Shown piece by piece: positions 1-39,087 of a stretch of DNA of 39,087 bases. Where the stretch lies: the IMG/VR virus record IMGVR_UViG_3300020395_000035, positions 1 to 39,087 of that record; one strand, given 5' to 3'. Position numbers and translations under genes: made by a program. The notes under the pieces are model-generated. The model was not told the origin of the DNA. It saw only the letters and a program-made list of their open reading frames with translations, and ran no database searches. The DNA comes from a virus. How positions within the stretch are numbered: position 1 is the first letter of the stretch; the number at the start of each line of letters is the position of its first letter.

Positions 1-32
1 AAATTCCAAATATCACGGATTACCGTGGTTAA
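1..32 (+). CDS. 3' end of an upstream small gene (partial)
   Basis: The frame beginning at base 3 reads IPNITDYRG and stops at TAA 30-32. The next bases (33 onward) match the sequence that follows the stop of the small gene at 1190-1318, so a gene end here is plausible. The frame is too short for a product call, and the assignment rests only on this matching context. Confidence 0.3.
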   Translation, partial: IPNITDYRG

Positions 33-43
33 GAATTGTTACT

Positions 44-65
44 AAACCCCTTAAAGGGGTTTTTT
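44..65 (+). terminator. Intrinsic terminator (AAACCCC/GGGGTTT)
   Basis: Stem AAACCCC (44-50) pairs with GGGGTTT (56-62) around loop TTAAA, with a T run at 60-65. It would end transcription from the gene whose tail lies at 1-32. Confidence 0.8.
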
Positions 66-66
66 A

Positions 67-77
67 TTTGGTACAAT
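67..77 (+). promoter_or_regulatory. Extended -10 promoter (TGG-TACAAT)
   Basis: The -10 hexamer TACAAT (72-77) is preceded by TTTGG, giving a TGN extended -10. There is no recognisable -35, because that position falls in the terminator stem. Only 6 nt separate the hexamer from the ATG at 84, so the transcript should start at or next to that codon. Confidence 0.6.
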
Positions 78-83
78 GAAAGT

Positions 84-260
84 ATGAACAAAACAAATTT
101 CACTGAATTCTTTCCACAACTATCTCAAAAGGGTTACACCCTCAGAGAATGTGTACACGGTAAGGGATCAACCAAACCCGCACAGGTTAAACCCGATTGG
201 TTTAATGGTACTTACGAAGAGTACAAAGACCAAATGCACGATTTTTTGAACGGTCTCTAA
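84..260 (+). CDS. Small hypothetical protein (58 aa)
   Basis: The protein starts MNKTNFTEFFPQLSQKGYTL and ends HDFLNGL. An upstream in-frame ATG at 36 was not used because the frame would then run through the terminator at 44-65 and the promoter at 67-77. There is no Shine-Dalgarno sequence, and the promoter position suggests a leaderless message. It has Tyr and Trp residues in a DWFNGTYEEY segment, no signal peptide and no membrane segment. The stop codon lies inside the loop and stem of the next terminator. The function is unknown. It is probably an early or accessory phage protein. Confidence 0.65.
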   Translation: MNKTNFTEFFPQLSQKGYTLRECVHGKGSTKPAQVKPDWFNGTYEEYKDQMHDFLNGL

Positions 261-275
261 GACCGTTCTTTTTTT
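248..275 (+). terminator. Intrinsic terminator overlapping the stop codon
   Basis: Stem GAACGGTCT (248-256) pairs perfectly with AGACCGTTC (260-268) around loop CTA, followed by seven T. The upstream gene's last codons and TAA stop (258-260) are part of the hairpin. Confidence 0.9.
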
Positions 276-282
276 GTGACAG

Positions 283-312
283 TTGACAAACTGGACTTTT
301 TTGTTTCATTAT
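283..312 (+). promoter_or_regulatory. Putative sigma70 promoter (TTGACA-N18-CATTAT)
   Basis: A perfect -35 TTGACA (283-288) is followed after 18 nt by CATTAT (307-312). It lies directly after the terminator at 248-275. It would drive the lysine-rich protein gene at 379. Confidence 0.5.
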
Positions 313-347
313 GTAACGAGGCAAAGAAAAAAGGTTCATTTTAGGTT

Positions 348-353
348 TATAAT
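348..353 (+). promoter_or_regulatory. Consensus -10 hexamer TATAAT
   Basis: A perfect -10 TATAAT lies 25 nt upstream of the ATG at 379. No good -35 is seen 16-18 nt upstream of it. It may be an alternative start site to the 283-312 promoter. Confidence 0.45.
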
Positions 354-378
354 GAATGAGTAACACGCAAACACGTTT

Positions 379-792
379 ATGCCACGCAAGTCAACCGTTT
401 CTAAGTCAACCGCTACTGCTCCAAAAGCACCACGTAAGACCAGAACACGCAAGACTGCCGCAACTGCTAAAAAACCAGTTGCAACCAAGACTGCCCCAAC
501 TAAACCAGTTGAGCAAGCAGCATTCGGTCTTAATCAGACTGAACTCAAGCAAGTTGAGAAACTTGTAACTGAGCAACCAAAGGCAACGACTGTTACCACT
601 TTTAAAGCAGGCAAGGTCGTTTCTAAAGAGTTGATGAGACCAACAGCACCGCTAATCCAGTTAAAGGATTATCGCCGTGACATCATCAACCGCTGGAACA
701 TTCACAACTATGAAATCCAGGAATTGCTCAAGGACATCAAAAACACTTATAACAGTGTTACGTCCTATTTTTCAAAACTTGAGATCCAGTAA
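379..792 (+). CDS. Protein with histone-like Lys/Ala-rich N-terminal tail (137 aa)
   Basis: Residues 1-45 are low complexity and strongly basic (K, R, A, T, P, S), including KAPRKTRTRKTAATAKK. This resembles histone H1 C-terminal or H3 N-terminal tails in composition. Residues 50-137 look globular and mostly helical (for example DYRRDIINRWNIHNYEIQEL). Basic tails of this kind usually bind nucleic acid, so a DNA-binding or nucleoid-associated role is an inference. The ATG at 379 was chosen because the tail begins there. An overlapping frame from 356 gives Leu/Gln-rich nonsense. No Shine-Dalgarno is visible. Two promoters lie upstream and a terminator follows. Whether the tail is modified by the SET-domain protein at 3995-4294 is open. 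Confidence 0.75.
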   Translation: MPRKSTVSKSTATAPKAPRKTRTRKTAATAKKPVATKTAPTKPVEQAAFGLNQTELKQVEKLVTEQPKATTVTTFKAGKVVSKELMRPTAPLIQLKDYRRDIINRWNIHNYEIQELLKDIKNTYNSVTSYFSKLEIQ

Positions 793-805
793 ACAAACTG
801 GCACA

Positions 806-833
806 AGACCCCTAGACTAAGGGGTCTTTTTTT
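806..833 (+). terminator. Intrinsic terminator (AGACCCCT/AGGGGTCT)
   Basis: Stem AGACCCCT (806-813) pairs with AGGGGTCT (820-827) around a 6-nt loop, followed by a T run to 833. It ends the transcript of the lysine-rich protein gene. Confidence 0.9.
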
Positions 834-836
834 GTG

Positions 837-842
837 TATTAT
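837..842 (+). promoter_or_regulatory. -10 element TATTAT directly before a start codon
   Basis: TATTAT (837-842) follows the terminator T run within 4 nt. Only 5 nt separate it from the ATG at 848. This is the second terminator-promoter-start arrangement in the window. Confidence 0.55.
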
Positions 843-847
843 TAAAA

Positions 848-1117
848 ATGAACCACCACGGAGCGCTTATCGACATTACCGCCAACAAACCTGAAATGCT
901 AAAAGGTTTAATCAGTCTATTAGACATCATTCGCCTCAATGTTGAATTCTTTTTTGAGGATGTTGAGGAGATTGGCAGCAGTGACGTTTCATGCTGTGTA
1001 AATGCTGTCATTAATGACTATGCACCACTAACCGAACAGTACGCCAGCACTCCCACACGTCAGGCGATCCGCCGCTTAGTCAATTATGCCATTAGTGATT
1101 TTTTGGATGATGATTAA
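848..1117 (+). CDS. Small hypothetical protein (89 aa)
   Basis: The protein starts MNHHGALIDITANKPEMLKG and ends SDFLDDD. It has hydrophobic and acidic segments (LISLLDIIRLNVEFFFEDVE) suggesting amphipathic helices, and a Cys pair in SDVSCCVNAV. There is no convincing membrane segment. No Shine-Dalgarno precedes the ATG, and the -10 at 837-842 suggests a leaderless transcript. It sits alone between two terminators. An ORF on the opposite strand at 817-1011 is treated as a shadow. The function is unknown. Confidence 0.65.
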   Translation: MNHHGALIDITANKPEMLKGLISLLDIIRLNVEFFFEDVEEIGSSDVSCCVNAVINDYAPLTEQYASTPTRQAIRRLVNYAISDFLDDD

Positions 1118-1127
1118 GTTTTACAAC

Positions 1128-1150
1128 AAAACCCCATAAAGGGGTTTTTT
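1128..1150 (+). terminator. Intrinsic terminator (AAAACCCC/GGGGTTTT)
   Basis: Stem AAAACCCC (1128-1135) pairs with GGGGTTTT (1141-1148) around loop ATAAA, with a T run to 1150. Confidence 0.85.
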
Positions 1151-1151
1151 A

Positions 1152-1162
1152 TTTGGTATCAT
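1152..1162 (+). promoter_or_regulatory. Extended -10 promoter (TGG-TATCAT)
   Basis: TTTGG precedes TATCAT (1157-1162). The predicted transcription start near 1169 leaves a leader of about 20 nt before the ATG at 1190. That leader contains AAGG (1180-1183), a plausible weak ribosome binding site. Confidence 0.55.
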
Positions 1163-1189
1163 TAAAGAGTAAACAAATCAAGGTTTTTT

Positions 1190-1318
1190 ATGTCAACCCT
1201 TCAGAATGAAATGATCCTTGAAGACCTTTTTTCAGAGGTTTGTGAGGAGTTCCCAAATATGGCAGAAGATCGCCAGATCGAAATCACAAAACAAAGATTT
1301 GAGGATCTCTGCCAATAG
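1190..1318 (+). CDS. Very small hypothetical protein (42 aa)
   Basis: ATG at 1190 opens a frame that reads MSTLQNEMILEDLFSEVCEE and ends FEDLCQ before TAG (1316-1318). The protein is acidic and likely helical, with two Cys residues. AAGG lies 6 nt upstream of the start. It has its own cassette on each side (terminator-promoter at 1128-1162, terminator at 1335-1356), which supports a real single-gene unit despite its size. The function is unknown. Confidence 0.6.
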   Translation: MSTLQNEMILEDLFSEVCEEFPNMAEDRQIEITKQRFEDLCQ

Positions 1319-1334
1319 GTAACGAATTGTTACT

Positions 1335-1356
1335 AAACCCCATAAAGGGGTTTTTT
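1335..1356 (+). terminator. Intrinsic terminator (AAACCCC/GGGGTTT)
   Basis: Stem AAACCCC (1335-1341) pairs with GGGGTTT (1347-1353) around loop ATAAA, with six T at 1351-1356. It ends the 42-aa protein gene. Confidence 0.85.
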
Positions 1357-1357
1357 A

Positions 1358-1368
1358 TTTGGTATTAT
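1358..1368 (+). promoter_or_regulatory. Extended -10 promoter (TGG-TATTAT)
   Basis: TTTGG precedes TATTAT (1363-1368). A GTG start codon lies 6 nt downstream at 1375, so a transcript starting at the usual distance would begin at or beside it. Confidence 0.6.
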
Positions 1369-1374
1369 TAAGAA

Positions 1375-1761
1375 GTGGGAGAGAAACCCACATTGCAAAC
1401 CTTACAGGATTTCACCCTTATGAGAAAAATTGAAAAGCAAATGAACTTCGCAATCTCAAACAAGGGTAATTGGTCACTTTCCAATACTGCTGTTGAGTAT
1501 AACGAAAACACAAATTGCTCAAACGTTTTTCTACATGGTCACAACATCGCAACCGTAGACCACGGAACCAAATCTGTTAAATTGAGTTCTTGCGGATGGG
1601 AAACCGTCACGACCAAATCAAGGTTAAACGCAATTCTCCAGGAAGTCAAAACTGGTTTTTCAATTTTCCAAAAACAGTTTGAGTGGTTTCTAAATGGTCA
1701 GGGTCAGACAGTCGATTTCTTTGACGGAATGATCTTACTTGATTCTGGAGAGGTCGCTTAA
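1375..1761 (+). CDS. Hypothetical protein (128 aa; start uncertain)
   Basis: The start is ambiguous: GTG 1375 (leaderless, 6 nt after the -10), TTG 1393 (downstream of a GGGAGAG stretch), or ATG 1420. The conserved-looking part reads MRKIEKQMNFAISNKGNWSL, then a Gly/Asn/Ser-rich middle (SNVFLHGHNIATVDHGTKSV), then an aromatic C-terminal part (FQKQFEWFLNGQGQTVDFF). It has no membrane segment or recognised motif. It resembles a small alpha/beta phage protein of unknown function. The next gene starts immediately after the stop and uses GGAGAGG inside this gene's end as its ribosome binding site, so the two are cotranscribed. Confidence 0.7.
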   Translation: MGEKPTLQTLQDFTLMRKIEKQMNFAISNKGNWSLSNTAVEYNENTNCSNVFLHGHNIATVDHGTKSVKLSSCGWETVTTKSRLNAILQEVKTGFSIFQKQFEWFLNGQGQTVDFFDGMILLDSGEVA

Positions 1762-1929
1762 ATGCCAGTACATAGCGGACCACCATTCGAAGGAATCACA
1801 CCTTGGCAAATACCCGTTTATTCTGACGGGTATCGCCCCGCCGATGATGATGAGTTAATGAATGTTTTCTACGATGACATCAAAGAAGACATCGACCCCG
1901 AAACTCAAAAACTACTAAACGATTTTTAG
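1762..1929 (+). CDS. Small acidic hypothetical protein (55 aa)
   Basis: ATG 1762 follows the upstream stop (1759-1761) with no gap. GGAGAGG (1747-1753) is a good Shine-Dalgarno at about 8 nt spacing. The protein reads MPVHSGPPFEGITPWQIPVY and ends ETQKLLNDF. The N-terminal third is rich in Pro, Gly and aromatics, and the C-terminal half is strongly acidic (DDDELMNVFYDDIKEDIDPE). A highly acidic small phage protein might mimic DNA or inhibit a host protein, but nothing here proves that. A terminator follows at once. Confidence 0.65.
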   Translation: MPVHSGPPFEGITPWQIPVYSDGYRPADDDELMNVFYDDIKEDIDPETQKLLNDF

Positions 1930-1930
1930 C

Positions 1931-1953
1931 GGGCACACTTCGTGCCCTTTTTT
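1931..1953 (+). terminator. Intrinsic terminator (GGGCAC/GTGCCC)
   Basis: Stem GGGCAC (1931-1936) pairs with GTGCCC (1942-1947) around loop ACTTC, followed by six T (1948-1953). It closes the two-gene unit 1375-1929. Confidence 0.9.
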
Positions 1954-1975
1954 CTGCCATTTGCATCGTCTTATT

Positions 1976-2200
1976 ATGTCACCTATTGCCGCATCACGTC
2001 AAGCACTCATCGAACAGGGTTATAAAGTCACGGTGCTCAAACCACGCCGAGCACGTAAGGGCGAATTAATTATGAGCATGACCAAGGGCGCCAGAACTAA
2101 CACTAATCGCCGAGGTCAGGCATACAGCGCCCACGCCCTACGCCCTGAGACCAGTGTGCTAGAGGGTAACGCCTCCGCATACTTTAAGACCAGCGGATAG
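1976..2200 (+). CDS. Small basic hypothetical protein (74 aa)
   Basis: ATG 1976 is preferred over TTG 1961. The protein starts MSPIAASRQALIEQGYKVTV, then a strongly basic stretch KPRRARKGE and a second KGARTNTNRRGQ. It ends SAYFKTSG. It is Arg/Lys-rich with no membrane segment, so nucleic acid binding is possible but unproven. The sequence TTATTAT overlaps the start codon and could be a -10, in which case the real start might lie slightly downstream. G+C is higher than in the structural genes. Confidence 0.55.
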   Translation: MSPIAASRQALIEQGYKVTVLKPRRARKGELIMSMTKGARTNTNRRGQAYSAHALRPETSVLEGNASAYFKTSG

Positions 2201-2217
2201 CATCCGCTTCGTGCTAT
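2193..2217 (+). other. Competing inverted repeats after a small gene
   Basis: GCGGAT (2193-2198) pairs with ATCCGC (2202-2207), and ATAGCA (2197-2202) can instead pair with TGCTAT (2212-2217). No T run follows, so this is not a standard intrinsic terminator. It could be a transcript-stabilising hairpin or a processing site. Confidence 0.35.
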
Positions 2218-2305
2218 AGAGCAGTATGAGCAGTTATATGATGGGCGGGGTGATCCCCCCCTGACCCCTTAGTGAAAAAGCTAAACAACCCTAACCTACA
2301 AAAGT

Positions 2306-2530
2306 ATGCATCCCCGCCAACGATATATAAAAAAATTCCGTGGCCAAAAAGGTCGCCGCCAGGATTGGCCTTTTTGGAAGGTCGTTCTTGCTGGGTGGTT
2401 TATAAGATCCCCCATGAAATTCATACGGGTGGTACTCGGTATACTTCTGTTTATTGTCCTTGTGGGCTATGAATTCGTTCCAGAGGAAAATAATCACCAG
2501 TATCAAAATCCCCCTCAGAGATCTTATTGA
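2306..2530 (+). CDS. Small single-pass membrane protein (74 aa)
   Basis: The protein starts MHPRQRYIKKFRGQKGRRQD, a strongly basic amphipathic N-terminal arm. It then has WPFWKVVLAGWF and a hydrophobic segment VVLGILLFIVLVG around residues 42-54, ending with a polar acidic tail. Positive-inside bias puts the N-terminus in the cytoplasm. No Shine-Dalgarno is visible, and a weak TACAAA lies at 2297-2302. Overlapping frames exist at 2272 (+) and 2291-2533 (-). This frame is preferred for its ordered basic-TM-polar layout and its strand. A role in membrane interaction or host modification is possible. The family was not recognised. Confidence 0.55.
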   Translation: MHPRQRYIKKFRGQKGRRQDWPFWKVVLAGWFIRSPMKFIRVVLGILLFIVLVGYEFVPEENNHQYQNPPQRSY

Positions 2531-2555
2531 CAACTCCCTATATACATGGTATGAT
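2527..2555 (+). promoter_or_regulatory. Strong sigma70 promoter (TTGACA-N17-TATGAT)
   Basis: A perfect -35 TTGACA (2527-2532) is followed by an exact 17-nt spacer and TATGAT (2550-2555) with a TGG extended -10. Transcription should start near 2562. It would be read by host RNA polymerase, suggesting early expression of the operon starting at 2578. Confidence 0.8.
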
Positions 2556-2577
2556 TACATCAACACTTGACAAATAG

Positions 2578-3336
2578 ATGGCAAAAGGTTTTAAGGTAAA
2601 GGCTGCAACTCCCACAGTCACAAAGAAGACCGATGATTTCGATCATGAAAAGGTTAGAGAGTTTCTCAGAGGAAAAAAGATAGTATTTTGTATGCCTGGG
2701 AGAGGCTGCAGTTATACGTTCTTAAAGAGTTTTGTACAGTTGTGTTTTGATATTGTAGGTTGCGGAGGATCAATACAGATATCTCAGGATTACTCATCAA
2801 TGGTAAACTTTGCAAGATGCAAATGCCTTGGTGCAAACGTACTACGTGGGAAGGATCAATTACCTTGGGATGGGAAGTTAGAATATGACTATCAGTTGTG
2901 GATAGATAACGATATTGTTTTTAATACAGAGGCATTCTTCAGGTTAATGCAACTTGCAATGGAAAAAGATATCGCTGCAGGGTGGTATGCAACTGAAGAT
3001 GGCTCAACCACGTCCATTGCACACTGGCTCGAAGAAGAAGACTTCAAGGCCAACAAGGGGGTTATGAACCATGAGACTGTAGAGTCCATGAGTAAGAGAA
3101 AGAAACCATTTACATGTGACTACACAGGTTTCGGATGGGTTGCAATTAAGAAAGGGGTATTCGAAACTCTGGAATATCCGTGGTTTGCACCACAAATGCA
3201 AGTCTTCGAGAGTGGTGAAGTTCAGGACATGTGTGGAGAGGATGTCAGTTTCTGTTTAGATGCCAAGAAAGAAGGCTTTGAGATATGGTGCGATCCTCGG
3301 ATTCGTGTTGGACATGAAAAGATGAGAGTTTTATGA
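2578..3336 (+). CDS. GT-A type glycosyltransferase-like protein (252 aa)
   Basis: It probably transfers a sugar from a nucleotide-sugar donor. The acceptor is unknown and could be phage DNA, a virion protein or a host glycan. After a basic start (MAKGFKVKAA), residues 34-40 (KIVFCMP) form the first Rossmann-like strand. YQLWIDNDIVF at about 105-115 carries a DND motif matching the metal-binding DxD of GT-A enzymes. DYTGFGWVAIKKGVF near 180 and GEDVSFCLDAKKEGF near 219 resemble the late acidic motif, followed by VGHEK close to the C-terminus. The length fits a minimal GT-A domain. The promoter at 2527-2555 is its own. The stop overlaps the next start (ATGA), showing translational coupling with the small genes downstream. 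Similar proteins are common in T4-like cyanophages. Confidence 0.75.
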   Translation: MAKGFKVKAATPTVTKKTDDFDHEKVREFLRGKKIVFCMPGRGCSYTFLKSFVQLCFDIVGCGGSIQISQDYSSMVNFARCKCLGANVLRGKDQLPWDGKLEYDYQLWIDNDIVFNTEAFFRLMQLAMEKDIAAGWYATEDGSTTSIAHWLEEEDFKANKGVMNHETVESMSKRKKPFTCDYTGFGWVAIKKGVFETLEYPWFAPQMQVFESGEVQDMCGEDVSFCLDAKKEGFEIWCDPRIRVGHEKMRVL

Positions 3337-3506
3337 TATCAGAGATTATGGAGACTTATGAAGTAAGAATCCTCGGCGAACTCGTTTTCTCGGGCGAGAT
3401 TGATGACGCAATGGACTACATCGAGGACTTATCAGAGGAATACAAAAACACGGGGGATCCTCACCCAGACACAGTTACTTTGGAGGTAAAAGATGGCGAA
3501 GGTTAA
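3333..3506 (+). CDS. Small acidic hypothetical protein (57 aa)
   Basis: ATG 3333 overlaps the glycosyltransferase stop in ATGA. An alternative ATG lies at 3348. The protein reads METYEVRILGELVFSGEIDD from residue 6, then MDYIEDLSEEYKNTG. The layout of two beta strands followed by an acidic helix suggests a compact fold. It is translated with its neighbours, since its end overlaps the next start by 14 nt. GGAGG within TTTGGAGGTAAAAG near its end serves the next gene. The function is unknown. Confidence 0.65.
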   Translation: MISEIMETYEVRILGELVFSGEIDDAMDYIEDLSEEYKNTGDPHPDTVTLEVKDGEG

Positions 3507-3639
3507 ACAATCTATCATGGGTGGTAATTACGTAGAGTCTATACCGAAAAAATCTCGGCAAGGACTCGGTAAACACTCTAAGTACAGCGCAACCTCTCGA
3601 AATAAGGCACGGAAAAGATACCGAGGTCAAGGAAGATAA
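3493..3639 (+). CDS. Small basic protein (48 aa)
   Basis: ATG 3493 is preceded by GGAGG (3482-3486), a strong Shine-Dalgarno. The protein begins MAKVKQSIMGGNYVESIPKK and ends in an extremely basic tail SRNKARKRYRGQGR. It probably binds nucleic acid or ribosomal RNA, inferred only from charge. Small proteins with this ending are, from memory, conserved among T4-like cyanophages next to structural genes. It overlaps both neighbours (14 nt upstream, TAATG downstream). Confidence 0.7.
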   Translation: MAKVKQSIMGGNYVESIPKKSRQGLGKHSKYSATSRNKARKRYRGQGR

Positions 3640-3998
3640 TGGCAATCGATGATGATGTTAAAATCACTATCAATCTGAATAAATTAGTGGATATAAGAGC
3701 TAGACTCTTAACCCAGCGGGAGGATTATTCAGAGAAGATAGTAAAAGGTGAGTATCTTGATGAAAACGATATAGACCGCATTGCGACTAAATTGAGAGAT
3801 ACTTTAACATGGGATGCACTATTCTTTATGATTGATGATTCAATTTTAGAATACTTAGACATCAAAGAAACTCATTATGGTGAAACCGCAGGTAATGAAC
3901 CTGCAGCCACCTATGAGAAGAATAGGAACCAATTTACTATAGTTGATTTAGTAACCCCTTCATGGACCATACAAGTACCGATTAGGAAGAAGAAATGA
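3639..3998 (+). CDS. Hypothetical protein (119 aa)
   Basis: The start overlaps the previous stop in TAATG. The protein starts MAIDDDVKITINLNKLVDIR. It has a helical charged segment with EDYSEKIVKGEYLDENDIDR and a hydrophobic acidic stretch ALFFMIDDSILEYLDI, and ends in a basic PIRKKK tail. No membrane segment or catalytic motif is recognised. It overlaps the SET-domain gene by 4 nt (ATGA), so the two are made together. A chaperone, adaptor or regulator role is possible but unsupported. Confidence 0.65.
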   Translation: MAIDDDVKITINLNKLVDIRARLLTQREDYSEKIVKGEYLDENDIDRIATKLRDTLTWDALFFMIDDSILEYLDIKETHYGETAGNEPAATYEKNRNQFTIVDLVTPSWTIQVPIRKKK

Positions 3999-4294
3999 CC
4001 TACCAGGCATTACCATCATTTTTACATATTAAAGATAGCCCTGTCGCAGGACAGGGTATTTTTGCGACTGAAAATATACCCTGTGACGTTAAATTGGGTG
4101 TATCTCACGTTGTAGTGGATAATGAAATTATGAGAACCCCTTTAGGTGGATTCGTAAATCATAGTGATGACCCTAATTGTATTAAATGGTTTGAAAAGCA
4201 AGAATGGGGTGATATATACTATATGAGGACTATTAAACCCATTAAAAAGGGTGAAGAATTGTTTTTAAAATATACTTTTTATCAAGTTGTATAA
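3995..4294 (+). CDS. SET-domain protein, candidate lysine methyltransferase (99 aa)
   Basis: SET enzymes transfer a methyl group from S-adenosylmethionine to protein lysines. The sequence shows SPVAGQGIFATENIPC at about 14-29 (the N-terminal SET strand, GxGxFA type), GGFVNHSDDPNCIKWF at about 51-66 (NHS...PNC, the pseudoknot that binds cofactor and substrate) and GEELFLKYTFY at about 86-96 (GEEL...Y, contributing the catalytic tyrosine). At 99 aa it is a minimal SET domain without pre- or post-SET, close in size to viral SET enzymes such as chlorovirus vSET. It ends the operon begun at 2578. Its stop lies inside the late promoter for gp25. The substrate is unknown; ribosomal or histone-like proteins are possible targets. 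Confidence 0.85.
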   Translation: MTYQALPSFLHIKDSPVAGQGIFATENIPCDVKLGVSHVVVDNEIMRTPLGGFVNHSDDPNCIKWFEKQEWGDIYYMRTIKPIKKGEELFLKYTFYQVV

Positions 4295-4297
4295 ATA
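4290..4297 (+). promoter_or_regulatory. T4-type late promoter TATAAATA
   Basis: This is an exact match to the T4 late -10 consensus TATAAATA, which is read by RNA polymerase carrying the phage late sigma factor gp55. It overlaps the SET gene stop (4292-4294) and lies 24 nt upstream of the gp25 ATG. TTGAGGAAAAC (4300-4310) in the leader may supply a ribosome binding site. Confidence 0.85.
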
Positions 4298-4321
4298 TAT
4301 TGAGGAAAACTGTATCGATAG

Positions 4322-4732
4322 ATGCCACTCGTTAAACAACAAAAATCTCGTGCATTTAAGGACATCTCTTTAAGTTTTAGGAGACATCCTGTAACTAATG
4401 ATATACTTGCACTTCGTAATGAGGATGCAATAAAGAGATCTGTTCGAAATCTCGTTGAAACGATTAATGAAGAGCGGTTTTTTAATCCCTTGATAGGGTC
4501 TCAGGTTAAATCTAGTCTTTTTGAAAACGTTGATAATAGTCTTGTAACGACTATTAGAACACAAATTGAAACTTCTATCACTAACTTTGAGCCTAGAGTG
4601 AAATTAACTAATGTTTTAGTTGATCATCCTCTTGATACTAATGAACTGGAAGTAACAATTGCTTACGATATCATTGGCCAAGAGTCTTCACCTCAAGAAA
4701 TTTCATTTATCCTTCAACCAACTAGAGAATAA
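4322..4732 (+). CDS. 25: Baseplate wedge subunit gp25
   Basis: This is a gp25/lysozyme-like baseplate protein (GPW_gp25 family) that joins gp6 and gp53 in the inner wedge and nucleates the sheath. The 136 aa compare with 132 in T4. It starts MPLVKQQKSRAFKDISLSFR. The family features seen are HPVTNDILALRNEDAIKRSV (around 22-41), ERFFNPLIGSQVKSSLFEN (around 52-70) and a final strand region LEVTIAYDIIGQ. It is transcribed from the late promoter at 4290-4297. Its stop overlaps the gp6 start in TAATG, as expected for partners made in fixed ratio. Confidence 0.9.
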   Translation: MPLVKQQKSRAFKDISLSFRRHPVTNDILALRNEDAIKRSVRNLVETINEERFFNPLIGSQVKSSLFENVDNSLVTTIRTQIETSITNFEPRVKLTNVLVDHPLDTNELEVTIAYDIIGQESSPQEISFILQPTRE

Positions 4733-6690
4733 TGGCGTTAACACAATATACTAACCTAGATTTTGAAGAAGTTAAAGTTTCTTTACGTGAATATTTGCGA
4801 GCCAACTCAAATTTCACTGATTTTGACTTTGAAGGATCGAATTTATCGATATTAATTGATCTTTTAGCGTATAATACCTATACTACAGCATATAATACTA
4901 ACATGGTCGCCAATGAGGCGTTCATTGATAGTGCAACTTTAAGGGAAAATGTAGTTGCATTAGCAAGAAATATTGGTTATGTACCCTCTTCAAGACGTGC
5001 TGCAACTGCAAATATCACTTTTACTGTAGATTTGGGTCAAGGAAGTGATGTATCTAGTGTAACACTTAAGGCAGGACTGTTTGGCTTGGGTGATTTTGGT
5101 AATACTAACTATACTTTCTGTACTTCGGAGGATTATATATCACCTGTAACTGATGATTTTGCATCATTTACCATTCCAATTAAACAAGGAACCTATTTAC
5201 AGAAACAATTTGTTGTTGATACATCACAACCAAATCAAAGATTTATCATTCCTAACCCATATGTTGATACATCTACTATAAGAGTTGATGTAAGAGATAG
5301 TGTATCATCAGGAACTAGGAAAACATATGCTCAACTTGACAATATTGTAGGAATTACTACTTCTTCAGAGACATATTTAATACAAGAAGTACAAGATGAG
5401 AAATATGAACTCCTTTTTGGTGATGGAGTGTTAGGTAAAAAGTTAGAAAATGGTAATTCAATAGATGTTTCTTATCTTGTATGTGATGGTAAGGGTGGAA
5501 ATGGTGTGGCCAACTTCACTTTTGCTGGAAAATTGGTTGATAATGATGGTGCAATAATTACTAGTGGTGTTTCTGACATAATTACCAATGAAAATGCTAG
5601 AAATGGTGCAGAAGTTGAAAATATAGACACAATTCGTAATTTAGCACCAAGAGTTTACTCTGCACAACATCGTGCAGTAACATCTAATGATTATGAATCA
5701 ATAATTCCGACAATTTTTCCAAATGCAGAGAGTGTAACTGCTTATGGAGGTGAAGATATTAGTCCACCTCAATATGGAAAGGTATTTTTGTCAATAAAAC
5801 CCAAAAATGGACGATTTATTTCTGATTTTGATAAAAGACAACTAATTAATAAGTTAAAAAGGTATTCTGTAGCTGGAATTCGTCAAGAATTTGTAGATTT
5901 GAAGTTTTTATACATTGAATTGGATACAACAGTCTATTATAACGCAAATTCCGTACTTGATGTGAATAATTTGAAAACAAATATTAGAAATTCACTTGAA
6001 ATTTACTCAAAATCTGCAGATTTGAATAAATTTGGTGGAAGATTCAAATATAGTAAAATTTTGAAGATTATTGATGAAAGTAGTGCTGCTGTTACTTCAA
6101 ATATCACAAAAGTGATTATAAGACGTAATTTAGACGCTGATATTGCTAATTTTGCACAATATGAACTTTGTTTTGGTAATAGATTCCATAATCGCAGAGA
6201 AGGTTACAACATTAAATCTACTGGATTTAATGTAAATGGAGTTAGTGGTACTTGTTACTTCAGTGATACATATATTAATGAAAAAACTGGTAGATTATTC
6301 GTTTTCAGATTAACTACTGAAGGTAAGGTTGAAACTGTAATTGCTAATGCAGGAACAGTTAAATATGACATTGGTGAAATTCTTATAGATACAATACGAA
6401 TTATTTCCACTGATAAACCTGATAATGTGATTGAAATACAAGCTATTCCCGAATCTAATGATATTATTGGATTAAAGGATCTATATGTTCAACTTTCTAT
6501 CCCTGATAGTGATATTGGTTGTATTGAGGATATTATTTCATCTGGTGCAGATACCTCTGGTTCTAGATTTATTTCCACATCTAGTTTTACAGATGATGCC
6601 TACATAAGGAAGACGGCTTCCGCTCCTACTTCTGATAGATATACTTCTACATCGAATATATCTTCTACATCAACAGAAATTAGCTACTAA
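4732..6690 (+). CDS. 6: Baseplate wedge subunit gp6
   Basis: gp6 forms the continuous ring of the inner baseplate and contacts gp25, gp53 and gp7. The length (652 aa) matches T4 gp6 (660 aa). The N-terminal part reads LDFEEVKVSLREYLRANSNF and then FEGSNLSILIDLLAYNTYTT, the usual gp6 start in T4-like phages. The middle has a baseplate J-like core (YELLFGDGVLGKKL near 226, then RNLAPRVYSAQHRAVTSNDY near 305). The C-terminal end is Ser/Thr-rich and looks disordered (TSTSNISSTSTEIS). It is the second gene of the late operon, coupled to gp25. The next gene starts 11 nt after its stop. Confidence 0.9.
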   Translation: MALTQYTNLDFEEVKVSLREYLRANSNFTDFDFEGSNLSILIDLLAYNTYTTAYNTNMVANEAFIDSATLRENVVALARNIGYVPSSRRAATANITFTVDLGQGSDVSSVTLKAGLFGLGDFGNTNYTFCTSEDYISPVTDDFASFTIPIKQGTYLQKQFVVDTSQPNQRFIIPNPYVDTSTIRVDVRDSVSSGTRKTYAQLDNIVGITTSSETYLIQEVQDEKYELLFGDGVLGKKLENGNSIDVSYLVCDGKGGNGVANFTFAGKLVDNDGAIITSGVSDIITNENARNGAEVENIDTIRNLAPRVYSAQHRAVTSNDYESIIPTIFPNAESVTAYGGEDISPPQYGKVFLSIKPKNGRFISDFDKRQLINKLKRYSVAGIRQEFVDLKFLYIELDTTVYYNANSVLDVNNLKTNIRNSLEIYSKSADLNKFGGRFKYSKILKIIDESSAAVTSNITKVIIRRNLDADIANFAQYELCFGNRFHNRREGYNIKSTGFNVNGVSGTCYFSDTYINEKTGRLFVFRLTTEGKVETVIANAGTVKYDIGEILIDTIRIISTDKPDNVIEIQAIPESNDIIGLKDLYVQLSIPDSDIGCIEDIISSGADTSGSRFISTSSFTDDAYIRKTASAPTSDRYTSTSNISSTSTEISY

Positions 6691-6701
6691 AATTAGTAAT
6701 A

Positions 6702-9700
6702 ATGGGTATCGATACTACCGCCAAAAAAGTCCAAATTAATAAACTCGTAAGAAGTCAATTACCTTCTTTTGTAGCTGAGGATAATCCACAATTTGTGGAC
6801 TTTTTAAAACAATACTATGTTTCACAAGAATATCAAGGTGGACCAATTGATATTGCTACTAATTTTAATGAGTATCAAAAAGTAGATACATTTAATGAAG
6901 GTAGTGAACTTGTTGGATTTACTACTTGTACTAATGATATAAATTCTTACGATTCTACTATAGTCGTATCGTCAACAGAAGGTTGGCCTGCAGATTATGG
7001 ACTTTTGAAGATAGATGATGAAATAATTACATATACTAGTAAGACAGAGACCTCATTTGTGGGTTGTGTACGTGGTTTTTGTGGTGTAGATAATTTACAT
7101 GAACCAACAAATACGGAAAATTTAGTATTTTCTGAGTCAAATGCTGTAAAACATGAAGGTCTTTCAAAAGTTACTAATTTAAGTAACTTATTTTTACAAG
7201 AATTTTGGAAAAAGACAAAAAATTTATTTTTGCCAGGATTTGAAGACAGAGAATTACATAAAAAAGTCGATAAAGCTAACTTTTTGCGACAAGCAAAGGA
7301 TTTTTACGGATCAAAAGGTACTGATGAAGCAATAAAAATCTTATTTGGGGTTCTTTTTAACGATCAAGCCGAAGTAATAAAACCAATTGATTACTTATTT
7401 GCACCTTCAGATGCAGATTATGTCAAAACTTTCGATTTGGTAGCTGAAGTTATAAGTGGAAATCCTGATAATGTGGTGGGCCAAACATTATTCCAGACAG
7501 ATAAAACGGCAACTAGTGGATCAATATTTAATGTTCAATTTCTTCCTAAAGATGATAAGAATTATTATCTTATAAGTTTAAGTAGAGGATCAGTTGTTGG
7601 TGAATTTGAAGCTACAGGTGCCTCTAAACTCGTTGATAATGTTGCATATAATAGTAATACTGGTGTTGGTGCTACAGTTCTTACTGTAGATTCTACACTT
7701 GGATTCCCAGATAAGGGAACTGTTTATGTTGGAGCTGGTCTTACTGTAGGTATTGCAACTTATAGTAGTAAAACATCTACACAATTTTATGGCGTAACTG
7801 GCATATCTTCTTCATACACAGATGGTGATTTTGTTAGATCATCTAGAACAGTATATGCATATGAAGACGGAAATATTGAAAAACCAGTTTACTTTAGATT
7901 AACTAATGTGGTTACTGGTGCAAATATCGATGATATTGCACATACACATACAGAAGATATTGTATATCCTAGACAATTAGGATTGGTATCTGATCCAAAT
8001 ATCCATCAATTGAATAGTTGGATTCATAATGTTAAAATTAAGACTGATGTAGCTACATATCTTCAAGGAACAACTACATTGTCTAATGTGGATGATAGTA
8101 CATATAGTGGTGAAGTAAATACGAGTACACCACATGAGTTGCAAATAGGGGATGATGTAATAATATATGATATTCTTAGAAGTGCTGTAGGTACTCCATC
8201 TAACGTAACTGGTAAAGTTGATAGTATTCCAAGTGAAACTAAATTTACAATTACAAATAAAACAGGTACATTAGATCAAACAAAAACTTATCAAGTTGGA
8301 AGAAAGTTGAGATATGCTAGTAGTCTTAATGATAGATTAAATGTATCTAATTTTGTTGCTAATGTACAAAATACATATATTAGTGATGATAATAAAACTG
8401 CATATGTAACAACTGGTTCTTTGCCAGGTTATGAAATAAGTGCTGATCATCGATCACAAACATTTAATGGGTTTAGTGCAGTATCTAATGATACAATTAA
8501 TATACCAAATCATGATTTTAAAACTGGAGAATTAATACGATATAATCCATCAGAAGGTGATGTTGCTGTATCTGGACTCAGTACAGGATTTGCTTATGCA
8601 ATAATAAAAGAAGATGTCAATAATATTAAGTTATCAAGGAGTGTTCTTGATGCAGCTGCAAAAAAACATATTAATATTAATTCTACAGCAAGTTCTACTA
8701 CACATACAATAGTACCTGAAGAACTTAGTGGTAAGAATTTAAAACATCAGAATTTTATAAGAGAATTTCCAATTACTCCAGAAGTAAAAGTAGATACACG
8801 GGATATTAAAAATGAACCAATTGGAATGCTTGTTAATGGAGTAGAAATATTTTCTAATCAATCTGGTGATAATGTATTTTACGGGCCAATTGAACATATA
8901 GACGTTGAAAGAGGTGGTGATGATTATGATGTAATACAACCACCTAATATACACATTTCGGATAATGTAGGTACTGGTGCAACTGCTTATGCTGTTATTG
9001 AAGGTTCATTTAGAGGTATAGAAGTTATATCTGGTGGTTATGATATAAAAAATGTACCAAATATTTCTATAACTGGTGGTAATGGAAATGGAGCTACTGC
9101 ATATCCAAGATTAAAAGCTATTAGGAATGCTAGAACTTTTGACGCTAAGGTTGATGTAACTGTTAATACACAAGCTACTGCATCAGTTAGTATTTCTGGT
9201 GGAGTAATTCAAAATAGTGTTAATATAGTAAATGCTGGAACTGGATATATTACTGCACCAACAGTTACGGTTAGTACAACAAATCCACATACAGGTGCTG
9301 ATGCACAATTAACTGCAACCATCAATGCAAATGGTCAGGTAAGTGGTATTACGGTTGTTTCAGGCGGTTCTGGGTACGTCTCAGGACAGGTTACGTTGAC
9401 ACTTAGTGGTCCTGCTGGATTGATTACTTTTGCAGATGATCACTTATTCTTTGATGGTGAGGAAGTTGTATATGAAAAATCTAAGGATAATGCACAAATT
9501 CCTGGCTTGATTGATAAATCTGTTTATTATGTTCATAACATATCTGGCAATTCTAAACAAATTGCATTAATGAATACTTTTGAAAATGCAGTTTCTGGAA
9601 CTAATGCAGTTACAATTACAAATAAATCCATTGGAACACATAAAATACAATCGACTACATTTAGAAACGTTATTGATAAAATTGTAGTTGAAAATTCTGG

Positions 9701-12700
9701 ATTTGGATATTCTAATAGAAAAGTATTAATTAATTCTGATGCCCATCCTGCAGTAGATTATGCTAATAGGGCTAATATAAGATCTGGTGTAAGTATTGCA
9801 AATAATTATATTTTCCATAAAAATCATGGATTTAGAAATGGTGATCTTGTTGAATATAGTCATACGGGTACTGCAATAAGTGGATTATCTACTACAATAA
9901 AATATTTGATAATTAAATTGGATGAAGATAGATTCCGTCTTTGTAGTGCAGGTGATGATTATATTAATAATTTGTATTCGGAGGAGTTTGGAACTACATC
10001 AACTACAGTAAATTATAGTAAGGGTTTATATGTTGATATAAATTCCGTTGGTGCAGGTACTCATACATTTAAATATCCAGATATATCTGTTTCTATGGAT
10101 GTTATTTCTGGAGTTGGTAATACTGCCGTTTCATTCCCAGTAATAAGACCTATATGTAGAGGTGGTATAACAGATATTCATTTAACTAATACTGGAGTTG
10201 GATATGGGTCTTCAGATACTATTAATGCACATAGAAGACCATTAGTAACTATATCTAATGGTCTTGGTGGTTTAGTTGATGTTTCTATAACAGATGGTTT
10301 AATTAGTGATGCATTTACAAAAATTGATGGTAAAGGTTATGTTTCTCCTCCAGATTTAATTGTTGAAGGTCAGGGTAAATATGGAAAACTTGTATCTAAT
10401 GTGAATGCAGATGGTACTCTTGGTGCAGTTAATATTATTGATTCTGGTAAGGATTATACAACAATTCCAGATACAACAGTACGAGTTAAATCTCCTGGCG
10501 TTGGAGCTGTATTCAGAGCGGATTTGAGAAAGTGGAATATGACCACAATTGCTAGATATCAAGAATCAATCAATCCTTCTGATGATGGTATAATTTTACC
10601 AAGTCAAAATCCTGAATATGAATCAAAATTTACATCTGCTTATCTTCCTAGAAGATTGAGATTATTACTTGATGATAGTATTGAAACTAATTTTGATGAA
10701 AAAAATGTAGTAGAACATTCTCCTATTGTTGGATGGGCATATGATGGTTGTCCGATTTATGGACCATATGGATTTAATTCTCCTACTGGAGGTGCAGTTC
10801 GTAGATTAACATCTGGATATACTGCTGTAACTAGATCTAATAGACCTACAGAATTTCCAGCAGAATCTTTTGTTGAAGATTTTGATTATACTGGAAATGG
10901 AGATTTGGATGAAAATAATGGTAGATTTGGTAAAACGCCAGAATATCCTAATGGTGTATATGCATATTTCTGTACTATTTCAGATACCGATGGAAGTATA
11001 TCTCCATTTAATGGTACTAGAAAACCAGTATTTCCGTTTATATTGAATGGGTATCAATTTAATAGAGTTGATTCAAATGTTCAGGCTTTATCGTTACAAT
11101 CTACTTCAAAACTTAATAGTGGAAATATAATAAGAAATACTTTACCATATCGACTTGGATTTATTGGTTCTAATTATGATTATTTGGTTTCTAGTAATAT
11201 AGATGATACTGAATTTACTATTAGAAATACTAATATGACTGGTATTACTTCAATATCAGTTCATGAGCCAGGTGTTGATTATAAAGTGGGAGATAGATTA
11301 AAATTTGATAATAATAATACTGGTGGAGGTCATGGTGTTTCTGCAAAAGTAAAAACCATTTCTGGAAAAGGTATTGTAGATATAACTTATGCAAAGACTA
11401 CTGTTGAACATATTGAGTTTAATTATAAAAATGGATTAGGAGTAGGTATAGGTTCAACTGCACATGGATTACATGATGGCGATCTTGTTAATGTATCTGG
11501 TATAGGAACTGGTGAACTTAGATTTCTTGAAGGTCATAAAACTATTGGTGTATCATCAGTTACCTCTAAATTAAGTGTTGGAATATCTTCTATAGCTGGT
11601 CATGCCGATTCTACAGGCCGTACTGCTTTTATGTACCTTACCCAACAGACTTCATCACGTAATAGTAATGAAGATGATATACAAGTTGGAGATTGGTTAA
11701 TTATTGGTGATGCTGATGATTCTATAAAAGAAAAAGTTCAAGTAATAGAATATAATCAAAAATTTGATAGATATAAAATTAGAAGACAAACTGGTATTGG
11801 AAATACATGGTTTGAGGCAGGAACATCTGTTGTTGTTGATCAAAAGAAATTTACATTTAATGCTGGAATTGCAACTGATTTACGAATAGGTGATAATTAT
11901 ACAATAACAATTAATCCACAAAGTAGTATTGGTATTGGAACTGTAATAAAAACAGAAACTGGTCCTTATGGTAATGTTTCTGTTGCTAGAGTAGTTGCTA
12001 AGGATAATACTGTTTTATATGATAGGGATCCGCAAAATAGACCACATAATACTCAGCCAGGATCCAATTGTGATAATTCAATTACTTTTGAGAATCATGG
12101 ATTTATTACTGGTCAAAAATTACAATATTTTAAGAGTCCAACTGCAACTGCTGGATTGCAAGTATCTCAAAATGTTGGGATGGGTGCATCATTTAGTCTT
12201 ACTGATGGTCAATTTGTATATGCAGTTAAGAAAACTGATGATTTGTTTGGTATTCAAACAAGTAGAGTTGGTATAGGGTCTACATCAAAATCACTATATT
12301 TTGCAACTATAGGTGCAACTGGTGGAAATGTTACCGTTTATGATGATCATCAATTAAAAACTACTAATGAATCACATGTAGGATTTGTGGATAAATTTGA
12401 TGTAACTGTTGTCACATCACAACCTCATGGATTAAAAAATAATGATGAAGTAACTATTAGTATTTCTCCAGATCAAACTATTAATAAAAGTGTTGAATAT
12501 GATACTGTTGCCAGGAAAACTATAGTTGAACCTTTATATTTCCAAAGTTCCGATGTGTCAACTTCAAATAATACAATAAAAATAACAAATCATGGATATA
12601 AAGATGGTGATAAAGTTCTGTATAAGGCTGGTGCTACTGCAATAACACCTTTAGAGGATAGGGATGAATATTATGTTCAGAGGATATCTGATGATTATTT

Positions 12701-15700
12701 TAAATTATTCACTAATCGTAAAGATTCTATTAGTGATCCAAATGGATTTATTAATCTAACTAATATTGGATCTAGTGCAGGTGCAGGTAATCATCATAGA
12801 ATTTCTAGAATTAATCCTCCAATTAAGGCTTTATTAGGAGAAACTGTGGGATTTGCAGTTTCTGATTCATCTAATAGTAATTTTACATTAGAATTTTTTA
12901 GAGATAAGAATTTTACTAATAGATTTGATGGTGTTGGAATATCCACTGAAGTTGTAAGGAGTGGTGTACCTGGCACAACTGGTAGTTTAGTTAGTCTTAA
13001 ACTTACTAATAATGTACCTTTACCATTGTGGTATAAATTAACACCAAGTATAAAAAATAATGCTGGTGATTACATTGATGTTACAAAGAGGGATAGTTAT
13101 CCTGACACACAAGTTATTAATGGATCGAGAATATCATTAGAACTTAGTCGATATTCTGGTAATTTTGGAATTAAAACTACTGGTATGGGTAATACAGCTT
13201 TTAGTTATCAGATTGCAGAAAAACCAGAAAAAGAAAGATATAATACTGCTGGTGTAAGTACTTTTAGATATCTAACAAAATCAACTAACGCAAAAGGTGG
13301 AATTAATGAAATTAAAATTGATTTTCCTGGCAGAGAATATGTTAGAAATCCTGGCATAACCAGTATAAGATCAACTAATGGTAAAGATGCGGATGTTCGT
13401 ATTCTTGATGATAATGTTGGATTCCCAGCTTTCACTGAAGTTACTAAAATTGGATATGATTATCCGACAGATAAAACATTAAGTCCTAGAGCAGATACTT
13501 ATGCAAATGTGAGTGTAGTTAATAATTATGTAATTGGTCATATTGGTATAGTTACTGCAGGTAAAAATTATAGTACTGCACCTGATTTATTTTTACCAGA
13601 TAGGCCATTTGCAAAAACAAGAGTTTATTTAGAGGGTACATCAATCGGATCTGTTGAAATCTTAGAAGATAGTTTAACTGGATTTAGTAATGTTCCAAAT
13701 CCACCAAGAATTATTGCAATTAACAATACAAATGGTGTTGGTGTTGTAACTGCTAGGTGTATTGAAGCTAATGGAGATCCTAATACATCACCCTTAATTG
13801 AAATAAAGAAACCTTTTGGTGGTTGGAGAGCTGAAAATCATAGATTGGGTACTAATTTCCCATTTGAAGTTGGAGATCAAGTTTTTGTTGAAAACGTTGA
13901 AGTATTTCAAAATGATAATCCAATATTTTACAATGAAGGAAGAGTGATTGGTTATAATTCTGATATGTATGATTATCAGTATTTTACTATTACTGAGAGA
14001 AATATTGCTAATTCTTGGATAAAATATTCTATTGCAGGTATTGGTACTTGGGGTGGAACTTTTGATCCAGTCAATAGTGCTGGTAGAGTTATTAAGAAAG
14101 AAGATTTACCATCATTTAACGTTAGATTTGATCATAGAGATTTTATTGAAGGAGAACATGTTACATTTGGTGGCGGATCAGCTGAAGGTGTAATTGTAAT
14201 GAATGAAGGTTGGGATAGAGCTACAAATTCATTTAGATTAAGAGGATTGACAAGAAATCCGTTTAAAGGTGATGTTATTGTCGGTGGAATATCTAATGCT
14301 CAAGGTAAAGTTATTAAATCGTCTTATTATGAGAGATATTTTACAATATCACATCAATCAGATAGAGTTAAAGGATTCCAAAAAAATACTGGTAAATTAA
14401 ATAACGATTTCCAAAAAATACAGGATAGTGATTATTATCAAAATTTCTCATATTCAATTCAAAGTGAAGTTCAGGAAAAAGATTTCAGTGATGCTGTAGA
14501 TAGTATTGTTCATCCTACTGGATATAAGAATTTCTCAGATTTAGTTATAAAGTCACTTCCAACATCTGGTAGTGGTAGGAGTACTGATTTATCTCCAAGG
14601 CCTCCACAAAGTGATACTGGATTACAAGTAAGTATTGATAATATACAATCATTCTATGTTAAGAATGACTATGATTTTGCTACAGAAACAACTATTGCTA
14701 GTGGATATTCTAAGTTTATTACATTCCAAAATAAGAAACTCACTGATCTTTTAAGTATTAGTTCTGCTAAAGTTAATTTAATTGATGATCTATCTAATCA
14801 ATTTGATGGAAAAACTGAAACATTCTCTGGTATTCATAAGTTTGTTAGAGATGAAATTAGAACAGCAGGTGCTGGAAGTACAGGCGCTATTAATATAATA
14901 ACAGGAGCTCCTGTTGGAAGTAATGGAACTATTATTGTTACTAATGGTACAACTTATGAACCTACTACTGGTGTATTAACGATTAAAGCTGATGCTCATG
15001 GACTTTCTAATGGCGCTACTGTTAGTATACTTGATAATTCTTTAACATTCACATGTGATAAAGATAATCATACTACAGAACATAGATATCCAAGAACATC
15101 AGATCCTGCTTCAACTTCAAATAGTAAATTTAATTGGGGTGTATTAACAGTCGCTAATAAGACTACGAATACATTTGAATTAACTATTAATACACCAGTT
15201 ATTGGTGGTAAAGTTGTCGGATTGAGTACTTTTGTACTCACTACAGAAAATGGTGGTAATAATGTATTTCATAATATAATAGATCCTAGTAATACCGATA
15301 CTATAGCGATAGGAAAATCAGTATTTACTGCAATCAATCATGGATTACAAACTGGGGAAGCTATAACATATGTGCCTGGTTCTAATACAAGTATTGGTAT
15401 TAATCCAACTGCATTCCGTGTGGCTACTACTGATATAACAATCGGTACAGAACAGATTGAAATTATTGGTCATGGTTTAAGTACCGCAGATACATTAACA
15501 TATACTGCAGGTTCTACTGCAATTGGTGGTCTTACCAATTCTACAACTTATTCTGTTATTAGAGTTAATAATAATACAATTAAACTTGCAACAAATACTT
15601 CCAATGCAAATGGTGGTACTGCAATTAATTTAACATCTGTGGGTGCTGGTATTCATGTATTCACTACTGCATCTAATCCTACGATGCCTACTAGTGCATA

Positions 15701-18700
15701 TGTATTTAAAACTTCTGATAATTCATTTAAGGTAATTCGTGATCCTCTTACTCCAGTAGATTATGCCTATACTTTACGTAATGTAGGAACTGGAACATAT
15801 CATGCATTTAATCCTACATCTCCAGAAAGTAGAACGTTAATTGAAATTGATGGTGTTATTCAATCTCCACTTTATAAGAAAGCTATTAGTGTTGCATTTG
15901 CTAGTAATGTTAGTAATTCAGCAACTTCCGTTACACTTGCTGGTATTACATCTATAAGAGCTAATGATATTATTAGTGTAGGTAATGAATTGATGAGGAT
16001 TAAAGGAATTGGTATTGGAGGAGCTAATGTATGTACTGTAGAACGTGGATTCTTAGGTACATCTGCAGCTGCACATACTACTAGTTCAACATGTACAATA
16101 AAAGATGGTGATTTTAATATTGTTAATGGTATACTTCATCTTACAACTCCTCCATATGGCCCATCAGGATCTGCAGGTATTAGTACATCATCAACATTCC
16201 ATGGCAGAATATTCAATAGGAAAGATGTAACTAGAAACTTTATTTTTGATGATGTATCACATAAATTTACTGGAAATGTTGCGACTGGAAGAACATTCAC
16301 ATTAACTCAAAATGATGAAGATGTAACTGGTATTGTTACTACAGTATCTGGTACTGGTGGTGCTGGTCAGGTTATTAATAATGGTATTATCTTGATTAAT
16401 AACATATTCCAAAGACCAGATATTGATTATGTAATGACACCAAGATCTTATGATCCTAATGTTGGTATTGGTGGATCAATTTCATTTACTGGAATCACTA
16501 CAAATTATACTATCCCTAGAGGTGGTAAAGTAGAAGATTTTGATGTTAATTTTGGTAAGGGATATCAACCAAGGAGAGCTGCTGCCGCTACTGCAGTTAT
16601 TAATGCTGCAGGTTCAATACAAAGTTTAACTATGACTGGTGCTGGTCGTGGATATTTCTCAGGATCAGTTAATGTTGAGGTATTTAATCCATTAGGTGTT
16701 GGTTCGGCTGCTGTTCTACAGGCAACAGTTGGTACTGGAAATAGTGCTGGAATGATTACTGGTATTACTACTATAAGTGGTGGTACTGGATATTCATCAT
16801 CAGATCCTGCATATAATACACATGTTCCTGTAGTTTCTACTGATGGAACAACATTAACAATTAATGTTGGGACTGCACTTCCTAAAGGAAGATATCAACA
16901 TAGTTTTGTACGTGATAGTGGTACTCATACGTTTGTGAGTGGAGTTACAAATGCTATTACTGCAAGTAATGGTGCAAGTGGAAACTTTACTGCTGCATCT
17001 GGTACAACTTATAATCCTTTAACTGGAAATTTAGTATTAACTATTGGGTCACATAGTTTAACAACAAGTAATAAAGTTACACTTGCAGATGGTGCAGTTA
17101 CATTTACATGTGATGCTGACAATCATGCAACTAATCATTCATATCCTAGATCAAGTGATCCTGCATCAGGACAAGCACTTACTATTACTGCTAAGACTGG
17201 TACAACAATTACAGTTAATGTTGGTGCAGTTAAAGGTGCTAATTCAGTAGTTACTGATACAACAGCTGTTGCTGGTTCTGGTTCTACTGCTGCATTTACT
17301 CCTAGTACTGCAGTATATGATCCAAACTCTGGAGATTTGGTACTTACTAAGGCATCTGGTACTTGGACTCATGCAACTAATGCAGGAACTCTTACACCAA
17401 TAAGTGGTACTGCATACAATCCATCAACAGGTATCTTAACTGTTAAGGCTACAGGTCATGGATTGGTTAATAATGATTTAATTAATATTCTTGAAGGTGG
17501 AATACCATTAACATGTGCAAAAGATAGTAATGCAACTACACATTATTATCCAAGAAAGACAGATCCTATTTTTGGAAAATGGATAAAGATTACTAAGGTT
17601 GATAATGATACATTCACAGTTTGGGTTGGTGGTTCTACTTATACAGGTGCTCATACATTTGTAACAGGACAAAGTGCTAATAAGATTAGAAAAGCTACGT
17701 CATATGTAAGACTTAATGATAATTCCTTCGTATTTACATGTACTAAGGATGGTAATTCAACTCAACATTCATATCCACGTACAGGAATTACAGTACCACC
17801 AATAATTAAAGTTGGTATTGCAACAGGATATAGTGACTTGGTATTTACTGGTGGTACTGGTCAAGGATTTAAAGCTAGTGTTGTAGTTGGTTCTGGTGGA
17901 ACTGTTATTGATTATGATATAACTGATAGAGGTTATGGTTATAAGAATGGTGAAGTATTGACTGTACAAGGTATACCATTTGAGCCAGGTATTTCAACAA
18001 GTTCACTTACATTTACAATAAACAAAACAATTACTGATAAATTTGCTGGATTTAGTTTTGGTCAATTAGTAACTCTTGATAATTTTGCTGATCAATTCGA
18101 TAATGATACCAAATCATTCTTACTCACCAAACTAAATGTTAATACTGGTGTTAAGGATATTGTTACTATAGTTTCATTAGATACATCTATTGATGCTGAT
18201 AATAACTTATTAATATTCTTGAATGATGTGTTACAAAAGCCAGGAGAAAACTATAGTCTTGAAGGTGGTACAACATTAAACTTTGTTGAAGCTCCTAAAG
18301 AAGGAAGTAAGTTACAAGTTTTATTCTATAGAGGTGGTAATGCTGATATTGAAGCATTAAACCCCGTAAAAACCTTTAAAGTTGGCGATAAAGTTCAATT
18401 ACTTCGAGGTGGTGATAGGCCTAGACAATCTGATCGTGTTGTATCTGATATTTCAGATGTAAGTAAGATAGAAACACCACTTTATGGTGGTGGTGGAATT
18501 AGTACTAATAGTAGTTTGGTTAGAGTAGCTGCTTGGAAGAAACAAGAAAGTGATCTTGTTGTTGATGGACTTCCTATTTCCAAAGAAAGATCTAATTATA
18601 CTGGTAAATTTAGACCAGTTTCAAATATTATTCAAAATGTTGCAACGAATAGTGGAACAATATATCTTGATAGTGGATGGCCTATATTCAGTGCATATGA

Positions 18701-20603
18701 TAATAGAACTAATAATGATAAAGTTCCAGGCTTAGTTGAATTGATGAATGTAAATGATGTTACTACTGCTCGTGGTACTGTTGGTGTTTCTTCTGGAGGA
18801 GTTGTTAATTCTATTACAGTAACTGATTTTGGATCTGGATATGGTTCTGCACCTACAATATCCATATCTTCTAAGGTTACACAAACTCCAGAGATTGGTG
18901 CTAGTTGGACTAAGAGTACTCCATTAACAGATGTTAATTTCAAAGGGGTTGATTATACTCCAGAAGGTATATTTGTTGCTGTTGGAAGTACTTCTGGTAT
19001 TCATACATCAACTGATGGAAAGACTTGGACTTCTTCTGCTAGTGTAACAGCATCTACATGGAATGGAGTTGTCGGTATGTCTACTGCAATTGTTGTTGTG
19101 GGTGCAGCTGGTACTATTGGTATTAGTACTAATGCAGCATCTTCCTTTACTGCAACTAGAATTTATAGAAAGACACAAACTGGATTTATTCCATCTTATA
19201 CTGATGAGAATATATCTCAAAGTTTGCGAGCTGCAGCTATAGGAGTGGTTCCAATATCAACTATTGTTGGAAATCAACTTGTAACTGAAAATAAAGAAAG
19301 AGCTGTTGTTGTTGGTGCTGCTGGTACAATTCTTTACAGTGAGCCAGGTCAATCTGGTATTGCAACTTCATTTGTTGTTGCTAACAAATATGCAAACCAA
19401 CAATTTAATGGTATTGCATATCGTTCTCCTTATGTTAAAGAAAGTGGAGATGCTGTGGGTCCAGCATTCATTGCAGTAGGTAATAATGGTGCAATATACA
19501 AATCCACTAACGGTGAGGTTTGGTCTGGTATTACTACAACTACTATTACTACTAATATTAATGCAATTGAATATGCTGATGATCAATGGATAGCTGTTGG
19601 AGCTGGTGGAAAAGTGTTTAGATCTACTAAAGAACAAGATGGTTCTGCTTGGCAAGTAGTTGGATCTGGTACGACATTTGCATTATGGTCACTTAGTTAT
19701 CAGGATAATGTATGGTATGCAGGTGGTGGAAATGGAATGGGATTAAATTCTGTTAATGGGTTTGAATGGTATAAGAAACATATGATTTCTAGTGATGAAA
19801 CTCCAGTTGGTGTTGTGATAAATGGTCTTGCATATGGGGATAATAAATTAGTTGCTGTTGGTGTGAGTTCAAATATACATTACAGTCAATTTGAAGTTAC
19901 TAAAGCGACTGCTACCACAACAGTGAGTGCTGCTGGTACTGTTACAGGAGCAACTATTACAAATGCTGGATTTGGTTATGATTCAACTAATCCACCTAAT
20001 ATATTATTCTCCACACAAACAGTTACTCGTGAGAGAATAACTAATTGTGAAATTAAAGGTGATTATGGAACAGTCGTTTCTGTTGCTAAACAAACATCAG
20101 GAGTTAATAGTCGTCCAACATTAATTCTTGGGTTGGATGCATCTCCATTTATAAATCAAACCGCTTTTGGTAATAAGAGTGCATCTCAATTAGTAGTTGG
20201 TGATTATTTTGTACTTAAAGGTACTAGATTTGGACCTTCTGGAGGATTAACTGCTACTGATGGAAGTGGAAATACAATTGGTGTTGGTGATGCTTATGCA
20301 GATGGTATATATAAAGTTGAAGCCGTTAGTTCTTCTGGGGGAGTATTAACAGTATCTACTAATGTTAGTTCTGTTGCAAATGTAACAGCAGTATCTGGTG
20401 GAAATGTTGGTATTGCTCGTAGTATGTCAACTAATTTAGGTGAATATAGTTGGAGTAAATTGTATAATTTTACAAGATCATCAACTCCTTCAGCATTTAC
20501 TGTTAATACAAATAATGGATATTCTGGTATATCCACTGGTCCTACAGTTTCAAGAGTTTCACCTATAGCTCTCGAATATTCTGATCTTAGTTCTAATAGT
20601 TAA
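6702..20603 (+). CDS. Giant baseplate/tail structural protein at the gp7 position (4633 aa)
   Basis: This sits between gp6 and gp8, where T4 has gp7 (1032 aa), but is about 4.5 times longer. The N-terminal part (1-280) carries likely wedge-binding sequence, for example DNPQFVDFLKQYYVSQEYQG and a helical EFWKKTKNLFLPGFEDRELH segment. Residues about 600-3000 contain many copies of an NHGF..G..V.Y module and GGxGY...P.V.IS beta repeats. A YHYH-like region lies near 1338-1430 (GWAYDGCPIYGPYGF from 1344). Residues about 2780-3700 hold four copies of an FTC..D...T.H.YPR motif. Residues about 4066-4398 form a beta-propeller-like region with Asp boxes (STDGKTW 4103, STNGEVW 4268, SVNGFEW 4350). There is no signal peptide, membrane segment or long coiled coil, so it is not a tape measure. 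It may reach outward and bind host glycans. The gp7 equivalence is inferred from position and the N-terminus. Confidence 0.8.
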   Translation: MGIDTTAKKVQINKLVRSQLPSFVAEDNPQFVDFLKQYYVSQEYQGGPIDIATNFNEYQKVDTFNEGSELVGFTTCTNDINSYDSTIVVSSTEGWPADYGLLKIDDEIITYTSKTETSFVGCVRGFCGVDNLHEPTNTENLVFSESNAVKHEGLSKVTNLSNLFLQEFWKKTKNLFLPGFEDRELHKKVDKANFLRQAKDFYGSKGTDEAIKILFGVLFNDQAEVIKPIDYLFAPSDADYVKTFDLVAEVISGNPDNVVGQTLFQTDKTATSGSIFNVQFLPKDDKNYYLISLSRGSVVGEFEATGASKLVDNVAYNSNTGVGATVLTVDSTLGFPDKGTVYVGAGLTVGIATYSSKTSTQFYGVTGISSSYTDGDFVRSSRTVYAYEDGNIEKPVYFRLTNVVTGANIDDIAHTHTEDIVYPRQLGLVSDPNIHQLNSWIHNVKIKTDVATYLQGTTTLSNVDDSTYSGEVNTSTPHELQIGDDVIIYDILRSAVGTPSNVTGKVDSIPSETKFTITNKTGTLDQTKTYQVGRKLRYASSLNDRLNVSNFVANVQNTYISDDNKTAYVTTGSLPGYEISADHRSQTFNGFSAVSNDTINIPNHDFKTGELIRYNPSEGDVAVSGLSTGFAYAIIKEDVNNIKLSRSVLDAAAKKHININSTASSTTHTIVPEELSGKNLKHQNFIREFPITPEVKVDTRDIKNEPIGMLVNGVEIFSNQSGDNVFYGPIEHIDVERGGDDYDVIQPPNIHISDNVGTGATAYAVIEGSFRGIEVISGGYDIKNVPNISITGGNGNGATAYPRLKAIRNARTFDAKVDVTVNTQATASVSISGGVIQNSVNIVNAGTGYITAPTVTVSTTNPHTGADAQLTATINANGQVSGITVVSGGSGYVSGQVTLTLSGPAGLITFADDHLFFDGEEVVYEKSKDNAQIPGLIDKSVYYVHNISGNSKQIALMNTFENAVSGTNAVTITNKSIGTHKIQSTTFRNVIDKIVVENSGFGYSNRKVLINSDAHPAVDYANRANIRSGVSIANNYIFHKNHGFRNGDLVEYSHTGTAISGLSTTIKYLIIKLDEDRFRLCSAGDDYINNLYSEEFGTTSTTVNYSKGLYVDINSVGAGTHTFKYPDISVSMDVISGVGNTAVSFPVIRPICRGGITDIHLTNTGVGYGSSDTINAHRRPLVTISNGLGGLVDVSITDGLISDAFTKIDGKGYVSPPDLIVEGQGKYGKLVSNVNADGTLGAVNIIDSGKDYTTIPDTTVRVKSPGVGAVFRADLRKWNMTTIARYQESINPSDDGIILPSQNPEYESKFTSAYLPRRLRLLLDDSIETNFDEKNVVEHSPIVGWAYDGCPIYGPYGFNSPTGGAVRRLTSGYTAVTRSNRPTEFPAESFVEDFDYTGNGDLDENNGRFGKTPEYPNGVYAYFCTISDTDGSISPFNGTRKPVFPFILNGYQFNRVDSNVQALSLQSTSKLNSGNIIRNTLPYRLGFIGSNYDYLVSSNIDDTEFTIRNTNMTGITSISVHEPGVDYKVGDRLKFDNNNTGGGHGVSAKVKTISGKGIVDITYAKTTVEHIEFNYKNGLGVGIGSTAHGLHDGDLVNVSGIGTGELRFLEGHKTIGVSSVTSKLSVGISSIAGHADSTGRTAFMYLTQQTSSRNSNEDDIQVGDWLIIGDADDSIKEKVQVIEYNQKFDRYKIRRQTGIGNTWFEAGTSVVVDQKKFTFNAGIATDLRIGDNYTITINPQSSIGIGTVIKTETGPYGNVSVARVVAKDNTVLYDRDPQNRPHNTQPGSNCDNSITFENHGFITGQKLQYFKSPTATAGLQVSQNVGMGASFSLTDGQFVYAVKKTDDLFGIQTSRVGIGSTSKSLYFATIGATGGNVTVYDDHQLKTTNESHVGFVDKFDVTVVTSQPHGLKNNDEVTISISPDQTINKSVEYDTVARKTIVEPLYFQSSDVSTSNNTIKITNHGYKDGDKVLYKAGATAITPLEDRDEYYVQRISDDYFKLFTNRKDSISDPNGFINLTNIGSSAGAGNHHRISRINPPIKALLGETVGFAVSDSSNSNFTLEFFRDKNFTNRFDGVGISTEVVRSGVPGTTGSLVSLKLTNNVPLPLWYKLTPSIKNNAGDYIDVTKRDSYPDTQVINGSRISLELSRYSGNFGIKTTGMGNTAFSYQIAEKPEKERYNTAGVSTFRYLTKSTNAKGGINEIKIDFPGREYVRNPGITSIRSTNGKDADVRILDDNVGFPAFTEVTKIGYDYPTDKTLSPRADTYANVSVVNNYVIGHIGIVTAGKNYSTAPDLFLPDRPFAKTRVYLEGTSIGSVEILEDSLTGFSNVPNPPRIIAINNTNGVGVVTARCIEANGDPNTSPLIEIKKPFGGWRAENHRLGTNFPFEVGDQVFVENVEVFQNDNPIFYNEGRVIGYNSDMYDYQYFTITERNIANSWIKYSIAGIGTWGGTFDPVNSAGRVIKKEDLPSFNVRFDHRDFIEGEHVTFGGGSAEGVIVMNEGWDRATNSFRLRGLTRNPFKGDVIVGGISNAQGKVIKSSYYERYFTISHQSDRVKGFQKNTGKLNNDFQKIQDSDYYQNFSYSIQSEVQEKDFSDAVDSIVHPTGYKNFSDLVIKSLPTSGSGRSTDLSPRPPQSDTGLQVSIDNIQSFYVKNDYDFATETTIASGYSKFITFQNKKLTDLLSISSAKVNLIDDLSNQFDGKTETFSGIHKFVRDEIRTAGAGSTGAINIITGAPVGSNGTIIVTNGTTYEPTTGVLTIKADAHGLSNGATVSILDNSLTFTCDKDNHTTEHRYPRTSDPASTSNSKFNWGVLTVANKTTNTFELTINTPVIGGKVVGLSTFVLTTENGGNNVFHNIIDPSNTDTIAIGKSVFTAINHGLQTGEAITYVPGSNTSIGINPTAFRVATTDITIGTEQIEIIGHGLSTADTLTYTAGSTAIGGLTNSTTYSVIRVNNNTIKLATNTSNANGGTAINLTSVGAGIHVFTTASNPTMPTSAYVFKTSDNSFKVIRDPLTPVDYAYTLRNVGTGTYHAFNPTSPESRTLIEIDGVIQSPLYKKAISVAFASNVSNSATSVTLAGITSIRANDIISVGNELMRIKGIGIGGANVCTVERGFLGTSAAAHTTSSTCTIKDGDFNIVNGILHLTTPPYGPSGSAGISTSSTFHGRIFNRKDVTRNFIFDDVSHKFTGNVATGRTFTLTQNDEDVTGIVTTVSGTGGAGQVINNGIILINNIFQRPDIDYVMTPRSYDPNVGIGGSISFTGITTNYTIPRGGKVEDFDVNFGKGYQPRRAAAATAVINAAGSIQSLTMTGAGRGYFSGSVNVEVFNPLGVGSAAVLQATVGTGNSAGMITGITTISGGTGYSSSDPAYNTHVPVVSTDGTTLTINVGTALPKGRYQHSFVRDSGTHTFVSGVTNAITASNGASGNFTAASGTTYNPLTGNLVLTIGSHSLTTSNKVTLADGAVTFTCDADNHATNHSYPRSSDPASGQALTITAKTGTTITVNVGAVKGANSVVTDTTAVAGSGSTAAFTPSTAVYDPNSGDLVLTKASGTWTHATNAGTLTPISGTAYNPSTGILTVKATGHGLVNNDLINILEGGIPLTCAKDSNATTHYYPRKTDPIFGKWIKITKVDNDTFTVWVGGSTYTGAHTFVTGQSANKIRKATSYVRLNDNSFVFTCTKDGNSTQHSYPRTGITVPPIIKVGIATGYSDLVFTGGTGQGFKASVVVGSGGTVIDYDITDRGYGYKNGEVLTVQGIPFEPGISTSSLTFTINKTITDKFAGFSFGQLVTLDNFADQFDNDTKSFLLTKLNVNTGVKDIVTIVSLDTSIDADNNLLIFLNDVLQKPGENYSLEGGTTLNFVEAPKEGSKLQVLFYRGGNADIEALNPVKTFKVGDKVQLLRGGDRPRQSDRVVSDISDVSKIETPLYGGGGISTNSSLVRVAAWKKQESDLVVDGLPISKERSNYTGKFRPVSNIIQNVATNSGTIYLDSGWPIFSAYDNRTNNDKVPGLVELMNVNDVTTARGTVGVSSGGVVNSITVTDFGSGYGSAPTISISSKVTQTPEIGASWTKSTPLTDVNFKGVDYTPEGIFVAVGSTSGIHTSTDGKTWTSSASVTASTWNGVVGMSTAIVVVGAAGTIGISTNAASSFTATRIYRKTQTGFIPSYTDENISQSLRAAAIGVVPISTIVGNQLVTENKERAVVVGAAGTILYSEPGQSGIATSFVVANKYANQQFNGIAYRSPYVKESGDAVGPAFIAVGNNGAIYKSTNGEVWSGITTTTITTNINAIEYADDQWIAVGAGGKVFRSTKEQDGSAWQVVGSGTTFALWSLSYQDNVWYAGGGNGMGLNSVNGFEWYKKHMISSDETPVGVVINGLAYGDNKLVAVGVSSNIHYSQFEVTKATATTTVSAAGTVTGATITNAGFGYDSTNPPNILFSTQTVTRERITNCEIKGDYGTVVSVAKQTSGVNSRPTLILGLDASPFINQTAFGNKSASQLVVGDYFVLKGTRFGPSGGLTATDGSGNTIGVGDAYADGIYKVEAVSSSGGVLTVSTNVSSVANVTAVSGGNVGIARSMSTNLGEYSWSKLYNFTRSSTPSAFTVNTNNGYSGISTGPTVSRVSPIALEYSDLSSNS
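15042..17787 (+). repeat. Four copies of an FTC..D...T.H.YPR motif in the giant protein
   Basis: The copies encode LTFTCDKDNHTTEHRYPR (from 15042), VTFTCDADNHATNHSYPR (from about 17099), IPLTCAKDSNATTHYYPR (from about 17503) and FVFTCTKDGNSTQHSYPR (from about 17728). Cys, Asp, Thr, His and YPR are constant. Each is usually preceded by a Y.P.TG.L.L or related strand and followed by DP. Confidence 0.85.
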
Positions 20604-20622
20604 ACTAATCAGTAATTAAACA

Positions 20623-20630
20623 CATAAATA
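20623..20630 (+). promoter_or_regulatory. Late promoter variant CATAAATA
   Basis: This matches the T4 late -10 at seven of eight positions. It lies in the 47-nt gap between the giant gene and gp8, 20 nt before the gp8 ATG. It would give gp8 and downstream genes a fresh late start after a 13.9-kb gene. Confidence 0.7.
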
Positions 20631-20650
20631 AACAAAAATAGTCTAGTAAG

Positions 20651-22231
20651 ATGCCTGCGATTATTTCAGATCAATTTAGAATATTAAATGCTGCGAATTT
20701 TGTCGCTGGTATATCTGGTGGCACTGATAATTATTATACATTTCTTGGTTTTTCTAATTATCAAGATGTTGAACAAGGATATGGAACTTTAGATTGGAAT
20801 ACTAATACTCCTGCACCTAAAGATGGATTTAAAGAATCCAATGATGTGTGGGATACCATGCTTGGTATGAAGAAGATGGCTTCTGATGATATACAGAGGA
20901 TGGTTAAAAAGTATACATGGACTTCAGGAACAGTATATGAAATGTATAAACATTCATATACAAGAGAGAATCAAAGTCCTAAAACTTCTTCAACTAATCT
21001 TTATGATGCACAATATTATGTTGTAAATAGTGATCTTAAAGTTTATATTTGTATTAATAATGGTCAAACTCCAGATAACCCACAAGGTAGACAGTCACTT
21101 GACGAACCAGATTTTGTTGATTTAGAACCAAGAGCTGCTGGTACTAGTGGTGATGGTTATATTTGGAAGTATCTTTATACTATTAAACCAAAAGAGATTA
21201 TAAAATTTGATTCAATTGATTATATGCCTGTTCCTACATCTTGGGGAACTGGTGAAAGTGGTGATATAAAAGATAATGCAATAAGTGGAAAGATTGAAAC
21301 TGCAGTTGTAATTAATGGTGGTGGTGGATATCAACCTATTGGTACTACTTTTAACAATATTCCCATACTTGGAGATGGTACTGGTGGTAGAGCTTCAGTA
21401 ACTGTTAATTCTCAAGGTAAAGTTTCAGATATAACTGTTACTAATGGTGGTACTGGATATAGTAGAGGAGTTGTTGAATTTTATCCTGGCGCTCCAGGCG
21501 CTGAAACTGGTGGGCCAATTACTGGATTATCTGCTGTTGGTGTAGGAACAACTTCTATTGCAGAATTTGAAGTAGTTATTCCACCTCCAGGCGGACATGG
21601 GTATGATATTTATCGTGAACTTGGTGCTTTTAGAGTATTAATGTATGCAAGATTTGAGAATAGTACTACAAATCCTGATTTTATTGTAGGAAATGACTTT
21701 GCTCAAGTTGGTGTTGTTAAAAATCCAACAAATATTGCAGGTTCTTTATTAACTTCAGATTCTGCAGTTCCATTAACTTCACTTAAATTGAAGACAATTA
21801 GTGGAGGAAATATAGCTGATACCATCTATACTGTTGATACTCCAGTTACACAAACTATAGGTGTTGGATCTACGGCTATTGGATATGTTGCTAGTTGGGA
21901 TTCTACTAGTGCAGTATTAAAATTATATACACCTACTGGTATTGGATCAACTACCACTGGATTTAGGATGGTTGATTTTGATGGTACATCAAATCAATTA
22001 ACCATTTCTGGACAAACATCTGGTAATGCTTTATCGATAGATGATGCATTTACTGGTAATTCTGTGACTATAAATGGAGCTAGTGTTTCATTAGGTCAAG
22101 CCTTTACTAAAGGTGTTGCACCACCAGAAGTTAAAAAATATTCTGGTGAAGTCTTATACATAGATAACAGGGCCGCAATACAACGTAGTGCTACCCAGAA
22201 AGAAGATGTAAAAATCGTATTAGAGTTCTAA
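20651..22231 (+). CDS. 8: Baseplate wedge subunit gp8
   Basis: gp8 is a dimeric baseplate wedge protein that binds gp7 and gp10 in T4. The protein starts MPAIISDQFRILNAANFVAG, then YYTFLGFSNYQDVEQGYGTL and DDIQRMVKKYTWTSGTVYEM, typical of marine T4-like gp8. It is 526 aa against 334 in T4. Much of the excess is a GGxGY beta-repeat insert at about residues 211-290 (VVINGGGGYQPIGTT, then ITVTNGGTGYSRGVVEFYPG). The C-terminal part includes PPEVKKYSGEVLYIDNRAAI, the conserved gp8 end. It has its own late promoter at 20623. The next gene starts 4 nt after its stop. Confidence 0.85.
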   Translation: MPAIISDQFRILNAANFVAGISGGTDNYYTFLGFSNYQDVEQGYGTLDWNTNTPAPKDGFKESNDVWDTMLGMKKMASDDIQRMVKKYTWTSGTVYEMYKHSYTRENQSPKTSSTNLYDAQYYVVNSDLKVYICINNGQTPDNPQGRQSLDEPDFVDLEPRAAGTSGDGYIWKYLYTIKPKEIIKFDSIDYMPVPTSWGTGESGDIKDNAISGKIETAVVINGGGGYQPIGTTFNNIPILGDGTGGRASVTVNSQGKVSDITVTNGGTGYSRGVVEFYPGAPGAETGGPITGLSAVGVGTTSIAEFEVVIPPPGGHGYDIYRELGAFRVLMYARFENSTTNPDFIVGNDFAQVGVVKNPTNIAGSLLTSDSAVPLTSLKLKTISGGNIADTIYTVDTPVTQTIGVGSTAIGYVASWDSTSAVLKLYTPTGIGSTTTGFRMVDFDGTSNQLTISGQTSGNALSIDDAFTGNSVTINGASVSLGQAFTKGVAPPEVKKYSGEVLYIDNRAAIQRSATQKEDVKIVLEF

Positions 22232-22235
22232 GAAA

Positions 22236-25200
22236 ATGCCTCAAGAGACCAATCTGAACGTTTCTCCGTATTTTGATGATTTTAATGAAGATAAGAACTT
22301 TAAACGAGTTCTATTTAAGCCAGGTAGCCCCGTTCAGGCTAGGGAATTAACCCAATTACAAACTATTCTCCAAAACCAAATGGAGAAATTCGGACAACAC
22401 TTCTTTAAAGAAGGTTCGATGGTGATTCCAGGCGGTATAGGATATGATGCTAAGTATTATGCAGTTGAATTAGAGGATACATTTTTAGGTATTCCAATTT
22501 CTGAATATCTTGATAAATTAGTTGGTAAAACAATTAAAGGTGAAACATCGGGTGTAGAGGCGGAAGTTGTTAATTATATTCTATCAACAACATCTGATAG
22601 AGGACATAATACACTTTATATAAAATATTCTAAAGCTGGTGATGATTTTAAAACGGTTGAATTTGTCGATGGGGAAAATTTTGTAGTTCCAGATTCTGAT
22701 ATTGAATATGGCAATTCTCGTATTATTGCAACAAATCCATTTGCTACTGCTATACCATTAAATGCAACATCTATTGGATCTGCATGTACTATTGCGGATG
22801 GAGTATATTTTATTCGTGGATATTTTCTTAATATAACTAAACAAACTATTATTATAGATCAATATAGTAATTCACCTTCAGGAAGAATTGGTTTATATCT
22901 TGATGAAAATATTGTAACCGCATTTAGTGATTCCACTTTGTTTGATAATGCAGCTGGATTTTCAAACTTTGCAGCTCCTGGCGCTGATAGATTTCAGATA
23001 ACAACAACATTAATTAAAAAGGATTTAGATGATATATCTGATGCTAATTTCGTTGAATTATTGAGATTAAATCAAGGTGCTAAAGAGAAAATGGTCGAAA
23101 AGACCGATTACAATATATTATCTGATGAATTTGCTAGAAGAACGTATGATGAAAGTGGTAATTATTATGTAAAACCATTTGCATTAAATGTTAGAGAGTC
23201 TTTGAATGATAGACAAGGAAATAATGGTGTTTATTTTGACAATCAAAAAACTCAACAAGGAAATACTCCAAGTAGTGATACTATGATATACCAGCTTGAG
23301 CCTGGTAAAGCTTATGTAAGAGGATATGAAGTAACAAGAACTGGTAATACTTTTTTAGATGTAGAAAAACCAAGAGAAGTTAGAGAATTAAAAAAACAAT
23401 CATTTGTTTTTGATAAAACTTCTTCAGTAATGCTTAATCGTGTATATGGGGCACCAAATACAACTCTTGGTACTAATGCAACTGTTAGTTTAAGAGACCA
23501 AAGAACTGGAGGTACTCATGCGAATGCTGCTGGTAGTGAGATTGGCGTAGCCAGAGTATATGACTTTAAGTTGGAAGCTGAGAGATATTCTGATGCATCT
23601 ACAAAATATGAATTATTTTTGTGGGATATACAAACATATACAAGTTTAACATTAAGTTCATCACTTACTGCAATTGAAGGGTCTTTGATTGAAGGGGCTA
23701 ATACTGGTGCAAGAGGATATTTAAAATCTGCAGCTAGTGGTGCTTCTATAAGTTTAACATCAACCAATGGTACTTTTATAACAAATGAAGCCATTATAGT
23801 TAATGGTGTTAAATCCAATCAAACTATTGCTACAGTTACAGAATATTCTTTTGATGATGTTAAATCTGTATATCAATCTTATACATTAGATTCTACAACT
23901 TATAAATTTAATGCTGATACTGATCTTTCTAGATTCTTATTCCCTGCTCCAAGAGGAACTGAGTTTACTATTAACCATACAAATGGTGTTGTCAGTGTAG
24001 GTGGCCAGAGATTTTCAAGTGGTGTTAAGATTGGTGATATTGTAAGATATCAAAAAACAGGAGAATCAGATCCAACATATAACAGAGTTACTGCAGTTGC
24101 AAGTACTGGTGCTACTATTACAATCGCTGCATTAGCTGCAGATGTTGCTGGAGTTTGTCAAAAAGAATTAGTTTCATCTACTGGTACTTCTACCCGTTTT
24201 GTCATTGTTAGACCACGATTACTTAACCCAAGTAATACAGGTCTTATATCCGATTTACCAGAACCTTTTATATCTAAAGTTGATTTAAGTGCTTCTGAGA
24301 TATTAGTAAGAAAAAATTATACATTTACGGTATCTAGTAATACAGCTACAATTACATTAACCGAAGATAATGAATATTTTGAACCATTTGATGAAGAAAA
24401 GTATAATGTTAGTTTTTCTGATGGAAGTATCTATTCTTTACGTTCTGGTAATTTATCATTTAATGCTACATATAAAACACTTACATTAAAATTTGCTGGT
24501 ATTAGTAACAGTACAAAGGGTGTTCTTGTTGCCACAATAAAGAAAACTATAATTAAATCTCAAAATAAGACTTTAAATAGATGTAATACAATAACTATTA
24601 ATAAAACTCAAGGTGTTACTGTAGCTCAAAATGGTGTAACAGCTAATTCTGTATATGGAAATAGAGTAGAAGATAAAGAAATATGTTTATATGTACCTGA
24701 TGGTGTAAGAGTTCATGCTATTTTTGAATCAAGTACTGCAGGAGATCCATCTCTTCCTACAGTTACACTTACAAATAGATCTGCAGATTTAACTGATACG
24801 ATTCAAGGTGAAGTATTAATTGGTAATACATCTGGTGCAGCGGCTAGAGTTGTTAATTCTGCCACCGCAACTGTAGATGTTGTATATGTTAATGATTTAG
24901 AATTTATTAAAGATGAAACTGTAACATTCCAGTCTTCTGGAATAGATGGTTTGGTCAGTTCAACTGTTGATGGTGATTCTGATATTGTGGACAATTTCCA
25001 ATTTGATAATGGCCAAAGACCTGAATTATATGATTTCGCTAGAATAATAAGAAAGGATGATAGTAGTACTCCATCAAAAAGATTAACTGTTGTATTTGAT
25101 AATTACACATTAGATGGTGAAGTTGGTGATTTTGCAACTGTTAACAGTTACTCTGCAGATAATTTTGAATTCGATATACCTACTTTTAGTGGAATTCCAG

Positions 25201-28200
25201 TTTCTGATTTTATTGATGTTAGACCTAGAGTTTCATCTACACCTGTAAGTACATCAATTTCACCATTTGATTATGATAATCGCACATTTGCTGTGGGTGG
25301 AGTTAAACCATCTATTATTGTTGGTGATGAGTCAATGTCTCTTACATATTCACATTATCTCTCAAGAATTGATAAAATATATCTTGATAAAGATGGTAAT
25401 TTTGAATTAAAGAAAGGTGCTTCAGCTCCTGTAGAGGATGTAGTACCTCCAGCAGATCCAGCTGGATCATTCATAGTTGCTACTATTAGTAATAATCCAT
25501 ATATACGTCGAGCTGGTAGTTCTAAAGTACTTCTTGCTAGACATAAAAGATATACTATGTCGGATATTGCTAGATTGGAAAATAGATTGAAGAATGTAGA
25601 ATTTTATACACAATTATCATTATTAGAAACAGATACTTCTAGTCTCACTATTGTAGATGCTAAGACTGGAGATAATAGATTTAAGTCTGGATTTTTTGTT
25701 GATAATTTTAGAAGTCATGGAGCTCATGCTGTAGGACATCCAAACTTTAGAGCTTCTATCGATAAAGCTAGAGGGGAATTGAGACCAACTCATTATACTC
25801 ATGGTCTTGATCTTCTTCTCGGTTCTGAACAAGTTATTGGTATTGGAACAAATTCCGATCCAAATGCAGATCTAACACAAGTTAGTGATTTACAATCAAA
25901 TGCATTAAAACGTACTGGAGATTTAATAACATTAGATTATACTTCAGAAACATATATCGAACAAAAATTTGCGACTAGATGGGAAAACGTTAATCCATTT
26001 GCATCAATTACATGGGTTGGTGGAGTAGAGTTGAATCCAAGTAGTGATGTTTGGCTTGATGAAAAAAGACTTAAAACTAATGTTGTTGAAGTTGAAGGTG
26101 ATTATCAAAAAACATTAGATAATTTGAAAATAGATCCAAATACTGGATTTAGTCCTGCTGATTGGGGGGAATGGGAAACGGTATGGTCATCAACTAGTAG
26201 TGATACTCAACATAAGGGAACAACAAATAGTGGTTTTAAACAAACTGGTAGGAGTCGAGGAACTCAGAATAATGATTGGGGAACGTTTACTACATCTAGA
26301 GCTACAATTACAGATACATTTGAAGAAACTATTACAGTAGATACTGGAATGTCAAGAAGTGGTATTCAATTTAAGGTAGATGCTAGAATAGATGAACAAA
26401 GTCTTGGAGATAAACTTGTTAGTCGTGAGACAATTCCTTATATGAGATCTAGGAATATTGAATTTGTTGCAACTAGAATACAACCAGGCACTAGATTCTA
26501 TCCATTTTTTGATGGGCAAAATGTTGAACAATACATAACTCCTAAATTAATTGAAATTAGTATGGATAATGGAGTATTCCAAGTTGGTGAACAAGTTGTT
26601 GGAACTTCTGGAGATTCAATAAAAAATTCTTCAGCACCAAGAATTAGTTTTAGAGTTGCACAACCAGATCATAAATTTGGATCATATAATGATCCAAGAA
26701 TTACTTATGCAGTAAATCCATATGCATCTACTACAGGAATAAGTTCTAGTTATTCTGCAACTAGTAGTGTTCTTAATATGGATACTGGATCATTACAACA
26801 AAAAGTTCTGGGTGCTTATTTTGGTAGAATTTCTAAGGATATGAAACTCTTAGGTCTAACAAGTGGTGCTGAAGCTACTGTAACTGATACCAGATTGATT
26901 ACTGATGAAAAAGGTGCTTTGATTGGATCATTGTTTGTTCCTAATCCTAGTCATATATCAGCTCCAGAATTTACAACAGGAACTAAGACATTTAGATTGA
27001 GTAGTAGTATTACAGATTCTCGCAGTCCACTTGATAAACCATCTGTATGTCAAGCTAATTTCCGTGCTGAAGGAACTACTGATACGGTTCAAGAAGATAT
27101 TATGATGATTAGAAATGCTGAGGTATCACAAAGAACTGTAACTGATGATAAAACAACAACTTCTAGTAGTTCTAGAACATACACGACAGAATCTTTTGAA
27201 GAGAGAGTTAGATTTGAAGAGGATGATAATGATCCATTAGCACAATCATTTGAAGTTAAAGAAACAAATGGTATATTCCTTGAGTCTGTTGATATTTGGT
27301 TTAAGACAAAAGATGTGAAAGTTCCAGTAACTCTTCAAATAAGAACAATGCGTACTGGATTACCAACACAAGGTATTGTATCATTTGGTGAAGTTACATT
27401 AGATCCAGAATTTGTCAATATATCCGAAACAGGTGTTGATGAATCTTATACTAGATTTACTTTCCCATCACCAGTATTCCTTGAAGGACAATCTAAAGAT
27501 TATGCAATTGTATTATTAGCACAATCTATTAATTATCATGTTTATATTGCTAGAATGTCAGAAGAAGATTTGAGAGATATAAATCTTGAAGAAAGTGAAA
27601 GAAGAATTGTTTCTTCTCAACCACATCTAGGATCATTCTTTAAATCACAGAATGGTGCAACATGGACTCCAAGCCAATATGAAGATCTTAAATTTAGACT
27701 TAACAGATGTAAGTTTGTTTCTGGCCCAGGCATATTAAAACTTTATAATCCAGAATTAGGTGTTGGTGAAATGGAAAGACCTATTCTTAGAAGAAATCCA
27801 TTATTATTAAAATCTAATGAAGTAAATATCAAATGTGCAGGTAATGTAACTGGAATTAATGTTGGTGATTTATTGTCTCAGACTAATAATACTAGTGCTA
27901 ATGGTAAGGTAACAGCATTGCTTGGACCTCTTGCAACGGCAACTCATCAAACTAATTCTGGTGTTGGACTTGTAAATGCTACGTATACTAGCAGACCTCT
28001 TACCAGCATTACTGGTAATGGTAGTGGTGGAGTTGCTACTATAGTTATTAGTGGAACTCCTTCAACTGTAGGTAGTATAACTGTTACAACAGCTGGTTCT
28101 GGATACAAAACTGGTGATGTTCTTGGTGCAACTGTGGGTGATACTGGTACTGGTTTGAGATTTACAGTTGGTGCAGTATCTAATATTAATAGTTTACTTT

Positions 28201-29672
28201 TACATGAAGTTCAAGGAACATTTGATACTACTAATACATTAACTAAAGCGGGTTCAGCAATCTCTAATAGTGTACCATCTACTGTTAATACAGTATCTTC
28301 TGATAAAGATGGATTGCATATTAAAGTCTTCCATAGAAATCATGGTATGCACGCTGCAAATAATAGAGTTACTATTTCTGATGCAGTAGGTATCAATACA
28401 GTAACAACATTAAGTCAAAAATATTCAAATAGTGCAACTTCTGCTATTAAAGTTGATAGTGTAGCTAATTTGGGAGATTTTGAAGGTCTTGCGGTTAGTA
28501 CTTCAAACCCAGGCTATATTCAAATTGGTGATGAAGTTATTAAGTATACAGGAACTAATTCCAGTACTACTCCAAAACAACTTACTGGTATTACAAGAGC
28601 TATAGATAATAGTGTTGCTGCAACACATGATGCTGCTACTAAGGTACGCAAATATCAAACTGCAGGTATTTCATTGAGGAGAATTAACAAAACTCATTTA
28701 TTATCACAATCTAGTATTGCACCCGATCTTGATAGTTATCATATTAAAATTGATGTTAGTGCTAATGGTAATGGTACAACCAGAGATGGAAGTAGTTCTA
28801 CTATACCATTAAGAATTGATAAAACATTATTAGATGGTGGTGAACTTACAAGAGCAACTCAAAATATTCAATTTGAAGCAATAACACCACTGGTAGAATT
28901 CTTAACTCCTGTTGATACTCAGTTAAGTGGTAGAGTTAGAACAGTTACTGGAACTAGTGCTAATGGTACTGAAGTTTCATTTGCAGATGAAGGATTCTCT
29001 GATATTGCATTGAATGGTGTTAATTACTTTGACTCTCCTAGAATAATTGCTTCTAAGATTAATGAACAAAATAATTTAACTGCATTGCCTGGTAGTAAAT
29101 CATTTACTACAGAGTTAGTATTAACATCCAATGATCAACATGTATCACCTATGATTGATACGGATAGATTTGGTATAATTACTACTACAAATAGAGTAGA
29201 TAATCCAATAACAGATTATAAGGGTGATAGTAGAGTTAATAGTTTAGTTAACGATCCAACCTCTGCGATTTATATAACTAAACGTGTTTCCTTAGAAAAT
29301 CCTGCAACTTCTTTACAAACTAGATTTGCAGCCTTCAATCATGTTAGTAATGATATTAGAGTATTATATCGTATACTTAGAGCTGATGTTCCATCTAATG
29401 AAGAACCATTTATATTATTCCCTGGCTTTAGTAATTTAAAAGATACAACTGGTGATGGATTTGGAGATGAACTACGAAATGCTGCAAATAGTGATGGTAC
29501 ACCAGATAGGAAAGTTCCTTCTTCTAGAACAATAGATGAATTTAGAGACTATCAATTTACTGCAAATGATTTACCAGAATTCCACGGATTCCAAATTAAA
29601 GTTATATTGACATCTACTAATCAAGCAATTGTACCTCGTATTAAAGATTTTAGAACAATAGCATTAGCATAA
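22236..29672 (+). CDS. Giant DUF4815-like baseplate/fibre structural protein (2478 aa)
   Basis: The N-terminus reads LNVSPYFDDFNEDKNFKRVL and then FKPGSPVQARELTQLQTILQ with QMEKFGQHFFKEGSMVIPGG. This is the start typical of DUF4815-type virion proteins of marine myoviruses. It occupies the place of T4 gp9-gp12 and is probably a baseplate-peripheral or proximal fibre protein. A helical segment MSDIARLENRLKNVEFYTQL lies near 1108. A region near 1300-1420 is rich in Ser, Thr and Trp. A GGxGY module lies at about 1915-1975 and an IxIGDEVIKYTG module at about 2066-2145. Near the C-terminus, DTTGDGFGDE resembles a calcium-binding loop. The stop overlaps the next start (TAATG). Its function in adsorption is inferred. 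Confidence 0.8.
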   Translation: MPQETNLNVSPYFDDFNEDKNFKRVLFKPGSPVQARELTQLQTILQNQMEKFGQHFFKEGSMVIPGGIGYDAKYYAVELEDTFLGIPISEYLDKLVGKTIKGETSGVEAEVVNYILSTTSDRGHNTLYIKYSKAGDDFKTVEFVDGENFVVPDSDIEYGNSRIIATNPFATAIPLNATSIGSACTIADGVYFIRGYFLNITKQTIIIDQYSNSPSGRIGLYLDENIVTAFSDSTLFDNAAGFSNFAAPGADRFQITTTLIKKDLDDISDANFVELLRLNQGAKEKMVEKTDYNILSDEFARRTYDESGNYYVKPFALNVRESLNDRQGNNGVYFDNQKTQQGNTPSSDTMIYQLEPGKAYVRGYEVTRTGNTFLDVEKPREVRELKKQSFVFDKTSSVMLNRVYGAPNTTLGTNATVSLRDQRTGGTHANAAGSEIGVARVYDFKLEAERYSDASTKYELFLWDIQTYTSLTLSSSLTAIEGSLIEGANTGARGYLKSAASGASISLTSTNGTFITNEAIIVNGVKSNQTIATVTEYSFDDVKSVYQSYTLDSTTYKFNADTDLSRFLFPAPRGTEFTINHTNGVVSVGGQRFSSGVKIGDIVRYQKTGESDPTYNRVTAVASTGATITIAALAADVAGVCQKELVSSTGTSTRFVIVRPRLLNPSNTGLISDLPEPFISKVDLSASEILVRKNYTFTVSSNTATITLTEDNEYFEPFDEEKYNVSFSDGSIYSLRSGNLSFNATYKTLTLKFAGISNSTKGVLVATIKKTIIKSQNKTLNRCNTITINKTQGVTVAQNGVTANSVYGNRVEDKEICLYVPDGVRVHAIFESSTAGDPSLPTVTLTNRSADLTDTIQGEVLIGNTSGAAARVVNSATATVDVVYVNDLEFIKDETVTFQSSGIDGLVSSTVDGDSDIVDNFQFDNGQRPELYDFARIIRKDDSSTPSKRLTVVFDNYTLDGEVGDFATVNSYSADNFEFDIPTFSGIPVSDFIDVRPRVSSTPVSTSISPFDYDNRTFAVGGVKPSIIVGDESMSLTYSHYLSRIDKIYLDKDGNFELKKGASAPVEDVVPPADPAGSFIVATISNNPYIRRAGSSKVLLARHKRYTMSDIARLENRLKNVEFYTQLSLLETDTSSLTIVDAKTGDNRFKSGFFVDNFRSHGAHAVGHPNFRASIDKARGELRPTHYTHGLDLLLGSEQVIGIGTNSDPNADLTQVSDLQSNALKRTGDLITLDYTSETYIEQKFATRWENVNPFASITWVGGVELNPSSDVWLDEKRLKTNVVEVEGDYQKTLDNLKIDPNTGFSPADWGEWETVWSSTSSDTQHKGTTNSGFKQTGRSRGTQNNDWGTFTTSRATITDTFEETITVDTGMSRSGIQFKVDARIDEQSLGDKLVSRETIPYMRSRNIEFVATRIQPGTRFYPFFDGQNVEQYITPKLIEISMDNGVFQVGEQVVGTSGDSIKNSSAPRISFRVAQPDHKFGSYNDPRITYAVNPYASTTGISSSYSATSSVLNMDTGSLQQKVLGAYFGRISKDMKLLGLTSGAEATVTDTRLITDEKGALIGSLFVPNPSHISAPEFTTGTKTFRLSSSITDSRSPLDKPSVCQANFRAEGTTDTVQEDIMMIRNAEVSQRTVTDDKTTTSSSSRTYTTESFEERVRFEEDDNDPLAQSFEVKETNGIFLESVDIWFKTKDVKVPVTLQIRTMRTGLPTQGIVSFGEVTLDPEFVNISETGVDESYTRFTFPSPVFLEGQSKDYAIVLLAQSINYHVYIARMSEEDLRDINLEESERRIVSSQPHLGSFFKSQNGATWTPSQYEDLKFRLNRCKFVSGPGILKLYNPELGVGEMERPILRRNPLLLKSNEVNIKCAGNVTGINVGDLLSQTNNTSANGKVTALLGPLATATHQTNSGVGLVNATYTSRPLTSITGNGSGGVATIVISGTPSTVGSITVTTAGSGYKTGDVLGATVGDTGTGLRFTVGAVSNINSLLLHEVQGTFDTTNTLTKAGSAISNSVPSTVNTVSSDKDGLHIKVFHRNHGMHAANNRVTISDAVGINTVTTLSQKYSNSATSAIKVDSVANLGDFEGLAVSTSNPGYIQIGDEVIKYTGTNSSTTPKQLTGITRAIDNSVAATHDAATKVRKYQTAGISLRRINKTHLLSQSSIAPDLDSYHIKIDVSANGNGTTRDGSSSTIPLRIDKTLLDGGELTRATQNIQFEAITPLVEFLTPVDTQLSGRVRTVTGTSANGTEVSFADEGFSDIALNGVNYFDSPRIIASKINEQNNLTALPGSKSFTTELVLTSNDQHVSPMIDTDRFGIITTTNRVDNPITDYKGDSRVNSLVNDPTSAIYITKRVSLENPATSLQTRFAAFNHVSNDIRVLYRILRADVPSNEEPFILFPGFSNLKDTTGDGFGDELRNAANSDGTPDRKVPSSRTIDEFRDYQFTANDLPEFHGFQIKVILTSTNQAIVPRIKDFRTIALA

Positions 29673-29875
29673 TGAGTTTTAAACAAGTTGAAGGTTCAAA
29701 TGAACTTTATAGAGATATGGATAGTCAGGCTATTATCAATACTGATAGATCTGGATATCTTGCATATAAGACTAGAAGAGAACAAAAACTTCGTGAAATA
29801 GAAAGAATTGATAAATTGGAGGGTGATGTTGGAGAGATAAAGTCTCTTCTTAACAAGATAATTGACAAGTTATAA
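29672..29875 (+). CDS. Small coiled-coil virion-associated protein (67 aa)
   Basis: The start overlaps the stop of the DUF4815-like gene in TAATG, so the two are translationally coupled. The protein begins MSFKQVEGSNELYRDMDSQA and ends in a heptad-like helix (IERIDKLEGDVGEIKSLLNK). The helix suggests oligomerisation, possibly as a trimeric adaptor between baseplate and fibre. Small proteins of this type follow large structural genes in many marine T4-like phages. No T4 counterpart is assigned. Confidence 0.7.
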   Translation: MSFKQVEGSNELYRDMDSQAIINTDRSGYLAYKTRREQKLREIERIDKLEGDVGEIKSLLNKIIDKL

Positions 29876-29878
29876 TTA

Positions 29879-29886
29879 GATAAATA
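29879..29886 (+). promoter_or_regulatory. Late promoter variant GATAAATA
   Basis: This matches the T4 late -10 at seven of eight positions. It lies just after the stop of the 67-aa gene and 27 nt before the ATG at 29914, in a 38-nt gap. It starts the fibre gene unit. Confidence 0.75.
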
Positions 29887-29913
29887 TATCTAGACGAAAC
29901 TACATCTTAAATA

Positions 29914-30255
29914 ATGGCTGTATATGTTGTAAATTTAGTAATAGATCAAGGGACGGATTTCACACAAACATTCAATCTTGAGAGTGATGCATCTGATTCT
30001 GCTTTAGATCTTACTGGATATACTGGGGCAGCACAACTTCGTAAACATGCTTCTAGTAAGACGAAGTATGATTTTACAGTAACTTTTACAGATACCTCTG
30101 CTGGTATAGTAAAAATAACTATGACTGATGCAGTAACAGCTGGTATTAAAGCTGGTCGTTACATTTATGATGTTCTCATTACTGATTCTGGTGGATTGAA
30201 AACAAGGATCGTAGAAGGATCCGCTCTAGTTAGAGAAGGAGCTACAAGGATTTAA
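29914..30255 (+). CDS. Virion structural protein, beta-sandwich type (113 aa)
   Basis: The protein starts MAVYVVNLVIDQGTDFTQTF and contains LDLTGYTGAAQLRKH, then KITMTDAVTAGIKAGRYIYD and a C-terminal TRIVEGSALVREGATRI. This pattern (a DFT-type start, LTGYT..A..R, a T..I.AG.Y.YDV turn and a V.EG strand) resembles small BppU N-terminal-like or Ig-like tail proteins found next to fibre genes. It likely attaches or caps the fibre. It is the first gene after the late promoter at 29879. The next gene starts 2 nt after the stop. Confidence 0.7.
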   Translation: MAVYVVNLVIDQGTDFTQTFNLESDASDSALDLTGYTGAAQLRKHASSKTKYDFTVTFTDTSAGIVKITMTDAVTAGIKAGRYIYDVLITDSGGLKTRIVEGSALVREGATRI

Positions 30256-30257
30256 CT

Positions 30258-30512
30258 ATGGGTATAAAAGTAAGTGTTAACAATGATTCTAATGTTAAAG
30301 TTAGAGTTGGTCAACAAACTGGTGTAAAAGTTCCAACAACATCTTCTGGTGCTAGTGGTGGAACATTAGGCAGTCTTGGGGATACTGATGTTACTTCTCT
30401 AGAAAATGGTGCAGTTTTAGTTTATGATGCCACAACCAGTAACTGGGTTGCAACTTTAGAATTGACACCAACAAATACAAAAAATTTAGACGTTAATGGA
30501 GGTTCGTTCTAA
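30258..30512 (+). CDS. Small fibre-associated protein (84 aa)
   Basis: The protein starts MGIKVSVNNDSNVKVRVGQQ. A Gly/Ser/Thr linker follows, then a segment GSLGDTDVTSLENGAVLVYD with TSNWVATLEL. The LGDTD..L.NG.VLVYD...NWVA pattern is common in the attachment parts of marine phage tail fibres. It overlaps the long fibre gene by 1 nt (TAATG), so it is probably a fibre connector or part of a split fibre. Confidence 0.7.
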   Translation: MGIKVSVNNDSNVKVRVGQQTGVKVPTTSSGASGGTLGSLGDTDVTSLENGAVLVYDATTSNWVATLELTPTNTKNLDVNGGSF

Positions 30513-33433
30513 TGGCCAGTAAGATTAGGATACATAGATCTACTGGTGCGGCTGCTCCTAGTTCTTTGGAATTTGGAGAATTAGCAGCAACTGTGGAACA
30601 GGGAACCGCTGGTAATTCTGGGAATAAAGCGGGAAGATTGTTTATTGGTAATGTTGCAGGAAACCCTGTAGAAATTGGTGGAGAATACATATACAAACTT
30701 ATTGATCATACTCCAGGCCAAGTAAATGTAAATTCTGCATTGATTGTTGATTCAAATGCAAATTTAGATGGAATAAGGATTGCAGGTATATCTACAATTA
30801 CAAGAACGGATATAACTGATGCAGTAACACAAAATCTTAATGTAACTGGTGTTACTACTTTTGCTCAAGGTGTTAACCTTAATGGTAATACTACACTTGG
30901 TAATGCAATTACAGATCTCCTTACAATTAATTCTAGAACAACAGTTGTTACAGATTTAACTTTAAGTGATGGTCTAACAGTAGCTGGTGTTACAACAACT
31001 AATGGTGCAATTGATGCTAATGGTACAGTTGATTTTGGTGCAGATGTAGTATTTAATTCTGCAACTAATGATATTACCTTTGATCAATCTGCAAGTAAGA
31101 TTCAATTTAAAGATAATAATAAAGCTACATTTGGTAATGGTGATTCAATTCAGATTTATCATGATGCAAGTCATGGTTTTATAAACAACACAACAGGTGA
31201 TCTAAAGATTACAGATACATCTGCAATATCACTCAATACTAATGCATTTAAAGTATATAATGGGGCAGCAGATGAAACTTTAATATCTGCAGATAATGGA
31301 GCTGATGTAAAATTATTCCATAATAACAATAATAAGCTCGAAACTACTGCAACAGGAGTTACTATAACTGGAACTCCAATAATAAGTAATCTGACAGCAA
31401 CTCGTGTTCCTTTTGTTGGATCTTCTAAAGAATTAGTTGATCATGCTAATTTTACATATGGATCTAATGTCTTAAATGTAGTTGGTAGAGTTGATGCAAC
31501 TGATCTTGATGCAGGAGCAAATCTACGTGCAGTTGCTGGTGTTGTAACTACTTTCACTAGTACTCATAATAGTTCAACACATACTGTTGGTACTGGTGCA
31601 ACATTTACTACTTCATTCCATCTTGGTAGTGGAGCAACAAATTATAGATTCCCTGTAGCACGTGGTGCAAATGATCAGATTCTAATTTCTGATGCCAATG
31701 GACAACTTGCATTTGAAGATGTTCCAGGCACATTGGTTATCAGTGCAGGTTATGCATCTACTGATGCAGTAGAACTTCTACCAGACGTTCTTACAATCGC
31801 TGCAACCGATAATGAGACTAAAACTACCTTAACTAATAATAAGATCACTGTAGGACTCGCCACAGACGTTAGAGTGGGTGGTGGGCTAACAGTTGCGAAT
31901 AACTGTCACATTATAGGTAATCTTACTGTAGACGGTACTGAGACGATTTTAAACACCGTACGGCTAGATGTACAGGACAATAAGGTTGGTGTAGGATCTA
32001 CCTCTACTGCAAGCAATACTACCGCAAATGGTTGTGGATATTTTGTTCATGGTGGTAGTGATGGTGATAAAGAGATTCTTTACTTACATTCTAAGACTGC
32101 ATTTACATCAAACCAAAACTTACTACCAGTTGCAGATAATGGTCAAGATTTAGGTGCAAGTGATCAGGAATGGAAAAATTTATATATTGATGGAACTGCA
32201 GCAATTGATACCTTACAGGTTCATGATGGTGCAACTGTTTCTGCTGGTGCTGATGTAACTTTTACAGGTTCTACATCTGGTGAGAATATCGTTTGGGATT
32301 CTTCTGAAGGAACTCTTGATATTAAAGATAGTGTTAAGTTGATGATCGGTAATTCTGACGATCTTTCCATATATCATAATGGCACAAATAGCCACATAAG
32401 AAACACTACTGGTGCATTAACAATTGATAATAGTGGTGGTGGAGATTTAATACTATCAGCAAAGCAAGGTGAGAATTCTATTTACTGTGTTCCTGATGCC
32501 CAAGTACAACTCTATCATAATAATGTAAACGTTTTCCAAACTACTGCAACAGGAACAAACGTAACAGGTGTTCACGTTGACGATGGTGCGACTCATGATG
32601 GTGATGTAACTTTCACTGGCACATCAAAGAATGTAGTATGGGATAAGTCTGATAATGCATTAGAATTCCAAGATAATGCATTTGCAAGATTTGGAGATAC
32701 AAATGACTTAGAAATTTATCATAATGGTAGCCATTCTTACATAGACAGGAAAGCTGGTGGTACTGGTGATATTTACGTAAGACTTGGTACTGATAATGCA
32801 ATTGTTGCAAAAACAGATAATGCTGTTGAATTGTATTTTGATAATGTTAAAAAATTAGCTACAACTACAGACGGCGTTACACTTAACGACAAATTATTAC
32901 TTGACAACGCAACTAATGCTGGAAGAGATGTTGAATGGCAACATGCTAGTGATAGGTTAGCATTCTCTGATAATACAAAGGCAACATTTGGCGATGGAAA
33001 TGATCTAAGCATTTCACATAATGGGTCTAACTCTTTTATTGAAGATTCAGGTACAGGTGCTTTATATATTGATTCAAATCATATTATTCTTAGAAAACAG
33101 GGTACGGGTGAAGTATTATCTCAGTTTGTTGCTGATGGAGCTAATCAACTATATTTTGATAGTGCTAAAAAACTAGATACTACAGCTTACGGTATTGACG
33201 TAACTGGTACTACACAATCAGATACTTTAATAGTAACTGGTGTATCAACAGTTGCATCTATGATCTTCTCTGCTGGTACTAATACCAATGGAGTTGCATA
33301 CTTTAATGCTGCTGGTCAAGTGACCTCTACCATAAATCCTAGTAACTCTGTTACAACTTCATTTAAAATTTTAACTACTGACACCAACGGTGTCCCGACT
33401 TGGACTTCGACAATTGACTGTGGCACATTCTAA
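30512..33433 (+). CDS. Tail fibre-like protein with IYHNGS repeats (973 aa)
   Basis: The N-terminus reads MASKIRIHRSTGAAAPSSLE with LEFGELA, typical of marine phage fibres. The body contains repeats of the form (V/I)xWDxSxxxLxFxD...FGdgnDLxIYHNGSxSxI, beginning near residues 207, 612, 727 and 827. Most are followed by a LYFDN.KKL.TT..G..VTG strand, as in trimeric beta-helical shafts. Residues about 460-570 hold a conserved block (GNLTVDGTETIL, later LPVADNGQDLGASDQEWKNL) with higher G+C. The C-terminus (PTWTSTIDCGTF) has no obvious chaperone domain. It probably contacts the host surface. The next gene overlaps its end by 14 nt. Confidence 0.8.
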   Translation: MASKIRIHRSTGAAAPSSLEFGELAATVEQGTAGNSGNKAGRLFIGNVAGNPVEIGGEYIYKLIDHTPGQVNVNSALIVDSNANLDGIRIAGISTITRTDITDAVTQNLNVTGVTTFAQGVNLNGNTTLGNAITDLLTINSRTTVVTDLTLSDGLTVAGVTTTNGAIDANGTVDFGADVVFNSATNDITFDQSASKIQFKDNNKATFGNGDSIQIYHDASHGFINNTTGDLKITDTSAISLNTNAFKVYNGAADETLISADNGADVKLFHNNNNKLETTATGVTITGTPIISNLTATRVPFVGSSKELVDHANFTYGSNVLNVVGRVDATDLDAGANLRAVAGVVTTFTSTHNSSTHTVGTGATFTTSFHLGSGATNYRFPVARGANDQILISDANGQLAFEDVPGTLVISAGYASTDAVELLPDVLTIAATDNETKTTLTNNKITVGLATDVRVGGGLTVANNCHIIGNLTVDGTETILNTVRLDVQDNKVGVGSTSTASNTTANGCGYFVHGGSDGDKEILYLHSKTAFTSNQNLLPVADNGQDLGASDQEWKNLYIDGTAAIDTLQVHDGATVSAGADVTFTGSTSGENIVWDSSEGTLDIKDSVKLMIGNSDDLSIYHNGTNSHIRNTTGALTIDNSGGGDLILSAKQGENSIYCVPDAQVQLYHNNVNVFQTTATGTNVTGVHVDDGATHDGDVTFTGTSKNVVWDKSDNALEFQDNAFARFGDTNDLEIYHNGSHSYIDRKAGGTGDIYVRLGTDNAIVAKTDNAVELYFDNVKKLATTTDGVTLNDKLLLDNATNAGRDVEWQHASDRLAFSDNTKATFGDGNDLSISHNGSNSFIEDSGTGALYIDSNHIILRKQGTGEVLSQFVADGANQLYFDSAKKLDTTAYGIDVTGTTQSDTLIVTGVSTVASMIFSAGTNTNGVAYFNAAGQVTSTINPSNSVTTSFKILTTDTNGVPTWTSTIDCGTF

Positions 33434-33635
33434 CGAAATTAATTTTAACATTCTACTCGAATTAACTCTTGCAAAAGTTAATGCATTAACAAAAGAAAAC
33501 TTATTACTTGAGGCTAAATCAAGAACACTTCAAGAAACAATAGATCAATTAGAGACTGATTATGGTGAAGCTAAAAAAGCTCTTGCACAACAGTCAGTCA
33601 ATAAAACGACCAAACCCAAACCGATAAATAAGTAA
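33420..33635 (+). CDS. Small coiled-coil protein (71 aa)
   Basis: GTG 33420 is preferred over GTG 33390. It gives a 14-nt overlap with the fibre gene and a start MAHSNEINFNILLELTLAKV that fits the helical body, whereas the longer form adds a frame shadow. Residues 15-55 are a strong coiled coil (LTKENLLLEAKSRTLQETID). The C-terminal tail is basic and proline-rich (TTKPKPINK). It may be a fibre assembly helper or oligomerisation factor. The last codons contain the late promoter for gp13. Confidence 0.65.
   Translation: MAHSNEINFNILLELTLAKVNALTKENLLLEAKSRTLQETIDQLETDYGEAKKALAQQSVNKTTKPKPINK
33623..33630 (+). promoter_or_regulatory. Late promoter variant GATAAATA
   Basis: This late -10-like octamer (seven of eight matches) lies inside the end of the coiled-coil gene, 21 nt before the gp13 ATG. 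It would start the neck-terminase unit. Confidence 0.75.
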
Positions 33636-33651
33636 AAGCTAGTGTATATTC

Positions 33652-34776
33652 ATGGCCAAACCTAGTTCACGACAAGAATTAATTGATTACTGTTTAAGAC
33701 AGTTAGGTGAACCTGTATTGGAAATTAATGTTGATGAAGATCAAATTGAAGATGCAGTAGATGATGCAGTTCAATTTTTTCATGAAAGACATTTTGATGG
33801 TGTTGAGAAAATGTATCTCAAACACAAACTCAGTCAGGATATGATTGATGCTGCTAGAGAACAGACTGTAGCAACAACTGGTATATCATCTAGTGTTTTT
33901 AATGGTAGTTCAGCAGCTACTGTAAGTGTTAGTGCAAATAATGTTGTTATACCTAATCATGGATTAGTTACTGGTTCACCAATAGAATATAGTTTTGGAC
34001 CAGGCAATACTACTATTGCAATTGCAAGTGCGACTTTAAATAGTGTTGGTGTTACTACTGCATTAGGAATTGGTACTGATAGTCAAAAACTTTGGGCTAT
34101 TGCAGATAATAGAAACGAGATTAGATTTGCTGCAACTGCTGCTGATGCAACAAATGGTACTGCACTTGATATAACTGCAGTAGGTGCTGGTGCAACACAC
34201 TTTATAAGTACAAGAACAGAATTTACAGAACAGAGAAATTATATTGAAATACCAGATCATATTATAGGAATTAATGGTATTTTCAGATTTGATGATAATA
34301 CTATTTCCCAGAATATGTTCAGTATATCTTATCAGATATTCTTAAATGATGTTTATAATTTTAGTTCTATTGAACTACTTAACTATTCAATGGTTAAACA
34401 ATATCTTGAGACCATTCAATTCTTAATTAGTCCAGATAAAAAGATTAGATATAATAAGAGAGGAAATAGACTTTATATTGATATGAATTGGAAAGATGCA
34501 ACACCAGACCAATTCTTAGTTATTGATTGTTACCGAGTGTTAGATCCTAGTGAAAATACAAAAGTTTTTAATGATAGTTTCTTGAAGAGGTATATAACTT
34601 CCTTAATTAAGAAACAATGGGGTCAGAATCTCACTAAATTCCAAGGAGTTAAACTTCCTGGCGGTGTTGAATTAAATGGTCGTCAGATATATGAAGATGC
34701 TAATACTGAATTAGCTGAGTTAAGACAAAGAATGTCAACTGATTACGAACTTCCACCTCTGGACTTGATAGGCTAA
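33652..34776 (+). CDS. 13: Neck protein gp13
   Basis: gp13 forms the neck with gp14 and closes the packaged head so the tail can attach. The protein starts MAKPSSRQELIDYCLRQLGE, then VDEDQIEDAVDDAVQFFHER, the conserved gp13 N-terminus. The C-terminal part has NMFSISYQIFLNDVYNFSS, then RYITSLIKKQWGQNLTKFQG and PGGVELNGRQIYEDA, also gp13-like. The 374 aa exceed T4 gp13 (309 aa), largely because of an insert at about residues 77-186 with PNHGLVTGSPIEYSFG and AVGAGATHFIS. This is the NHG module also found in the giant protein. The stop overlaps the gp14 start (TAATG). Confidence 0.9.
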   Translation: MAKPSSRQELIDYCLRQLGEPVLEINVDEDQIEDAVDDAVQFFHERHFDGVEKMYLKHKLSQDMIDAAREQTVATTGISSSVFNGSSAATVSVSANNVVIPNHGLVTGSPIEYSFGPGNTTIAIASATLNSVGVTTALGIGTDSQKLWAIADNRNEIRFAATAADATNGTALDITAVGAGATHFISTRTEFTEQRNYIEIPDHIIGINGIFRFDDNTISQNMFSISYQIFLNDVYNFSSIELLNYSMVKQYLETIQFLISPDKKIRYNKRGNRLYIDMNWKDATPDQFLVIDCYRVLDPSENTKVFNDSFLKRYITSLIKKQWGQNLTKFQGVKLPGGVELNGRQIYEDANTELAELRQRMSTDYELPPLDLIG

Positions 34777-36209
34777 TGGCTTTAAATCCTTTCTTTCTAC
34801 AAGGATCTGCATCTGAGCAGAGATTAGTTCAAGATCTTATCAATGAACAATTGAAGATTTATGGTGTAGAAGTATATTACATGCCTAGAAAGTTTATAGG
34901 TAGTGATACAATAATGCGAGAAAATATTGTTGCGAAATTTGATGATAGTTTTGCATTTGAAGCTTATGTTCAGAATTATGAAGGGTTTGCTGGTTCTGGA
35001 GATTTGATGACAAAGTTTGGTGTAAGAACCACTGATGAATTAACCCTTGTTATCTCTAAGGAAAGGTATGAAGATTTTATATCTAGTTTTTATACAGATG
35101 GTGATGGTGATACTAAATTAACATCTAGACCAAAAGAAGGAGATTTAATATATTTTCCATTATCAGATAGTCTTTTTGAGATTAAGTTTGTAGAACATGA
35201 ACAACCTTTCTACCAACTTGGAAAACTTTATATGTATGAACTTAAATGTGAATTGTTTGAAGTTAGTGATGAAATTATTGATACTGGTGTCGTTGATATT
35301 GATGATAATCTTGAGGATGAAGGATATATTGCAACATTAACTCTTGCTGGATATGGTGCAACTGCATTATATTATACTGGTATAAGCACTAATAATGGTG
35401 TGAATACAATTACATTAATTAATGATGGTTTTGGATATTCAAGTCCACCTGTTGTTGCAATTAGTACTTCACCACATGGAGGTTCAGCTGCAAATGCAAC
35501 TGCTGTAGCTATTACTACTGCAATAGGTGCTGGATCTACTTCATTCTCGGTTAAAGAGATTGTAATAACAAATAGTGGATATGGTTATACCCAATCACCT
35601 ACTGTTACCATAAGTGGTGCTGGTGGTTCTGGTGCTATTGCAAGAGCTGGTATTGGTACTAATGTTGTTAGGATATTAAGAGATGGTACTCAGGCTGGTG
35701 GTAGTAAGTATGCACATACACCTACTGTTGCAATTAGTACTTCTCCAGTTGGTGTTGCGTCTGCAAATGCAACCGCTGTTGCAACAGTAGGTGCTGCTGG
35801 AACTGTAATGGATGTTAGATTTACTAATGCTGGTTTTGGATATACAGTTGCTCCTATTGTAACTATTCAGTCGCCAGGATCTGTAGGTATGGGAACTGGT
35901 AATTTCTTCTTGAATGAAATGATTAGAGGTCAAAGTTCACTTACTACAGCAAGAGTTAAGAATTGGGATGCTGATACAAATATACTTAAAATTGGGCATG
36001 TTGCAGGTAATTTTGCATTGAATGAAGTTATTGTTGGATCTGCAACTACTGGTGAATTCCCAGGCATGGGATCAACTGCAACTTATACAATATATAAGAT
36101 TGGATTGGATGATCAATATGATGCATTTGCAGAAAATATTGTCATAGAAAATGAAGCCGATAGTGGTTTGGTTGATTTTTCTGAGACAAATCCATTTGGT
36201 TCTTTCTAA
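34776..36209 (+). CDS. 14: Neck protein gp14
   Basis: gp14 is the second neck protein, partner of gp13. The N-terminus reads MALNPFFLQGSASEQRLVQD, then YGVEVYYMPRKFIGSDTIMR and GDLIYFPLSDSLFEIKFVEH, all strongly gp14-like. The C-terminus ends LVDFSETNPFGSF, also conserved. It is 477 aa against 256 in T4. The extra length is an insert at about residues 187-372 made of GxGY...P.V.IS repeats (INDGFGYSSPPVVAIS, ITNSGYGYTQSPTVTIS, FTNAGFGYTVAPIVTI). The insert replaces no core region. It is coupled to gp13. Confidence 0.9.
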   Translation: MALNPFFLQGSASEQRLVQDLINEQLKIYGVEVYYMPRKFIGSDTIMRENIVAKFDDSFAFEAYVQNYEGFAGSGDLMTKFGVRTTDELTLVISKERYEDFISSFYTDGDGDTKLTSRPKEGDLIYFPLSDSLFEIKFVEHEQPFYQLGKLYMYELKCELFEVSDEIIDTGVVDIDDNLEDEGYIATLTLAGYGATALYYTGISTNNGVNTITLINDGFGYSSPPVVAISTSPHGGSAANATAVAITTAIGAGSTSFSVKEIVITNSGYGYTQSPTVTISGAGGSGAIARAGIGTNVVRILRDGTQAGGSKYAHTPTVAISTSPVGVASANATAVATVGAAGTVMDVRFTNAGFGYTVAPIVTIQSPGSVGMGTGNFFLNEMIRGQSSLTTARVKNWDADTNILKIGHVAGNFALNEVIVGSATTGEFPGMGSTATYTIYKIGLDDQYDAFAENIVIENEADSGLVDFSETNPFGSF

Positions 36210-36216
36210 ATAAGAT

Positions 36217-36507
36217 ATGACATACGACGATTACTATCTCCCTGAACTTGGAGAACCATCACACCCATATGATTCATGGCCTAATGCAAATGGCACTAAT
36301 AGATATGCACCCCCAGAAAAAATGAAAGAATTAGAATCTATGAATCCAAGAGCAGAAGAAGAAGTTGCTGATTGGTTTACTGAAAAACCTGATGAAAGTG
36401 ACGAAATAGAAAAAGAGAAATCTGTACATCATAAAGCATATGAGATTGCAACTTCTAAATACAATCCATTTGCTGTGGGTGGATCTGAACAACTTAAAGA
36501 CAGGTAA
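36217..36507 (+). CDS. Acidic hypothetical protein between gp14 and gp15 (96 aa)
   Basis: The protein starts MTYDDYYLPELGEPSHPYDS. It is rich in Asp, Glu, Pro and Tyr (PRAEEEVADWFTEKPDESDE) and probably partly disordered. It has no membrane segment. It lies 7 nt after gp14 and 5 nt before gp15 and is cotranscribed with the neck genes. It may be a small head-tail joining accessory protein. The sequence TCTAAATA just upstream is too close to the start to be a useful late promoter. No family was recognised. Confidence 0.7.
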   Translation: MTYDDYYLPELGEPSHPYDSWPNANGTNRYAPPEKMKELESMNPRAEEEVADWFTEKPDESDEIEKEKSVHHKAYEIATSKYNPFAVGGSEQLKDR

Positions 36508-36512
36508 AAAAA

Positions 36513-37583
36513 ATGTTAGGTCAATACTTCTATCATGAAATTCTAAGAAAGACTGTTATTGGTTTTGGAACACTTTTTAATGGAATTGAAATTAGACATG
36601 ATAATGACTCTGGTGGAGAAGTAAGTAGAATGAAGGTTCCATTGGCATATGGACCAATGCAGAAGTTTCTTGCAAAGATAGAACAACAACCAACAATACA
36701 AGGTAGACCTGCTATTACTTTACCTCGTATGTCATTTGAGATGACAAATCTTAATTATGACCCATCACGCAAAGCATCTATAACTCAAACATTTAAGAGT
36801 GGTAATACAGATAATGTAAAAAAAGTTTTTATGCCCGTTCCATATAATGTTGGATTTATGCTTAGTATTGCAACTAAGTTGAATGATGACATGTTACAAA
36901 TAATGGAACAGATACTTCCATATTTTCAGCCAGGTCTTAACATTACACTTAATCTTATTTCCTCAATTAATGAAAAGAGAGATATACCAATAATTCTTGA
37001 AAGTATTAATATGAGTGACGATTATGAAGGTAGTTTTGATAATCGTCGTGCAATGATTACAACTATGCAATTTAGTGCCAAGGTTTACTTATTTGGTGCT
37101 GTTGCTGATAATCCAGATGGTCTTATTAAGAAAGTTAATGTTGATTACTTTACTGATACTAATAGAGTAACTGCAAAACGTGTACAAAGATATTCTGCAA
37201 CTCCAAGAGCAACTAAAGATTATAATGATGATAATACTAATGCAATTAATAAGGCATTAGCCGCAGAACAAACAGTACTTTCTGTTAATAGTTCTGCTAA
37301 CTTCTCTGTAGATGATTACATCACTATTAGTGGTGAGAATATGCAAATTAAGTCCATTAGTGGAAATGAACTTACCGTATACAGAGGTGTTGATGGAACT
37401 AATGTTATTGATCATGCGGATGGTTCTACTATAGATATAATCAGTGGATCTAGAGATGCTACATTACCACTTGCAGGTGATGATGCACTTATCGCTTCTG
37501 GTGATGACTTTGGATTCAATGAAATGTCTTCCTTCTTTGAGGATTATAAGACTTATTCCCCATCACAGGGTAAGGATGTTTAA
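36513..37583 (+). CDS. 15: Tail terminator / sheath stabiliser gp15
   Basis: gp15 caps the tail tube and sheath and connects to the neck. The N-terminus MLGQYFYHEILRKTVIGFGT, then LFNGIEIRH, VPLAYGPMQKFLAKIEQQP and LPRMSFEMTNLNYDPSRK are gp15 hallmarks. PVPYNVGFMLSIATKLNDDM and LPYFQPGLNITLNL follow. The 356 aa exceed T4 gp15 (272 aa). The excess lies at about residues 240-325 and includes a module with ITISGENMQIKSISGNELTV and YRGVDGT, also seen in the giant proteins. The native end (FGFNEMSSFFEDYKTYSPSQ) is retained after the insert. gp16 starts 3 nt after the stop. Confidence 0.9.
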   Translation: MLGQYFYHEILRKTVIGFGTLFNGIEIRHDNDSGGEVSRMKVPLAYGPMQKFLAKIEQQPTIQGRPAITLPRMSFEMTNLNYDPSRKASITQTFKSGNTDNVKKVFMPVPYNVGFMLSIATKLNDDMLQIMEQILPYFQPGLNITLNLISSINEKRDIPIILESINMSDDYEGSFDNRRAMITTMQFSAKVYLFGAVADNPDGLIKKVNVDYFTDTNRVTAKRVQRYSATPRATKDYNDDNTNAINKALAAEQTVLSVNSSANFSVDDYITISGENMQIKSISGNELTVYRGVDGTNVIDHADGSTIDIISGSRDATLPLAGDDALIASGDDFGFNEMSSFFEDYKTYSPSQGKDV

Positions 37584-37586
37584 AAA

Positions 37587-37991
37587 ATGAAATTTGATGA
37601 AATTGATGATGCTCTTGAAATTGTAACGGATAAATCCGAACCAATTGAGATTGAAGATGTCAAATCTGTTAAATACGAGAAGGATGATCTTGATCGTGAT
37701 TATGAGTACACTCGTGGCAATCTTTATTCATTAATAGAGAAAGGTCAAGAGGCTATTGATGGTATTATGGAAATCTCGCAAGAGAGTGGATCTGCCAGAG
37801 CTTATGAAGTTACTGGTCAGATAATAAAAAGTGTGGCTGATGCCACAGATAAATTATTAGACCTACAGAAAAAGGTTAAAGACATAAAGGAACCTAAAGA
37901 TAAGGGGCCAAATAATGTAACAAATGCACTTTTTGTTGGGTCAACTGCTGAATTACAAAAACTACTCAAAAAGGGGAAGTTAGATGACTGA
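37587..37991 (+). CDS. 16: Small terminase subunit gp16
   Basis: gp16 recognises phage DNA and regulates the gp17 motor during packaging. The 134 aa compare with 164 in T4. The N-terminus is acidic (MKFDEIDDALEIVTDKSEPI). The central part is a helical hairpin, LDRDYEYTRGNLYSLIEKGQ followed by EAIDGIMEISQESGSARAYE, and LLDLQKKVKDIKEPKD is the oligomerising coiled coil. NVTNALFVGSTAELQKLLKK ends the protein as in other T4-like gp16. It follows gp15 by 3 nt and overlaps the next gene by 8 nt. gp17 should follow downstream but is not in the window. Confidence 0.85.
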   Translation: MKFDEIDDALEIVTDKSEPIEIEDVKSVKYEKDDLDRDYEYTRGNLYSLIEKGQEAIDGIMEISQESGSARAYEVTGQIIKSVADATDKLLDLQKKVKDIKEPKDKGPNNVTNALFVGSTAELQKLLKKGKLDD

Positions 37992-38433
37992 TGAATTAAA
38001 AGAAGAAATTAAAGAGGAAAAGAAAGGCCCTCTTGGTAGACTGAAAGATAAGATTCTTCCAGACGAAGATGAACAAGCTGCTATCATTAGTACATTTGTA
38101 CGTCTCGGCGTGTTGGTTTGGAGTGGCGGAATTTTGACTTTAAACTACGTGGCCATACCTGGCGTCCCTCAACAGAAAATAGATCCAACATTTATAGCTT
38201 CAGTTTTTACAGGCGTTCTGGCTAGTTTTGGCATTCAGACTGCATCCAAAAAGGGTGATGGAACAATGAAGATGAATGGTAATGGTAATGGAGCAAATGG
38301 TGGTCCTCCTCCTGTTACTGCAAAGGATATTGAAGCTATTTTAGCAAAAGCTCCTGCTGGTCCTGTTCAAACAATTCGTGTTGAACAAGCACCTCTTAAA
38401 ATTACCACTGACGATAAACCTTACAAACTTTAA
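37984..38433 (+). CDS. Two-TM membrane protein after gp16 (149 aa)
   Basis: The start overlaps gp16 by 8 nt. A charged cytoplasmic N-terminal arm (LKEEIKEEKKGPLGRLKDKI) precedes two hydrophobic segments, about residues 35-57 (IISTFVRLGVLVWSGGILTL) and 70-88 (FIASVFTGVLASFGIQTA). A Gly/Asn linker (MNGNGNGANGG) and a polar tail follow. Two short TM segments with charged ends resemble class II holins, but similar proteins of unknown role also sit near gp17 in marine T4-like phages. The function is undecided. It is the first of four coupled membrane genes. Confidence 0.7.
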   Translation: MTDELKEEIKEEKKGPLGRLKDKILPDEDEQAAIISTFVRLGVLVWSGGILTLNYVAIPGVPQQKIDPTFIASVFTGVLASFGIQTASKKGDGTMKMNGNGNGANGGPPPVTAKDIEAILAKAPAGPVQTIRVEQAPLKITTDDKPYKL

Positions 38434-38437
38434 AATC

Positions 38438-38707
38438 ATGTCTTGTAAATCAAAATTTAGTTTTAATACTATTGCTAATGTTATTAGTATTGCATCAGGA
38501 GTAACACTCGCTGGTATTATAGGCGTAGGATCATACGTTTATATAAACAAAGATGCAATCATTGAGAATCTTAAAAAAGAAGCTATAGAATCGGTAATGA
38601 GTAATATGGGTGGTGGTGCTATAGGTGGTGCTCTTACTGGTGATGTAGGTCTTCCTGCTTCAGATTCTGGTGGTTTAGGACTTCCTGTTCCAGGCATGCC
38701 TTTCTAG
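38438..38707 (+). CDS. Small single-TM protein, Gly-rich C-terminus (89 aa)
   Basis: ATG 38438, 4 nt after the previous stop, is preferred over ATG 38378, which would overlap the upstream gene by 56 nt. The protein starts MSCKSKFSFNTIANVISIAS. One hydrophobic segment (VISIASGVTLAGIIGVGSYV) spans about residues 15-34. An amphipathic helix (DAIIENLKKEAIESVMSN) and a Gly/Pro-rich tail ending PVPGMPF follow. The stop overlaps the next start (TAGTG), so it is translationally coupled. No family was recognised. Confidence 0.65.
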   Translation: MSCKSKFSFNTIANVISIASGVTLAGIIGVGSYVYINKDAIIENLKKEAIESVMSNMGGGAIGGALTGDVGLPASDSGGLGLPVPGMPF

Positions 38708-38961
38708 TGGACTTACAAAAAATAACATCAACAGGAACTGCCGTCGCTGTAATAGGTGGCGGTACTTTCATGGGTGGTAATTATGCAATCGATCAGGCAA
38801 CTGGTGGACCTGAGAAAAGAGTCAAAGCAAAACAATCAGAACTTCAACTCATAGTAAGAGAAGAAGTTCGTAGTGCTATATCGGAGATGCTACCTACATC
38901 AACAGGTGGTGTTGTTCGTATAGATACACCAGGCGATTATAGAAAGGAGGTTCCTAAATGA
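38707..38961 (+). CDS. Small membrane-anchored protein with helical tail (84 aa)
   Basis: GTG 38707 shares its G with the previous TAG stop. The protein starts MDLQKITSTGTAVAVIGGGT, a Gly-rich weakly hydrophobic segment (about 9-28). A charged helix (KRVKAKQSELQLIVREEVRS) and a polar tail follow. The AGAAAGGAGG near its end is a near-perfect ribosome binding site for the next gene. No family was recognised. Confidence 0.6.
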   Translation: MDLQKITSTGTAVAVIGGGTFMGGNYAIDQATGGPEKRVKAKQSELQLIVREEVRSAISEMLPTSTGGVVRIDTPGDYRKEVPK

Positions 38962-39087
38962 TTTTTTCAATGTTAAATGTGGTAGATGCTTGGAATGAGA
39001 TCTCATGGGCAGATGCTATTCCATTTATTCTAGTATTGATTGGACTTTATTGGGTTAAAGTTAAGATTGATACATCTGCTGGTTTGG
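38958..39087 (+). CDS. Membrane protein, 5' part only (runs off window)
   Basis: ATG 38958 overlaps the previous stop in ATGA and is preceded by AAAGGAGG (38943-38950), the strongest Shine-Dalgarno seen in the window. The visible part reads MIFSMLNVVDAWNEISWADA and then IPFILVLIGLYWVKVKIDTS, a single TM segment around residues 21-33. The frame is open to base 39087. It is the fourth member of the coupled membrane cluster. The product is unknown. Confidence 0.65.
   Translation, partial: MIFSMLNVVDAWNEISWADAIPFILVLIGLYWVKVKIDTSAGL

Follow-up and report, generated by a model that had tools for sequence, protein, structure and literature searches.

What is a baseplate wedge protein of 4633 amino acids for? 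The question is raised by a stretch of viral DNA of 39,087 nucleotides, called the window here, in which one plus-strand open frame runs for 4633 codons (6702-20603) with its sole stop at its 3' end. The calculated product is of 495 kDa, with a pI of 5.6. The original prediction had spoken of a single frame covering over one third of the window, encoding a protein at the gp7 position about 4.5 times the size of T4 gp7. The figures agree: the frame takes up 35.6% of the window, its product is 4.49 times the length of T4 gp7 (1032 aa), and it lies between gp6 and gp8, starting 12 bases past the final base of gp6. The gene order is that of a wedge cluster:

4322..4732, plus strand: gp25, baseplate wedge (phrog_261, E=2e-49)
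4732..6690, plus strand: gp6, baseplate wedge (phrog_219, PF21379)
6702..20603, plus strand: giant gp7, baseplate wedge protein of 4633 aa (phrog_2885 baseplate wedge subunit, 2808 bits, E=0)
20651..22231, plus strand: gp8, baseplate wedge (phrog_438, PF09215)

Upstream of gp25, a 252-aa protein (2578-3336; phrog_1574) has weak glycosyltransferase matches, and several relatives carry a gene of about that size near gp25.

A frame of this length cannot have arisen by chance at about 32% GC. It might still be an assembly artefact, or its product might be absent from the virion. Contigs of close kin end at 12745-12758 and at 16796, which suggests that the region is difficult to assemble; apart from this, nothing was found in favour of either idea. 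Two contigs from other metagenomes speak to the matter directly: L004 (IMG 3300020345) reproduces window 4889-16796 at 99.97%, and L007 (IMG 3300026134) reproduces 12758-25899 at 99.25%, both without gaps. The pair overlap each other by about 4 kb and together span the whole frame; because they are independent and gapless, the frame is taken to be real, and assembly artefact, named beforehand as something that could undo the prediction, is rejected as its source. Frames of equal length occur in cultured phages. As to the virion, mass spectrometry has found orthologues in purified particles: 71 peptides for S-SZBM1_208, a ‘baseplate wedge initiator’ of 6619 aa (PMC9146016), and 91 unique peptides for S-CREM2 ORF122, 1937 aa, flanked by gp6 and gp8 positions (PMC10665884), both equated with gp7 by name and position, without alignment. 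With all this, artefact or absence from the particle is hardly credible.

The likeness to T4 gp7 lies at the N-terminus. A profile built from 15 N-terminal sequences (A1) finds T4 gp7 residues 727-759 in the PDB (E=3.6e-5) and gp7 of phage KP1 (E=1.7e-4); the remaining row, a DNA methylase at E=0.015, was judged implausible. The DFYxxKGT core also matches phrog_964 (E=0.0037). AlphaFold models were made for residues 1-900 and 3692-4633. The first, with a mean pLDDT of 61 and a pTM of 0.29, deserves modest confidence, and the only Foldseek matches to it below 1e-3 are KP1 gp7 (9f4a) and T4 gp7 (5iv5), with E values of 8.5e-5 and 4e-4. VIA-align places residues 238-405 on T4 gp7 761-843 (5hx2_A; Z 8.9, rmsd 2.8, 82 residues); this fold match is collinear with the sequence match, is local, and comes from a modest-confidence model. 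As a single sequence, the protein scores 20.8 and 25.6 bits (E 3e-4 and 1e-5) with PF23786, Baseplate_wedge, against a cut-off of 27, at the residues that match T4; with the full-length sequence alone as query, the PDB gave no match.

From sequence profiles and a predicted fold, we conclude that the core is orthologous to T4 gp7; the homology is confined to a few hundred N-terminal residues and takes up little of the whole protein. The window protein belongs to a T4-type marine phage near the cyanophage genus Kanaloavirus and is its gp7. T4 gp7 has been said to be absent from cyano- and pelagimyophages, with VrlC in its place (PMC7029224); because of the profile and fold matches, we hold instead that the protein in the gp6-gp8 slot is a gp7. 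The earlier suggestion that both ends look like a wedge protein is right for the N-terminal end, by profile and by fold; for the C-terminal end, the search returned cyanophage gp7 relatives only and no T4 match.

The emphasis on size had implied an exceptional protein, and the relatives do not bear this out, as the same slot holds proteins of 1,016 to 7,124 aa. At the small end are HTVC008M (1016 aa), S-H34 (1942), S-PM2 (3048), S-RIM32 (3411) and S-MbCM7 (3533); in the middle S-CAM9 (3884), S-8S55 (3891), Bellamy (4067), DSL-LC03 (4107), S-SM2 (4156), P-TIM68 (4307) and P-HM1 (4446); and at the large end S-T4 (4749), P-SSM2 (5195), syn9 (6076), S-RIM8 (6395), P-RSM4 (6603) and P-SSM7 (7124). 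The window gp7 is mid-range for Kyanoviridae, where 3,000-7,100 aa are common; it belongs to a known giant family, many members of which are already annotated ‘baseplate wedge initiator’. Kinship within this family (PHROG 2885) holds across most of the length, the window protein being collinear with those of S-CAM9, S-8S55, DSL-LC03 and others. Its closest isolates, at 52-54% over some 830 N-terminal residues, belong to Kanaloavirus: the Synechococcus phages S-CAM9 and S-8S53/55/56.

Two oddities turned up among the sequences compared. The gp7 slot of S-SKS1 (NC_020851 120000-142500, minus strand; L023) is mostly unannotated and holds four overlapping frames of ~710, 1601, 1113 and 739 aa, which reflect sequencing errors or true splits. 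In MAGs assigned to archaea or bacteria, long YHYH frames (for example L110, L112, L114-L119) resemble fragments of cyanophage gp7, and are probably binned virus contigs.

Along its length the protein can be divided as follows:

6702..7421, plus strand: residues 1-240, wedge core with the motif DFYxxKGTxxSxxxLF, like the trifurcation region of T4 gp7 (profile A1, T4 gp7 727-759)
7422..8501, plus strand: residues 241-600, beta domains; residues 238-405 align to T4 gp7 761-843 (VIA-align, Foldseek)
10707..11141, plus strand: residues 1336-1480, YHYH-like domain lacking the YHxH histidine motif (PF14240)
14817..15683, plus strand: residues 2706-2994, variable hinge with one CDxDNHxTxHxYPR module, near the place where the gene is split elsewhere (alignments)
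16800..17789, plus strand: residues ~3367-3696, in-frame insert of ~330 aa with three CxxDxNxTxHxYPR modules (alignments)
17790..18884, plus strand: residues 3697-4061, conserved core of the C-half (alignments)
18885..19913, plus strand: residues 4062-4404, seven-bladed beta-propeller of Ycf48/Asp-box type between conserved segments (model, Foldseek, profile A6)
19914..20603, plus strand: residues 4405-4633, conserved C-terminal segment and stop codon (alignments)

The wedge core is the most conserved part, 66% to S-CAM9 as against 65% for gp6 and 71% for gp8; most other parts change faster (41-57% to S-CAM9). Residues 241-2705 are collinear in all close relatives, at 44-57%, and residues 2995-3366 are conserved. 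No tandem repeats were found in the DNA; modules recur at the protein level only. The description of the body as a mosaic of beta modules with a YHYH-like domain and a propeller has stood up, the YHYH domain by its PF14240 match and the propeller by its model.

The YHYH match is strong (PF14240, E=1.3e-22, residues 1338-1426) and is limited to positions 91-182 of the 193 in the profile, its second half. In jumbo phages, YHYH domains have been proposed, from conserved histidines, to be tail-associated metal-dependent hydrolases (PMC7824862); together with the match, this would allow the body of the window protein to be an envelope-digesting enzyme. The histidines, however, are what the phage domain lacks. 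Of 40 short cellular YHYH proteins, 35 have the YHxH motif a little ahead of the matched part, and none of 77 phage copies has it (61 loci on viral contigs, 16 isolates); the Pfam match itself begins only at position 91. A digestive body is accordingly very improbable, and an active hydrolase in gp7 was rejected. Because the motif is missing, the YHYH domain is better regarded as a binding or structural module; that role would be its contribution to the arm considered below.

The propeller, predicted from the letters alone, is there. The model of residues 3692-4633 has pLDDT values mostly of 80-92 across residues 4062-4404, and shows seven blades. The top match in Foldseek is YCF48 (E=1.5e-10); in VIA-align it is virginiamycin B lyase, together with a designed 7-bladed protein and WD40 propellers (Z 28-30). 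Since the two methods put different propellers at the top, no more than the seven-bladed fold is firm. Fold-list rows naming F1/V-ATPase, ubiquitin-activating-enzyme or norovirus entries were dismissed as common beta arrangements. A profile of ten members (A6) matches only Ycf48/HCF136 chains in the PDB, with a best E of 4e-9. Among curated families, the window copy has no significant PSII_BNR or PRK13684 match, and a Pfam search with it alone gives only DUF6242, below the cut-off; the other members match PF14870 in 3 of 10 cases, PRK13684 in 5 of 10 and a glycosylhydrolase propeller family in 8 of 10. Curated family models do not make it a Ycf48 orthologue, and derivation from the host's Ycf48 has no support beyond the common fold and a remote profile similarity.

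The distribution of the propeller is patchy. Sequence searches place it in nine phage records, of which eight are from Synechococcus phages with a giant gp7, and alignment adds S-SSM7; it is missing at the same spot in Bellamy, S-SM2, P-SSM2 and S-T4. Between near-identical strains its changes are mostly synonymous (dN 0.006, dS 0.037), and so give no sign of positive selection there.

The insert tells a similar story of gain. Three of the CxxDxNxTxHxYPR modules lie in it and a fourth in the hinge. It has no counterpart in S-CAM9, S-8S55, DSL-LC03 or two contigs (L036, L107), where the flanks are continuous. Its kin are found elsewhere: P-RSM4 and syn9, whose gp7 cores share only 26-36% identity with that of the window, have stretches that resemble the insert at 49-59%, and other cyanophages have matching proteins that are annotated as structural or as tail fibres, short or long. 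Such a pattern is what a mobile module leaves. Exchange may be visible on a finer scale too. The window differs from L007 at 98 places in 13.1 kb, and at none within a 3.7-kb tract (14742-18487) that takes in the hinge and the insert along with part of the C-half, while both flanks differ; when the differences were placed at random 20,000 times, a tract of that length never arose. Recent exchange is possible, as is mixing of strains in an assembly.

The hinge is a further point of variation: just 28-29% of residues 2706-2994 have a counterpart in S-CAM9 or L036. Near it, at about window residue 2700, gp7 is divided into two adjacent ORFs in six contigs (L032, L052, L054, L058, L059, L074). The first ORF, 2722-2772 aa, matches window residues 1-2701; the second, ~960-1200 aa, starts directly and matches ~2843-4627; in several cases, stop and start overlap or lie a few bases apart. 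In S-SSM7 (L010:19998-39092), the two gp7 ORFs, 3007 and 3001 aa, are parted by a connector gene of 340 aa. The halves are therefore separable and the hinge is a natural break. One might go further and suppose that the window frame is translated whole and then cut near residue 2700, working as two or more pieces, with the C-half serving as a separate baseplate or fibre protein. Both kinds of two-ORF arrangement are what this would lead one to expect; yet the frame is unbroken in most relatives, no protease site was identified, the published mass spectrometry consulted does not report gp7 in pieces, and phages with split genes may hold the halves together non-covalently. Cleavage is distinctly unlikely.

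The account that fits best overall, and is probably right, is a conserved wedge anchor with a long, modular arm that probably faces the host. Each T4 wedge has a trifurcation unit in which a single gp7 is united with two gp6 chains (PMC6300606, PMC3004832). The first ~240 to 400 residues form the conserved wedge part, which in T4 joins two gp6 in a (gp6)2-gp7 heterotrimer and seats gp8; each wedge would have one copy, as in T4, making six per baseplate. The ~4,200 residues that follow would be a chain of beta modules, gained and exchanged in the course of evolution, reaching out from the wedge as a large arm, and the arm would probably take on part of the work of T4 gp9-gp12: fibre docking and host contact. 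On it, the propeller and the insert with its YPR modules would be exchangeable contact modules and the YHYH domain a binding or structural one. The arm would divide at the hinge near residue 2700, some relatives making the halves as two proteins.

That the body is peripheral, the ‘built-in fibre’ that the original prediction suggested, and faces the host is plausible. Indirect support comes from modules common with tail-fibre proteins, from the clade-specific gain of modules (the insert and the propeller are each absent from named relatives), and from faster change outside the core. Separate tail-fibre genes exist in these phages; therefore, the gp7 arm need not be the receptor binder.

The growth of gp7 might instead be purely architectural: the protein would replace gp9, gp10 and gp11 as the frame on which fibres dock, and its modules would bind virion proteins, not the host. 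Between gp8 and the neck genes, the window has no recognised member of the gp9, gp10, gp11 or gp12 families. Moreover, Hc2-like beta modules are common to neck proteins, gp8 and gp7, so that common modules can be structural. Simple compensation fails as an explanation of size, however: syn9, P-SSM7, P-RSM4, S-RIM8 and P-TIM68 combine a giant gp7 with a gp9/gp10-like connector directly after it. The propeller, confined to a few clades, also fits variable contact better than fixed architecture. The architectural alternative is unlikely, though a serious contender.

Several neighbours deserve mention in their own right. Directly after gp8 comes a second giant of 2478 aa (22236-29672; phrog_358, DUF4815), whose counterparts in position among relatives are annotated VrlC or structural protein. 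A 973-aa protein (30512-33433) has several repeated tail-fibre-family matches, and an L-shaped tail fibre assembly gene (29914-30255) is near it. Beta modules of gp7 and gp8 recur in neck-region proteins of that virion, at 34776-36209 and 33652-34776 (Hc2 and Ad2 families).

To return to the anchored, host-facing arm: a stronger form of it would make the gp7 of Kyanoviridae a host-contact organ, with six arms of ~0.5 MDa springing from the wedge core, exchangeable adhesive domains, and attachment and triggering united in one polypeptide in place of the gp9-gp12 relay of T4. This is put forward tentatively. The choice of adhesive domains that goes with it (the Ycf48-type propeller, the YHYH domain without its histidine motif and the YPR modules) is a tentative suggestion likewise. 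Further indirect support for a peripheral, host-facing body comes from experimental evolution: in chemostats with Synechococcus WH7803, a non-synonymous change appeared early in S-PM2d081, there called hypothetical (PMC9910659). This gene (L191:2531-11677) occupies the gp6-gp8 slot, and its product matches the window protein at E=6e-41, 29% over residues 7-384. That change is one of 33 mutations, and may be neutral or have been there beforehand.

Cyanomyophages are abundant in the sea. If the arm does face the host, the wedge core would link recognition directly to contraction, and the map of anchor, hinge, insert and propeller shows which parts to test. The additions made here are that map, the missing YHYH histidine motif, the two-ORF variants and the connection of S-PM2d081 with gp7. 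A literature search, with preprints outside its scope, found no cryo-EM of the baseplate of a T4-like marine cyanophage, and no paper joining cyanophage, baseplate and beta-propeller.

Among known systems, the gp7 proteins of S-CAM9 and S-8S55 are the nearest: they occupy the same slot, are collinear over nearly the full length at 41-66%, and have the propeller at the same place, but lack the ~330-aa insert and most of the additional sequence in the hinge. S-SZBM1_208 and S-CREM2 ORF122 are alike in name or place and in being virion proteins, and differ in size. The slot protein of the Pelagibacter phage HTVC008M, annotated head closure Hc2, has a homologous N-terminus (24% over residues 11-267) but is T4-sized and without any giant body, so the core can exist alone. 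Ycf48/HCF136 (PDB 5OJR, 2XBG), the sole PDB sequences matched by the phage profile, share the seven-bladed Asp-box propeller; they are only 15% identical, and act in photosystem II assembly, whereas the phage propeller is a domain within a baseplate protein. T4 gp7 itself (PDB 5IV5, 5HX2) shares the slot, the DFYxxKGT core and the beta domain that follows, by profile and by fold. Its core, however, lies near residue 730 of 1032, whereas that of the window protein lies at about residue 200 and is followed by some 4,200 more.

Follow-up and report, generated by a model that had tools for sequence, protein, structure and literature searches.

GxGY repeats shared by the neck and baseplate of a T4-like phage, and their probable mobility as an exposed beta module

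The window analysed here is the whole of IMGVR_UViG_3300020395_000035, a 39-kb contig (39,087 nt) of an uncultivated virus that carries a baseplate-neck module of T4-like phage type. In order, its genes encode gp25, gp6, a giant of 4633 aa in the gp7 position, then gp8, the DUF4815/VrlC-type protein of 2478 aa, a fibre, gp13 to gp15 and finally the small terminase (Table 1). Since the best cultured gp8 match found was that of Synechococcus phage S-CAM9 (Kanaloavirus, Kyanoviridae; 70% identity), the contig is taken to be that of a marine cyanophage-type virus, the host being an inference. A small ORF of 99 aa at 3995-4294 has a SET-domain-like sequence (GQGIFATENI...NHSDDPNC...) and matches unnamed PHROGs only.

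Window gp14 is a member of PF11649/phrog_460 by its core and by its position between gp13 and gp15: residues 2-172 align with residues 26-184 of T4 gp14 (hhalign, 99.8%). Window gp8 belongs with T4 gp8 (PF09215), from which it retains the N-terminal domain, the GDGYxWxYL motif and the C-terminal SGExxYxxNR segment, and pieces of it match 1n7z in a phmmer search. The cores of both proteins are homologous to those of T4 gp14 and gp8 (PDB 9lu4-9lu7 and 9mkb; 1n7z) but, unlike the window proteins, T4 gp14 and gp8 are without the GxGY repeat.

Table 1. Genes, GxGY repeat units and other shared modules of the window, with the evidence for each (HMM scores in bits; aa, residues of the protein concerned)
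Feature	Position	Strand	Evidence
Giant at gp7 position between gp6 and gp8, 4633 aa, YHYH domain	6702..20603	+	phrog_2885 baseplate wedge E=0; PF14240
Giant, first GxGY cluster, aa 730-767, 819-865, 865-910	8889..9431	+	HMM 7.8, 18.0, 9.9
Giant, second GxGY cluster, aa 982-1005, 1136-1191, 1225-1270	9645..10511	+	HMM 5.6, 18.5, 10.1; hhalign to gp14 7e-12
Giant, region of scattered GxGY units (next four lines)	16584..20018	+	
Giant, scattered GxGY unit	16584-16715	+	HMM 7.5
Giant, scattered GxGY unit, weak	17859-17948	+	HMM 4.7
Giant, scattered GxGY unit	18780-18875	+	HMM 24.6
Giant, scattered GxGY unit	19905-20018	+	HMM 18.1
gp8 baseplate wedge protein, 526 aa	20651..22231	+	phrog_438 1e-155; PF09215 6e-14
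gp8 GxGY insert, aa 208-284, two GxGY sites	21272..21502	+	HMM 6.0 and 8.4; hhalign to gp14 array 1.8e-6
DUF4815/VrlC-type structural protein, 2478 aa	22236..29672	+	PF16075 5e-64; phrog_358 E=0
DUF4815 protein, single weak GxGY unit or unit pair, aa 1905-1990	27948..28205	+	hhalign to gp14 array 7.6e-7, to gp8 insert 2.6e-8
gp13, different module of 'HGLxxGDxVxY' type, aa 75-206	33874..34269	+	Giant aa 2863-2983 blastp 2e-5; HMM giant 24.9, 13.9
gp14 neck protein (head closure), 477 aa	34776..36209	+	PF11649 2e-34; phrog_460 1e-121
gp14 GxGY array, four units, aa 183-376	35322..35903	+	HMM; AF2 pLDDT mostly 75-90, aa 200-365
gp14 unit 1	35340-35528	+	HMM 44.5
gp14 unit 2	35517-35666	+	HMM 42.7
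gp14 unit 3	35697-35804	+	HMM 19.8
gp14 unit 4	35790-35927	+	HMM 42.5
gp14 second small module (GExVxG...SGxTAxVKxW), aa 375-430, after array	35898..36065	+	
gp15 C-terminal part, third module, aa 236-315	37218..37457	+	Giant aa 3058-3130 28.2 bits, 9e-8; DUF4815 11.8 bits

An earlier note on this DNA had attributed GxGY-type repeats in gp14, gp8, the giant and the DUF4815 protein to one domain family of the neck and baseplate. The motifs that it quoted are all present (VNAGTGYITAPTVTVS at 9237, VTNGGTGYSRG at 21449, TTAGSGYKTGDV at 28095 and INDGFGYSSPPVVAIS at 35427), and the counts of GxGY compare with the expectation from composition as 11 versus 1.9 in the giant, 4 versus 0.38 in gp8, 3 versus 0.28 in gp14 and 2 versus 0.45 in the DUF4815 protein. 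An HMM of the single unit, trained on gp14 units only and used with a cut-off of at least 5 bits, found nine copies in the giant, four in gp14 and two in gp8; the DUF4815 protein reached 3.4 bits. In profile-profile comparisons (hhalign; E values in Table 1) the gp14 array matched the giant at 97.5%, the DUF4815 protein at 91.7% and the gp8 insert at 89.8%; the gp8 insert matched the DUF4815 protein at 95.2% and, by blastp, residues 834-904 of the giant (E=0.003). The profile search that the note had proposed hence gives one profile shared by the units of all four proteins.

It could be objected that Gly/Thr-rich beta segments resemble each other by chance or low complexity, with no common family behind them: the window proteins are rich in Gly, Thr and Ser, and lone GxGY motifs do arise by chance in their cores. 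This is extremely improbable. HMM matches are nearly absent from shuffled sequences (0-0.02 per protein at the same cut-off, 100 shuffles for each), the hhalign E values are 1e-6 to 1e-12 where two stretches of window protein used as controls gave 0.08-0.23 (0.3% and 0.7%), and the predicted order of strands is common to the gp14 and gp8 units. The motif by itself does overcount the units, four of its sites being non-repeat: that at gp8 residue 167, also found in T4 gp8 (residue 183), that at gp8 residue 315, which falls outside the insert, and those at residue 67 of the DUF4815 protein and residue 507 of the fibre.

As to the extent of the repeat, the range of 9216-35880 given previously has to be widened slightly, the copies of the giant beginning at about 8889 (and running to 20018), and what had been called repeats in the DUF4815 protein is a unit that is indeed present, but single and weak, with no array. 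In gp14 the GxGY of the third unit is degenerate (GGSKY), the unit being still detected by the HMM. That the inserts make up much of the excess length over the T4 proteins holds well for gp14, where the array represents 194 of the 221 residues gained over the 256-aa homologue (88%). It holds in part for gp8: the insert accounts for some 77 of the 192 residues gained over the 334-aa T4 protein, i.e. about 40%. The place of this insert relative to T4 gp8 is approximate, since hhalign spans the N-terminal 195 residues only and the MAFFT global alignment scatters the C-terminal half of T4 gp8.

The repeat is predicted to be a self-contained, glycine-rich beta module of ~45 aa (about 41-50). In the models, each unit would consist of a 'PxVxI' strand, a glycine loop, an 'AxAxxV' strand, a turn and a 'VxxIxVTN' strand, after which the GxGY turn leads on to the following unit. 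The array is the confident part of the AlphaFold model of gp14, where it forms repeated three-strand units with a dip in pLDDT near residue 300. The gp8 model has a mean pLDDT of 33 and its sole well-predicted stretch, residues 213-279, lies within the insert; there the strands follow one another in the same predicted order as in the gp14 array, in what is a low-confidence model. Foldseek searches with the two models had at least 8 of the top-50 viral targets in common. From strand order and common targets, the gp14 and gp8 units likely adopt the same fold, and the single family put forward for neck and baseplate is borne out by sequence profiles and predicted secondary structure together.

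Searches for a described relative were negative. In Pfam and NCBIfam, neither the 36 gp14 arrays nor the repeat consensus gave a convincing match (best for the consensus, DUF4232 with 14.9 bits, below the cut-off of 27), and none of the Pfam Ig-type domains was matched. Against the PDB, the best E value was 0.9 for a profile search with the repeat and an unconvincing 0.035 for a sequence search with the consensus, while the fold search returned only T4 gp14 below E 0.2 and no relative of the array. A literature search by motif name found nothing relevant. In the array, Gly, Tyr and Pro positions are invariant; beyond these structural residues, the repeat has no conserved pattern of a ligand site.

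The repeat is mobile, as can be seen from its number and place in gp14. Four units are present in all of the 80 closest homologues, a count that speaks for these relatives and not for cyanophages at large. Units at the same position in different proteins are 0.40-0.52 identical, those at different positions 0.27-0.32, i.e. the unit positions are evidently inherited. The 657-aa gp14 of S-CAM9 (L163:32889-34862) has eight units, twice the usual four, those of S-RIM2, S-RIM8 and ACG-2014d have two each, and those of T4 and phiM12 have none. The 291-aa gp14 of S-WAM1 is also without repeat, its sequence being continuous across both insertion regions. These regions are distinct: in the two-unit phages the repeats lie within the second small module, between 'GE.V.GD' and 'AEVKSW', a segment uninterrupted in S-WAM1, and in the window clade the four units are upstream of this module, not inside it. 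The simplest reading of these sequences is that insertion occurred independently at two points of the C-terminal arm of gp14, or that the array was relocated. The array also diverges faster than the core (mean pairwise identity of 49% versus 73%). The two insertion points with the empty S-WAM1 site, the copy numbers of 0, 2, 4 and 8 and the faster divergence indirectly support the view that the array occupies an exposed, insertion-tolerant site.

The GxGY repeat is one of at least three modules that the neck proteins have in common with the baseplate giants; those of gp13 and gp15 had escaped the earlier note. Several copies of the 'HGLxxGDxVxY' module of gp13 are found in the giant. At 374 aa, against a median of 281 aa in relatives, window gp13 is long and most relatives are without the module, which suggests a recent gain. 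Since gp13, gp14 and gp15 each carry a different shared module, all three neck proteins have received modules. The tail sheath of S-WAM1 (L253:27354-30152) has two copies of the gp15-type module near its N-terminus; this protein, a match of the fold search, was rejected as a carrier of the repeat, no GxGY unit being present.

These modules bear on another explanation, namely that the repeats are structural braces which pack on neighbouring proteins (the gp14 arm on gp15, gp8 on the wedge giants), making the joints of neck-tail and baseplate stiffer. The arm of T4 gp14 (residues 178-256) lacks order until the tail is joined, when it makes contact with gp15 at the C-terminal part of the latter (PMC12270204). 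It is this arm that the array occupies, the C-terminal region of window gp15 has an added module too, and the constancy of four units in the closest 80 relatives is what would be expected were length important. The modules are nevertheless unpaired: at 56 loci where gp13, gp14 and gp15 are all complete and gp14 invariably has four units, the gp15 module occurs in 22 and the gp13 module in one, which makes obligate pairing with the gp14 array unlikely. A match of the array to the gp15 module was rejected for this lack of co-occurrence. Moreover, S-WAM1 manages without the array, a fixed interface is disfavoured by the two insertion points and by copy numbers of 2, 4 or 8, and divergence is faster in the array than in the core. 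We consider a bracing role to be rather unlikely.

The repeat extends well beyond the neck and baseplate. Tail fibres, baseplate wedges, a hub-lysozyme and virion structural proteins figure in the 21 PHROG families matched by the gp14 arrays. The profile of the 36 arrays being too variable for a scan of genome contigs, a hand-made repeat consensus was searched in bacterial and archaeal genomes, which gave at least 368 confirmed loci and favours the most consensus-like examples. Among the matches listed, many of the cellular carriers are large proteins whose N-terminus looks, by eye, like an export signal, and examples have PilY1, bacterial Ig, multicopper oxidase, GH64 plus dockerin or Tad domains. 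In a Pseudomonas abietaniphila prophage, two near-consensus units lie in the middle of the major tail protein (L248:5656-6393), the gene of which is followed by a long ORF of tape-measure size. Given this wide spread in phage and cellular proteins, the repeat is no speciality of neck and baseplate, so that the family as first proposed is borne out but too narrowly drawn. It looks like a promiscuous, general-purpose bolt-on surface module.

Such promiscuity over unrelated proteins, with the fast divergence of the array, is also what one would expect of a neutral spacer, i.e. of tolerated glycine-rich units that recombination spreads and that lengthen proteins without selected function. The constancy of four units in gp14 with conservation specific to each position, and the invariant Gly, Tyr and Pro, argue against this account and make it improbable.

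We favour, at a probability of roughly 0.5 for the reading as a whole, a mobile beta module that decorates neck and baseplate and adheres weakly. That the module is mobile and exposed is very probable; a weak, multivalent adhesive role, proposed by analogy, is more tentative and stands somewhat below an even chance. The repeat would move between genes and be tolerated wherever the recipient exposes a loop or an arm: in this phage, it would have been gained in the C-terminal arm of gp14, at one site of gp8, repeatedly in the giant and once in the DUF4815 protein. The outside of the neck and baseplate would then bear several dozen copies per virion, 24 from gp14 alone if this is a hexamer as in T4. 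Rather than binding a specific receptor, this decoration might keep the virion on the cell envelope or extracellular polymer, or let it slide there. The glycan binding or protection suggested in the note is not favoured by any of these observations in particular. A counter-point is that the T4 arm truly contacts gp15, so that repeats there could be internal struts. Exposure of the units in the assembled virion is something that we infer. In S-SCSM1, which has a four-unit gp14 as well as units in its giant and gp8, mass spectrometry of purified virions detected 45 phage proteins (PMC9602691). The S-SCSM1 record tags the giant, gp8, VrlC, gp13, gp14 and gp15 as virion proteins.

Two known systems are comparable. 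Phage Ig-like domains, the subject of Fraser et al. in 2006, are said to be small promiscuous beta domains in unrelated virion proteins, tail-tube proteins included, for which weak surface binding was reportedly proposed. The likeness resides in the promiscuous insertion into unrelated virion proteins (here the 21 PHROG families and the prophage major tail protein). The present repeat differs in having no Pfam Ig match, in its tandem units of about 41-50 aa and in being found also within neck gp14, baseplate gp8 and giants. The neck passage structures of Lactococcus phages are likewise a variable neck decoration diversified through domain exchange, and some have carbohydrate-binding domains (PMC10684548, which also cites Fraser et al.). 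However, those structures consist of neck proteins of their own; here it is the conserved head-closure gp14 that contains the module, with no recognisable carbohydrate-binding domain. We would only tentatively go as far as to propose an undescribed family, distributed over exported proteins of bacteria, archaea and tailed phages and repeatedly captured by gp14 at two sites, which in T4-like cyanophages would make the neck a ring of weak adhesins.

A widespread repeat with neither a Pfam/NCBIfam model nor a solved structure is thereby identified, and the neck proteins of abundant marine phages prove to be hot spots for the exchange of several kinds of surface modules. With a domain model of the repeat, cryo-EM and binding tests would have a concrete target. 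It would also clean up annotations. Window gp14 is a full member of phrog_460/PF11649 (head closure Hc2), and the PHROG profile already includes repeat sequence; in neither annotation is the array set off as a domain of its own, and unrelated proteins match phrog_460 through the repeat alone. The protein at the gp7 position of HTVC008M (YP_007517921; L172:11436-14486) is annotated 'head closure Hc2' in its RefSeq record, and phrog_3465, labelled in the same way, covers the whole of this baseplate protein (residues 1-1016). In both cases the label, probably an error, is likely due to the repeat held in common with gp14.
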